Source of the DNA: Enterobacteriaceae endosymbiont of Plateumaris rustica
GTDB taxonomy: Bacteria > Pseudomonadota > Gammaproteobacteria > Enterobacterales > Enterobacteriaceae
DNA: 64,000 nucleotides
Assembly: GCF_012562965.1 (NCBI RefSeq)
Contig: NZ_CP046228.1
Span: 425,808 to 489,807 of the forward strand
Reading direction: 5' to 3'
Position numbers and translations under genes: made by a program. This document shows, one piece after another, positions 1 through 64,000 of the stretch (positions are counted from its first letter, which is position 1; each line of letters begins with the position of its first letter). Under the pieces are notes generated by a model, which did not search any database, was not told the origin of the DNA, and saw only the letters and a program-made list of their open reading frames with translations.

Positions 1-81
1 TTAAAAATATTCAAAATGAAATAATAAAAAATAAAGAAAATGACAAAATTAAAAATATTCAAAATGAAATAATAAAAAATA
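1..81 (+). repeat. Direct repeat, 33 bp unit at 48 bp spacing, inside grpE
   Basis: Bases 1-33 and 49-81 are identical. The period of 48 bp is a multiple of three, so the repeat is translated as two copies of KNIQNEIIKN within the GrpE coiled-coil region. The array may continue upstream of the window, because the first copy starts at base 1. It looks like a slippage or unequal-exchange duplication that lengthens the helix without breaking the frame. Confidence 0.9.
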
Positions 82-578
82 TTCAAGAAAAAAATAGTTT
101 ATATCAACTTCGTATTTTTGAATTAGAAAATATAATAAAAAATTATGAATATAATTTTAAAGATCTTAAATTTCGTTCACAAGCTGAAATAGAAAATATT
201 AGACGTAGATCTAAATTAGAAATAGAAAAAATTTATAAATTTTCATTAAAAAAATTTATTAGTGAATTATTACCTGTAATTGATAGTTTAGAAAAAGCTT
301 CTGAAATCAGTTCAAAAAATAATACTATTGAAAAATCTATAATTGAAGGTATTCAATTAACTTTAAAATCATTATTAAATACAATAAAAAAATTTGGAAT
401 AAATATTATAAATGAAATAAATATTCCCTTTGATCCATCTAAACATCAAGCTATGTCTATTATGGAAACTAATGAAATAAAAGATAATTATATAATAAAA
501 ATTATGCAAAAAGGTTATACTTTAAATAAAAGATTATTAAGACCTGCAATGGTAATTATTGCTAAAGAAAAAAAATAA
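1..578 (+). CDS. grpE: GrpE, nucleotide exchange factor of DnaK (5' end outside window)
   Basis: GrpE releases ADP from DnaK in the DnaK-DnaJ chaperone cycle in the cytoplasm. The reading frame is open from base 3 to the TAA at 576-578, about 191 codons, with the start upstream of the window. The conserved central stretch reads AEIENIRRRSKLEIEK (E. coli AEMENIRRRTELDIEK), followed by the ELLPVIDSLEKA motif and a C-terminal beta domain ending RPAMVIIAKEKK. The part before this is a long Lys/Asn/Gln-rich helix, as expected for the GrpE coiled coil, and holds an in-frame duplication (see the repeat). It lies 51 bases before rpmB on the same strand. Family assignment is certain; the true N terminus cannot be seen. 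Confidence 0.96.
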   Translation, partial: KNIQNEIIKNKENDKIKNIQNEIIKNIQEKNSLYQLRIFELENIIKNYEYNFKDLKFRSQAEIENIRRRSKLEIEKIYKFSLKKFISELLPVIDSLEKASEISSKNNTIEKSIIEGIQLTLKSLLNTIKKFGINIINEINIPFDPSKHQAMSIMETNEIKDNYIIKIMQKGYTLNKRLLRPAMVIIAKEKK

Positions 579-629
579 TATAATTAATTTATAATTTTTA
601 TATTTAAAATTTTTATAAAAGGATTATAT

Positions 630-854
630 ATGTCTAAAATATGTCAAGTAACAGGTAAAAAAGTTATGAAAGGAAATAATCGTTCACATGCAATGAATGC
701 TACTAAAAGAAAATTTTTACCAAATATACATTTTCATAGATTTTGGATTAAAAGTAAAAAAAAGTTTGTTACTTTACGTATTTCAACAAAAGGAATGCGT
801 CTTATAGATAAAAAAGGTATTGAAAAAGTAATATTAAATTTATATAAAATATAA
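630..854 (+). CDS. rpmB: 50S ribosomal protein L28
   Basis: Component of the large ribosomal subunit. The 74-residue protein follows E. coli L28 (78 residues) almost position by position: the start [11 protein letters not shown], then [13 protein letters not shown], the RRFLPN-like KRKFLPN, HRFWI and the [11 protein letters not shown] block. It lacks only the last few residues of the E. coli protein. An AAAGGA ribosome binding site lies about 8 bases before the ATG. rpmG follows after 14 bases, giving the standard rpmB-rpmG operon. There is nothing unusual besides the strong Lys/Asn bias of the genome. Confidence 0.98.
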
Positions 855-868
855 TTAGGATTACATTT

Positions 869-1036
869 ATGGCTAAAAAATCACGTAATATAATTAAATT
901 AATTTCATCAGCTGGAACAGGACATTTTTATACAACTACAAAGAATAAAAAAGCTAATTCTAAAAAATTAAAACTTAAAAAATTTGATCCTTTAATAAGA
1001 AAACATATAATATATAAAGAAAGTAAAATTAAATAA
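869..1036 (+). CDS. rpmG: 50S ribosomal protein L33
   Basis: Large-subunit ribosomal protein of 55 residues, the same length as E. coli L33. The translation begins [20 protein letters not shown], continues with YTTTKNKKA and ends [18 protein letters not shown], matching the family end KYDPVVRKHVIYKEAKIK. It has no CxxC zinc pairs, so it is the zinc-free (C-) form. An AGGA motif lies 9 bases before the ATG. It is the second gene of the rpmB-rpmG operon and is followed at once by a strong inverted repeat that would end the transcript before the convergent rpmE. Confidence 0.97.
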
Positions 1037-1043
1037 TTTTATT

Positions 1044-1089
1044 ATTAATCAATAATGTTTATTATAAAATCATAACATTATTGATTAAT
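1044..1089. terminator. Bidirectional terminator hairpin between rpmG and rpmE
   Basis: The arms 1044-1059 and 1074-1089 are perfect 16-base inverted repeats (ATTAATCAATAATGTT and its complement) with a 14-base loop. T-rich sequence follows on the plus strand (TAATATTTTTATATTT) and A-rich sequence precedes it, so it can serve both rpmG (plus) and rpmE (minus), which converge here. The stem contains G-C pairs, unlike most chance A/T hairpins in this genome. Confidence 0.7.
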
Positions 1090-1127
1090 TAATATTTTTA
1101 TATTTATCAAATATAATTAATATAATA

Positions 1128-1349
1128 TTAACCTAATATTTTAGAATGTTTAAACTTTTTTTTAAATTTTTCTACTCTACCTTTAGTGTCTATTGTTTTT
1201 TGTTTGCCAGTATAAAAAGGATGACATTTATTACATACATCTAAATTTATTTTTTTTTTATTTATTAATGTTGATTTAGTATTTATTATATTACCACAAG
1301 AACATTTTGCTATAATATTATTATATTTAGGATGAATATTTTGTTTCAT
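1128..1349 (-). CDS. rpmE: 50S ribosomal protein L31 (zinc-binding form)
   Basis: Large-subunit ribosomal protein of 73 residues (E. coli 70). It starts [12 protein letters not shown], has the first cysteine pair in KCSCGN and the second in [15 protein letters not shown], so the four zinc ligands of the C+ type are present. The family [11 protein letters not shown] stretch follows. It is divergent from priA with 105 bases between the two starts, the same pairing as in E. coli. The C-terminal tail KFKHSKILG is slightly longer than in E. coli. Confidence 0.97.
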
Positions 1350-1454
1350 TTATCATTACCACTTAATATTAAAAATATAATTTTTTTATTTATTATTTAA
1401 TTTTATTGTATATAAATATTATTTTTAATACAATAATAAAAAATTTTATATATT

Positions 1455-3638
1455 ATGAAAATAATTCAAATAGTACTTAATAATGAAATGATTCATAAAA
1501 AATTAGATTATTTATTACCACATTTTATGAATATAATATTAGGAAGTAGAGTAATAGTTTATATTAAAAATAAAGAACATATTGGAATTGTTATTAATAT
1601 TAAAAATATTAAAAATCTTCCTAAATATAAATTAAAATATTTAAAAGAAATTTTAGATACAAAACCACTTTTTGATCCTTTAACATTAAATTTTGCTAAA
1701 AAAATTTCTATATATTATCAATATTCTATTGGAGCTATACTTTTTCAAATACTTCCTTTTTATCTAAGAGAGAAAATATATTCTAAATATATTTTTTATA
1801 ATTTATATTGGGTTATAAATAAAAAATTATTATTTAATAATTTTAAACAAATAAAATCATTAAAACAAAAAATAGCATTAAATATACTTAAAAAAATAAA
1901 AATAAATTATGAAAAAATTTCTTTTTATGGTTTAACAAACAATACAATGATATCTTTACAAAAGAAAAATTTTTGTTTTTTAGAACAAAAATATAAAACA
2001 TTATCTATTAAAAACAATCAAAATTTTTTTAAAGATTCAAAAATTTTTATTAAAAATAATTATATTTTGAATAAATTTATTAATAAAATAAATATTTTTA
2101 TTACTTGGATAATATCAGGAAGTTTAATTTATTTTGAAAATACTAATTTATATTTAAATATAATTAAAATTTTATTATATAAAAAAAAACAAATATTAAT
2201 TTTAGTACCTAAAATATATCATTCTATATACATTTATAAATTTTTAATAAAAAAATTAAATGTTTCTATATATAGATTACATTCTAAAATTTCTAATAAA
2301 GAAAATTTTTTCATTTGGAAAAATATAAAAAACGGCGAAATACCAATTATTATTGGTACAAGCTGTTCCATATTAACATCTTTTGCAAATTTAGGTTTAA
2401 TTATTGTAAACGAAGAACATGATATTAAATATAAACAATTAAATAAATGTAAATATAATGTGAGAGATATTGCTATATTAAAAGCTAAAATAGAAAATAT
2501 TCCAATAATATTAGGTTCTGCTACTCCAAGTTTAGAAACATTAAATAATATTAATATTGGTAAATATCAATTTTTATCTAATAAAAATATAAATTTATTA
2601 TATAATAAATACTATAATTTTAATTTAATTAATATAAATAAAAAAAAAAATAATAATATTATTTCTGATATACTTTTGAAAGAAATTCAAAAACATTTAG
2701 ATATGAAAAATAATATTTTATTATGTATTAATGAAATAGGAAAAGTAAATACTATCTTATGTAACAAATGTCATTATATTACTAAATGTTCTATTTGTAA
2801 AAATGATTATATTTTTTATAAAAAAAATAAAAAATTAATTTGTTTTTTTTGCAGAAATATAATTTTAATGATTAAATGTTGTTTAAATTGTAAATCTATA
2901 AATATTTTTATTGTTGAAATAAAAATAGCTAAAATAATACATTTTTTAAATAAAAAATTTCCTTCCATTATTATTGAATATGTTAATAAAAATAATATTT
3001 TAAAACATAAAAAAAAAATATATAATAAATCAATTATAATTATACATTCACCATTTTTTATACAAAAAAAATTTAATGATTTAAAATTTACTCTTATAGT
3101 ATTTATAAATGTAGATTATATTTTTTTTAGAAAAAATTTTCGTTGTACAGAATATTTTTCTCAATATTTTTTTAGAATTTTAATAAATAATTTAGAAGTA
3201 TATAAAAAAAAAGAAATAATAATAGAAACTAATTTTCCTCAACATAAATTTTTTGATAAATTAATTAATTATTTAAATTATTATTATTTAGCTAAATTTA
3301 TTTTAAAAGAAAGAAAATTAATGTTATTACCTCCTTTTAGTAATCATATAATATTAATTGCTGAATCAGATAATATTAATAATATTTCAATATTTCTTAA
3401 AAAATTAAAAATATTTTTTTTAAAAAAATATATTAACGATAAAGATTTTTTTATTATGGGACCTATGAATTTGTTAGAAAATAAAAAAAAAAATAATTTT
3501 TGTAAACAAATAATTTTACAGCATTTATCAAGAAATAAATTACATTATATTATAAAAGATATTACTCAAGTTATAACAAAAATTATTCATTTTAATAAAA
3601 TTAAATTTATAATTGATGTTGATCCTATAAAATATTAA
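1455..3638 (+). CDS. priA: PriA, primosomal protein N', with eroded ATPase/helicase motifs
   Basis: PriA recognises stalled forks and D-loops and reloads DnaB through PriB and DnaT. At 727 residues the protein is essentially the E. coli length (732). The N-terminal DNA-binding part (DYLLP, GSRVIVYIK, IGIV), the NLGLIIV region, the GSATPSLETL motif, all eight zinc cysteines as four CxxC pairs around residues 430-480 and the C-terminal end ending DVDP are kept. The Walker A loop GVTGSGKT is replaced by SGSLIYFEN near residue 221, DEEH has become NEEH near residue 319, and the helicase motifs GTQM-KGHHF and QVAGRAGR are unrecognisable. It is divergent from rpmE, with no clear ribosome binding site. 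I infer an ATP-independent PriA; decay in progress is the alternative. Confidence 0.93.
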   Translation: MKIIQIVLNNEMIHKKLDYLLPHFMNIILGSRVIVYIKNKEHIGIVINIKNIKNLPKYKLKYLKEILDTKPLFDPLTLNFAKKISIYYQYSIGAILFQILPFYLREKIYSKYIFYNLYWVINKKLLFNNFKQIKSLKQKIALNILKKIKINYEKISFYGLTNNTMISLQKKNFCFLEQKYKTLSIKNNQNFFKDSKIFIKNNYILNKFINKINIFITWIISGSLIYFENTNLYLNIIKILLYKKKQILILVPKIYHSIYIYKFLIKKLNVSIYRLHSKISNKENFFIWKNIKNGEIPIIIGTSCSILTSFANLGLIIVNEEHDIKYKQLNKCKYNVRDIAILKAKIENIPIILGSATPSLETLNNINIGKYQFLSNKNINLLYNKYYNFNLININKKKNNNIISDILLKEIQKHLDMKNNILLCINEIGKVNTILCNKCHYITKCSICKNDYIFYKKNKKLICFFCRNIILMIKCCLNCKSINIFIVEIKIAKIIHFLNKKFPSIIIEYVNKNNILKHKKKIYNKSIIIIHSPFFIQKKFNDLKFTLIVFINVDYIFFRKNFRCTEYFSQYFFRILINNLEVYKKKEIIIETNFPQHKFFDKLINYLNYYYLAKFILKERKLMLLPPFSNHIILIAESDNINNISIFLKKLKIFFLKKYINDKDFFIMGPMNLLENKKKNNFCKQIILQHLSRNKLHYIIKDITQVITKIIHFNKIKFIIDVDPIKY

Positions 3639-3694
3639 TTTTAAAAATTTTATATTTATTTTATAAAAAATAAAATAAATTAAGGTATTTATTT

Positions 3695-5584
3695 ATGACA
3701 ATATATTTTGATAATTTTGATGTAATAGTTATAGGTGGTGGTCACTCTGGAACAGAAGCTGCAATAGCTAGTTCTAAAATGGGTAAATATACCCTTTTAA
3801 TAACAAATAATATTGATACAATCGGACAAATGTCTTGTAATCCTTCTATTGGAGGACTAGGAAAAGGACATTTAGTTAAAGAAATTGATGCATTGAATGG
3901 AATAATGGGAACTACTATTGATAATTCTGGTATACATTTTAAAATTTTAAATAAAAGTAAAGGTTCTGCTGTAAGAGCTACTAGAGCTCAAGCAGATAGA
4001 AAATTATATCAAAGAATTATTAAACAAAAATTAGAAAATCAAAATAATTTATTAATCTTTCAACAAGAAGTAACAAAAATAATAATTAAGAATTATAAAA
4101 TTGTAGGTTTAATAACTAAAAATAATGATGTTTTATATACAAAATGTATTATTTTAACAACTGGAACTTTTTTGAAAGGTAAAATTTTTATAGGAGTTAA
4201 TTATCAAACTATAGGTGGAAGATTAAATGATTTTTCTTCTATAGAATTATCTAATTTTTTAAAAGAATTACCTTTAAAGAAAGGAAGGTTAAAAACTGGT
4301 ACACCTCCACGTATTGATAAAAGAAGTATTAATTTTAAAAATTTAGAAAAACAATATGGAGATAATCCCTTACCTTTTTTTTCTTTTATTAAAAATGATA
4401 TACTACATTTAAAACAATTACCTTGTTATATTACTTATACTAATAAAAATACTCATAAAATTATATTAGATAATATTATTTATAGTCCAATGTATAAAGG
4501 AATAATTAAAAGTAATGGGCCAAGATATTGTCCATCTATTGAAGATAAAGTAATAAAATTTTCTAAAAGAGAATCTCATCAAATTTTTTTAGAACCAGAA
4601 GGTTTATATAGTAATGAAATTTATCCTAATGGAATCTCTACAAGTTTACCTTTTAATGTTCAATTATCAATTATTAGATCTATTAAAGGATTAGAAAAAG
4701 CACATATTACTCGTCCTGGATATGCTGTTGAATATGATTTTTATGACCCTAAAGGGTTAAAACCTACAATGGAAAGTAAATTTATTAAAGGATTATTTTT
4801 AGCTGGACAAATTAATGGAACAACTGGTTATGAAGAAGCTGCTGCTCAAGGATTATTAGCAGGAATAAATGCATCTCTTTTAATTGATAATAAAAAAGGT
4901 TGGTATCCATTAAGAAATGAAGCATATTTAGGTGTTTTAGTAGATGATTTATGTACTTTAGGTACAAAAGAACCATATCGAATGTTTACTTCCAGAGCAG
5001 AATATAGATTAATTTTAAGAGAAAATAATGCTGATATTAGATTAACTGAAATAGGATATAAATTAGGATTAGTAGATAATAATCGTTGGAAAATATTTAA
5101 TCAAAAATTAGAAAATATAGAAAAAGAACTTAACAGATTAAAAAATACTTATATTAAACCAAATAGTTTAATGAGTTTAAAATTTAGTAAATTAACAAAT
5201 AATATTTTAAAAAAAGAAATAAATGGGATTAATTTACTTAAGAGACCAGAAATAAATTATAATACTTTAGTAAAATTAGATATATTTTCTCCAGGTATTA
5301 AAAATATAGAAATAATTAATTATATTGAATCAGAATTAAAATATGAAGGTTATATATTACAACAACAAGAAAATATCAATAAACAAAAAAAAAATGAAAA
5401 TATTATAATACCTAAGTATATAAAATATAAAAATATTAAAGGATTATCTAATGAAGCAATTGATAAATTTCAGTATTATAAACCTTATAGTTTAGGACAA
5501 GCATCTAGAATACCCGGTATTACTTGTGCTAATATTTCTATTCTTTTAATATATTTATTAAAATATAAATATATTAAACATTAA
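3695..5584 (+). CDS. mnmG: MnmG (GidA), tRNA wobble-uridine modification enzyme
   Basis: With MnmE it installs the carboxymethylaminomethyl group at C5 of U34 in tRNAs, using FAD, NADH and methylene-tetrahydrofolate. The 629 residues equal the E. coli length. The FAD-binding [14 protein letters not shown] lies near residue 10, and [15 protein letters not shown], the GYAVEYDF region and the C-terminal [12 protein letters not shown] block follow. The partner mnmE lies at 48305-49669 and mnmA is also present, so the mnm5s2U pathway is represented. An AAGG site precedes the ATG. In E. coli rsmG and atpI lie between mnmG and atpB; here only 157 bases of A/T sequence remain. Confidence 0.98.
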
Positions 5585-5741
5585 TAAATTTTATTATACA
5601 ATATAATTAATTATAATATAAAATTATATAAACTATTTTTTTTAAAAATATTGTTATGTATTTAATTATAAAGTATGGTTTAAAAATTATAATTAATTTT
5701 TCTTTATTAATAATATATTAAAATATAAAAATTAATAATAA

Positions 5742-6877
<1,136 letters not shown>

Positions 6878-6905
6878 AATTTTACTAAAATATATAAATA
6901 AAATT

Positions 6906-7382
6906 ATGAATATAAATGCAACTATTATTGGTCAAACTATTACTTTTATTTTAATTATTATTTTTTGTATGTATTATATTTGGCCTCCAATTATTTTATC
7001 TATTGAAAATAGACAAAAAAAAATTAAAAATAAATTATTATTTATAAATAAAGCAAAAAAAGATATAACAATAGCCGAAAATAATATTTACTTAAAAACA
7101 CAAGAAGCACATAAAGAATATCTAAATATTATTAAAAAAGCAAAAAAATTAAGTAATAAAATTATTACTGAAGCTAAAATAGAAAGTAAAAAAATAAATA
7201 AAGAAATTATTTTAAAAGCTAAAAAAAAAATAGAATATGAATATAAAATAGCTAACGAATCTTTAAAAAAAGAAACTGTAAAAATAGCAATGTCTATTGC
7301 AGAAAAAATTATTAAAGATAAATTAAAAGAAAATAAAAGTTATGAAGATAATTTATTAAATCATTTTATTAATAAATTATAA
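6906..7382 (+). CDS. atpF: ATP synthase F0 subunit b
   Basis: Peripheral stalk subunit, a dimer that links F0 to F1. It has 158 residues (E. coli 156): an N-terminal membrane helix of about 25 residues starting MNINATIIGQTITFILIIIF, then a long charged helix rich in Lys, Glu and Ile. Typical family pieces are the start NATIIGQ and the GLu-rich IEN-RQKKI and IAEKIIKDK segments. Its place between atpE and atpH fixes the identity. Most of the soluble stalk has drifted to Lys/Asn/Ile while keeping helix-forming character. Confidence 0.95.
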   Translation: MNINATIIGQTITFILIIIFCMYYIWPPIILSIENRQKKIKNKLLFINKAKKDITIAENNIYLKTQEAHKEYLNIIKKAKKLSNKIITEAKIESKKINKEIILKAKKKIEYEYKIANESLKKETVKIAMSIAEKIIKDKLKENKSYEDNLLNHFINKL

Positions 7383-7395
7383 TATAGGTAAATAT

Positions 7396-7932
7396 ATGTA
7401 TTATTTAAAAAATTATATTGCATTACAATATGCTAAAGCAGCATTTTTTTTTGCTTTAGAACATAATAATATAAAATATTGGCAAAAAATGTTAATTTTT
7501 TATAGTAATGTAATAAAAAATTATTATATAAAAAAATTTTTATATTTAAATAATCATAAATATATATCTAATCTTCTTATCAAGATATCTGATAATAAAT
7601 TAGATATACATTTTATTAATATTATTAAAATAATGTCAAAAAATAAACGTTTATCTATTTTAGATAAAGTTTTAGTAGAATTTAATAATTTAAATAATAT
7701 TTATTATAATAAAATAAATATAAATATATTATCTAATAAAAAATTAAATAAATTACAATTATTAAAAATAAAAAAATTAATAAATAAAAAATTATCTAAA
7801 AAAATTACCATTAATTATATTAATAATAATCAATCATTAATTGGAGGAATTATTATTTCTATAGGAGATAAAATTATAGATAATAGTATAAAAAATAAAA
7901 TTTATTTAATAAATAAAATGCTACAAAAATAA
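7396..7932 (+). CDS. atpH: ATP synthase F1 subunit delta
   Basis: Connects the peripheral stalk to the top of the F1 hexamer. It has 178 residues, matching E. coli (177). Overall identity is low, but the N-terminal [13 protein letters not shown] (E. coli YAKAAFDFAVEHQ) and the C-terminal [23 protein letters not shown] (family L-GGI-I--G--V-D-S) are clear. It sits 13 bases after atpF and 13 bases before atpA in the standard operon order. The central region is strongly drifted, which is common for this subunit in reduced genomes. Confidence 0.95.
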
Positions 7933-7945
7933 GGTAAAAAATATA

Positions 7946-9484
7946 ATGAAACTAAAAGCAACAGAAATTAGTGAATTAATAAAAAATAAAATCAATAATT
8001 ATAATATATTAGATCAATATTATAATGAAGGAATTATCATTTCTATTGCTGATGGTATAATAAAAATATATGGACTTACAGATATTAAAGAAGGAGAAAT
8101 TATTTCTCTACCAGAAAATACTTATGCTATAGCTTTAAACTTAGAAATAGATTTTGTTTGTGCTATAGTGTTAGGTTCTTATTTACATTTAATAGAAGGA
8201 ATGAAAGTTAAAGGTACTGGAAATCAACTTACTATTCCAGTAGGAAAAAAATTAATGGGTAGAGTTATAGATACATTAGGAAATCCTATTGATGGTAAAG
8301 GTAACCTTAATTATGAATATTTATCTCCTATTGAAGTACCAGCACCTACTGTAATTGATCGTTGTCCAGTAAACCAACCATTACAAACAGGATATAAATT
8401 TATTGATGCTATTATTCCTATTGGTAGAGGACAAAGACAATTAATTATTGGAGATAGACAAACTGGAAAAACTACATTAGCTATTGATACTATAATAAAT
8501 CAAAAAAATACTAATATAAAATGTATATATGTAGGTATTGGTCAAAAACAAACAACTATTTCTCATATAATAAATATATTAGAAATAAATAATGTATTAA
8601 AAAATACAATTATTATTACTGCATTTGCATCAGATACAGCTATATTACAATATTTAGTTCCATATGCTGGATGTACTATAGGTGAATATTTTAGAGATAG
8701 AGGAGAAGATGCTTTAATTATATATGATGATTTATCAAAACAATCTATTGCATATAGACAAATATCTTTATTATTAAAACGTCCTCCTGGAAGAGAAGCA
8801 TTTCCAGGAGATATTTTTTATATTCATTCTCGTTTGTTAGAAAGATCTGCTAGAGTAAATAATTTTTATGTTGAAAAATTTACTAAAGGAAATATAAAAA
8901 ATAAAACAGGTTCTTTAACAGCTTTTCCTATAGTAGAAACTCAAGCTGGTGATATTTCTGCTTTTATTCCAACAAATATAATTTCTATAACAGATGGACA
9001 AATTTTTTTAGATAAAAATTTATTTAACAGTGGAATAAGACCAGCTATAGATCCTGGTATTTCTGTTTCTAGAGTTGGTAGTGCAGCTCAAAATAATATT
9101 ATAAAAAAATTATCTTCTAATATACGTTTAATTTTAGCCCAATATAAAGAATTAGCTATTTTTTCTCAATTTTCGTCAGAATTAGATAAAAAAACTAAAG
9201 AATATTTAATAAATGGTAAAAAAATAATAGAAATTTTAAAACAAGAACCATATAAACCATTATCTATAAAAAATCAAGTTCTTATATTATTTGCAATACA
9301 TAAGAAATATATAAATTTAATAGATTTAAAAAATATTAAAAATTTTGAATATAATTTAATATATTATAGTAATTTAAATTTTAAAAAATTTTTATATAAA
9401 ATTAATAAAAATTGTATTTATAATCAAGATATTGAAAATAAATTAAATTTTATTTTTAATAATTTTTTATCTAATTTTAAATAA
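7946..9484 (+). CDS. atpA: ATP synthase F1 subunit alpha
   Basis: Non-catalytic nucleotide-binding subunit of the alpha3-beta3 hexamer. It has 512 residues (E. coli 513). The P-loop GDRQTGKT lies near residue 170, followed by the [19 protein letters not shown] region, [17 protein letters not shown] (including the arginine that contributes to the beta active site) and a C-terminal helical domain. The N-terminal beta barrel starts [12 protein letters not shown]. The final 60 residues are much more drifted than the rest. AAGG precedes the start. Confidence 0.98.
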
Positions 9485-9512
9485 AAATAAAATTTCCTAG
9501 GTAATAAAATAA

Positions 9513-11797
<2,285 letters not shown>

Positions 11798-11823
11798 TAT
11801 TATATTTAATTGGAATAATATTT

Positions 11824-12243
11824 ATGTATAAAGAATATTTTTTAAATATTATTAGTGTAGAAAAAAAAATATTTTCTGGTTTAGTAAATAAAATAAAAAT
11901 ATCAGGAATAGAAGGTTATTTAAGCATATATCCTGGTCATATACCTTTATTAACTTTAATAAAACCAGGAGTTATATATATAACTCAAAAAAATAATAAT
12001 AAATATATTTATATCTCAAGAGGAATATTAGAAATCAAAAAAAAACAAGTTAATATTTTAGCAGATATCGCTATAAAAAGTTCTGATTTAAATGAATCAA
12101 AAATTTTATTAAAAAAATATCAAATAGAAAAAAAAATAAAAAAAAATATTTTTAATCAAAAATATTTTTTAGATAAAAAAGAATTAAACAAAATTATAGC
12201 TCAATTGAAAGTAATTCAATTAACAAAAAAAAATAATAAATAA
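11824..12243 (+). CDS. atpC: ATP synthase F1 subunit epsilon
   Basis: Rotor subunit that joins gamma to the c-ring and can inhibit ATP hydrolysis. It has 139 residues (E. coli 139). The N-terminal beta sandwich contains SVEKKIFSG, the family GIEGYLSIYPGHIPLLT (E. coli GSEGELGIYPGHAPLLT) and IKPGVIYI. The C-terminal two-helix part is present but rich in Lys and Asn. It is the last gene of the atp operon. The next stretch downstream is noncoding and then holds the nrdA pseudogene. Confidence 0.96.
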   Translation: MYKEYFLNIISVEKKIFSGLVNKIKISGIEGYLSIYPGHIPLLTLIKPGVIYITQKNNNKYIYISRGILEIKKKQVNILADIAIKSSDLNESKILLKKYQIEKKIKKNIFNQKYFLDKKELNKIIAQLKVIQLTKKNNK

Positions 12244-12552
12244 TTTTAATTATTAAATATTTAATTTTATAAAAAATATCTATTAATTAATAAAATGTTC
12301 CCAACTATATTTTAATTCATATAGTTAAATTATGTAATTTAATTATTATAATTATTTTAGCAGTATATAAACTTAATAAAAAAATTGTAATGATATTTAT
12401 ATTTTTTATTAATTAAAAAATATAATTAATAAAATTACTATTTTTTTAAAATATTATTTTTAAAAATTTTTTATATTTAAAAAATTTTATATATTTATTA
12501 ATAAATATTTATTTATAAAAAAATATTTTTAATATAGTATATATTATATAAA
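12244..12552. other. Noncoding spacer after the atp operon
   Basis: About 310 bases of almost pure A/T with stops in all frames. The only structured element is an 8-base inverted repeat (AACTATAT at 12303-12310 pairing with ATATAGTT at 12319-12326, 8-base loop), a weak candidate for the atp operon terminator. I see no trace of glmU, which follows atpC in E. coli. Confidence 0.5.
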
Positions 12553-14324
12553 TAATATTTTAACTATAATAAAAAAATGAAGTATTAAATCTATAAATTT
12601 AAATAAAATTTATAAAATAATTGATAGATTTGTTAAAAAATTAAAAAATATATCTATATCAAAAATAAAATTTATATTTACAATTTTATAAAATATTACT
12701 ATTTTTAATATTCATATTATAATTATAAAAATTATAGCTAATCTTATTTCAAAATAATCTTAACTATTAATTTATGACAATAAGATTATTTATTAATTCT
12801 TCATTTAAAAAAAAATTTTATAGTTTAATTTCAACTATATAAATTATATTATCATATTTTATCTATGATGAAATAAATAAATATTATTAATTTCTTTTAA
12901 AAGTATATTTAAAAATAATTTAAAATTATGCATAAATTTATTGATTATAAATATAATATAAAATTTTCTTATAAAGTTGTTAAATAATTAGAAGGAAAAT
13001 ATTTAATTAAAAATAGAATTACAGGAAAAATTTATTTAAATACTCAATTTTTATATATTTTAATATTTTCATGTTTATTTACTAAATATTATTCTTCAAA
13101 AAAAATAGATTATATAAAAAATTTTATAATGCTATTTTTAATTTTAAAATTTCTTTACCTACAATAATTCTGAAGTTTTCATACTTAATAAACAATTTAA
13201 TTCATGTACTTTTACATTGAATATTATGTCATACAATAATTAATATTATTATTAAATATATTTTTCATAAATATAGAACATATTCGTACTGAAGAAAATC
13301 CTATTAGAAATAAAAAAATTTTTAGATGTATTCCTTTTTATAAATATTTTAAACTAAAATAAAATTTTGTTCTTAAGTAGGACTTAAAAAAAAAAGAAGA
13401 AATATTTTTTTCTATTATAAAATCTTAAAATTATTAATTTATTAGTATTAAAAATAATATAAGAACAAAAAATAATAAAGTTTATTATATAGATTATAAA
13501 GTACAAAATAAATAAATTATTATATAAATAATTAATTAATAAAGAAATGATTACATTATTTATGTCTTTCAAATGTACTAAATTTATATGATTTTTTCAG
13601 ATTAAAAAAATTCAATTACTTTATAAAAAATATAAATAAATATTTATTTTCATAAAAAAATCTTACTGATACAAATTTATTTTTATTAATTATTCAATAA
13701 TGTACATCTACTAAAAAACATATATTTAAAATATTGATGGTTATAATATTATTTTAATTTTATTTCTAGTATAACTCTAATTAAATAATTTAATTTATAT
13801 TTAAAAATTACTCTTTTAACAAAATTTTTAAATAATATTTTAATATTAATATAGAAATTGGATTATATATGTTATCTACTTTTAATTTAAGAATAATAAA
13901 TAATTTAAGTGAATTAAAAATATTATCAAATTTAATAGTTAAAATATTAAATTATTTATTAAATTATCAAGAATATTTTATTACAGTAGCAAAAATATTT
14001 CTTTAAGAAAAAGATCTTTAAGTATAGATGTAATTAATTTTATTTATTATTTAAAAAAATAACTTTCATTATTTTGATAATAGTGAATATTTAAATTTAA
14101 TTAGTTTAATACAAAAATTTATAGATTAATCAATTTCATCAAATATTAATTATTACTATAAAAAATTTATTAACAGTAAAATATCAATGTAATAATTATT
14201 AAAAGATTTGTTAAGAAAATATCAATTAAGAATAAAAACTTTATACTACTAAAATACTATAGATAAAAATAACATAAATTCCATAAAATCTGATATTTTT
14301 CATTATGAATCTTATATGATTTGA
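12553..14324 (+). pseudogene. nrdA: nrdA pseudogene, ribonucleotide reductase class Ia large subunit
   Basis: Degraded copy of the gene whose product makes dNDPs from NDPs. Reading through stops and frame changes recovers E. coli NrdA blocks in order: SINLNKIYKIIDRF near 12590, LKNISISK, then KFIDYKYNIKFSYKVVK, LEGKYLIKNRITGKIY and TQFLYILIF from 12930, NPIRNKKIFRCIPFYKYFK near 13300, YKVQNK near 13490, STFNLRIINNLSELK from 13876, LLNYQEYFITVAK, then YLNLISLIQKFID and LLKDLLRKYQ with KTLYY near 14090-14250. The C-terminal region ends at a TGA at 14322-14324 and has lost the terminal cysteine pair. Many in-frame stops and several deletions (the segment after the active-site region is missing) make it nonfunctional. 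It is unlike any open frame of the window. Confidence 0.9.
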
Positions 14325-14331
14325 TAAGATT

Positions 14332-15420
14332 TATTAATTACTATTTTAATAGTAAAAAATAATTAATTAAAAGAACCTATATTTTTAGAAAAATTTATAA
14401 ATATAACTAAATACGATCAACTAAAACATTATATTTTTAAAAATTAATTGAAAAATAATTAAGTTTTTTTGGAAACTTAAAAAAATAGATATATTATGTA
14501 ATCATATTTACTATCAAAATTTATCTGAATATGAAAAACATATATTTATTAGTAACTTAAAATATCAAATTTTACTAGATTCTATTTAAAGAAGGAATGT
14601 AAATATAATATTATTAATATTAATATTAATTTTTATTTTGAAATTGAAAAATTGTAATTGAAACGTTATCTTTTTTTGAAACGATATATTTTAATCCTTA
14701 TACTAATATTATTAATGATCCTTCATTAGTTTTTTATGATATTATTATAAATAAAAATATTATTTTAAAAATAATAGATATTATTAATTATTATAAACTT
14801 ATTAAAATGACAAATTATTAAAATGTATTTATGAAGAAATTCATTTAATTAATAAAACAAAAATTATTATTGATGTATAAGAATTAAAAAAATTATATTT
14901 ATGTTAAATGAATATTAATATTTTAAAATTAATAAGATTTTATATTACTTTTGTATTTTTTTTTACTTTTGATAAAAAATAATTAATAGAAAGTAATGTA
15001 AAAATTATTCGTTTTATAGCACATGATAAATATCTATCTATATATATAATATATAAAGAAAATAAAGATATAGATAGAAAAAATTATTATTAAATATTGT
15101 TTTCTGAATATTATTAATTATTTTGAATACTATCTAATAGAACAAAAATAAATTAAATATTTATTTTCTCATGAAACTATAAAGGTTTTAAATAAAAAAA
15201 TTTTATGTCAATATATTAAATATATTACTAATGTAAGAATAAAAAAATTATATTAACTTTATTTTTTATGATTAAAAAATTTATAATATGGATTAATTCT
15301 TAGTTAATTTCAGGTAATATAAAATAGTTCTTCAAGAAAATAAAAGTTAATTCTTATTTAGTTAAACAAGTTAATTCTATAGTAAATATAAAAGATTTTA
15401 ATAATTTTAATTATAATTTC
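14332..15420 (+). pseudogene. nrdB: nrdB pseudogene, ribonucleotide reductase class Ia radical subunit
   Basis: Remains of the diiron-tyrosyl subunit, directly after nrdA as in E. coli. Recoverable pieces in order: LKEPIFLEKFINITKYDQLKH near 14365-14430 (E. coli [21 protein letters not shown]), NDPSLVFYDIIINKNI near 14715, a LRELKKKLYLCLM-like IKKIIFMLN and IRFYITF near 14880-14960, ESNVKIIRFIAHDK near 14990, then LNKKILCQYIKYITNVRIKK near 15185-15250 and the C-terminal QVNSIVNIKDFNNF near 15370-15410. The frame changes repeatedly and stops are frequent. The iron-ligand glutamate of the ARDEALH motif is not preserved (AHDKYLS). It is followed by a clean hairpin that was probably its terminator. 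Confidence 0.88.
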
Positions 15421-15422
15421 AT

Positions 15423-15452
15423 TATGACTGTTATAAAATTATAACAGTCATA
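15423..15452. terminator. Hairpin between nrdB pseudogene and arcD
   Basis: The arms 15423-15436 and 15439-15452 (TATGACTGTTATAA and its complement) form a perfect 14-base stem with a two-base loop. It lies just past the end of the nrdB remnant and about 125 bases beyond the stop of the convergent antiporter gene. Its perfection in decayed surroundings suggests it still acts, probably as terminator of the antiporter transcript. Confidence 0.5.
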
Positions 15453-15578
15453 TAACTATATTGAATAATATTATTATATATAATATATTTCTATTAAATT
15501 TAATAAAGAAAAAATTGATCATAATAATAAAAAAATAAAATAAATTTTTCTTTATTATTTAATAATAAAAATTTTAAA

Positions 15579-16877
15579 TTATATATTTTTAATAATAATA
15601 AAAAATATTAATCCAGGAGCATATAAAATTAATGATAATAATAAATGCAAAAGACCAGAAGCATATAACAACCACATACCATATATACACGATCCCATAC
15701 CTATAAATATATGTAATATATTTTTTTTGTAAAAAGATATTTTTAATAAATAAGCTCCAACTAAAAAATAAGGAACTAATATCATTTCAGATGATAAAAC
15801 TAATAAATTATTATAATTTAGTTTAGTTAACCAAATTAGAATTAAACATAATTGCATACTACTACTTGTAAACCAAAGTGCAAATGAAGGTGTTTTATTA
15901 ATATTTTGTTTAGAAAAACATTTAGGAAAAATTCCATGTTTTGAAGCTATGTATGGAACTTCAGCTGCCATAATTGCCCAACTCAAATATGCTCCACAGA
16001 CAGATATAATTAATCCTAAAACTATAATTATATTACCCCATTTACCAATTAATATTGTCATTAAACCAGCCATAGATGGATTTTTCATATTAGCTAAATC
16101 TATTCTATTAATAACTCCTAGAGATAATAATGTAACTAATAAGTACACACATAATGCTATTAGAACTGCTAATAATGTAGCTTTACTTACATCTTTTTTA
16201 TTTTTAGCTTTAGAAGATAAAATTACCGCTCCTTCTACTCCAATAAATACCCATAAAGTAATTAACATTGTATTTTTTACTTGTTCCCATATCGGAAATC
16301 CAGATTTAATTCCAATAAAATCAATACTAAATTTTTTAAAATTAAAAGCTAATATAGATAAAAATATAAATATAACTAATGGAAGTAATTTTCCTAAAGT
16401 AGCAATTATATTAATAATTGCAGCAGTTTGAGTACCATTTAATAGTAAAAAATGTACAGACCAAAGTAAAATAGAAGCTGCTAATATAGATTCCCATGTA
16501 TTACCATTACCAAAAATTATATAATTATAATGATCAGTAAAAAAACTTATCGCAGAAAAAACAATAACTAAATAAGAAACATTAGCAATAACTGCACATA
16601 ACCAATAACCCCAAGTAGAACAAAATCCTATAAGTTCACCAAATCCATCTTTAGCATATGCAAAAATACCACCATCGAGATTAGGTTTTAATTTATGAAG
16701 TAATAACATTGAAGTAGCTAAAAAAGTAATTCCTATACCAGTAATAATCCATCCTATAATTAATGCAGCAGGACTTGCAATAGCTGCCATATTTTGGGGT
16801 AAACTAAAAACACCTGCACCCAACATAGAACTAATAACTAATGCTGTTAATGATTTAAGATCTAATTTTTTATCCAA
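15579..16877 (-). CDS. arcD: ArcD-type arginine/ornithine antiporter (APC superfamily)
   Basis: Inner-membrane exchanger of the basic amino acid/polyamine antiporter family. It has 432 residues and about 12 hydrophobic segments. The N-terminal substrate motif SSMLGAGVFSLPQN, the SPAALIIGWIITGIG segment, GFGELIGFCSTWGYW and the family block WVFIGVEGAVILSSKAKNKK near residue 215 match ArcD/YdgI rather than the lysine- or putrescine-specific members. The start codon is TTG at 16877 with AAAGGA upstream. It is less drifted than most genes here, which suggests selection. Exact substrates (arginine, ornithine, lysine) are inferred from family only. Confidence 0.85.
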   Translation of the reverse strand: MDKKLDLKSLTALVISSMLGAGVFSLPQNMAAIASPAALIIGWIITGIGITFLATSMLLLHKLKPNLDGGIFAYAKDGFGELIGFCSTWGYWLCAVIANVSYLVIVFSAISFFTDHYNYIIFGNGNTWESILAASILLWSVHFLLLNGTQTAAIINIIATLGKLLPLVIFIFLSILAFNFKKFSIDFIGIKSGFPIWEQVKNTMLITLWVFIGVEGAVILSSKAKNKKDVSKATLLAVLIALCVYLLVTLLSLGVINRIDLANMKNPSMAGLMTILIGKWGNIIIVLGLIISVCGAYLSWAIMAAEVPYIASKHGIFPKCFSKQNINKTPSFALWFTSSSMQLCLILIWLTKLNYNNLLVLSSEMILVPYFLVGAYLLKISFYKKNILHIFIGMGSCIYGMWLLYASGLLHLLLSLILYAPGLIFFIIIKNI

Positions 16878-17000
16878 AATAATTCCTTTAAATATATAAC
16901 ATTATATTAATTTTATATAAATTTAAATAAAAAATATTTTATTATTAAAATATTCAATTTTAAATAAATAATATTTTACAAAATCATTATTATAATATAA

Positions 17001-17753
17001 TTACACAGGATTATTTATATCAATAAAATTAATTTTTAGATTATAATTATTTTGTAACCATTGACCTAACATAATTAAACCACCTTTTTCAGTAGCATGA
17101 TGTCCTGCTGATATAAAATTAATACCATATTCTGTGGCTATATGTATAGTTTGTTCTGATACTTCACCTGTAAGAAAAACATCAATATTAAAATTTACTA
17201 TTTCTTCAAAAAATTTTTGTCCTGCACCACTACACCAAGCAATATTATTAATAATTTTCGGTGCATTTTTTCCAAAATGTAAAGGTATACAATTTAATTT
17301 AAATTTAATAAGATTTATTAAATCTTTAATATTTAAAGGAGGATTAAAATTACCATAAAAAATAAAAGGATTAATTTTATCTATAAAATTAATATTTAAT
17401 AAATTTGCTAAAAAAATATTATTACTTAGTTTATTATTAATATCTAATGGAATATGCCAACTATATAAATTTATATTATTAGATAATAGTGTTTTTAAAC
17501 GACGACGTTTCATTCCTCTAATAATTAAAGGTTCATTTTTCCAAAAATATCCATGATGTACTATAATTGCATCTACTTTTTTAAAAACAGCTATATCTAA
17601 TAAATTTTGACATGCACTTACTCCAGTAACAATATTTTTAATATTATTTTTTCCTTCTATTTGTAATCCATTAGGGACATAATCTTTGATATTAATAGAA
17701 TTTAATTTTTTATTGATGATTCTTTCTAATTCAATATTATTTATCATTTTCAT
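17001..17753 (-). CDS. ybgI: Nif3-family dinuclear metal protein YbgI
   Basis: Conserved cytosolic protein of the Nif3/GTP cyclohydrolase I type 2-like family; its reaction is not firmly known. About 250 residues (E. coli YbgI 247). It follows the E. coli protein throughout: ELERIINKKLN, PNGLQIEG, VTGVSACQ, the metal-ligand VHHGYFWK, RGMKRRRLKTLL, the DIPLD-like WHIPLD, TGEVSEQTIH and the second metal region SAGHHATEKGG. A TTG-initiated extension exists to 17762, but ATGs at 17753 and 17747 fit family length. It is divergent from ffh by about 130 bases. Confidence 0.93.
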   Translation of the reverse strand: MKMINNIELERIINKKLNSINIKDYVPNGLQIEGKNNIKNIVTGVSACQNLLDIAVFKKVDAIIVHHGYFWKNEPLIIRGMKRRRLKTLLSNNINLYSWHIPLDINNKLSNNIFLANLLNINFIDKINPFIFYGNFNPPLNIKDLINLIKFKLNCIPLHFGKNAPKIINNIAWCSGAGQKFFEEIVNFNIDVFLTGEVSEQTIHIATEYGINFISAGHHATEKGGLIMLGQWLQNNYNLKINFIDINNPV

Positions 17754-17883
17754 TTGAAACAAATATATATATAATATTAATAAAATTAATTTTAAATTAT
17801 ATTTAATTTATTTTTAATAATATATTAATTATATATTATTTAAAATTTAAATAAATAATATTTTATTAATAATAGGAATATAA

Positions 17884-19260
17884 ATGTTTGAAAATTTACG
17901 CAACAAATTATTAAAAACATTATCTAAAATAAGTAATTATGGTAGATTAACAGAAAAAAATATAAAAGATACATTAAATAAAATATTTAATAATTTATTA
18001 GAAGCAGATGTATCATTAAAAGTAATTAATAATATTATTAATACTCTTAAAAAAGATGCTATTGGAAAAAAAATTAATAATAGTTTTACTCCAGGACAAG
18101 AATTAATTAAATTAATTAAAAATAATTTAATAAAAATCATGGGAGAATCTAATGTTAATATTAATTTATCTATTCAACCACCTGCAGTAATTTTATTAGC
18201 AGGATTACAAGGTGCTGGTAAAACTACTAGTGTTATTAAATTAGCATATTTTTTAAAAAAAAAATATAAAAAAAAAATTTTAGTTGCATCAACTGATATT
18301 TATAGACCTGCAGCTATGGAACAATTAGAAATTTTATCTAAACAAGTAAAAATAGATTATTTTACTTCTAATAAAAATATTTCTTCAGTAAAAATTGCTC
18401 AAGATTCGTTGAATTATGCAAAGATTAATTTTTATGATATATTAATTATAGATACAGCTGGAAGATTACATATAGATAATAATATGATGAATGAAATAAA
18501 AAACATTCATAACTATATTAATCCTATAGAAACTTTATTTGTTGTTGATTCAATGACAGGACAAGATGCTGTTAATAGTGCTAAGACTTTTAATAAAATA
18601 TTACCATTGACAGGAATTTTTTTAACAAAAACGGATGGTGACTCAAGAGGTGGAGCAGCTTTATCAATTAGATATATAACTAATAAACCAATAAAATTTA
18701 TTGGTACTGGTGAAAAATTAGATAAAATAGAAGTTTTTTCTCCGAAAAATATTGCTATCAGAATTTTAGGAATGCAGGAAGAATTATCTTCTATTAAAGA
18801 TATTAAAAATAAAATTAATAATATTAAAAATCAAAAATTAATAAATAAATTAAAAAAAGGAAAACAGTTTAATATTGTTGATTTTTTAAATCAAATTAAA
18901 CAAATTAATAAAATAGGTAATAATAATATTACAAAATTAATAAATACAATAAATTTTAAAAATATAAATTATTCTACCAATCCAATGTCTAATATTCTTA
19001 ATATTAATAATAATATGATTAAAGAAACTAAAGCTATTATTAATTCTATGACTGCTATAGAAAAAATAAATATTAATATTATGAATTATTCAAGAAAAAA
19101 AAGAATATCTATAGGTTCTGGTATTTCTATACAAAAAATTAATATTATTTTTAAACAATATAATCAATTTAAATTAATATCTAAAAAAATGAAAAATAAT
19201 TATGGAATAAAAAAAATGTTTCGTAATATAAAAAATATTTTTCCAAAAAAAATTTTTTAA
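17884..19260 (+). CDS. ffh: Ffh, signal recognition particle GTPase
   Basis: Binds 4.5S RNA and targets nascent membrane proteins to FtsY and the translocon. It has 458 residues (E. coli 453). The N domain starts MFENLRNKLLKTL; the G domain has the P-loop GLQGAGKTT at residues 107-115, DTAGRLHID and TKTDGDSRGGAALS; the M domain keeps NSMT and the RNA-binding RKKRISIGSGISIQKINI region. Two runs of ten A in the P-loop neighbourhood are intact in frame. It leads into rpsP after 20 bases, the E. coli order. Confidence 0.97.
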   Translation: MFENLRNKLLKTLSKISNYGRLTEKNIKDTLNKIFNNLLEADVSLKVINNIINTLKKDAIGKKINNSFTPGQELIKLIKNNLIKIMGESNVNINLSIQPPAVILLAGLQGAGKTTSVIKLAYFLKKKYKKKILVASTDIYRPAAMEQLEILSKQVKIDYFTSNKNISSVKIAQDSLNYAKINFYDILIIDTAGRLHIDNNMMNEIKNIHNYINPIETLFVVDSMTGQDAVNSAKTFNKILPLTGIFLTKTDGDSRGGAALSIRYITNKPIKFIGTGEKLDKIEVFSPKNIAIRILGMQEELSSIKDIKNKINNIKNQKLINKLKKGKQFNIVDFLNQIKQINKIGNNNITKLINTINFKNINYSTNPMSNILNINNNMIKETKAIINSMTAIEKININIMNYSRKKRISIGSGISIQKINIIFKQYNQFKLISKKMKNNYGIKKMFRNIKNIFPKKIF

Positions 19261-19280
19261 AATGTATAAGGTATTGTAAT

Positions 19281-19520
19281 ATGATTAAAATTCGTTTATC
19301 TCGTCATGGAATAAAAAAAAAACCTTTTTATCAAATAGTTGTAACTAATAGTAAAAGTCCAAGAAATGGACGTTTTATTGAACGTATTGGTTATTTTAAT
19401 CCATTTTCTTCAAATAAAAATAATAGTATTAAAATTAATAAAGAAAAAGTTAATTTTTGGTTATCTAAAGGTGCACTTCTTTCTAAAAGAGTAAATTTTT
19501 TAATAAAACATAATAATTAA
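19281..19520 (+). CDS. rpsP: 30S ribosomal protein S16
   Basis: Small-subunit ribosomal protein of 79 residues (E. coli 82). It starts MIKIRLSRHGIKKKPFYQIVV, with the family NGRFIERIGYFNP motif and the KVNFWLSKGA region. It is the first gene of the rpsP-rimM-trmD-rplS operon, and the following rimM start lies 3 bases after the stop. An AAGGT sequence 8 bases before the ATG serves as ribosome binding site. Confidence 0.98.
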   Translation: MIKIRLSRHGIKKKPFYQIVVTNSKSPRNGRFIERIGYFNPFSSNKNNSIKINKEKVNFWLSKGALLSKRVNFLIKHNN

Positions 19521-19523
19521 TGT

Positions 19524-20069
19524 ATGAATATTATTAAAAATATAGTTTTAGGTCAATTTGGTTCAGTATATGGTATACAAGGATATATAAGATTATTTTC
19601 TTATACTTCTAATAAAAAAAATATTTTTTTTTATAAAAATTTATTTGTTATTGATAATAATTCTTTAATATTACCAATAATATTTACTAAATGGATATAT
19701 AATAATAATTATTATATTGTTAAAATTAATAATTTTAATAATCGTAATGATGTATTTAAATTGGTAAATTATAAAATATATATTTTATATAGTTGTTTAA
19801 TAAAATATAAAAAAATAGATGAATATTATTGGAATGATATAATTGGATGTAAAGTTTTTAATATAAATAATTATAAAAATTTAGGAAAAGTAAAAAATAT
19901 TATATCAACAGGAGCTAATGATGTTCTTGTTATTCAATCTATTATTATTATAAAAAATAAAAAAAATATTAAAAAACAATTAATTCCTTTTATTAAAAAT
20001 CAAGTAATTAAAAATGTTGATTTAATAAAAAATACTATTGAAGTAGATTGGAATTTTCATATTTATTAA
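19524..20069 (+). CDS. rimM: RimM, 16S rRNA maturation factor
   Basis: Binds S19 and assists maturation of the 30S head. It has 181 residues (E. coli 182). The N-terminal domain shows IVLGQFGSVYGIQGYIRLFSYT (E. coli [22 protein letters not shown]). The PRC-barrel domain has EYYWNDIIGCKVFN and GANDVLVI, and the end LIPFIKNQVIKNVDLIKNTIEVDW fits the family. The middle is drifted. It is in the rpsP operon, virtually coupled to rpsP by a 3-base gap. Confidence 0.94.
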   Translation: MNIIKNIVLGQFGSVYGIQGYIRLFSYTSNKKNIFFYKNLFVIDNNSLILPIIFTKWIYNNNYYIVKINNFNNRNDVFKLVNYKIYILYSCLIKYKKIDEYYWNDIIGCKVFNINNYKNLGKVKNIISTGANDVLVIQSIIIIKNKKNIKKQLIPFIKNQVIKNVDLIKNTIEVDWNFHIY

Positions 20070-20086
20070 TATAAGAAAAATTATGT

Positions 20087-20848
20087 ATGTGGATTGGTAT
20101 TATTAGTTTATTTCCTGAAATGTTTAAATCAATTACTAATTATGGAATTATTAGTAAAAGTATTAAAAAAAATCTTTTAACAATAAATTATTGGAATCCT
20201 AGAGATTATACAAAAAATAAATATCATGATGTAGATTATAAAATTTACGGTGGAGGAAGTGGAGTTATATTAAAAGCAGAACCTTTAATAAAATCTATTC
20301 ATGCTGCAAAACATAAAGCGAATAGTTATGTAAAATTAATTTATTTATCTCCTCAAGGAAAAAAAATTAATAAATCATACATAAGTAATTTATTAACTTA
20401 TAAAAAAATAATATTAGTTTGTGGTAGATATAAAGGTATAGATGAACGTATTATAAATTATTATATAGATGAAGAAATTTCTATAGGAGATTATATTCTT
20501 AGTGGTGGAGAATTACCTGCTATGGTTTTAATTGATGTTTTAGCTAGATTAATTCCCGGTGTTTTAAATAAAAAATCGTCAAATGATACAGATTCTTTTT
20601 TTAATAATGGTTTATTAGATTGTCCATATTATACTAGACCTAAAATATTAAAAAATATAGGAAAAGTTCCAAAAATTTTATTGTCAGGACATCATGAAAA
20701 AATAAAAATATGGAGATTACAGCAATCTTTAGGAAGTACATGGTTAAAAAGACCTGATTTATTAAAAAAAAGAAAATTAACAAAAGAAGAAAAAATATTA
20801 CTTAATGATTTTAAAAAGAATTATTTTAAAAAAAAATTTAAAAAATAA
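20087..20848 (+). CDS. trmD: TrmD, tRNA (guanine-37-N1)-methyltransferase
   Basis: Makes m1G37 in tRNAs that read CNN codons, preventing frameshifts. It has 253 residues (E. coli 255). It starts MWIGIISLFPEMF and keeps ILVCGRYKGIDERII, the knot GDYILSGGELPAMVLID, and GLLDCPYYTRP with the catalytic aspartate region. The usual YGGGPGM loop is YGGGSGV here, a change in the S-adenosylmethionine pocket. The start is the ATG at 20087; another ATG lies 4 bases earlier in a different frame. Confidence 0.97.
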   Translation: MWIGIISLFPEMFKSITNYGIISKSIKKNLLTINYWNPRDYTKNKYHDVDYKIYGGGSGVILKAEPLIKSIHAAKHKANSYVKLIYLSPQGKKINKSYISNLLTYKKIILVCGRYKGIDERIINYYIDEEISIGDYILSGGELPAMVLIDVLARLIPGVLNKKSSNDTDSFFNNGLLDCPYYTRPKILKNIGKVPKILLSGHHEKIKIWRLQQSLGSTWLKRPDLLKKRKLTKEEKILLNDFKKNYFKKKFKK

Positions 20849-20868
20849 TATAATATTAGGAATATATA

Positions 20869-21219
20869 ATGAATATTATTGATTCTATAGAAAAAAAACA
20901 GATTGAAAAAAGTTCAGTTTCGCTTTTATTTAGACCTGGAGATACATTAGAAATAAAAGTCTGGGTTGTTGAAGGTTCTAAAAAAAGATTGCAATTGTTT
21001 GAAGGTATTGTAATTGCTATACGTAAAAAAAGTTTAAATACTTCATTCACTGTGAGAAAAATATCCAATAATATTGGTATAGAACGTGTATTTCAATTAT
21101 ATTCAAAAGTAATTGATTCTATAACCATAAAAAAACATGGATATGTTAAAAAAGCAAAATTATATTACTTACGTAAATTAACAGGAAAAGCAGCACGTAT
21201 AAAAGAACGTTTAGTATAA
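20869..21219 (+). CDS. rplS: 50S ribosomal protein L19
   Basis: Large-subunit protein at the subunit interface, 116 residues (E. coli 115). Recognisable blocks are [54 protein letters not shown] and the C-terminal [20 protein letters not shown], nearly identical to E. coli. It is the last gene of the operon, with TAGGA before its ATG. The candidate terminator lies 130 bases further, inside the end of the convergent recD. Confidence 0.98.
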
Positions 21220-21327
21220 TAAAATTATTCGTAATAAATTATATTTATGAATAAACTAATAAAATTAATATTAATTTTATTTAAAATAATAAATATTATT
21301 TATAAAACATATTTTTATATAATTAAG

Positions 21328-23172
21328 TTATGTATGAATACTTTGTAAAATACGATTTTCTAAATTAGAAAATCGTATTATTTTAGACTTTATTGATTTA
21401 AATAATATTGAAGTATTACTATAAATTGATATTGTTAATTTTGATCTTGTAATAGCTGTATAAATCAATTCTCTAGTTAATAAAGATGAATATTTATTAG
21501 GTAATACTAATGATGTATTATTAAATTCTGAACCTTGAGATTTATGTACAGTAATTGCATAAGCAATATTATATTTAGGTAAATTATTAATAAGAATATT
21601 ATGATATTTACCATTAGATAAACTAAATTTAACTTTTAATTCATTATCTGATGTATCTAAAAAAGTAATTCCTATATCACCATTATATAAATTTAAAAAA
21701 TCATTATTTTGAGTAATAATAATTGGACGACCTATATACCAATCATTTTTTTTATAAGTATTATCTAAAATATTTTTTTTAAAAAATTCATTTTCTAATT
21801 GATTATTAATTTCTTTTGTACCAAAAATTCCATGTTTTACTGCACATAAAATTTGATATTCATTAAAGATTTTAAAAAAATCATGAATATTATTTTTTTT
21901 ATTCATATAAACAAAATATTTTTTATATTCTATAATAAATTGATTTATCATGTATTTATATTTTTTTTCATTATTAATATTAATAAATTTAATATCATTA
22001 AATTTTTTTTTTAAAAATAATTCTTTAATTTTTTTCACATTACCTTCTTTTACTAAAATAGATAATTGATTTATTCCTGAATAACATTTATAACGATAAT
22101 TATATTTTAATAAGCTAATAAAATTACGTAAAAATAAACATTCATTATTATTTTTATTTTTAATATTATAATTAATTATGCTATATAACCATTCTGAATA
22201 TTTTTTAGTAAAATTAAATTTTTTAAAATTACAAATATCTTGAAAAATAAAACCAAGTTCTATTGGAGGTAATTGATTATCATCACCTAACAAAATTAAT
22301 CTACTATTAATAGATAAAACATTTAATATTATTGACATTAAACTTAAATCAATCATAGATGCTTCATCTATAATTAATAAATCTGTATTTAATTTATTAT
22401 TAATATTATATATAGTTTCTTTATTATACAAATTAATTTTTAATAAATGATGAATAGTTGTTGCTTTGTTAGGAATATTTTTTTTTTCTGTTTTAGTTAT
22501 TAAAAAATTATTTTTTATAAAGTATTGGTTGATTGATTCTGTTAATCTATTAGCTGCTTTACCTGTACTAGCGACTATTTTAATATTTAATGGAATAGAA
22601 TATATTTTTATAAAAAAGGTAATTAATTTTGCTATAATATGAGTTTTTCCTGTTCCAGGAGACCCTGAAATTATACTTATTTTATGTGTATATGCCATAG
22701 CTATAGATATTTTTTGATAAATATCACTTGGTTTAAATAAAGTATTTAATATTTTTTTTATATTATTTACCGGAGGTAAAATAAAATGATTGTTTATTAA
22801 ATTTTTAATAATTATATTTTCTTCTTTCCATATTCTATATAAATAAAGACAATTATTTTGTATTACTAATGGTGTAACTTTTTTTCCATTACTAACAATT
22901 GGATAATTTAATAAATTTTTTTCCTGTTTTTTAATATTATCAATTAATTGCGTTTCTTTTTTTGATAAAATAATATTATTTTTTTTTAATATTTTTTTTA
23001 TATTAAATTTAATTAATGGTAAACAAGTATTACCTTTACCAATAAAATAACTAAGATAAGCAATAATAAACATTAAATATGGTTCATTTTTAGATGCCAT
23101 TATATATGAAAATTGCAAATCAATTAAACGAATAAATTTTTTTTTACATAATTTTTTTAAAAAATTATACAT
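21328..23172 (-). CDS. recD: RecD, 5'-3' helicase subunit of RecBCD
   Basis: Superfamily 1 helicase of the RecBCD enzyme, which resects double-strand breaks and loads RecA at Chi. It has 614 residues (E. coli 608). The Walker A GSPGTGKT is at residues 170-177, followed by ASTGKAANRLTESI, TTIHHLL, DLLIIDEASMIDL, GDDNQLPPIE and the C-terminal AYAITVHKSQGSEF and YTAITRSK motifs. It follows recB on the same strand after 39 bases. All helicase motifs look intact. Its last codons contain a terminator-like hairpin. Confidence 0.96.
   Translation of the reverse strand: MYNFLKKLCKKKFIRLIDLQFSYIMASKNEPYLMFIIAYLSYFIGKGNTCLPLIKFNIKKILKKNNIILSKKETQLIDNIKKQEKNLLNYPIVSNGKKVTPLVIQNNCLYLYRIWKEENIIIKNLINNHFILPPVNNIKKILNTLFKPSDIYQKISIAMAYTHKISIISGSPGTGKTHIIAKLITFFIKIYSIPLNIKIVASTGKAANRLTESINQYFIKNNFLITKTEKKNIPNKATTIHHLLKINLYNKETIYNINNKLNTDLLIIDEASMIDLSLMSIILNVLSINSRLILLGDDNQLPPIELGFIFQDICNFKKFNFTKKYSEWLYSIINYNIKNKNNNECLFLRNFISLLKYNYRYKCYSGINQLSILVKEGNVKKIKELFLKKKFNDIKFININNEKKYKYMINQFIIEYKKYFVYMNKKNNIHDFFKIFNEYQILCAVKHGIFGTKEINNQLENEFFKKNILDNTYKKNDWYIGRPIIITQNNDFLNLYNGDIGITFLDTSDNELKVKFSLSNGKYHNILINNLPKYNIAYAITVHKSQGSEFNNTSLVLPNKYSSLLTRELIYTAITRSKLTISIYSNTSILFKSIKSKIIRFSNLENRILQSIHT
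21349..21379. terminator. Hairpin inside the 3' end of recD, likely terminator of rplS operon
   Basis: The arms 21349-21362 and 21366-21379 (AATACGATTTTCTA and its complement) make a perfect 14-base stem with a three-base loop and two G-C/C-G pairs. TTATTTTAG follows on the plus strand. It lies within the last 20 codons of recD on the other strand, where it encodes IIRFSNLENRI. It is the best candidate for ending the rpsP-rplS transcript. Confidence 0.5.
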
Positions 23173-23211
23173 ATTATTGTTAATATTAATTAAATCATAT
23201 TTATAAAAATC

Positions 23212-26200
23212 TTAAGAAATTAATTGATCTAATTTTTTAATTAATTTATAAGAAGGTTTTTTTTCCCAAATACCATTTAAATTATTTTTTAAGTTATTAA
23301 TACCTCTAATATATAAGTATATAACACTTCCAAAATGTTTTTCATAACTGTAATTTTTAATACGAGAATAAAGATATTTATGTAAGGCTAATGTATATAT
23401 TTGATATTGTAAATCATATCTATTTAAATAAATATTTTTTTCTATATATTTTTTAGTGTATTTATTATAATCTTTTCCTAACCAATTAGATTTATAATCT
23501 ATTATATAATATTTATTTTTCCATAAAAATACCAAATCGATAAATCCTCTTAATATTCCTTGAATATTATTATTAAATATTGGTAATTTCCTAGATATTC
23601 TATCATACTTACATATTATTTTATTTAATTCAATAAAATATAATTCTTTTTTTATATTTAAATAGAATTCTAATTCTGTTATTTTATTTTTGTTTTTTAA
23701 TTTATTTAAAATAATTTTATCTTTTCCTAATGGATGATTTAATATATTTGTTAACCATTTTATTAAAATTATATGCCAAGAATTATCGATCTTTTTATTA
23801 GATAATTTATTTTTAATGAAAGAACATGAAATTTTTTGAGTAAAATCTAATTTTTTAAAAATATTATGTAAAATAATTCCACTTTCTTTTCCTCTAGGAA
23901 AAGTGTGTGATGTTTTTTTTTTATTTTTTTTAGAATTAAATAATTTATATTTACAAATATTATTATTTAAATGTAAATCATTTTTAAGTTTAGAATAACT
24001 TGTAATTAATAAAGTTTTATATTCATCAATTTTTAATTTATTATTATATTGAGTAGTATCTTTTTTTTCTATAGGACAAATATAATTATATTTTATTTGT
24101 TTTTCTTTAGTTATGATTTTAATATTAATATCTTTATTTGCTAAATTAAATAAAAATTTTTTAAAATTTTTTTTATCTATATTATTATTAATATTTATTA
24201 AATATTCTACAGCATTTTGATAAAATAAATATTTTTGATATTTTTTTTTATTATTTTTAATATTTCCTATACCAATACTGCAATGAAAAATTGATCTAGT
24301 TAAAGATACATATAATAATCTTAAATTTTCTGATAATAATTCTTCTAATGCATATTTTATGCTATTATCATTTTTTTTAAAATCTATAATTGTTTTTAAT
24401 GTTTTTCTATCATGAAAAATTATTGCTTCATCATTTACTAAATCTAAAAAATTAGAAGTAATAAAAGGTATCCATACTAATGGAAATTGTAATCCTTTAG
24501 CTTTATGAATAGTAATTATTTTTATTTGATTAAGGTCATTTTGTATTCTTATTTGTTGATCAATTGATCTATTATTTGGAAATGAAATTTGTTTTAATAA
24601 CCAAATAATTATTTGTTTTTTATTTTTAATTTTTATAAATTCTATTTCTATTAATTCTGCTATATGTAATATATTTTGTATTTTTTTTTTATAAACACTA
24701 TTAATTATATTTTTTTTACATAAAAAATTTTTTTGTAAAAAAATTTTTTCTAACATGAATAAAATACCATTTTTATCCCATAAATTTTTATATTCAATAA
24801 ATTGATTAATACTTTTTTCTAAAAATAATTTTTCTTTTATATAGTCTAAATTAGATAAATTTATATTAAATAAATCACTTACTAGAACATTTTTTAATTG
24901 TTTTATTTTATGTGGTTCCAAAATAGTTTGTAACAATAATACTAATTCTTTTGCTTCTATTGTTTCAAAAACACTATTAGAATTAGATAAATAAATAGAA
25001 GGAATATTAAATTTAATAAATTCTTTTTGTATAATATTAGCTTCGTATTTATTACGTACTAATACTGTTATATCTGAAATATTAATATTTCTACTATTAT
25101 TTATATTTTTTTGTAAAAAAATTTTTTTTTGTTGACCTAGTATAAGCCATTGACAAATTTCATAAGCACATTGATATGACATTTTTTGTTTATATAAATT
25201 TATATTTATTTCTTCAGGAAAAAACCAAAAAGTAATTCCTGGTTGAATTATATTATTTATAATAAAATTATAATTTAATTTTTGTTTTACATATGATATA
25301 GGATAAAAAACTATATTTTTTAAAAAAAAAGAATATTTACAATTGGAAAATATTTTATTAACACTATTAACCATAGTTTTAGATGATCTCCAATTATTTT
25401 TTAATGTATAACGATTTTTAATCTCAAAAGAAGCTTTGATATAAGTAAAAATATCAGCTCCTCTAAAAGAATAAATTGCTTGTTTAGGATCTCCGATTAA
25501 TATTAATGTACAATTAGAATGATTTATATATATTTTTTTAAAAATATTATATTGTTGAACATCTGTATCTTGAAATTCATCTATCAATGCTACAGGATAT
25601 AATTTTCTTATATCTGCTGCTAAATTTTTATTGATAATAAAATTATCTAGTGATTTATTTAATATTGATAATAAGTCATTAAAACTAATTTGTTCATTTT
25701 TTTCTTTATTTTTTTTAACAAAATATTTAATATATTTTATAGCTTTAATAATTATTAAAGTTTTTAAATTTATTATTTTATTTAGATATGTATCTATATT
25801 TTTAAATAGAATATGTTTTGGGAATTTTTTTTCATTTATAGTTTTTATAATTAAAATATTTTGAGAAAATCTTTTTAATTGTTCTGGAATAAAATTATCT
25901 TTAGTATTACTTAATGCCCATTTATTTATACATTTTATCCAAAATTTTATAGATCTATTATTATAAATATGTTTGTTAACATTAGATTCCATAATTATAT
26001 TAAAAATAATATTATTATATTGAATCCAATTTTTTTTTAAAATATTTATATATTTGATATTTTTATTAAATTGTTCTACTAAATTAAAATTATTAAAATA
26101 ATGTTTAAAATTAGGTAATTCATTTTGTAATAAAAATGGTAATAATTTATTCATTAAATCACTAGGTGTTTTCCAATATTCTAATACAATTTCAGCAATT

Positions 26201-26745
26201 TTATTCGGTAAAGGATATAAATATTTTCTCCAAAAACTTATAGATGCATAATTTTGCAAATCAATTTCATTATTAATTAATTTTTTATTATAAACAAAAC
26301 CATAAATCTCATAATTTTTAATATTTAATATTTTTTGACAAAATGCATGAATAGTTAAAATTGTTGCATTATGAAAATTTAATTCTGCTTTTAATAAAAT
26401 TATACTTGCTTTTTTAAAATTTTTTATTTTTTTAAGAATTTTATTAACAATAGAAAATTGACTATTACCTTTTATACATGCTATACGTAATATATTTATA
26501 CTATTTTTTATTCTCTTACATAAATCTTTTGTTGAAATATCAGTAAATGTAACTACTAATATTTCTTCTACTGATAATGGAATACTAATTTGATTTTTTT
26601 TATATAAACCTAATAAAAAACGTAAATACATTATAATTATTGTAAAAGTTTTTCCAGTACCAGCTGAAGCTTCAATTAGACATTGTTGATTTAAATTATC
26701 TGTAAAAGGATTAAATTCTTTATTTTTTGTCAAATTCGTTATCAT
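23212..26745 (-). CDS. recB: RecB, 3'-5' helicase and nuclease subunit of RecBCD
   Basis: Carries one helicase motor and the only nuclease of RecBCD. About 1177 residues from the ATG at 26745 (E. coli 1180). A TTG at 26823 in the same frame would overlap recC by 64 bases and is not needed. Walker A is in IEASAGTGKTFT near residue 30, DEFQDTD and GDPKQAIYSFRGAD follow, then KAKGLQFPLVW and LLYVSLTRS. The C-terminal nuclease domain has RGFIDLVF and IIDYKSNWLG with the catalytic Asp and Lys. It starts 14 bases after recC. The ptrA gene found between recC and recB in E. coli is absent. Confidence 0.96.
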   Translation of the reverse strand: MITNLTKNKEFNPFTDNLNQQCLIEASAGTGKTFTIIIMYLRFLLGLYKKNQISIPLSVEEILVVTFTDISTKDLCKRIKNSINILRIACIKGNSQFSIVNKILKKIKNFKKASIILLKAELNFHNATILTIHAFCQKILNIKNYEIYGFVYNKKLINNEIDLQNYASISFWRKYLYPLPNKIAEIVLEYWKTPSDLMNKLLPFLLQNELPNFKHYFNNFNLVEQFNKNIKYINILKKNWIQYNNIIFNIIMESNVNKHIYNNRSIKFWIKCINKWALSNTKDNFIPEQLKRFSQNILIIKTINEKKFPKHILFKNIDTYLNKIINLKTLIIIKAIKYIKYFVKKNKEKNEQISFNDLLSILNKSLDNFIINKNLAADIRKLYPVALIDEFQDTDVQQYNIFKKIYINHSNCTLILIGDPKQAIYSFRGADIFTYIKASFEIKNRYTLKNNWRSSKTMVNSVNKIFSNCKYSFFLKNIVFYPISYVKQKLNYNFIINNIIQPGITFWFFPEEININLYKQKMSYQCAYEICQWLILGQQKKIFLQKNINNSRNINISDITVLVRNKYEANIIQKEFIKFNIPSIYLSNSNSVFETIEAKELVLLLQTILEPHKIKQLKNVLVSDLFNINLSNLDYIKEKLFLEKSINQFIEYKNLWDKNGILFMLEKIFLQKNFLCKKNIINSVYKKKIQNILHIAELIEIEFIKIKNKKQIIIWLLKQISFPNNRSIDQQIRIQNDLNQIKIITIHKAKGLQFPLVWIPFITSNFLDLVNDEAIIFHDRKTLKTIIDFKKNDNSIKYALEELLSENLRLLYVSLTRSIFHCSIGIGNIKNNKKKYQKYLFYQNAVEYLININNNIDKKNFKKFLFNLANKDINIKIITKEKQIKYNYICPIEKKDTTQYNNKLKIDEYKTLLITSYSKLKNDLHLNNNICKYKLFNSKKNKKKTSHTFPRGKESGIILHNIFKKLDFTQKISCSFIKNKLSNKKIDNSWHIILIKWLTNILNHPLGKDKIILNKLKNKNKITELEFYLNIKKELYFIELNKIICKYDRISRKLPIFNNNIQGILRGFIDLVFLWKNKYYIIDYKSNWLGKDYNKYTKKYIEKNIYLNRYDLQYQIYTLALHKYLYSRIKNYSYEKHFGSVIYLYIRGINNLKNNLNGIWEKKPSYKLIKKLDQLIS

Positions 26746-26759
26746 ATAAATAAAATTTT

Positions 26760-29700
26760 TTATTTTATATAAATTTTTATAGGTAACAACCATTTTTCTA
26801 TTAATTTTATTGTTTTTAACCAATTTTTTTCATCAAAAAAATAATTAATTTTATTAAAATATAAATTTTTATTTTTCTCTATAAAATTAAAATTCATATT
26901 CCAAAAATGAAAAAAATATTTTTTTGCTTTTTTTTGTATAAAAATATCATAATTAATACATTTATTTTTTTTATCATAACAATAATCTAACCATTTCCAA
27001 GCACTTTTCATAGGTAATATAATCGGATTATTTAATCCACACACATATCCATCGATATATTTTTTTAATAAAACTATTGCTATATTAGAATTAATATAAT
27101 TAAAACTATATTTAGTATTTTTAAAACCTATAATTGTTGAAGTAAATTCTTTTCCTTTTCTAATATTTATTACACATAAAATTAAATGTTTAATCCAAAA
27201 AGATATAATAGATTTTATATCTATAATTTTAGGTTCATATCTTATATACCCTTTATTATAACTTATAAAATTTATTTTTCCATATAATATTATTTCTGAT
27301 ATATTTATATCAATATACTTAATAATATTATTATATTTATATAATTTTAAATCATTATTAAGTAATTTACATATTTTTTTTTTTTCATTATTCCATAATA
27401 TTTTTCCATAATTACCATAAGGTAAAATTCCTTTATTTAAATAATTATAATAAATTAAGTTAATATTTGTATTAAATATTAAGGAATATAATATTTTTTT
27501 ATCAATTTGGTATTTTGTTAAATAATCTAATGAAAAAGGTTCTATTTCGGAAAATTGAATTTGATTTAAATCATGTAAATATACTCCTAATCTTTGATTA
27601 AAAAATCCTTTTACAGGATCTTTCCAAAAATTTAAAAGATTTTTTATAATAATTTTTTTTATTTTTAATTTTGATAATTTACTAAAATAAATATTTTGTT
27701 TTTTTAAAAAATTATAATTATTAATATTAAAATTTATAAAAATATCATTTTTTTTATTTACATGATATATGTGTTTGATGATACAATCAGATATTTTATT
27801 TTTTTCAATATAGTAGTTATTGTAAATATATTCTAATAACTCAGTAATCAAAATAGAAGGGTATATTTTATTATAATTTATATTTTTATTATCAATATAA
27901 CTTAAATATAATTTTTCTTTAGAAGACATCAATAATTCAAGAAAAAAATATTTTTCTTTATCTAAATTATTTTCATCATGTTTTTTAGGGTATTTCTTTA
28001 TTAAATTAAAAATAACTGGATATGAATTTTTAAGATAATATTTACTATTCATACCTATTACAAAACTAACTTTAAAATCTATTCCATTTAATTGTTCAAA
28101 ATTACAAAAATTAATTTTATTTAAAGAATAATGAAAAAAATATTTTTTTTTTTCTAATAGATTTTGAAATTCTTTAATAATAATATTAATAGATATTTTT
28201 TGTTCATAATTTGAATTTAATCCACTGTCAATAAATAATATTATATTTTTAATAATATATTTCATATATTTATTTGAATCAATATTTGAACAAAAAAAAT
28301 CTGAATATAATTTAATTAAAATTTTTTTCCAATTTTTTATTTTTTGTTTTTTATTTAATTTTTTTTTCCATTTATATAATGTAAATAAAAAATGAGTAAA
28401 TTTACCTAATAATTCTCCTAATATTCCATATATACCATTATATGGTAATATACCATTCCAATTTCCTGAATTATTATCTATAGCATATCCATAAAACATA
28501 CGATATAATCCAAATTTCCAGGTATATTGATCTTTAGTTAAAGAAATTTTTTTGAAATTACTAAAATCTAAATTATATTTAATACCAATATCATTTATCC
28601 AATAACGTAAATATATTAAATCATCTTTATTATTAATAGAAAATTTTTTCGAAATTTCATTATTATCTAATAAATAAAATATTTCTTCAGGATTAAATTT
28701 TTTTGTTGATAAATTTAATAAAAAAAAAAAATATCTGGTATATTAAAAATATTATTTTTATTAAAATCTAAATAAATGTTAAAAGGTATTTGTTTTTTAT
28801 TAAAAATAGAATAAATAAAAGGTAAATATATATTTATATTAGGAGAAATTACAATAATTTCATGTAAATAATAATTTTTATTATTTATTAATTTAATAAT
28901 ATTAAATGATAAAAATTCTATTTCTTGTTTAAGATCTGTAAAAACATTTATTTGTATAGAATCATCTGACATATTAATTTTTTTTTTATTATTCTTTAAT
29001 AAAAAATTTTCTTTTAATAAACTAATATCTTTTTTTATATTATTTAATAAATTTAAAGATTTTATTTTTACAAATGATTCTATCATTCTTGATGATACAT
29101 TTATTAATTTATTTATATTATTTATTCCATAATTTCCCCAAGAAAATAATAATGAATTATAAAAATTATAATTATTATTTATTTGAATATTATCCCAATA
29201 ATGTATACAAGGATTTTTAATTAAGATATGAATTTCTATATATTTTGTTAATTTTTCTAATAATTGTAAATATATTAAAGGTATATTTTGTGTTTCTAAA
29301 ATAAATATTCTTTCCGGTAAAACGGAATATTTAATTTTTTTTTTCTTATTTATAAAAAAATTATATAATCTACTAAGATACCATAATTTTTTACCTAATA
29401 TAATTTTATTATATATAATTATTTGTTTCCATAATTTTGCTTGCCAAATTTGATCTTTATTATTTGGAAAAAATGAGATTTTATCTTTTTCCCATAAATA
29501 TAACCATTCTGGACGATATTTTTGATATTCATCATATAAATTAGCAATTTGAATTGATATTTCATATAAATAATTAGTATTATTTATATTATTTAAATAT
29601 TTATGAAAATTTTTAAATTCAGGTAAAACAACTGTTTTTGGAATAATATTCATCAATTGCCAAGTAATCATTTTTTTATTAAAAATATTACCTTTTTTAA

Positions 29701-29938
29701 TTTGTGGAATAATTTTTATAAATAAATTCCAAATAAATTTTTCTGGATTTATATAACTAATATTAGTATGTATTCCCATTATTTTAGAAAAATAAATTTT
29801 TAAATATGGAATAAATGTTGAATTTGGTAAAATTATAATTTCTGTTTGTAATGGATTATTTAATGGTTTTTTTATAATATTATATTTTATTAAATTTAAT
29901 AAAATATCTAAATTATTAGAACGATATATTGTAAACAT
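26760..29938 (-). pseudogene. recC: recC with a frameshift at a run of 12 T, possibly rescued by slippage
   Basis: RecC holds the RecBCD complex together and reads Chi. The gene is in two open parts: codons from 29938 to a stop at 28715, ending PDIFFFY, and an open stretch from about 28730 to 26760. The break lies in a T12 run (minus strand; A12 at 28720-28731 on plus). With 13 T the frame continues as DIFFFLLNLSTKK and on through FGLYRMFYGYA into the second part, giving about 1060 residues (E. coli 1122). The rest looks functional: it begins MFTIYRSNNLD (E. coli MLRVYHSNRLD), with IEIHILIKNPC, VIGMNSKYY and ILITELLEYI. Family is certain; whether active protein is made is not. Confidence 0.88.
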
Positions 29939-30001
29939 ATTATATATTTTTTATTTATATTAATTATTTTAAAATTTTAAAAAAATTATTAATTTTTCAT
30001 C

Positions 30002-30859
30002 TTAATTAAATTTTTTATATATAGTGTAATATAACATTATTAATCCTATTAATACCATTGGAAAAGATAATATTTGTCCCATAGTTATATAACTATAAAA
30101 AAAACCTAATTGTATGTCAGGTTCTCTAAAAAACTCTATAAATATACGAAATATACCATAAAATAATAAAAAAACACTGGTATTATAACCTAACATTTTT
30201 CTTTTATTATAATTTATATTTAAAATAATAAATAATATTATTCCTTCAAAAAAAAATTCATAAATTTGTGATGGATGTCTAGGTAAATTACCATATTTTA
30301 TAAATAAATTTATAAAATTTTTATGATTTTTAATATAAATTAAATCTAATTCGGTAGAATTAGGAAATAACATTGCCCAGGGAATATTAATAGTAACTCT
30401 TCCCCATAATTCATCATTAATAAAATTACCTATTCTTCCCATACCTAATCCAAAAGGAATCAATGGAGTAATAAAATCAGTTAATTGTAAAAATTTTTTT
30501 TTATAATAAATAGAATATATAAAAATTACTAAAATAGTTCCAAGTAATCCTCCATGAAAAGACATACCTCCTTCTCTAAATTTAATTAATGATATAGGAT
30601 GATTTAAAAAATATTTTAAATTATAAAGTAATATATATCCTAATCTACCACCTAATAAAAGTCCTATAAAAGATAAATATAATAAAATTTCATTTTCTCT
30701 ATTTGTCCAATTTAAATTATTATATGATTTTAACTTTGATATATTAATTATAAATAAAAAACTAATTAAATACATTAAACTATACCAATAAATATCAATA
30801 CCATATATTGTAATAGCAACTGGATTAATTTTTGGAAACAATAAATATTGCATTTTCAT
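30002..30859 (-). CDS. lgt: Lgt, prolipoprotein diacylglyceryl transferase
   Basis: Inner-membrane enzyme that moves diacylglycerol from phosphatidylglycerol to the lipobox cysteine of prolipoproteins. It has 285 residues (E. coli 291) and about seven hydrophobic segments. Key motifs are GGRLGYILLYN, GGMSFHGGLLG (essential His), the GMGRIGNFINDELWGR signature (essential Arg), LPRHPSQIYE and FFREPD. The usual NGELWGR reads NDELWGR. It is divergent from mutH by 47 bases. thyA, which follows lgt in E. coli, is absent; only 63 bases separate lgt from recC. Confidence 0.97.
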   Translation of the reverse strand: MKMQYLLFPKINPVAITIYGIDIYWYSLMYLISFLFIINISKLKSYNNLNWTNRENEILLYLSFIGLLLGGRLGYILLYNLKYFLNHPISLIKFREGGMSFHGGLLGTILVIFIYSIYYKKKFLQLTDFITPLIPFGLGMGRIGNFINDELWGRVTINIPWAMLFPNSTELDLIYIKNHKNFINLFIKYGNLPRHPSQIYEFFFEGIILFIILNINYNKRKMLGYNTSVFLLFYGIFRIFIEFFREPDIQLGFFYSYITMGQILSFPMVLIGLIMLYYTIYKKFN

Positions 30860-30906
30860 TTTTTAAATATAAGCGTTATTATTTCTAATAGGTATAATTT
30901 ATATAT

Positions 30907-31590
30907 ATGTATATAAAAAAAATTTTTTCTAATACTATTAATAGTGAAAAAATATTATTTCTAAGAGCATCCTTAATAATAGGTCATTCTTTAAATGATA
31001 TTGCAAAATGGTTAAATTATAATAATATTCCATTAAATTTAAATAAAGATAAAGGATGGATAGGTAAATTAATTGAATTATGTTTATTAGGTATACAACA
31101 AAAAAATATATTTAACCAAGATATACCTCAAATAGGCATAGAAATAAAAACTATTCCTATTGATGAAAAAGGAAATACTATCAATAATACATTTATATGT
31201 TCTTTTCCTTTAATAAATAAAAATATTCTTATTTGGAAAAAAAGTAAATTATATAATAAATTATCAAAAATTTTATGGATTCCTATTATAACTAAAAGTA
31301 AAAATACTCCTATTGGTATGAGAATAATAGGAAATCCAATTATATGGACACCTTCAAAAAGAGATTATAAAAAAATATATAATGATTGGATTGAATTGAT
31401 GAAATTACTTATTTCTGGAAATATAGATTATATTAATCATTATAATGGAACTATTTTATTAGTGAAAACAAAATCTAATAAAAATAAATTAATAGAAATT
31501 ATAAATCAAGATAATAAAATTATACTAACTACACCTAGAGCTTTTTATTTAAAAAAAAAATTTACAAAAACATTATTAAAAAATTCATAA
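30907..31590 (+). CDS. mutH: MutH, mismatch repair endonuclease
   Basis: Nicks the unmethylated strand at hemimethylated GATC after MutS-MutL activation. It has 227 residues (E. coli 229). The endonuclease core shows DKGWIGKLIEL, the catalytic IPQIGIEIKTIPID with the E-x-K pair, and FICSFPLI; the C-terminal region has GTILLVKTKS and TPRAFYLKKKFTK. Retention matters because it needs dam methylation plus mutS and mutL elsewhere, which cannot be seen in this window. Confidence 0.95.
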   Translation: MYIKKIFSNTINSEKILFLRASLIIGHSLNDIAKWLNYNNIPLNLNKDKGWIGKLIELCLLGIQQKNIFNQDIPQIGIEIKTIPIDEKGNTINNTFICSFPLINKNILIWKKSKLYNKLSKILWIPIITKSKNTPIGMRIIGNPIIWTPSKRDYKKIYNDWIELMKLLISGNIDYINHYNGTILLVKTKSNKNKLIEIINQDNKIILTTPRAFYLKKKFTKTLLKNS

Positions 31591-31740
31591 ATATTTATTT
31601 AAAATAAGAAATTAGATATTTAAATTTTACTAAAATGAAATACTAATTAAATTATTTAAATTTTTTTATAAATAATTAAGTTAAAATATTTTTTATAAAA
31701 ATATTTTAATAAAAAAATAATTTATTTATTTTAATTTAAC

Positions 31741-33009
31741 TTAATAAAGTTCTAAATTAATTAATTCTTGTATTTTTTGATGACGACGAATTTCTCTTGG
31801 AATACCATTTTCAATTAATACTTCTGGTATTAAAGGTCTACTATTATAACAAGATGACATAGATGCACCATAAGCTCCTGTGTCATGAAAAATTAAATAA
31901 TCTCCAACATTAACATATGGTAATAAACAAAATGTTACTTCTCCATTATTTAATTGTGTAAATACATCTCCTGCCTCACATAAAGGACCTGCAACTACAG
32001 ATTCTATTTTTGGTAAATACGACATATCTATTCCTTTTGAAGAAATAGCTGATATATAATGGTAACTACCATATAATACAGGTCTCATAAAATCATTAAA
32101 TCCTACATCTACTAAAATAAATCTTTTTTCTTTTATTTTTTTTATAGCCCATATTTTACATATTAATATTCCTGATTCTGCTACTAAGAATCTACCAGGT
32201 TCAATTTCTAATTTTATATTTTTTTGTAAATGATTATTAATAATATTACGTGTCTGATTCCATAAATTAAAATAATGATTTGTATCAATAATTTGATCAT
32301 ATAATTTATATGGAATAGATAAACCACCACCTGCAGATATTACATTAATTTTTGGAATATAAGGTTTTAATACATAACTAACCATAGAATTACATACTTT
32401 TTTTAAATGAGAATAATTAACACCTGATCCTATATGGATATGTATACCTATTAATTTTAATTGATATTTATTTATAATATTAATTGATTTTTTTAAATCT
32501 TTATACCAAATGCCATGTTTACTATTTTCACCACCAGTATTAGTTTTTTTACTATGTCCATGTCCAAAACCAGGATTAATACGTAACCAAATATTATGAT
32601 TTTTAGATAATTTTCCTAATTGATGTAACATATCTATAGAACCAATATTAACAGTAATATTTAAATCTAAAATACGTTTTAATGTATTAAAATCAAAAAT
32701 ATCAGCTGTAAAGATAATATCATTTTTATTTTTATTATCATATCCAGCTACTAGTGCTCTTTCTATTTCTCCTAAAGATACTGCATCTACTTTTACACCT
32801 TCTTTTCTCATTAATTTTAAAATATTTATATTAGAACATGCTTTTTGAGCAAATCTAATAGTATCAAATTTTTTTAATTGTAAAATACGTTTTTTTATAG
32901 TTTCTGCACAATATAACCAAATTGGAGAATTATATTTTTTTATAATAGAAAATATAGTTTTTGTTAAAAAATTATTTTTATTATGATAAGAATCAAATAT
33001 TTGTGTCAT
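31741..33009 (-). CDS. lysA: Diaminopimelate decarboxylase
   Basis: PLP enzyme for the last step of lysine synthesis. It has 422 residues (E. coli 420). The PLP lysine is K56 in RFAQKACSN; GVKVDAVSLGEIERAL, NPGFGHGHSKKTNTGGENSKHG, GIHIHIGSG, GGGLSIPY, EPGRFLV and the C-terminal GPLCEAGDVF with DTGAYGASMSS follow. Conservation is very high, suggesting strong selection for lysine supply to host or wall precursor balance. No lysR lies beside it. An AGGTT sequence precedes the ATG. It is divergent from ptsH across an 822-base spacer. Confidence 0.98.
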   Translation of the reverse strand: MTQIFDSYHNKNNFLTKTIFSIIKKYNSPIWLYCAETIKKRILQLKKFDTIRFAQKACSNINILKLMRKEGVKVDAVSLGEIERALVAGYDNKNKNDIIFTADIFDFNTLKRILDLNITVNIGSIDMLHQLGKLSKNHNIWLRINPGFGHGHSKKTNTGGENSKHGIWYKDLKKSINIINKYQLKLIGIHIHIGSGVNYSHLKKVCNSMVSYVLKPYIPKINVISAGGGLSIPYKLYDQIIDTNHYFNLWNQTRNIINNHLQKNIKLEIEPGRFLVAESGILICKIWAIKKIKEKRFILVDVGFNDFMRPVLYGSYHYISAISSKGIDMSYLPKIESVVAGPLCEAGDVFTQLNNGEVTFCLLPYVNVGDYLIFHDTGAYGASMSSCYNSRPLIPEVLIENGIPREIRRHQKIQELINLELY

Positions 33010-33472
33010 AATTAATATAACCTATATTATTTTAGTAATTTTCAATAAAATTATTAATTTTAATTTTAATATATATTTATATATATATAAAAAATACTTG
33101 AAAAAAAAACAAAAAATTATAATAATTATTAAGATAATTTAAAAAAAATTTATAAATAAAATATAAAATTATTTTTTTCTTCTTTAAGAAAATAAATATA
33201 AATTAACTAATTAATAACAATTTTTGTTGTATAGAATATAAATAATTTATGTTTTTATTTTAGATCTATTTTATAAAAAAATTATTTCTTTCTAAAAACA
33301 CTTCTATTATAATATTAAAATTTAATATACAAAAAAAATTTTATTTTTAATAAATATATTAGATATTATAATTATAGAAATTTTATTATTTAATTTAAAT
33401 TATTCTAGACTAGAAATAAGTAATAATATTATAATAGATTATTAAAAAAAATTAAAATAATACTATTTATTC

Positions 33473-33514
33473 ATAAATAATAATAAATTATTATAATAAT
33501 TTATTATTATTTAT
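33473..33514. repeat. Perfect 42-bp A/T palindrome
   Basis: Bases 33473-33490 are the exact inverted complement of 33497-33514, and the six central bases TTATAA are self-complementary, giving a perfect 42-bp palindrome. It contains no G or C. It lies in the largest spacer of the window without a recognisable gene remnant. Confidence 0.85.
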
Positions 33515-33557
33515 AATTAGAATATATATAACTAATAATTACTAAATAATTTAAAAT

Positions 33558-33583
33558 ATAATTTTATTATATAATAAAATTAT
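33558..33583. repeat. Perfect 26-bp A/T palindrome
   Basis: Bases 33558-33583 (ATAATTTTATTAT and its complement) form a perfect palindrome with no loop, 43 bases after the 42-bp palindrome. Also A/T only. Function unknown; cruciform, terminator of a vanished gene or protein site are all possible. Confidence 0.75.
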
Positions 33584-33831
33584 CTAATATTTATTAAAAT
33601 ATTGTTTAATAAATAAATTTATTGTAATTTGTATAAAAATTATAATTATTGTTTACTTATAGTAATTAGTAGCCAAGATGATTTATCTATGCTATTTATT
33701 AAATTTTATAATAATTAATATATAATTATTTATTTTCATAAAAAATTCTTTTTTTTAAAATAAATTTAATAATAATTTTAAAATATAAAATTTTGAAAAA
33801 AATAAATTAATTAAAAATTAGGAAAAAAATA

Positions 33832-34086
33832 ATGTTTCAAGAAGAAATTATTATTAATAATACTCATGGTTTACATATTCGTCCAGCAGCACTTTTTGTA
33901 AAAGAAGCTAAATCTTTTATTTCTGATATAACAATAACATCTAACGGAAAGACAGTTAATGCTAAAAGTTTATTTAAAATACAAACATTAGGTATGACTA
34001 AAGGAACTTCAATTATTTTAACAGCTTCTGGCAAAGATGAAAAAAAAGCAATAGAACATTTAGTAAAAATTATTAAAAAATTATAA
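33832..34086 (+). CDS. ptsH: HPr, phosphocarrier protein of the PTS
   Basis: Accepts phosphate from enzyme I and passes it to EIIA domains. It has 84 residues (E. coli 85). The phosphorylated His15 lies in [17 protein letters not shown], and the regulatory Ser46 region [10 protein letters not shown] is present. AGGAAAA precedes the ATG. It is the first gene of ptsH-ptsI-crr. cysK upstream is absent. Confidence 0.98.
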
Positions 34087-34121
34087 TGTATATATATTCA
34101 TTTATAATAATATTATTCTAG

Positions 34122-34164
34122 AATATTAATAGAATAATTATAAAAAAATAATTCTACTAATATT
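34122..34164 (+). promoter_or_regulatory. Hairpin in the ptsH-ptsI spacer
   Basis: The arms 34122-34135 (AATATTAATAGAAT) and 34151-34164 (ATTCTACTAATATT) pair with a single mismatch around a 15-base loop. It sits in the 168-base spacer between ptsH and ptsI, which is unusually long for this compact genome, and could partly end transcription or protect the ptsH message. Confidence 0.4.
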
Positions 34165-34254
34165 TATTAAATAATTAATTTATATTTATAATGATATATT
34201 GTTGAAATTAATAATATTTAATACAAAATTATTAGATGATAATAGAGGTAAATT

Positions 34255-35973
34255 ATGATTTCAGGAATTTTAGCTTCTCCTGGTATTGCTTTTGGTAAAG
34301 CATTTTTATTAAAAGTAGATAATATTATTATTAATAATAATAAAATTGTGAATAATCAAATAGAATTAGAAATTAAAAAATTTTTTGACGGACAAAAAAA
34401 ATCAATAAAACAACTTGAACTTATTAAAAAAAATTCAACTAAAAATTTTAATGATGATAAAAAATGTATATTTGAAGGACATATTATACTTTTACAAGAT
34501 GAAGAAATGGTTAAAGAAGTTATTTCATTAATAAAAAATAATTTTTTATCTGCTGACGCTGCTGTTAATTATGTAATAAAATGTCAAATAAAATCATTAA
34601 AAAATCTTGATGATGAATATTTAAGATCTAGAATAATTGATATTAAAGATATTGGAAATCGTTTAATAAGAAATATTTTAGGTCAAAATATCATGAATTT
34701 AAATGAAATAAAAAATAAAGTAATTTTAATTGCTAAAGACCTTACACCATCAGAAACAACTCAATTAAATTTAGAAAAAATTTTAGGATTTATTACAGAT
34801 TTTGGTAGTCAAACTTCTCATACAGCAATAATAGCTCGTTCTTTAGAAATACCTGCTATTGTAGGTACAGGAAATATTACTAGTAAAGTAAAAACAAATG
34901 ATTATTTAATATTAGATGGTATTAATAATTATATATATATCAATCCTAATAATACAATAATTAATAAAATTAAATTAATACAAAATAAATATATTTTTGA
35001 AAAAAATAAATTAATAAAATTAAGTAAATTACCAGCTATAACTAAAGATCATTTTAAAATTGAAATATGTGCTAATATTAGTTCATTAAAAGATTTAAAT
35101 AGTGTAAAAAAAAATGGTGCTGAAGGAATTGGTTTATATCGTACAGAATTTTTATTTATGAATCGTAATTCTTTACCCTCAGAAGAAGAACAATTTTATG
35201 CTTATAAAACAGTAGCAAAAAGTATGTGTGGAAAACTTGTTATTATTCGTACTATGGATATAGGAGGAGATAAAAATATACCATATATGAATTTACCTAA
35301 AGAAGATAATCCTTTTTTAGGATGGAGAGCTATAAGAATAACTATGGATCGTAAAGAAATATTACATACACAATTAAGAGCTATTTTACGAGCATCAGTA
35401 TTTGGTAAATTATCTATTATGTTTCCAATGATTATTTCTATTGAAGAAGTTTATTTTTTAAAAGAAGAATTAGATTTTTTAAAAAAACAACTTCAAAAAG
35501 AAAAAAAGAATTTTAATGAAAATATTCCAGTAGGAATTATGGTTGAAACTCCTGCATCTGCAATTATTGCAAATCATTTAGCAAAAGAAATTGATTTTTT
35601 TAGTATAGGTACAAATGATTTAACTCAGTATACATTAGCAGTAGATCGTGGTAATGATTTAATCTCTCACTTATATAAACCTATATCTCCATCTATTTTT
35701 TATTTAATTAAAAAAGTTATTGAAGCATCACATTCAGAAGGAAAATGGACTGGTATGTGCGGAGAATTAGCTAGTAATGAACATGTTATTCCTATCTTAT
35801 TAGGAATGGGTTTAGATGAATTTAGTATGAATTCAGCATCTATTCCTAAAATAAAAAATATTATTAGAAATACAAAAATGAATAAAGCAAAAATTTTAGC
35901 AGATAATATTTTATTACAATCTACTAATAAAGAAATTAATAATCTTATATATGAATTTAATAAACAATATTAA
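34255..35973 (+). CDS. ptsI: Enzyme I of the PTS
   Basis: Takes phosphate from phosphoenolpyruvate and passes it to HPr. It has 572 residues (E. coli 575). The active His189 is in [14 protein letters not shown], the [12 protein letters not shown] and [11 protein letters not shown] motifs come after it, then [11 protein letters not shown] and the C-terminal [11 protein letters not shown] with the catalytic cysteine. A clear GAGGTAA ribosome binding site lies 6 bases before the ATG. Cotranscribed with ptsH and crr by strand and order. Confidence 0.98.
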
Positions 35974-36010
35974 TATATTTTATATATAAATATACTTTAG
36001 GAGATATAAA

Positions 36011-36529
36011 ATGAATTTTTTTTCTGATATTTTTCGTAAAATAAAAAAAAAAATAATAAAAAAAACTACTACTATTAAAATTTTAGCACCTATTTCTGGA
36101 GAAATAGTCGATATAAAAACTGTTCCAGATTCTGTATTTGCAGATAAAATTATAGGTGATGGAATAGCAATTTATCCTACAGGTAACTTTATTGTAGCTC
36201 CAATGGATGGAACAATTGGAAAAATTTTTGATACTAATCATGCTTTTTCTATTATATCAAATAATGAAATAGAACTATTTGTTCATTTTGGTATTGATAC
36301 AATTAATTTAAAAGGAAATGGATTTAAACGTATATTTAACTTTAAAAAAAATAATATAGTTAAAAAAGGTGAAATAATTATTAAATTAGATTTAGATTAT
36401 TTAATAAAAACAGCAAAATCTATATTAACTCCTATAGTAATTTCTAATACTGAAGATATTAAAAAAATAAAAAAATATTCTGGTAAAGTTATTGCTGGAA
36501 TTGATCCAATATTAAAAATTACTAAGTAA
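36011..36529 (+). CDS. crr: EIIA-Glc, glucose-specific PTS component
   Basis: Phosphocarrier for glucose and related EIIBC permeases, and in E. coli a regulator of adenylate cyclase and permeases. It has 172 residues (E. coli 169). It starts [11 protein letters not shown]; the phosphorylated histidine lies in [12 protein letters not shown] near residue 92 and the second active-site histidine in NHAFS near 77. TAGGAG lies before the ATG. The matching EIIBC is not in this window, so which sugar it serves here is unknown. Confidence 0.97.
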
Positions 36530-36932
36530 AATTAATAGATACTAAATATTATTTTTAAATAATATATACATATTTTTTAGGAGTAAAAATATAGAAAATA
36601 AATTTTAATTATTAATTTTCAATTTTTTTATAAAATAAAGATAATTTTAATATTATATTAATTAAATAGTATTTTATATACTAATTAAAATGTTAAATTT
36701 TTAAAATTATAAAATATATATTTTTTTATATATTTTATAAAAATTTTATTAAATATTTTTATATTAAAATATATTTTTATTTAAAATAGTTATATTAAAT
36801 ATAATGATGTTTATCATATAAAAAGTTATTTTAAAATTAATTATATATTTTTAACTAATTTTAATTATTTGTATATTTTAATATATATTTTCTATTAATA
36901 GAAAATATAATTAAAAATTAAATTAATATTTA
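36530..36932. other. Noncoding spacer between crr and yebC
   Basis: 403 bases of A/T sequence without a recognisable remnant. ruvC, the E. coli neighbour after yebC, is not visible. It contains a 26-bp palindrome near the yebC end (see separate entry) and weaker hairpins near 36711-36736 that could end crr. Confidence 0.55.
36884..36909. terminator. Perfect 26-bp palindrome after yebC
   Basis: TATATTTTCTATT and its complement meet without a loop at 36884-36909, 23 bases past the yebC stop on the minus strand and on the far side of the convergent crr. It holds one C-G pair on each arm. Position fits a bidirectional terminator. Confidence 0.45.
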
Positions 36933-37658
36933 TTAAATATTTGCATTATGATAAATTTCTTTTATATCATTATTTGATTTTAATATATTTAAAAAATTTA
37001 ATAATTTATTTTTTGTTAATAAATCAATATTATTTTTTATTAAAGGTATCATAGTTAATTTAAATTTTATTGGTTTAATTAAATTTTTTTTTATATCTAA
37101 TAAAAGAGTTTTATATTTTCTTTTATTAAAAATTACATCAATAATTTTATCATTAAAAATAATATCTTCAGCTTGTAATTTTTCAGCAAAATCAATTATA
37201 TAATCTAGATTATTTTTATTAAAAAATGATATTATAATTTTTTTTTTAAACATATAATAAACAGAACCATTATTTCCTAAACGACATCCTATTTTATTAA
37301 AAGAGTTTCTTATTACAGAAACTGTTCTATTTTTATTATTTGTAATACAATTAATAATTAATGCAATATTTCCAGGACCAAAACCTTCATAAGAAATATG
37401 TTCTATATTATTTGATAAATATTTTTTTTTATTTAATTTATTAGATAATATTTTTTCTATTGTAGATTTATTCATATTATTTAATAAACCTTTTTCTATA
37501 GCTAAACGTAATTTAGTATTATATTGTGGATTAATTGTTCCACCTAATTTACTAGCAGTACTTAATTCTCTAGCAATTTTAGTAAAAATTTTATCTTTTT
37601 TTATATCTTGTGATGCTTTACGATAACGCATATTGGACCATTTACTATGTCCTGACAT
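36933..37658 (-). CDS. yebC: YebC/PmpR-family protein
   Basis: Conserved cytosolic protein of the YebC/TACO1 family, linked to translation of proline-rich stretches or to transcription regulation depending on member. It has 241 residues (E. coli 246). The start MSGHSKWSNMRYRKASQD and TKIARELSTASKLGG are typical, as are ISYEGFGPGNIALIINC and the acidic LQAEDI. The second half is drifted. It follows aspS on the same strand after 29 bases; in E. coli nudB lies between the two. Confidence 0.95.
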   Translation of the reverse strand: MSGHSKWSNMRYRKASQDIKKDKIFTKIARELSTASKLGGTINPQYNTKLRLAIEKGLLNNMNKSTIEKILSNKLNKKKYLSNNIEHISYEGFGPGNIALIINCITNNKNRTVSVIRNSFNKIGCRLGNNGSVYYMFKKKIIISFFNKNNLDYIIDFAEKLQAEDIIFNDKIIDVIFNKRKYKTLLLDIKKNLIKPIKFKLTMIPLIKNNIDLLTKNKLLNFLNILKSNNDIKEIYHNANI

Positions 37659-37687
37659 AAAAATTTTCCTTTATATTAAGAATTTTT

Positions 37688-39430
37688 TTATATATAAAAT
37701 AATCCTAATTCTTTTAAAATATCTTGATTAATTAGAGTTGGAGATTGGGTCATTAAACATGTACCTGAAGTAGTTTTAGGAAAAGCTATTACATCACGAA
37801 TATTTTTTGTATTTGTAAGAAGCATAACTAATCTATCTAATCCTAAAGCTATACCTCTATGTGGAGGTGTACCAAATTTTAAAGCTTCTAAAAAAAAACC
37901 AAAATCTTTTTTTTGTATTTTTTTGTCTATTTTTAATATATCAAATATTATTTGTTGTATTTTATTATTATATATTCTTCCTGATCCACTACCAATTTCA
38001 TATCCATTAATTACTATATCATATGAATCAGATATAATATTTTCTGGATTATTTTTTAAATTATTTACATGATATTTTATTGGTGATGTAAATGGATGAT
38101 GCATTGAAATGAAATTTCCAAACTTATCTTTTTTAAATAAAGGGAAATTAATAATCCATAATGGGAACCACATACTTTTTTTTATTATATTTAAATCTAT
38201 AGATAACTTTTCTCTTAAAATACCCATAGAACTTAATGTTCCATTAATTTTTTCTGTTCCTAAAAAAATAAGATCATTATTTTGAGCTTTATTACGTAAA
38301 ATAATGTTTTTAGATATTTGATCAGTTATAAAAAAATTTAATTTATTATATTTTTTAAATAAATTAATCAAATTATTCTTATATACTTTAAATATATGAA
38401 GATCATTAGTACCATATTTATTAATATATTCTTTATAAAAAAATAATTTTTTATTATTTATATTTTGAATATATTTATATTTAATACAAATTGATATTTT
38501 TCTTTGAAAAATATTATTTTTAATTTCATTATTAATAAATAAATCTGTTAAATCTATTAATTTTAATGGATTTCTTAAATTAGGTTTATCTGTACCATAA
38601 TTATTCATAGCATCATAATAAGTCATTATAAAAAATTTTTTTAATTTAATATTTAAAATATTTTTCCATAAATAAAATATCATTTTTTCTATTAAATTTT
38701 TAAAATCCTCAAAATTTATAAAAGATGCTTCTATATCAATTTGAGTAAATTCTGGTTGACGATCAGATCTTAAGTCTTCATCACGAAAACATTTAGCAAT
38801 TTGATAATAACGATCTAATCCAGCAATCATTAATAATTGTTTAAAAATTTGAGGTGATTGTGGTAATGCATAAAAATTTTTTTTATGTATACGACTAGGT
38901 ACTAAATAATCTCTAGATCCTTCTGGAGTAGATTTAGTTAAAATTGGAGTTTCAATATTTAAAAATTTATTTTTTTCCAAAAATAATCTGATATAACTTG
39001 TAATAAGTGATCTATTTTTTAGTATTTTTGACATTTTAAATTGTCTCAAATCTAAATATCTGTATTTTAATCTAATTTCTTCTGTATTAAGAATATTATT
39101 ATCTATAGGTAATGGTTTTGATTTATTTATTAAAAATAAATTAGATGCTAAAATTTCTATCTCTCCTGTTAATAAATTTAAATTTTTTTTTTTTCTTTTT
39201 ACTACTTTTCCAATAATCTTAATACAAAAATTATTACGTAATGTTGAAGCTAATTCAAAAATTATTTTATTTGAAGATTTAAAAATAATTTGTATAATAC
39301 CTTCACGATCTCTTAAATTAATAAAAATTAATTTACCTAAATTTATATAATTATCTACCCAACCATAAAGAACTATTTCTTGATTTATATGTTGTATATT
39401 AATTTCTCCACAATAAATTCTATTTTTCAT
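37688..39430 (-). CDS. aspS: Aspartyl-tRNA synthetase
   Basis: Class II synthetase that charges tRNA-Asp. It has 580 residues (E. coli 590). The N-terminal OB fold has [28 protein letters not shown]; class II motif 2 is [20 protein letters not shown], and motif 3 is [13 protein letters not shown] near the C terminus. The E. coli-type insertion domain is present but drifted. [10 protein letters not shown] and LPQSPQ are clear. First gene of the aspS-yebC unit. Confidence 0.98.
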
Positions 39431-39699
39431 AAAATAAATGCCTATTTAATAGTTTTAAAATTTTTTTTACCATATTAACTAATTTAATTTAAAATATAAA
39501 ATAATTCATAATTAATTTTTCAATAAAATTTTTTTAATAAAATTAAATAAAAAAATATAAAATAAATAAAAATATTTATTTTAAATAATAAATATTTATT
39601 TTCTAATTTTTTATTTATATTAAAATTAAATAAAATATTTTTATAATAAATTAATTTGATATAATTTATATATTTATATTTTAAATTAAATTAGTTAAT

Positions 39700-40848
39700 A
39701 TGGTAAAAAAAATTTTTGATTTTAATAAATTTATTGATAGATTTAATAGTGATAGTTTAAAATGGAATAAATATAATAAAAATATTATACCTTTATGGAT
39801 AGCTGATAGTGATTTTTCTTGTCCTCCATGTGTATTAAAAGCATTAAAAAAAAGAATTAATCATGGTGTTTTAGGATATGGAATTATTCCAAAAAATTTA
39901 TCAAATATTATTATTGAAAGATTATGGAAAAATTTTAAATGGAAAATTAATCCTGAATGGATTATATATATTAATGGAGTTGTTTGTGGATTACATTTAG
40001 CCGTAAGAACTTTTACTACTAATAAAAATTCTATAATTATACCAACTCCTATATATCCTCCATTTATATATGCTGCTAATATAGCTAAAAGAAATAAAAA
40101 ATATATAAAATTAATACAGATAAATAATAGGTTAATTATAGATTTAAATTTTTTAAACAAAAATATGTATGGTAATGAAAAATTAATGATGTTATGTAAT
40201 CCACATAATCCAGTAGGAACTGTATATAAATATAATGAATTAGAAAAAATATTAGAATTTGTTAAAAAATATAACTTAATTATTTGTTCTGATGAAATAC
40301 ATTGTGATTTAATTTTAGAAGAAGGTACAAAACATATACCATTTGCATCTATTAATAATGATGCAGAACAATGTAGTATAACTTTTATGTCTCCTTCTAA
40401 ATCATTTAATTTATCAGGATTAAATTTTGCAATTGCTATTATTCCAAATAAAAAATTACGAAATAAATTTAATTTATTTAAAAAAGGTATTCATCCTAAT
40501 ATAGATATATTATCATATATTGCAGCAGAGTCTGCATGGATGCATGGTAATGATTGGTTAAATCAACAAATTAAATATTTAAAAATAAATCGTGATTATT
40601 TATTTGATAATATAAATAAATTACCTTATTTAAGCATGTTAAAACCAGAAGCTACATATCTTGGTTGGATTAACTGTTCTAAAATAAAAATTTTAAATTT
40701 AATATCTTTTTTTGAAAAATATGGAATAGGTTTATCTTCAGGAAAAGAATTTGGAAATGATAATTTTATTAGATTTAATTTTGGGTGTACTCATGATATA
40801 TTAAAAGAAGCATTAAAAAGAATAAAAAATGCAATTTATCAATTATAA
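39700..40848 (+). CDS. MalY/PatB-type PLP-dependent C-S lyase or aminotransferase
   Basis: Fold-type I PLP enzyme of the aminotransferase class I/II superfamily, 382 residues (MalY of E. coli 390). It begins DFNKFIDRFNSDSLKW and IPLWIADSDFSCPP, then NPHNPVGTVY near residue 167, SDEIHCDLIL near 197 and the PLP lysine K234 in SPSKSFNLSGL. These match the MalY/PatB (cystathionine beta-lyase) group better than AspC or HisC. Cystathionine beta-lyase activity in methionine synthesis is plausible but inferred. It is divergent from aspS and 43 bases before argS. There is no mal system around it. Confidence 0.8.
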   Translation: MVKKIFDFNKFIDRFNSDSLKWNKYNKNIIPLWIADSDFSCPPCVLKALKKRINHGVLGYGIIPKNLSNIIIERLWKNFKWKINPEWIIYINGVVCGLHLAVRTFTTNKNSIIIPTPIYPPFIYAANIAKRNKKYIKLIQINNRLIIDLNFLNKNMYGNEKLMMLCNPHNPVGTVYKYNELEKILEFVKKYNLIICSDEIHCDLILEEGTKHIPFASINNDAEQCSITFMSPSKSFNLSGLNFAIAIIPNKKLRNKFNLFKKGIHPNIDILSYIAAESAWMHGNDWLNQQIKYLKINRDYLFDNINKLPYLSMLKPEATYLGWINCSKIKILNLISFFEKYGIGLSSGKEFGNDNFIRFNFGCTHDILKEALKRIKNAIYQL

Positions 40849-40891
40849 AAAATTAATTTTATTAAAAAATTTATTAAATTAGGTAAAATTA

Positions 40892-42625
40892 ATGAATATT
40901 AAAAAAATTCTTTCAGAGAACATTCAAAAAGCAATGATAGAATCAGGAATTCCATTAGAATATGATGTAATATTACGCAAATGTAAAAAAATAAAATTTG
41001 GACATTATCAAGTTAATGGTATTATATCAGCTGCTGTAAAATTAAATAAAAACCCTAAAGAATTGGCTATTAAAGTAAGAAAAAATATAAATTTAAAAAA
41101 TATAATAAAAAAAATAGAAGTATCTTCATTAGGATTTATTAATATTTTTATAAAAAAACAGTGGATATCTAAACAAATAAATTTATTATTAAATGCTTCA
41201 AAATTAGGTATTTTAAATAAAATAAAATTTAAAAATATTGTTATAGATTATTCTAGTCCTAATATTGCAAAAGAAATGCATGTTGGACATTTAAGATCTA
41301 CAATAATAGGAGATTCAATAGTACGCATATTAATTTTTTTAGGACATAATGTAATTAAAGTTAATCATATAGGTGATTGGGGTACACAATTTGGTATGTT
41401 AATTGCTTTTTTAGAATTTAAACAACAAAATAAAAAAAAAATATTTTTATCCGATTTAAATCAATTTTATAAAGAAGCACAAATTAAATATAATAAAGAT
41501 ATAACATTTGCTAAAAAATCTAGAAAATATGTTGTAAAATTACAAAATAATGATCCATTTTGTATAAAAATTTGGAAAAAATTTGTTCAAATTACTATGA
41601 ATTATAATTATTTTTTATATAAAAAACTTAATGTTTTATTAACTTCTAAAAATACTTTTGGTGAAAGTACATATAATTATATGTTACCAAAAATTGTTTT
41701 AGATTTAAAAAAAAAAGGTTTAGCTATTAATAGTAATGGTGCAATTGTTGTACCTATTAAAAAACTAAAAAATAAAAATGGTACAACAATGGCAATTGTT
41801 ATACAAAAAAAAGATGGAGGATATCTTTATGCAACTACAGATATAGCTTGTATAAAATATCGTTGTAAAATATTAAAAGCTGATCGTATTATTTATTATG
41901 TAGATTCTAGACAAAGTCAATATTTACAACAAATATTTTTAATAGCAAAAAAAGCAAACTATGTTCCCTTTCATGTAAAATTAGAACATCATATGTTTGG
42001 AATGATATTAAATAATAATAATAAACCATTTAAAACTCGTACTGGAGAAAATATAAAATTAAAAGTTTTAATAGAAGAATCTATAATTAGATCAAAAAAA
42101 ATAATTTTAAAAAAAAATCCTATGATAAAAAAAAATGAATTAGAAAATTTATCTTCTGTAATAGGTATATCAGCAATTAAATATTCTGAATTATCTAAAA
42201 ATAGAATAACTAATTATATTTTTAATTGGGATGAAATGCTTTCGTTAAATGGAAATACAGCTCCTTATATACAATATGCTTATGTGAGAGCAAAATCAAT
42301 ATTACTTAAATCAAAAATTAATTTTAATAATTTTACTACATTTGAAATAAATTTTTCTAGTGATTATGAAATTAATTTAGCTATCAATTTTTTAGAATTT
42401 GAAGAAGTAATTTTAAAAGTTATAAAAAATGGTACACCACATATATTATGTAATTGGTTATATAAAATTACTACATTATTTTCCAATTTTTATGAAAATT
42501 GTAATATATTAAATATTAAAAATGATTTAATTAAAATTAGTAGATTAAAAATAGTATTTACTACTATTAAATTTTTAAAAACAGGATTAAATCTTTTAGG
42601 AATTAAAACAATTAATAAAATGTAA
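40892..42625 (+). CDS. argS: Arginyl-tRNA synthetase
   Basis: Class I synthetase charging tRNA-Arg. It has 577 residues (E. coli 577). The HIGH motif lies in EMHVGHLRSTIIGDS near residue 130 following YSSPNIAKE; HIGDWGTQFGMLI, GYLYATTDIACI, the PFKTRTGENIKL region in place of KMSK, and NTAPYIQYAYVRAKSI follow. The E. coli enzyme also lacks a canonical KMSK. AGGTAAAA precedes the start. It lies between the C-S lyase and mnmA on the same strand. Confidence 0.98.
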   Translation: MNIKKILSENIQKAMIESGIPLEYDVILRKCKKIKFGHYQVNGIISAAVKLNKNPKELAIKVRKNINLKNIIKKIEVSSLGFINIFIKKQWISKQINLLLNASKLGILNKIKFKNIVIDYSSPNIAKEMHVGHLRSTIIGDSIVRILIFLGHNVIKVNHIGDWGTQFGMLIAFLEFKQQNKKKIFLSDLNQFYKEAQIKYNKDITFAKKSRKYVVKLQNNDPFCIKIWKKFVQITMNYNYFLYKKLNVLLTSKNTFGESTYNYMLPKIVLDLKKKGLAINSNGAIVVPIKKLKNKNGTTMAIVIQKKDGGYLYATTDIACIKYRCKILKADRIIYYVDSRQSQYLQQIFLIAKKANYVPFHVKLEHHMFGMILNNNNKPFKTRTGENIKLKVLIEESIIRSKKIILKKNPMIKKNELENLSSVIGISAIKYSELSKNRITNYIFNWDEMLSLNGNTAPYIQYAYVRAKSILLKSKINFNNFTTFEINFSSDYEINLAINFLEFEEVILKVIKNGTPHILCNWLYKITTLFSNFYENCNILNIKNDLIKISRLKIVFTTIKFLKTGLNLLGIKTINKM

Positions 42626-42682
42626 AAAAATTAAATTCAATAATTTATATATTTTACATTAAAATTTTTTATAAATAAAATT

Positions 42683-43774
42683 ATGTCTAAAAAAAAAGTA
42701 ATAGTTGCTATGTCTGGTGGTGTTGATTCTTCTATTTCTGCTTGGTTATTAAAAAAACAAAATTATCAAGTAGAAGGATTATTTATGAAAAATTGGGAAG
42801 AAGATGACAATAAAAATTGTAATATTAAAAAAGATTTATATGATGCACAAAAAATTTGCAATCAATTAAATATTCATTTACATAAAGTAAATTTTTCTTT
42901 TGAATATTGGGAACATGTTTTTAAAAATTTTCTTTATGAATATAAAATAGGTAATACACCAAATCCTGATATTTTATGCAATAAAATAATAAAATTTAAA
43001 TATTTTATGAATTTTGCCTTAAAAAATTTAAAAGCAGATTATATAAGTACAGGACATTATGTCCGATGTAAAAAAATTAGACATAAATTTTATTTATTAA
43101 AAGGAATAGATAAAAATAAAGATCAAAGTTATTTTTTATATACAATAAAAGAACAACAATTACAAAAAATTTTATTTCCTATTGGAGGATTAAATAAAAT
43201 TGAAGTTCGCAAAATAGCAAAAAAATTAAATTTTATTAATGCAAATAAAAAAGATTCTACAGGAATATGTTTTATAGGTAAAAAAAATTTTTTTGAATTT
43301 TTAAATAAATATTTATCCACGAAAAAAGGGGATATTATTGATTTAAATGGTAAAATTATCGGAAAACATAAAGGTTTAATACATTATACAATAGGACAAC
43401 GTAAGAGAATAGGAGTAGGAGGTATATTAAATAATTATAATCATAAACCATGGTATGTTATTAAAAAAGACATGAAAAAAAATATTTTAACTGTTGCTCA
43501 AGGTAAAAATAATTCTAATTTATTCTCTATTGGATTAATAGCAAAAAATATTAATTGGATTAATTATCCAATAAAAAAAATAAATATTTGTTCCATTAAA
43601 ACTAGATATAGACAAAAAGAAATAAATTGTAAAATTAAATTTTTAAATGAAAAAAAAATTCAAGTCTATTTTAATACCCCAATATCTAGTATTACTCCTG
43701 GACAATCAGCAGTATTTTATTCTGGGTCAATTTGTTTAGGTGGAGGTATAATTGAAAAAAAAATTCATGTTTAA
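42683..43774 (+). CDS. mnmA: MnmA, tRNA-specific 2-thiouridylase
   Basis: Puts sulfur on C2 of U34 in Lys, Glu and Gln tRNAs, using sulfur relayed from IscS through Tus proteins. It has 363 residues (E. coli 368). The PP-loop SGGVDSS is at residues 11-17; the two catalytic cysteines lie in NPDILCNK and STGICFIG; GQRKRIGVGG and ITPGQSAVFYSG complete the match. The partners mnmE and mnmG are also in this window. In E. coli hflD and purB follow; here hflD is gone and purB is a remnant. Confidence 0.98.
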   Translation: MSKKKVIVAMSGGVDSSISAWLLKKQNYQVEGLFMKNWEEDDNKNCNIKKDLYDAQKICNQLNIHLHKVNFSFEYWEHVFKNFLYEYKIGNTPNPDILCNKIIKFKYFMNFALKNLKADYISTGHYVRCKKIRHKFYLLKGIDKNKDQSYFLYTIKEQQLQKILFPIGGLNKIEVRKIAKKLNFINANKKDSTGICFIGKKNFFEFLNKYLSTKKGDIIDLNGKIIGKHKGLIHYTIGQRKRIGVGGILNNYNHKPWYVIKKDMKKNILTVAQGKNNSNLFSIGLIAKNINWINYPIKKINICSIKTRYRQKEINCKIKFLNEKKIQVYFNTPISSITPGQSAVFYSGSICLGGGIIEKKIHV

Positions 43775-43958
43775 TTTATTAATTTAAAAATTTTATATAA
43801 ATAAAAATATTTATCTTAATATTTTATTCTTTAAAAGAACAAATATAATAATATTATTATATTAAAATTCATTCATTATATTATAAGATATTAGTAATTT
43901 ATTAAAAATAATTATGTATAAATATATTAAAATTTTTTTATCCATATAACTAAAAATC

Positions 43959-43980
43959 AGATTTATTATATAATAAATCT
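43959..43980. repeat. Perfect 22-bp palindrome after mnmA
   Basis: AGATTTATTAT at 43959-43969 meets its complement at 43970-43980 without a loop. It lies 185 bases after mnmA and 60 bases before the first recognisable purB block. It could be the mnmA terminator or simply chance, since long A/T palindromes are frequent here. Confidence 0.4.
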
Positions 43981-44039
43981 TAATATTAATTAAATATAAA
44001 TTAAGTAAAAGTTTTATTAAATTATTAAAAATTACTTAA

Positions 44040-44610
44040 ACTATTTATTCTCTTAATATAGATCCTTAAAATTATACTACTGAAATATTTTTTATATGAT
44101 ATATTATTAACAATAATATTATTAATTTTAATAAAAATATTTCACAATATATATCATATAAAATATTTTGATAAAATATTATAAAAAATATATTTATTTA
44201 TCAAAACTATCTTATAAAATTAATCATATTTTATTTAAAATAAATAGGAAAAAATTTAATAATGACTAATATAATTATATAGTTTATTACAAAAAAACTA
44301 CTTATTTTAAGATAGTAAATCCTTAATATATTATTTTAAAAAATTGTTTTAAAAAATTCTATAATATTTATTATTATAATTAAAAATATTAAATATTAAT
44401 AAAAATCATTTAAAAAAATTAAAAAAATCAGTAAATAATTGATAAAATAATAAAAATTATTTTAAATATAAGTAATATGAAAAATTTATATAAAATAATA
44501 AAAAATTAATTTAAAAAAATATTTTATTAGAATTAATATATAATTATATTTAAAAAATATTATTAATAATAATTACATTAATAATTCTATAGAATTAACT
44601 AAAAATTTTT
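44040..44610 (+). pseudogene. purB: purB remnant, adenylosuccinate lyase
   Basis: Badly decayed 3' half of purB, which makes fumarate plus AICAR or AMP in purine synthesis. From 44058 the frame reads IDP-NYTTEIFF-YIINNNIINFNKNI, matching E. coli IEPHDYIAELFD and NTILIDFDRDV, and QYISYKIF for GYIALNHF. Near 44255 NLIMTNIII-FITKKLLILR matches NLGLSNAVLQHLASKLPVSR. Near 44400 a KNHLKKLKKS piece matches NRDHLLDELDHN, followed by a PIQTVMRRYGIEKPYEKL-like stretch. Stops interrupt all parts, and the catalytic SSTMPHKVNP loop is not recognisable. The 5' half is deleted: only 265 bases separate it from mnmA. Synteny (mnmA then purB, as in E. coli) supports the call. Confidence 0.75.
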
Positions 44611-44672
44611 AAGTAATAAAATTTAATATATATTAAATTTATTAATTATATTATATTAGCTAGAGCTTATTT

Positions 44673-45788
44673 ATGAAAAAAAATATTCAAAAAGTATTGG
44701 TTAATCTTAATAATATTAGTAAATCTTATTTTGGAAAAAAAATTATTTCTAATTTTTATTTAACTATAAATAATGGTGAATTTATTACTTTATTAGGACC
44801 ATCAGGTTGTGGTAAAACAACTATATTAAGATTAATAGCTGGACTAGAAAAAGTTGATAGTGGTTCTATAACATTAGATCAAAAAATAATTACTCATACT
44901 TCAGCAGAAAATAGACAAATTAATACTGTTTTTCAAAATTATGCTTTATTTCCTCATATGTCTGTATTTGATAATATTGCTTTTGGATTAAAAATGCAAA
45001 AAAAACCATATAAAGAAATAATATCTAGAGTAAAAAATATCTTATATATGATTCAATTACAAAATTTTGCTAATAGAAAACCTTACGAATTATCTGGAGG
45101 ACAACAACAAAGAGTAGCTATAGCTAGAGCTATTGTAAATAAACCTAGAATTTTACTTTTAGATGAATCATTATCAGCTTTGGACTATAGATTAAGAAGA
45201 AAAATGCAAAATGAATTAAAAATGTTACAAAGAAAATTAGGAATTACTTTTGTATTTGTTACTCATAATCAAGAAGAAGCATTAATGATGTCAGATCGTA
45301 TTGTTGTATTACGTAATGGTAAGATAGAACAAGATGGAACACCTAGAGAAATATATGAAGAACCAAAAAATTTATTTGTTGCTAAATTTATAGGTGATAT
45401 AAATATATTTAATGCTACTATTATTAAAAAATTAAATAATACACAAGTTACAGTTAATTTAGAAGGATATTTATGTAATATACAAGTTCCATTTACTGTA
45501 ATTCTAGGAGAAAAGATACATGTCTTATTAAGACCAGAAGATTTAAGAATAAAAGAAATAGATATCCATAATCAATATATTCATGGTTTAATTGGATATG
45601 TTAAAGATCAAAGTTATAAAGGCATGACATTAGAAACTATTCTAGAACTTGAAAATGGTAAAATAATTACTGTAAGTGAATTTTTTAATGAAAATGATCC
45701 AGATTTTAATCATTCTATTAATCAAAAAATGATAATTAATTGGGTTGAAACATGGGAGGTAGTATTACCTTATGAAAAAAATAACTAA
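44673..45788 (+). CDS. potA: PotA, ATPase of the spermidine/putrescine importer
   Basis: ABC ATPase of the PotABCD polyamine importer. It has 371 residues (E. coli 378). Walker A is GPSGCGKTT near residue 42, the signature [14 protein letters not shown] near 140 and Walker [12 protein letters not shown]; the switch His is in FVTHNQEEA. The C-terminal regulatory domain keeps [20 protein letters not shown] and the family end [10 protein letters not shown]. It overlaps potB by 17 bases. The potB ribosome binding site GGGAGGT lies in its end. Confidence 0.97.
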
Positions 45789-46638
45789 ATATTCTAAAAA
45801 AATAATAATTTTTATAGTAATAAGTTGGTTATTATTATTTATTTTCCTTCCAAATTTAATAATAATGATTATTAGTTTTACAACAAAAGATGATATTAAT
45901 TTTATTAAATTTAATTTCAATTTAAATAATTATAAACTTATATTAGATAATTTATATATGAATATATTTATATATTCTTTATATATATCATTCATAACAA
46001 CAATAATTTGTCTTATTATTGGATATTTATTTTCATGGTGTTTAATTAAAATATCATATTATTACAGATCTATAATGTTATTTTTTTTATTTTTACCTTT
46101 CTGGGTTAATTCATTAATTAGAATTTTTTCTTTAAAAAATTTTTTCAGTGTACATGGTTATTTTAATAAAACACTTATTTATCTAAAATTAATTAATCAT
46201 CCTATACATATTATATATACTTCTTTTGCTATTGTTTTAGGACTAGTATATATTTTATTACCTTTTATGATTATACCAATATATTATAGTCTAGAAAAAT
46301 TAGATATGTTCTGCGTAGAAGCTGCTAAAGATTTGGGAGCTAAACCATGGAAAAATTTTTTTTATATAATATTACCATTAACATTATCAGGAATTATTTC
46401 AGGATCTTTATTAGTATTTTTACCTTCTATGGGAATGTTTTATATTGCAGACTTAATGGGTGGTACAAAAAATTTATTAATAGGAAATATTATAAAAAAT
46501 CAATTTCTTAATATAAGAGATTGGCCATTAGGTGCTAGTTTAAGTAATATAGTAATATTAATTACAGGAATATTTTTAATATTATATTATAAATTAATAC
46601 AAATTTTTAATAAAAAGGAATTTTTAAAAAATGTTTAA
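45772..46638 (+). CDS. potB: PotB, permease of the polyamine importer
   Basis: Inner-membrane permease subunit, 288 residues (E. coli 275-285), with six hydrophobic segments. The ABC permease coupling loop [25 protein letters not shown] lies around residue 180 (EAA motif). [13 protein letters not shown] and IYYSLEKLD are as in the family. It overlaps potA at the start and potC at the end by 8 bases, so the three are translated as one unit. Confidence 0.96.
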
Positions 46639-47443
46639 AAATTTTTTACGTAATATTTTTATAATTTTAATATATAGTTGGTTTTATATTCCTATAATTA
46701 TTCTTATAATAGATTCTTTTAATTCATCTAATTTTAGTACTCAATGGCAAGGATTTAGTATAAAATGGTATTATTACATAATAAATAATAATTTTTTATT
46801 AGAAGCAACATATCATTCATTAATAATTGCTATAATTTCTGCAACATTTTCGACAATAATAGGTTTTTTAACTGCCATTACATTATATTATTATTGTAAT
46901 TTATATATTATGAAATTATTTATTAGTATTTTATTATTTATAGTTATTGTATCACCTGATATTATTATGGCTATATCTTTATTATTATTATTTATATTAT
47001 TTAATTTAACATTAGGTTTTTGGACATTATTATTATCTCATATAACTTTTTGTATTCCGTACGTTGTTATTACAATCTATTCTAGATTAAAAAATTTTGA
47101 TAATCATATTTTAGAATCAGCTAAAGATCTAGGAGCAAATAATAATATTATTATCTTAAAAATAATATTACCATTAATATTTCCTGTAATATTATCTAGT
47201 TGGTTATTAAGTTTTGCTTTATCTATGGATGATATAACAATTTCAACTTTTGTAACTGGACCAACTTATGAAATATTACCATTAAAAATTTATTCTATGG
47301 TTAAAATAGGTATTTCTCCTGAAATAAATGCTTTAGCTACTATATTAATTATAATTTCTTTATTTTTATTTTTATGTAGTAGAATAATTTTAAATAAATT
47401 TTATAAAAATAATCATCAAATTAATTATTTTAAGAAATTTTAA
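46631..47443 (+). CDS. potC: PotC, second permease of the polyamine importer
   Basis: Second permease subunit, 270 residues (E. coli 264), six hydrophobic segments. The EAA loop SAKDLGANNNIIILKIILPLIFP, the start WFYIPIIILIIDSFNSS and SMDDITISTFVTGPTYEILPL are diagnostic. In E. coli potD, the periplasmic binding protein, follows; here the convergent mutM begins 38 bases later and potD is not found. Whether PotABC still imports depends on a potD elsewhere or another binding protein. Confidence 0.96.
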   Translation: MFKNFLRNIFIILIYSWFYIPIIILIIDSFNSSNFSTQWQGFSIKWYYYIINNNFLLEATYHSLIIAIISATFSTIIGFLTAITLYYYCNLYIMKLFISILLFIVIVSPDIIMAISLLLLFILFNLTLGFWTLLLSHITFCIPYVVITIYSRLKNFDNHILESAKDLGANNNIIILKIILPLIFPVILSSWLLSFALSMDDITISTFVTGPTYEILPLKIYSMVKIGISPEINALATILIIISLFLFLCSRIILNKFYKNNHQINYFKKF

Positions 47444-47481
47444 AAAAATATTAAATTAATAATTAGATATTTATAAAAAAA

Positions 47482-48294
47482 TTAAATTTGACATATAGAA
47501 CAAAAAAAAGTACTTCTATTTCTATGAATCATTTTAAAAATTTTTGTTTTACATATTTTACATAATTTATTATTTCTTCCATATACAAATAAAAATTTAC
47601 TAAAATTTCCTTTTTTACCATAAGGATCGATATAATTACATATTGAAGTACCTCCATTTTTTATGGATATATATAAAATATGTTTAATATTTTTAACTAA
47701 AATATCTATTTCTATAAAAGTTAAAGTATTAGATTTTCTATAAGGTAAAATTTTTGATATGAATAATGATTCGTTAGAATATATATTCCCAATTCCTACA
47801 ACTATTTCATTCATCATTAATAAAACTTTTATTGGTATTTTTTTTATTTGAGTAATTTGATATAAATAAGTACTATTAAATTTATTATTAAGAGGTTCAG
47901 GACCTAATTTGTTTAAAAATTTATTTTTTTTATAATTTTTATCACTCCATATCCAAAAACCAAATTTTCTGATATCTGAATAACGTAAAATAATATTATT
48001 ATTAATAATTAAATCTATATGATCATTTTTCAAAATTTTTTTATATTTTTTAATAATTAATAAATTTCCTGTCATACCTAAATGAACAATAATTGAATTA
48101 TTTTGTAATAAAAATATTATATATCTTCCACGACGTTTTATATTTATAATTTTTTGATTATTAATATTAATTATTTCTTTTGGTATTAAATATTTTAATT
48201 TTTTATTTCTTACTATAGAATAATTGATATTATAACCTTTTAAATAAGGTGATATTATATTTTTAATAATTTCTATTTCTGGTAATTCTGGCAT
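47482..48294 (-). CDS. mutM: MutM (Fpg), 8-oxoguanine DNA glycosylase
   Basis: Base-excision repair glycosylase and AP lyase. About 270 residues from the ATG at 48294 (E. coli 269). This start is chosen because the mature N-terminal proline is the catalytic residue and the protein then begins MPELPEIE; a TTG at 48315 would bury it. HLGMTGNL, DIRKFGFW, GPEPL, VGIGNIYSNESLF and the C-terminal four-cysteine zinc finger are present. The conserved RRAKYLL lysine (Lys57 in E. coli) is Arg here (RRGRYII). It starts 10 bases after mnmE. Confidence 0.95.
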   Translation of the reverse strand: MPELPEIEIIKNIISPYLKGYNINYSIVRNKKLKYLIPKEIININNQKIINIKRRGRYIIFLLQNNSIIVHLGMTGNLLIIKKYKKILKNDHIDLIINNNIILRYSDIRKFGFWIWSDKNYKKNKFLNKLGPEPLNNKFNSTYLYQITQIKKIPIKVLLMMNEIVVGIGNIYSNESLFISKILPYRKSNTLTFIEIDILVKNIKHILYISIKNGGTSICNYIDPYGKKGNFSKFLFVYGRNNKLCKICKTKIFKMIHRNRSTFFCSICQI

Positions 48295-48304
48295 TTTAAT
48301 AAAT

Positions 48305-49669
48305 TTATTTACCAATACAAAATTTAGAAAAAATATTTTCTAATAAATTTTTTGAAGTAAATTTTCCTGTTATATTATCAAGTTCTATTTGAGCTAATTT
48401 TAAATTTTCAGATAATAATTCAATTGGAGAATCAATAGACGAAAATATTAATTTTCCTTCCTGGATATAATTAAATACTAATTTTAATATATTAATATGT
48501 CTCGCTCTTGAAGTAAACATATCTTCAGTATTATGTTTATAAGTAATATTTTTTTTAATATAATTTATTAATATAGGTATACCTTTTTTAGTTTTTACTG
48601 ATAATTTGATAGTGATAAATTCACTGTTTGTGATAATTTCAGGATTGTTATTTGTTAAATCTATTTTATTTCTAATAATAATAATTGGTATTTTTTTTAT
48701 AAAATTACTTAAATAATTATTTATAATTTTTGATAAATTATTATTAGTTATATTATCATTTACTATTAAAAATAAATAATTTGCTTTATTAATTTCATTA
48801 ATAGTTTTTTTTATTCCAATATTTTCAATTATATTTTTTGTTTTTCTAATACCAGCTGTATCAATAATTTGTATTGGAATAGAATTAATATAAATTTTTT
48901 CATATAAAATATCTCTAGTAGTACCTGGAATATTAGTAATAATAGATACATTTCTCTTAGAGAGTAAATTTATTAAACTAGATTTTCCAGAATTAGGTGG
49001 ACCTACAAAAATAATTTTTATTCCATCTCTAATACTTATTCCATAATTAACATATTTTATTAATTTTGATAAATCATTTAATAATGTTTCTAATTTTATT
49101 AAAATATCTACTTTAAATAAATTTATATTATTTTCTTCAAATTCAATAAAAGATTCAATATTAGATCTAAGATCAATAATATTTTTTTTAAATTTATTTA
49201 AAAAAACTGAAAAATTTCCATTAAGTAAATTCATAGCTGAAAAAACAGCCGTTTTAGAATTAGCTGAAATTAAATCACTAATAGCTTCTGCTTGTGTTAA
49301 ATCTATTTTTTTATTTAAAAAAGCTCTTTCTGAAAATTCTCCAGGATTTGCTATCCTAATTCCAGGAAAAGTCATAATATATCTAATTAATAAATCTAAT
49401 ATAATAGGTCCTCCATGACATTGTAATTCAAAAACATCTTCTCCTGTAAATGAATTAGGTTTCGGAAACCATAATGCTATTCCTTTATCTATTATTTTTG
49501 TTTTATAAAAAAAAGGTAGATAATATGCATATCTAGGTTTCATATAGGAAATATGTAATATATTTTTCATTACATTAATAGAATTATTTCCTGATACTCT
49601 TATAATACCTATACTACCCTGACCTAAAGGAGTTGCTCTTGCAATTATTGTATTTGTATTTTTTTGCAT
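48305..49669 (-). CDS. mnmE: MnmE, tRNA wobble-uridine modification GTPase
   Basis: GTPase partner of MnmG. It has 454 residues, equal to E. coli. It starts with ATPLGQGSIGIIRVSG and FTGEDVFELQCHGG; the folate-binding/dimer region has NPGEFSERAFLNKKIDLTQAEAISDLI; the G domain has GPPNSGKSS, NIPGTTRD, DTAGIR and NKIDL; and the C terminus ends FCIGK, the CIGK signature. It lies between yidC and mutM on the minus strand, as in the E. coli origin region for mnmE-yidC. Confidence 0.98.
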   Translation of the reverse strand: MQKNTNTIIARATPLGQGSIGIIRVSGNNSINVMKNILHISYMKPRYAYYLPFFYKTKIIDKGIALWFPKPNSFTGEDVFELQCHGGPIILDLLIRYIMTFPGIRIANPGEFSERAFLNKKIDLTQAEAISDLISANSKTAVFSAMNLLNGNFSVFLNKFKKNIIDLRSNIESFIEFEENNINLFKVDILIKLETLLNDLSKLIKYVNYGISIRDGIKIIFVGPPNSGKSSLINLLSKRNVSIITNIPGTTRDILYEKIYINSIPIQIIDTAGIRKTKNIIENIGIKKTINEINKANYLFLIVNDNITNNNLSKIINNYLSNFIKKIPIIIIRNKIDLTNNNPEIITNSEFITIKLSVKTKKGIPILINYIKKNITYKHNTEDMFTSRARHINILKLVFNYIQEGKLIFSSIDSPIELLSENLKLAQIELDNITGKFTSKNLLENIFSKFCIGK

Positions 49670-49690
49670 TATTATTAAATTAAAATTTAA

Positions 49691-51283
49691 TCATTTATAT
49701 TTAGAATAAATAAGTTGTTGTTGTACTATTGTTACTATATTACTGATTATATAATATAAAACTAAACCAGAAGGAAACCATAAAAAGAATAAACTAAAAA
49801 AAAATGGTATTATATTCATAATATTTTTTTGAATAGGATCATCATATGTATTTTTTGAAGTTTTTTGAATAAAATACATAGTAAAACCCATTACTATAGG
49901 TAATATATAATAAGGATCTTGCGATGATAAATCTTTAATCCAAAAAATAAATGGAGCATGACGTAATTCTACGGAATTAATTAACATATAATATAATGCT
50001 AAAAATATTGGCATTTGTATTATAAAAGGAAAACATCCTCCTAAAGGATTTAATTTTTCTTTTTTATATAATTTTATTATTTCTTGACTTAAAAGATGTT
50101 TATTATTTGAATATTGTTCTTTAATTTTTTGAATTTTTGGTTGTAAAATACGCATTTTAGCAATTGTAATATATTGTGTCCTAGATAAAGGATACATTAT
50201 AATTCTTACTATTAAAGTGATAATAATTATAGCTATTCCCCAATTTCCTATTAATTTATATAATAAATTAAGTAATTTAAATAATGGTTTAGATAAAAAC
50301 CATAAGATTCCATAATCAACAGTGAAATCTAAATATGGAGCAATTTTTGACATTTGTTCTTGAATTTCAGGACCAATCCAGAGAGTTGATGACAAAATTT
50401 GCTTATGTTTAGGTAAAATAATATTTGTAGATGATTTAAAATTAATACCTACAGTATTGTTATCAATTTTTTTTGTATATATTATATTATTTTTATTTTT
50501 TGGTAAAATCCAAGCAGAAACAAAATATTGTTGTAACATTGCAATCCATCCCTGATTTGAATTTATATTAATATTTTTATTTTCTAAAACATCATTAAAT
50601 GTGTGTTTTTTAAATTTATATTTTTCAGTTGAATAAGCTATTCCTCTAAAAGCTTTCATAGATAAACTATTTTTTTTATCTAAATATTTTTGAGGTATAT
50701 TAACTGACTGTTTTATTTCACCAAACATTCCTATTTCTATAGGTTTTTTACTATTATTAAAAAATTCATGTTCTATATTAATAGAAAAATTATTTTTTTT
50801 AAAAATAAAAACTTTTACATACAAAATATTATTTTTTAAAAAAAATAAAGGAACTTTTAATATATTTTTATATTTTTCTAATTGAAAATAAAATTTATTT
50901 GTAAAGAAATTAGGACTAATAAAAGATTTTTTAAAATTATTATTTTTTTGAAAAATACCACTATTTACTTGATAAATAAAATCTGAATGATTACTTAATA
51001 AAGTAAATAATTTTTTAGAATGTAATGTTTCTGAATAATTTATTAATTGTACTTTATCAATATTACCTCCATTAGGATTTATAAATAATAGAAATTTATC
51101 AGTTTTAACTATAATTTTTCTATTACTATATAAATTAATTTGTTTAAAATTATTTTTTGTAATATTTTTATATTTTACATATTTACTAATATTTACATAA
51201 TTATTTATTTTTTGCCAATTATACCAAATAAAAAAACTAATTAAAATAAAAGTAATAACAATAATATTTCGCTGTGAATACAT
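49691..51283 (-). CDS. yidC: YidC, membrane protein insertase
   Basis: Inserts membrane proteins (for example ATP synthase subunit c) alone or with Sec. It has 530 residues (E. coli 548). An N-terminal signal-anchor (IIVITFILISFFIWYNW) is followed by the drifted periplasmic domain and five core membrane helices from about residue 345: GNWGIAIIIITLIVRIIMYPLS, MRILQPKIQKIKEQY, LNPLGGCFPFIIQMPIFLALY and a C-terminal hydrophobic pair. The core is well conserved. yidD is absent between it and rnpA. Confidence 0.96.
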   Translation of the reverse strand: MYSQRNIIVITFILISFFIWYNWQKINNYVNISKYVKYKNITKNNFKQINLYSNRKIIVKTDKFLLFINPNGGNIDKVQLINYSETLHSKKLFTLLSNHSDFIYQVNSGIFQKNNNFKKSFISPNFFTNKFYFQLEKYKNILKVPLFFLKNNILYVKVFIFKKNNFSINIEHEFFNNSKKPIEIGMFGEIKQSVNIPQKYLDKKNSLSMKAFRGIAYSTEKYKFKKHTFNDVLENKNININSNQGWIAMLQQYFVSAWILPKNKNNIIYTKKIDNNTVGINFKSSTNIILPKHKQILSSTLWIGPEIQEQMSKIAPYLDFTVDYGILWFLSKPLFKLLNLLYKLIGNWGIAIIIITLIVRIIMYPLSRTQYITIAKMRILQPKIQKIKEQYSNNKHLLSQEIIKLYKKEKLNPLGGCFPFIIQMPIFLALYYMLINSVELRHAPFIFWIKDLSSQDPYYILPIVMGFTMYFIQKTSKNTYDDPIQKNIMNIIPFFFSLFFLWFPSGLVLYYIISNIVTIVQQQLIYSKYK

Positions 51284-51402
51284 TATTTAATTTTCTCTAT
51301 TATATTTAATAATATAGAAATTATTGAATTTCTATATAAATTTATTTTTTAATATTTTATATATTTTAAATTAATAATTTATTATTTAAAATAATATAAT
51401 AA

Positions 51403-51747
51403 TTATATTATATATATATTCCATAATTTTTTTAAATATTTTTTATATTTAATATAATTAATATTAATTATATTTTTATTTGTTAATATAACAACAAAAT
51501 CTCTAATAGGAAATTTATATTGATTTAAACGAAAATATTCACGAATAATTCTTTTTATTTTATTTCTAATATAGGATTTACTTATATTTTTTTTAGGTAT
51601 AATAATACCTAACCTTGAATATTGAAATATATTTTTTTTACTTAAAATTATATAATATTTATTACTTTTTTTATATGAATTATTTGAAATAAAATTAAAA
51701 CAGTATGATAATAAACGCTTTTTTTTAGAAAAATTTAAATTATTCAT
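51403..51747 (-). CDS. rnpA: Ribonuclease P protein component
   Basis: Protein subunit of RNase P, which trims tRNA 5' ends with the RnpB RNA. It has 114 residues (E. coli 119). The RNR signature is SKSYIRNKIKRIIREYFRLNQY, preceded by RLGIIIPKKN and followed by RDFVVIL. It is rich in Lys as expected. It begins 14 bases after rpmH on the same strand, the classic rpmH-rnpA pair. Confidence 0.95.
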   Translation of the reverse strand: MNNLNFSKKKRLLSYCFNFISNNSYKKSNKYYIILSKKNIFQYSRLGIIIPKKNISKSYIRNKIKRIIREYFRLNQYKFPIRDFVVILTNKNIININYIKYKKYLKKLWNIYII

Positions 51748-51761
51748 TTAAATTTTATAAT

Positions 51762-51908
51762 TTATTTTTTATCAGATACACTTAAATTAACACGACCTTT
51801 GGCACGACGTCTATTTAAAATTTGACGTCCATTTTTTGTTGACATTCTAACTCTAAATCCATGAACTCTTTTTTTTTTTAATATAGATGGTTGGAAAGTA
51901 CGTTTCAT
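51762..51908 (-). CDS. rpmH: 50S ribosomal protein L34
   Basis: Large-subunit protein of 48 residues (E. coli 46): [18 protein letters not shown], then [19 protein letters not shown] and a slightly longer end SVSDKK. It is too short for most gene finders but unmistakable. First gene of the rpmH-rnpA pair. It is divergent from dnaN; dnaA, which sits between rpmH and dnaN in E. coli, is missing. Confidence 0.97.
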
Positions 51909-52141
51909 TATAAATTACCTAATTAAATACAATTTTTCTCTATAATTATTATTACATAAATAAAATTTAATTTATATAATTTTAATAAAATTAATTATTT
52001 CAAAATTTAAAATGAATATTATTGATTAATAGAATTAAATTAATGTATAATAATATTATATTATTTAACAATACATTATTATAATAGTTAAAAACTACAA
52101 AATAATATTTAAAATTTAAAATAGTAACTTTTTATATAAAT
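51909..52141. other. rpmH-dnaN spacer where dnaA should be
   Basis: 233 bases of A/T-rich sequence between divergent rpmH and dnaN. No dnaA remnant and no match to the DnaA box TTATNCACA could be found here. The deletion appears clean and old. Promoters for both genes must lie here. Confidence 0.7.
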
Positions 52142-53260
52142 ATGAAACATATTATTATTAATAGAGAACAATTAATTATTCCATTAAAAAATATAGTAAG
52201 TATTATTAATAATAAACCAATAATACCTATTATTAATAATATTTTAATAGAAATTAAAAATAATAATATTATATTTAAAAGTACTAATTTAGAAATAGAA
52301 ATAATTACGTTTTTAAAAAACATAAAAAGTACACATAATTTTTCTATTACTATATCAGGTAAAAAATTTTATGATATATGTAAAAGTTTTCCTATTAAAT
52401 CTAATATAAATATATCAATTAATAATAATAATCAAATAATAATTTCATCTAAAAAATGTAAATTTATTATGTCTACATTACCTTCTATAAATTTTCCAAT
52501 AATTGAATATTGGAAAAGTCAATTAAAATTTTTTTTAACAAATAAAATATTAAAAATGTTAATTGATGCAACATATTTTTCAATAGCAAACCAAGATGTT
52601 AGACAATATTTAAATGGAGTACTATTTCAAATTAAAAATAATATATTAAATATGGTTTCTACTGATGGTCATAGATTATCAATTTGTAATATTTTAATAA
52701 ATGAAATATTAATAAATTATTCAGTTATAATTCCTAAAAAAAGTATAATAGAATTATTACGTTTATTAAATAATACTAATGATATAGTAATAATTAAAAT
52801 AAATAATAATAATATTAGTTTTACATTAAAAAATTTAAAATTTACATCAAAACTTATTGAAAATTCTTTTCCAGAATACACAAAAATTATACCTCAAATT
52901 TTTTACAAAATTATTAAAATAGATCGAATAAATTTAAAAAATGCTTTAACTCGTATTTCTATTTTAGTTAATGAAAGAACAAAAGGTGTAACACTATTAT
53001 TTAATAAAAAATATTTAAAAATATTAGGAAGTAACATTGATAATGAACAAGCAGAAGATATTTTATCTATAGAAGAAAAATATAATGATATAAAATATAA
53101 TATAGAAATATCTTTAAATATTCAATATTTAATAGATGTTTTAAATACATTAAAAAATAAATATATAAAAATTTCATTAATAGATTCTTTTTCTAGTATA
53201 AAAATAGAAGATTTTATTGAAAATAATAAAATTTATTTAATTATGCCCATGAGAATTTAA
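52142..53260 (+). CDS. dnaN: DNA polymerase III beta sliding clamp
   Basis: Ring clamp that tethers replicative polymerase to DNA. It has 372 residues (E. coli 366). Three repeats of the clamp fold are spread over the length; the N-terminal domain (PLKNIVSIINNKPIIPIINNILI), DVRQYLNGVLF, STDGHRLS, the NERTKGVTLLF stretch and the C-terminal YLIMPMRI (binding-groove end MPMRL in E. coli) are recognisable. recF, the usual next gene, is absent; gyrB starts 79 bases later. Confidence 0.97.
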   Translation: MKHIIINREQLIIPLKNIVSIINNKPIIPIINNILIEIKNNNIIFKSTNLEIEIITFLKNIKSTHNFSITISGKKFYDICKSFPIKSNINISINNNNQIIISSKKCKFIMSTLPSINFPIIEYWKSQLKFFLTNKILKMLIDATYFSIANQDVRQYLNGVLFQIKNNILNMVSTDGHRLSICNILINEILINYSVIIPKKSIIELLRLLNNTNDIVIIKINNNNISFTLKNLKFTSKLIENSFPEYTKIIPQIFYKIIKIDRINLKNALTRISILVNERTKGVTLLFNKKYLKILGSNIDNEQAEDILSIEEKYNDIKYNIEISLNIQYLIDVLNTLKNKYIKISLIDSFSSIKIEDFIENNKIYLIMPMRI

Positions 53261-53330
53261 TAATTTACTTAATAGTTTTTATTATTAATTTATATAATTA
53301 ATAAAATTAAATTATTATAAACATAAATGA

Positions 53331-55751
<2,421 letters not shown>

Positions 55752-55862
55752 AATAATAAACACAAAATATTATTAAATATATAATTATTACTAATATTTT
55801 TGAGATTATTTTAATATAATTATTTAATATAAAAAATATATTTTTATATATTATATATATAA

Positions 55863-56123
55863 TTAATAGTAATTAATAGGTTTTATTTTCATAGAATGAA
55901 ATTCTTGATTTTCAATTTGTTCATAATCATTTAAAATTTTTTTATTTATTAATCCTTGTTCAATTTCTCTTAATGCTAAAACTGTTGTTTTATCATTTTT
56001 TTTAGATAATAAAGGACTTTTACCTCTTATTTGTATTTGTCTTGCTCTTTTTGCAGCTATAAGTACTAAATCAAAACGATTACCAATTTTTTTAATTGCA
56101 TTTTCTACGGTTAATCTAGCCAT
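55863..56123 (-). CDS. rpoZ: RNA polymerase omega subunit
   Basis: Smallest core RNA polymerase subunit, which helps fold beta prime. It has 86 residues (E. coli 91). It starts [29 protein letters not shown] and keeps [19 protein letters not shown]. It lies downstream of gmk on the same strand after 39 bases, as in E. coli. spoT, the next E. coli gene, is absent; gyrB converges from the other side. Confidence 0.97.
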
Positions 56124-56162
56124 TATGAACCTATATATAAAAAAATATAATATAAAAATAAA

Positions 56163-56789
56163 TTACTCATTTAATAATTTATTAATAAGATTATTATATC
56201 TTATGGATTGTATTTGTGTTTTTAAATGTTCTGCATAAATAATATTTTTTAAATCAAATATTGCATGATTAATATCATTATTAATAATTAAATAATTATA
56301 TTCATGATAGTGATATATTTCTTTTTTTAATTGTAACATACGTTTATTAATTATATCTATATGATCTTTACCTCTAAGATATAATCTTTTATATAATTCC
56401 TTTTTTGATGGAGGTAATATAAATATACTACAAACTTGAGAAATTTTATTTCTCACTTGTTTAGCTCCCTGCCAATCGATATTTAAAAAAACATTTATAT
56501 TATTTTTTAATATATTCTTAATATTTTTTTTAGAGGTGCCATAATAATTTCCAAATATTTTAGCATGTTCTAAAAATTCATTATTTATTATCATTTTTTT
56601 AAATTTTTTTTTTGATATAAAAAAATAATCTTTACCATTTATTTCACCTATACGTTTAATTCTAGTTGTATAAGAAATCGATAATTTTATATTAAAATTT
56701 AATACATTATTTTTTAATAATAGTTGTAAAAGTAAAGATTTACCAGTACCACTAGGTGCTGAAATAATAAATAAATTTCTTATAGTCAT
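56163..56789 (-). CDS. gmk: Guanylate kinase
   Basis: Phosphorylates GMP and dGMP to the diphosphates with ATP. About 208 residues from the ATG at 56789 (E. coli 207); the longer form from a TTG at 56804 is less likely since the ATG start aligns exactly. P-loop is SAPSGTGKS, then SYTTRIKRIGEINGKDYFFI, EHAKIFGNYYGTS and IDWQGAKQVR. Its retention matters since pyrG, purB and nrdAB are decayed: nucleotide phosphorylation remains while synthesis is being lost. Confidence 0.97.
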   Translation of the reverse strand: MTIRNLFIISAPSGTGKSLLLQLLLKNNVLNFNIKLSISYTTRIKRIGEINGKDYFFISKKKFKKMIINNEFLEHAKIFGNYYGTSKKNIKNILKNNINVFLNIDWQGAKQVRNKISQVCSIFILPPSKKELYKRLYLRGKDHIDIINKRMLQLKKEIYHYHEYNYLIINNDINHAIFDLKNIIYAEHLKTQIQSIRYNNLINKLLNE

Positions 56790-56872
56790 AATCTTATTAA
56801 ACAAATATCAATATATAAAAATTATAATTTATTTATAAAATATTACTTAAAATAATATTAATTATATAATAT

Positions 56873-58213
56873 TTAAATTCCTGAAATCATCATTTCAGAT
56901 ATAAGAATAGATCCACACTGTATAATATTTCTTTTTTCAATATCATTACTAATATCTGAAATAGATAACCATATTTTTTTTAAATTTGAAGATATTGTTA
57001 CTTCACTAACTGGAAATATTATCTTTCCATTTTCAACCCAAAAACCACATACTCCACGAGAATAATCTCCTGTAATATTATTAACTCCATTAGACATCAA
57101 TTCTGTTACAATTAATCCATTATTCATTTTTTTTATTAAAGTATTATAATCTATATTATTTTTATTATTAATATACCAATTATATATTCCTCCAGAATGT
57201 CCATTATTTTCTATATGTAATTTATTTGACGTATAATTATTTAGTAACCAATTTTTTAAAATTCCATTTTGTACTATTACTATTTTTTTTGTACTTACTC
57301 CTTCATTATCAAAAGGTTTAGATCCTAAACCTTGTAAAACATGAGGATCTTCTATAATATTTAACCATTCTGGAAAGATTAATTTATTTAATGAATTAGA
57401 TAAAAATGTTAATTTTTGATAAACATAATATCCATTAATTAATTCAGCTAAATGTTTAAATAAAGAACATGATATTTCACTTGAAAAAATTATTGGAGAT
57501 TTTTGAGTTTTAATCTTACGTGATCCTAATTTTTTTAATGATTTTTTTGCACTATCTTTTCCTAATATTTTAGCAGAATATAAATTAGGAATTGATCTTG
57601 ATATAGAATATGAATAACTACATTCCATTTTATTATTTTCTTGAGCTATAATAGAAAGATATAATGAATAATATGTAGAAATATAACTCTGTAGTATTCC
57701 TAAACTATTTGCAAATATATGAATTGTTGCAAAACTATTAAAATCTCCTCCGTTACTAACAATACGTTTATCTGTATTTACCGCAATTTTTTCACTTTCT
57801 TTAAGAATAAAAATATATTTATTTTTATCTATATTAGAAATATGAAAAAGATCTAAATCAATTTTATTAAAAGCTAGTAATTCATATTTAGGTAATCCTA
57901 AACATATATCATATGTTGTATAATTACTTGAATTTATCGCATAATATATAGTTTTTTTTATATTATTTAATGATAAATTATTTGTTTTAGCAAATCCTTT
58001 TTGATAATTTTTATAAACATTAATAGAAAATGATTCATTATTATAAAATTCTGATGTTTGTGTAGTTCCATTACGAATATTTATATTAAATCCTATTATT
58101 TTTTTAATTGTCATTTCAAAATTTTTAATTTCTTTTTTAGTTAATATTATATAATTTAATATTTTAGATTCTAATATACTACGTTCTTTTATAATTTTTG
58201 AAAATATTTTCAT
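56873..58213 (-). CDS. tldE: TldE (PmbA), subunit of the TldD/E metalloprotease
   Basis: Works with TldD in proteolysis, for example microcin B17 leader removal in E. coli. It has 446 residues (E. coli 450). Strong blocks are NVYKNYQKGFAKTNNLS, LAFNKIDLDLFH, QADKR-like VNTDKRIVSNGGDFNS, GSKPFDNEGVSTKK, SGGIYNW, ELMSNGVNNITGDYSRGVCGFWVENG and VSEVTISSNLK. TldD is not in this window. It is divergent from ppa. Confidence 0.95.
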   Translation of the reverse strand: MKIFSKIIKERSILESKILNYIILTKKEIKNFEMTIKKIIGFNINIRNGTTQTSEFYNNESFSINVYKNYQKGFAKTNNLSLNNIKKTIYYAINSSNYTTYDICLGLPKYELLAFNKIDLDLFHISNIDKNKYIFILKESEKIAVNTDKRIVSNGGDFNSFATIHIFANSLGILQSYISTYYSLYLSIIAQENNKMECSYSYSISRSIPNLYSAKILGKDSAKKSLKKLGSRKIKTQKSPIIFSSEISCSLFKHLAELINGYYVYQKLTFLSNSLNKLIFPEWLNIIEDPHVLQGLGSKPFDNEGVSTKKIVIVQNGILKNWLLNNYTSNKLHIENNGHSGGIYNWYINNKNNIDYNTLIKKMNNGLIVTELMSNGVNNITGDYSRGVCGFWVENGKIIFPVSEVTISSNLKKIWLSISDISNDIEKRNIIQCGSILISEMMISGI

Positions 58214-58329
58214 TTTATTATTTTTTATTTATATTTTATATTAGTTAATTATATATTACTCTTTGACATAATTAATATATATTTGTTATTATTTTAAAAT
58301 TCATTATATTAAATATTAAAGAATATACT

Positions 58330-58863
58330 ATGAACTTAAATAAAGTATCATCTGGAAATAAAGTACCAGATGATATTAATGTAATTATTGAAATATCTTC
58401 AAATTCAGAACCTATAAAATATGAAATAGATAAAAAATTAGGAATATTATTTGTTGATCGTTTCATTTCTACAACAATGTTCTATCCATGTAATTATGGT
58501 TATATAAATAATACATTATCTTTAGATGGTGATCCTTTAGATGTTTTAGTACCTACTCAATATTCTATTTTACCAGGATCTGTTATTAGGTGCCGTCCTA
58601 TTGGTATATTAAATATGACAGATGAATCTGGAGATGATATTAAAATAATAGCTGTACCTCATAAAAAAATTTCTTCAGAATATAATAATATTAATAGTAT
58701 TGATGATTTATCTGTTTTTTTAAAAAATAAAATAGTTCATTTTTTTAAACATTATAAAGATTTAGAAAATAATAAATGGGTCAAAATTAATAAATGGGAA
58801 AATATAGATATTGCTAAAAAAGAAATTTTATTATCTATTAAAAGAATTAATGAAAAATGTTAA
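58330..58863 (+). CDS. ppa: Inorganic pyrophosphatase (family I)
   Basis: Hydrolyses pyrophosphate and so pulls biosynthetic reactions forward. It has 177 residues (E. coli 176). The metal-binding signature DGDPLDVLV lies near residue 65, and [37 protein letters not shown] and [14 protein letters not shown] match. It sits upstream of the pyrG remnant. High conservation suggests function. Confidence 0.97.
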
Positions 58864-59021
58864 TTATATTATATAATATATAATTATTATTAATTTAATA
58901 AGTAATATAATATATTATTATATATAATGGAAGTTATTTTTTTATAAATTATATAATAAAAAATATTATAAATATATATTTGTATTAGTTTTTAAATACT
59001 AAAATTATTGTAATAAAAATA

Positions 59022-60608
59022 TATATAAATTATATTTTTATTACTATAAGAGTAACTTCTTTTTTAGTTAAAGAAGTAACTACAAACTAGTTAAATTCAA
59101 TTTTTGAAAATAGAAATAAAAGTCAATATAATTGAATTAAATTCATATATTAATTTTAGTAGTAAAATTAAATTTCCATCAATGTGGAAAAGTATTTTTT
59201 AACGATAATGATGCTGAAATTAATTTAAATTTTGAATATTATGAATTATTTATAAAAACTATAATGTCTCATTTTAATAATTTTAATACTTGTTATATAT
59301 TCTAAAGTATTAAAAAAAGAAAGAGAAAAAATATCTTGGATATAATAATTAAAGTTATTCCATAATTATTAATATTATAAAAAACATATAACTGATTTAT
59401 AAAAAATAAAGGATATAATATAATTTTAGTAAAAATAGAATATACAGTTAAAAATATAGAATTTTTATCTTTTCTTGAAAATATCAATTAAATATTATTA
59501 GATATAGGAAAAGATAGAATAATTTATATTTATTTAAATAACTAAAAAAATAAAAATAAAACCTACAAAACTTTTCATGAAAGAATTACTATCAATAAAA
59601 ATATAATCAGATATATTATGTTAATTTAGTTACTCAATATCTAATTTTAAAAATATTAAAATTATATCATTTTGTAATTTATCAAAAAAAGTTATTATTT
59701 TTTTAAATGATATTAATTTTATATATAAAATACTTATTTTATTAAATAAATAAAGTTTAGATAATTATGTATATAATAAATTTAATTTAACTTACAGAAA
59801 CTAAACTTACTAAATAGAAAAAAATATTAAATAAAGAATTTAATTTTAAAGATTATGTTAATATTAGTATAATATGAAAATATACTAAATTATCAGATAC
59901 ATATAAATCAGTAATAGAAACATTAAAACGTGAGGGATTAAAAAATCAAATTTATGTAAATATTAAATTCATTAATTCTGAATTAATGAATATTAAGGGA
60001 ATAAATATTTTAAATAAATTTAATAAAATTTTTATTTTTGATAGTTTTAATTCTAGAGGTATTAAAGAAAAATTGAAAACAGTAGAATAAAAGAATAATA
60101 TTCCTTATTTTGAAATATGTTTTAAAATGCATATAATTTTAATTAAATTTTCACGTAATGTTTTTAAAATAATTTATGCAATTTAATTGAATTTAATTTA
60201 AATTACAAAAAATTAATTATAAAATTAATTAATCAAAATAATAATTTCAATTATAATCTAAATATAAAAGAATTATAAAGTAAAATGAGATTAGATAATC
60301 AACAATGTCAATTAAATGAATTAAATTTATTATATCAATTTTATAAATTTAATAATATTATTAAAAGACATCGTCATAAATATAAAGTAAATAATTTATT
60401 AATTTATAAACTTATTCAACATGATTTGTTAATAGTAATAAGATCAAAAAATAAATTATTTGTAGAAATTATTAAAATTTCTAATTATTCGTGGTTTATT
60501 GGTTATCAATTTCATCCAGAATTTATTTTTAATTTTCATAATAATCATTTATTATTTATAGATTTTATAAAATCTTCTATGAAAAAAGTCAATTTAAATA
60601 TTAAATAG
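59022..60608 (+). pseudogene. pyrG: pyrG pseudogene, CTP synthase
   Basis: Nearly full-length decayed copy of CTP synthase, which converts UTP to CTP. From about 59028 the frame reads NYIFITIRVTSFLVKEVTTN-LNSIFE (E. coli [20 protein letters not shown]). Near 59170-59290: FFNDNDAEINLNFEYYELFIKTIMSHFNNFNT. Near 59430: VKNIEFLSFLENI. From 59860: YTKLSDTYKSVIETLKREGLKNQIYVNIK, GINILNKFN and NNIPYFEICF, where the glutaminase cysteine region is. Multiple stops and shifts interrupt it. The last 108 codons (60285-60608) are open and encode the C-terminal half of the glutaminase domain, with RLDNQQCQL, RHRHKYKVNN and QFHPEF. It stops 9 bases before eno, its usual partner. Confidence 0.92.
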
Positions 60609-60617
60609 GATAAAATA

Positions 60618-61904
60618 ATGTCTAAAATTAAAAAAATTATTGGTAGAGAAATAATAGACTCTAGAGGTAATCCAACTGTTGAAGCAGAAGTACAATTAAA
60701 TTGTGGTACTATTGGTATAGCTTCAGTTCCATCTGGTGCTTCAGTTGGTTCAAAAGAAGCTATGGAATTACGTGATAATGATAATCGTTTTTTAGGAAAA
60801 GGAGTTTTAAAAGCTATTAATTCAATTAATAAACATATAAATAAAATTTTAATGAATAAAGATTCATTAGATCAATCTAATATTGATAATCTTATGATTA
60901 ATTTAGATGGTACTGAAAATAAATCTATTCTTGGAGCAAATGCTATTTTAGCTGTATCATTAGCAAATGCTAGAGCTGCTGCTATATTTAAAAATATTCC
61001 ATTATATCAACATATTTCTGATATAAATGGAACATCTAATAATTTTTCAATGCCATTACCAATGATTAATATTATTAATGGAGGTAAACATGCAGATAAT
61101 AATCTTGATATTCAAGAATTTATGATACAACCTGTCTGTGCAAAAAATATAAAAGAAGCTATTAGAATAGGTTCAGAAATTTTTCATCATTTATATAAAG
61201 TACTAAAATCTTATAAATTAATAACTTCTGTAGGAGATGAAGGTGGTTTTGCACCTAATTTAAATAAAAACAGTGATGCATTTGATATTATTTCAGAAGC
61301 TATAAAAAATTCTGGATTTATTTTAGGTAAAGATATTACTTTTGCTATTGATTGTGCTGCTTCTGAATTATTTTATAAAAAAAAATATCATTTAAAAGGT
61401 GAAGGGTTAAGTTTAAATTATAAAGAATTAACTCATTTTTTTTCTAATTTAATTAAAAAATATCCTATATCTTCTATAGAAGATGGTCTAGATGAATCCG
61501 ATTGGAAAGGATTTGCATACCAAACAAAAATATTAGGTAATAAAATTCAATTAGTTGGTGATGATTTATTTGTTACAAATACAAAACTTTTAAATAAAGG
61601 TATAAAACTTGGAATAGCTAATGCTATTTTAATAAAACTTAATCAAATTGGTTCTTTATCTGAAACATTATCTACTATTAAAATAGCAAAAAAAAATGGA
61701 TATAAAGTAATAATATCTCATCGTTCTGGAGAAACAGAAGATACTTTTATTTCAGATTTATCTGTAGGTACAAATGCTGGACAAATAAAAACAGGATCAA
61801 TGAGTCGTTCAGAAAGAACAGCTAAATATAATCAATTAATAAGAATAGAAGAAAAATTAAATATTTTAGCTCCTTTTAATATTAATAATAATTTTATTAA
61901 ATAA
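60618..61904 (+). CDS. eno: Enolase
   Basis: Converts 2-phosphoglycerate to phosphoenolpyruvate, which also feeds the PTS. It has 428 residues (E. coli 432). Motifs: [75 protein letters not shown] and [26 protein letters not shown] precedes the ATG. It follows the pyrG remnant by 9 bases; since its old upstream partner is decayed, it must be transcribed from a promoter in or before that remnant. Confidence 0.98.
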
Positions 61905-61969
61905 AAATTTTATAAATTATATTTTTTTATATTTAAAAAAGTATATAAAATATAAGTAATTATATTACT

Positions 61970-63685
61970 ATGAAAAAATATCAAGAAAAAAAATTAATAA
62001 AATGGTTAAATAATCAAAGTTTTTTTGCAAGTAAATTATTAAAATTATCTTTTTTATTAAATATTTTAAATATAAGTATAATTATTTTTCAAAATTGGAT
62101 TTTAGCTATTCAAATTCAATATTTATTTTTTAAAGTACAAATAAATAAATTATTGTATTATTATGTAATATTAATTATATGCTTTATATTTAGAGCGTTA
62201 TTAAACCTTATAATTAATAAAATTAATTTTAATTACAGTCAATCAATAAAAAATATTATTAGAAAAAAAATTTTAGATAAATTTGAACAAATTTATATAA
62301 TTAATATAAAAAATAAAACTTTAGGTAGTATATTATCTTTAATAATAGATCAAATTGAAAATTTACAAGATTTTTATAACAAATATATACCTCAATTATT
62401 AGTATCTATTATATCTCCTATAATCATATTAATAACAATAACATTTATTAGTTGGCTTGCAAGTTTATTATTAATAATAATTAGTATATTTACTATAATT
62501 TTTATAATTTTAATTGGTAGTCAAACTGCTGAAAAAAATAAGAAAAATTTTAAAATATTATCTATTTTAAATGGTTTTTTTTTAGACAGATTACTAGGTA
62601 TAGAAACAATACGTTTATTTAATTTAAGTAAAATAGAAATTAATAAAATAGAATTTTTTATTGAAAAATTTAGAAAAAAAAGTATGGAAATATTAAAAAT
62701 TGCTTTTTTAACATCTTCTGTTTTAGAATTTTTTTCTTCTATTGCATTAGCTTCTATTGCTATTTATTTTAGTTTTTCATATTTAAATATAATTAATTTA
62801 GGTTTTTATGGTAATAAAATTACTATATTTAATAGTTTTTTTATATTAATTTTAATTTCTGAATATTTTCAATATTTTATTAATTTAGGATTACTTTACC
62901 ATATTAAATGTAAGTCTATAGGAGCAGCAGATTTAATTTTACAATTTTTACAAAATAATCCTACAAAAATTAATTTACAAACAAAAAAAATACCTTTTAA
63001 TAAAACACATTTTTTTATTCAAGCTAAAGAATTAATAGTAAAAAGTATAGAAGGAAATATATTAATAGGTCCTATATCATTTAAAATTCTTCCAGGAGAA
63101 CGTATAGCTATAATAGGTTCTAGTGGTTGTGGAAAAACTACACTATTTAATGTTTTTTTAGGATTTTTACCATATAATGGATCATTAACAATTAATAATA
63201 TTGAATTAAAAAATATAAATTTAAATGATTGGTATAAAAAAATATCTTGGGTAGGACAAAATTCTAGTATTCCTTCAAAAACAATAAGACAAAATTTATT
63301 TTTTGATAAAAATATTAATACAAATAAAATACAAAATATTATTAAAATTACAAAAATCCAAGATTTTTTAAAAAATTTTCCTAAGGGATTAGATACAATA
63401 GTTGGTGAACAAAATATAAGATTATCAGTAGGACAAATACAAAGAATAATTATAGCAAGAGCTCTAATTAAAAATCATAATTTATTATTATTAGATGAAC
63501 CTACTGCAAATATTGATATTAATAGTGAAAAAGATATTATAAATTCTTTATATAATTACCAAGATATAAAAACAGTTTTAATGATAACACATAAATTATA
63601 TCAAACTAAATTTTGTAATCAAATTTGGAAAATGGATAATGGAAAAATTATAAAAAAGATAATAAATAATAAAATAATTAGATAA
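61970..63685 (+). CDS. cydD: CydD, ABC transporter subunit for cytochrome bd assembly
   Basis: Half of the CydDC heterodimer that exports cysteine or glutathione and is needed to assemble cytochrome bd oxidase. It has 571 residues (E. coli 588). Six N-terminal membrane segments precede the ATPase domain, where Walker A is GSSGCGKTT near residue 383, the signature LSVGQIQRIIIARAL and Walker B LLLLDEPTANID. The short LxVGQ signature is typical of this pair. cydC follows after about 50 bases. Suggests bd-type respiration under low oxygen. Confidence 0.95.
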   Translation: MKKYQEKKLIKWLNNQSFFASKLLKLSFLLNILNISIIIFQNWILAIQIQYLFFKVQINKLLYYYVILIICFIFRALLNLIINKINFNYSQSIKNIIRKKILDKFEQIYIINIKNKTLGSILSLIIDQIENLQDFYNKYIPQLLVSIISPIIILITITFISWLASLLLIIISIFTIIFIILIGSQTAEKNKKNFKILSILNGFFLDRLLGIETIRLFNLSKIEINKIEFFIEKFRKKSMEILKIAFLTSSVLEFFSSIALASIAIYFSFSYLNIINLGFYGNKITIFNSFFILILISEYFQYFINLGLLYHIKCKSIGAADLILQFLQNNPTKINLQTKKIPFNKTHFFIQAKELIVKSIEGNILIGPISFKILPGERIAIIGSSGCGKTTLFNVFLGFLPYNGSLTINNIELKNINLNDWYKKISWVGQNSSIPSKTIRQNLFFDKNINTNKIQNIIKITKIQDFLKNFPKGLDTIVGEQNIRLSVGQIQRIIIARALIKNHNLLLLDEPTANIDINSEKDIINSLYNYQDIKTVLMITHKLYQTKFCNQIWKMDNGKIIKKIINNKIIR

Positions 63686-63737
63686 TTTAATATAAAATAT
63701 AAAAAAATTTAAATATAAAAGTAGGAGTTTAAATTCA

Positions 63738-64000
63738 GTGTTTTATTTATTATATTTTTTAAAAAATTATAAAAAATATTTAATAATTCTTTTTTTTGGT
63801 ATAATAATAACAATTATTACTAATTTGATGAGTATATCTTTATCAATTATATCTGGTTATTTATTAACTTCTACTTTTATATTTAACTTTAATAGTGTTA
63901 ATTATAATTATGTAGTTCCTTCAGTTATTATAAGAATTATTTCAATAATAAAAACTGTAACAAAATATTTCGAAAAAATTATAAAACACGATAGTACTTT
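63738..64000 (+). CDS. cydC: CydC, partner ABC subunit (3' part outside window)
   Basis: Partner of CydD. The frame starts with GTG at 63738 behind a TAGGAG ribosome binding site and stays open to the window end (about 87 codons). It begins FYLLYFLKNYKKYL and continues with a hydrophobic segment GIIITIITNLMSIS, then LSIISGYLLTSTF (E. coli LLTLSGWFLSASA), YNYVVPSVIIRII and KYFEKIIKHDSTF (E. coli RYFERLVSHDATF). Gene order with cydD is that of E. coli. Confidence 0.92.
   Translation, partial: MFYLLYFLKNYKKYLIILFFGIIITIITNLMSISLSIISGYLLTSTFIFNFNSVNYNYVVPSVIIRIISIIKTVTKYFEKIIKHDST

Follow-up and report, generated by a model that had tools for sequence, protein, structure and literature searches.

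Decay of nrdAB in the endosymbiont of the reed beetle Plateumaris rustica suggests host supply of deoxynucleotides

Loss of ribonucleotide reductase is already known in some aphid symbionts (Buchnera) and is recurrent. The results section of an eLife 2023 paper gives 24 of 74 Buchnera assemblies as lacking the enzyme, and its discussion gives 48 of 74 as retaining it, i.e., 26 without (PMC10121223). As far as the consulted parts of that paper describe them, Buchnera aphidicola Cc and other reductase-less Buchnera resemble the endosymbiont of P. rustica in being obligate insect symbionts with neither a ribonucleotide reductase nor deoB (PMC10121223); the P. rustica symbiont differs in genus and host order, and in that its dead genes are still readable and its sister species show the preceding step. 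Ureaplasma and Borreliella, named in the same parts, are likewise reductase-less bacteria, and those two live on host-made DNA precursors. Moranella endobia, another small insect symbiont, is comparable in that Adk is its kept kinase, its cmk is a pseudogene and pyruvate kinase has been proposed to form its triphosphates, but it differs in keeping nrdAB and dut (excerpts of PMC3620526). The other reed beetle symbionts belong to the same genus and share its gene order, and their purine and pyrimidine pathways are missing, according to the consulted text of Reis 2020 (PMC7289800); unlike the P. rustica symbiont, its 23 relatives keep nrdAB. What is new here is a well-timed case of reductase loss in this reed-beetle symbiont. 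Among titles and the beginnings of abstracts, no report of this case was found in the literature; the supplementary gene tables of Reis 2020 may show it.

The window analyzed here is a stretch of 64,000 nucleotides of the symbiont genome. The relevant features are as follows, G001 being a relative of the same genus that was used for comparison:

12553..14321 (start approximate), plus strand: nrdA pseudogene (class Ia reductase, large subunit), located by tblastn with the intact G001 NrdA
14355..15408 (about), plus strand: nrdB pseudogene (class Ia reductase, small subunit), located by tblastn with the intact G001 NrdB
15579..16877, minus strand: basic amino acid/polyamine antiporter, adjoining the dead nrdB
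26760..29938, minus strand: recC, open apart from a single frameshift in a T12 run (28720-28731)
29939..30001, no strand: gap of 63 bp between recC and lgt
33010..33831, plus strand: old remnant of fau (5-formyltetrahydrofolate cyclo-ligase), in the lysA-ptsH gap
43775..44672, plus strand: old remnant of purB, at its expected place in the mnmA-potA gap
56163..56804, minus strand: gmk, intact guanylate kinase (TIGR03263, 222.4 bits; cut-off 160.45)
59019..60608 (start approximate), plus strand: pyrG pseudogene (CTP synthase), between ppa and eno

nrdA, nrdB and pyrG are true pseudogenes. The nrdA remnant, with approximately 80% DNA identity, carries 25 frameshifting indels, a 423-bp deletion and 17-20 stops in the relatives' frame, while 10 frameshifting indels and 13 stops were found in nrdB and 9-12 frameshifting indels and 9-10 stops in pyrG. 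An assembly error behind the damage to nrdAB was dropped as an explanation in view of the many independent lesions, the expected place of the remnants and the whole flanking genes. In all 23 relatives of the genus, nrdAB are full-length and the gene that follows them is likewise the antiporter. The purB remnant, which has a 446-bp deletion, is 67.7% identical to G001 (20 composition shuffles: mean 55.8%, maximum 58.0%), and is confirmed only as an older, barely recognizable remnant. Using the proportion of conserved G/C sites still kept as a decay clock (93-94% in two intact genes), nrdA (43%), nrdB (44%) and pyrG (49%) are equally decayed within error, which places the death of pyrG at about the same time as that of nrdAB, whereas purB (18%) and fau (21%) are older. 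The original prediction of decayed nucleotide genes in this window thus holds for nrdA, nrdB and pyrG and, as an old remnant, for purB, although it missed fau; its view that they had decayed to different degrees applies to the older purB and not to nrdAB and pyrG. It was also right that gmk is intact. Four of five nucleotide genes in the window were lost versus one of approximately 45 other genes (Fisher approximately 1e-4), a comparison confined to this window in which the gene total was counted by hand and the category was picked after the losses had been seen.

Nowhere in the whole genome of the P. rustica symbiont was an intact pyrG, purB or class I/II reductase found, and the copies that would have refuted the original prediction thus did not turn up. 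The only match to PF02867, a profile which we take to cover reductase classes I and II, is the nrdA remnant itself (53 positions, 24.3 bits, three stops); PF00268 (class I small subunit) has no match in the genome, and a search for pyrG returned four fragments, none above the cut-off. Because reductase classes diverge widely in sequence, a second, unrecognized reductase, either of class III or very divergent, might be imagined. We regard this as extremely unlikely, considering that the profiles detected nothing but the remnant, that class III NrdD was not found in any of seven genomes (E. coli NrdD within a joined query, not a profile), and that the three plasmid open reading frames of at least 80 aa match an adhesin, prephenate dehydratase and TrfA. 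With no class I/II reductase and no NrdD found, the DNA precursors must come from outside, as cells unable to make deoxynucleotides must obtain them.

The distribution of these genes across 24 genomes of the genus indicates which of the losses is unusual. Intact nrdA (PF02867) was detected in 23 of them and is dead only in the P. rustica symbiont, which is also the only one missing nrdB (PF00268; 23/24), while only two of the 24 have an intact pyrG and only two an intact purB. Among nucleotide genes, only the loss of nrdAB is therefore special, and the loss of pyrG or purB is the norm of the genus. The thymidylate kinase gene tmk (PF02223) is present in 21 of the 24 genomes and missing exactly in the P. 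rustica symbiont (G000), G003 and G004, which group together as a single clade (split support 100). In G001, tmk sits between fabF and holB; at this place the three genomes show only short gaps (in the P. rustica symbiont, the alignments of fabF and holB are approximately 90 bp apart). The two tmk-less sister species, the symbionts of P. consimilis and P. braccata, keep nrdAB. As the P. rustica symbiont is represented by one assembly, the sequenced beetle might have carried a defective symbiont, i.e., a dying lineage or an individual-level variant. This is very unlikely, since less than half of the conserved G/C sites survive in the nrdAB remnants, which indicates that the symbiont has long been replicating without nrdAB, and since the compared genes of the window are otherwise whole: relative to G001, the only exceptions are the five remnants, the recC shift and the shortened antiporter.

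The form in which the precursors arrive is constrained by the enzymes that remain. Single E. coli sequences joined into one query detected adk, pyrH and prs in all seven genomes examined, whereas cmk, tdk, dcd, udk and ndk, as well as thyA, were not found in any of them; pykF was present in all seven. The nucleoside importers NupC and NupG were not detected in these seven genomes either. deoB was likewise not found in any of the seven, which include six reductase-bearing relatives, and hence is not diagnostic. One alternative is that deoxynucleosides are imported and phosphorylated by kinases of the symbiont itself: the reductase is gone while adk, gmk and pyrH remain, and an E. coli line that survives thanks to a Mycoplasma kinase lives by deoxynucleoside import, according to the consulted parts of eLife 2023 (PMC10121223). 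Such salvage appears quite improbable here, considering that tmk is gone and that the seven-genome searches found no tdk, cmk, ndk, nupC or nupG; with Tmk and Cmk missing, dTMP and dCMP would stay unfinished. In Ureaplasma, salvage proceeds by means of nucleoside kinases, and salvage of this type was not seen in the P. rustica symbiont, to which Ureaplasma and Borreliella are unrelated lineages. With neither Tmk nor Cmk detected, dTTP and dCTP have to be taken up ready-made or, at the least, in diphosphate form. In Pseudomonas putida, thymidylate kinase activity is present even though tmk is disrupted (PMC10653934, in part), so that an unrecognized thymidylate kinase might exist here too.

A second symbiont or a gut bacterium has to be considered as the source as well; the reductase-less Buchnera Cc, for example, has a Serratia partner (consulted portion of PMC3213167). 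This appears rather implausible for the P. rustica symbiont. The words searched in the text of Reis 2020 retrieved no co-symbiont or secondary symbiont, and Wolbachia occurs in its reference list only (PMC7289800, in part); supply by the host is also simpler, because import of dTDP or dTTP is already implied in the two sister species and no partner was seen there. Of the earlier suggestion that nucleotides or deoxynucleosides come from the host or a co-symbiont, the outside supply is thus retained, whereas deoxynucleosides are an unlikely form and a co-symbiont is an improbable source.

We consider it likely that the P. rustica symbiont abandoned ribonucleotide reduction along its own terminal branch and that its host supplies finished deoxynucleotides. 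In the order of events that we infer, the ancestor of the genus would have lacked thyA and imported thymidine nucleotides, and the loss of tmk in the common ancestor of the rustica, consimilis and braccata symbionts would have shifted this to import of dTDP or dTTP. The latter probably came first, because the two sister species without tmk keep nrdAB. A putative carrier that also accepted other deoxynucleotides could then have made nrdAB redundant, leading to their decay in the P. rustica symbiont only. In principle, Adk and Gmk could phosphorylate dAMP and dGMP further, and the step from diphosphates to triphosphates may be carried out by pyruvate kinase in place of Ndk. If CTP were supplied in the same way, its import would explain the parallel losses of pyrG. 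The TLC family (PF03219) had no match in the 24 genomes of the genus, nor in the control genomes. In the literature, we found no description of an importer for DNA precursors in these insect symbionts, and nucleoside import in Buchnera has been called unclear (PMC3246468, in part). Sister species that differ in this step (reductase and tmk, reductase without tmk, or neither) represent a natural experiment, and such a set of species tells which form of the precursors must cross the membrane and where to look for the carrier.

Across 119 genomes sampled from the family, 31 of which are no larger than 0.8 Mb, the large subunit was scored by PF02867, a search covering classes I and II. It was absent in 8 of the 31 small genomes, and 7 of the 9 small genomes without a working class I/II reductase (these eight and the P. 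rustica symbiont) also lack intact pyrG; the earlier assumption that the combined loss of reductase and CTP synthase is very unusual even in tiny symbionts is therefore not supported. Intact tmk is lacking in 7 of the 9 reductase-less versus 1 of the 22 reductase-bearing small genomes (Fisher p 0.0001) and, among genomes of at most 0.5 Mb, in 7/8 versus 1/7 (p 0.01), although genomes from a single family are only partly independent of each other, a small genome by itself makes any loss more likely, and completeness is lower in two of the reductase-less genomes (G100, 84%; G138, 96%). The loss of tmk before the reductase does not hold throughout: in G114, where PF02867 finds no match, a tmk pseudogene is still recognizable, and G075 and G138 keep tmk without a PF02867 match. 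With somewhat less than even confidence, we suggest a common stepwise hand-over in small insect symbionts, in which tmk loss and dTTP import may open a putative general import of deoxynucleotides, to be followed by the loss of reductase and CTP synthase; in the five Plateumaris symbionts this process would have been caught in the act, with those of P. consimilis and P. braccata as poised intermediates. Across genera, the coupling of reductase and tmk losses makes a testable rule out of a mere list of lost genes.

Several minor observations were also made. A raised evolutionary rate after reductase loss was dropped, since the branch leading to the P. rustica symbiont measures 0.072, against 0.088-0.095 for the path to its sisters. 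The antiporter of the P. rustica symbiont beside nrdB is approximately 30 aa shorter than those of the 23 relatives (432 versus 462-470 aa). E. coli K-12 has thyA directly adjoining lgt, and only 63 bp separate recC from lgt in the window, which implies that thyA is gone from this place. fau is a fifth remnant that had been overlooked; it is not recognizable with tblastn alone and has an identity of 69.8% (shuffled mean 56.8%, maximum 60.4%), and the gene is intact in relatives G001-G004. recC, initially listed among the decayed genes, was dropped as a pseudogene: its single T-run frameshift is common to G003 and G004, where it lies at the same place in T10 runs, and both halves are open and 76% identical to the intact G001 protein.

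Intact proteins of the P. sericea symbiont (G001) were searched against the window with tblastn, which located nrdA, nrdB, and pyrG in fragmented form; for purB, two short stretches matched at E 0.001. Compared to intact relatives, the nrdA remnant has a 423-bp deletion and carries 25 frameshifting indels and 17-20 stops, the nrdB remnant 10 frameshifting indels and 13 stops, and the pyrG remnant 9-12 frameshifting indels and 9-10 stops (the comparison with the P. braccata symbiont, G004, was extended beyond the stop of its gene), and the purB remnant exceeds composition shuffles (67.7 vs. a maximum of 58.0 in 20 shuffles). The original prediction that these four genes are decayed was thus largely right, and gmk is intact in the window as it had stated. 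Compared with all 23 relatives, the antiporter adjoining the dead nrdB (15579-16877) is shortened by approximately 30 residues.

These relatives belong to a genus comparison of 24 genomes, which left out the D. versicolorea and D. semicuprea symbionts listed in Table 1 of Reis 2020 (26 entries; PMC7289800). Besides the five Plateumaris symbionts (rustica, sericea, pusilla, consimilis, and braccata), it covered those of 16 Donacia, two Macroplea, and one Neohaemonia species (G005-G023). The class I/II reductase large subunit (PF02867) is intact in 23 of the 24 and a remnant in the P. rustica symbiont only, which is also the one genome with no match to the class I small subunit (PF00268; 23/24). 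All 23 relatives have full-length nrdA (760-762 aa) and nrdB (376-394 aa) open reading frames, followed by the antiporter. pyrG is above the cut-off in 2/24 genomes (P. sericea and P. braccata symbionts) and broken in three (P. rustica, P. pusilla, and P. consimilis symbionts); in five more, the matches are only partial, with E values of 2e-4 to 1e-3, and fall within other open frames, and the remaining 14 have no match. purB is above the cut-off in two (P. sericea and P. pusilla symbionts), with no match at E 0.001 in the other 22, including the P. rustica symbiont. tmk is present in 21/24 and missing in exactly the P. rustica, P. consimilis (G003), and P. braccata symbionts.

A tree based on four proteins (1,240 columns) gave the topology ((rustica,(consimilis,braccata)),(sericea,pusilla)), with a support of 100 for separating rustica, consimilis, and braccata from the rest and 94 for sericea and pusilla. 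By parsimony, the losses of tmk and purB and a frameshift in recC are placed in the ancestor of rustica, consimilis, and braccata, and the nrdAB loss on the rustica branch. Independent losses of pyrG occurred in rustica, in consimilis, in pusilla, and outside Plateumaris. A decay clock, which counts how many conserved G/C sites survive at first and second positions, agrees with this order: 153/355 sites are kept in nrdA, 91/208 in nrdB, and 134/272 in pyrG, vs. 27/154 in purB and 15/73 in fau (198/211 and 280/301 in the intact ffh and eno, the latter against one relative only). Therefore, nrdAB and pyrG died at about the same time, later than purB and fau.

The fau gene (5-formyltetrahydrofolate cyclo-ligase), whose remnant lies at 33010-33831 (69.8 vs. 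a shuffled maximum of 60.4 in 20 shuffles), is intact in the other four Plateumaris symbionts and lost in rustica only. Hence, contrary to what had been claimed, the decayed genes of the window other than recC are not all nucleotide synthesis genes, although folate metabolism touches that area. Nor is recC decayed: it is split by a single frameshift at a T12 run (28720-28731), which occurs at the same place, in T10 runs, in the P. consimilis (C1:467871-467880) and P. braccata (C1:467026-467035) symbionts and is absent from those of P. sericea and P. pusilla. Beyond the run, the frame is open for 656 codons, compared with at most 110 in 200 shuffles, and because reading has been kept open in both halves, recC is probably still used. 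Slippage on such runs has been described for other symbionts and perhaps rescues recC here; a split RecC is another candidate.

For the remaining nucleotide pathway, 12 E. coli proteins were joined in one query against seven genomes (the five Plateumaris symbionts, G010, and G021). prs, pyrH, and adk were found in 7/7 and tmk in 4/7, and cmk, tdk, dcd, udk, ndk, and thyA in 0/7. gmk was detected in the five Plateumaris symbionts and not in G010 or G021, the two non-Plateumaris genomes searched, and dut in G021 alone. With another joined query, pykF was detected in 7/7 and NrdD, NupC, NupG, and DeoB in 0/7. Beside lgt, the site of thyA in E. coli, the window has only 63 bp. tmk (621 bp in G001) lies between fabF and holB in that genome, and the flanking alignments are approximately 90 bp apart in the P. 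rustica, 288 in the P. consimilis, and 323 in the P. braccata symbiont. A search for TLC-family transporters, run without a positive control, gave 0/24 in the genus; transport genes among the scanned window open reading frames are PotABC, an amino acid antiporter, PtsH, PtsI, Crr, and the exporter CydD.

Judging from this gene content, a cell without reductase, Tmk, and Cmk would be unable to complete the phosphorylation of dTMP or dCMP, and even less that of nucleosides, so that dTTP and dCTP, or their diphosphates, would have to enter from outside, and CTP likewise. The core of the original prediction, an external supply of precursors, is right, and deoxynucleosides as the supplied form are probably wrong. 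dAMP and dGMP may be phosphorylated by Adk and Gmk. Triphosphates may be made by pyruvate kinase, as has been proposed for Moranella (PMC3620526). The most likely source is the beetle cell. Import of dTDP or dTTP is already expected in the P. consimilis and P. braccata symbionts, which have the reductase and lack tmk, unless the tmk-less symbionts possess an unrecognised thymidylate kinase that makes this import unnecessary; a replaced tmk has been reported in Pseudomonas putida (PMC10653934). If dTDP or dTTP is imported by a carrier that is not strict about the base, nrdAB would become dispensable.

Loss of both the reductase and CTP synthase had been regarded as very unusual even in tiny symbionts, which is not the case. 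In the family sample (n=119), PF02867, a profile for class I/II only, matched 111 genomes (the P. rustica remnant included), and all eight without a match fall among the 31 genomes of 0.8 Mb or less (sizes as rounded); reductase-less cases have also been reported in Buchnera, Ureaplasma, and Borreliella (eLife 2023, PMC10121223). When the 31 were re-searched, intact tmk was found in 2/9 genomes without a working class I/II reductase (G075 and G138) vs. 21/22 with one (Fisher p 0.0001), the copy in G114 being broken and that in G108, in two frames, scored as present. The p value is 0.0004 without the two genomes of the reed-beetle symbiont genus, 0.0004 if G108 is scored as broken, and 0.0001 if G100 and G138, which are less complete, are excluded. 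pyrG is intact in 2/9 vs. 16/22 (p 0.017). These counts indicate that reductase loss recurs, usually together with tmk loss. Individual genomes of other genera show different combinations: G106 has a reductase without tmk, G114 a tmk pseudogene and no PF02867, and G075 and G138 an intact tmk and no PF02867. The terms "nrd" and "ribonucleotide" do not occur in the main text of Reis 2020 (PMC7289800) or in the EMBO Rep 2025 paper, supplements aside, and the P. rustica symbiont represents a new, unusually well-framed case of an already known loss.

Its genome consists of two contigs, a chromosome (498,937) and a plasmid (5,108); the window spans 425808-489807 of the former (contig 1). ATP synthase genes, reported for Plateumaris symbionts only (Reis 2020, PMC7289800), are present in the window (five open reading frames scanned). 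The plasmid encodes an 808-aa inverse autotransporter with an adhesion domain (184-2610; PF11924, PF05689), as well as prephenate dehydratase and a TrfA-like protein.
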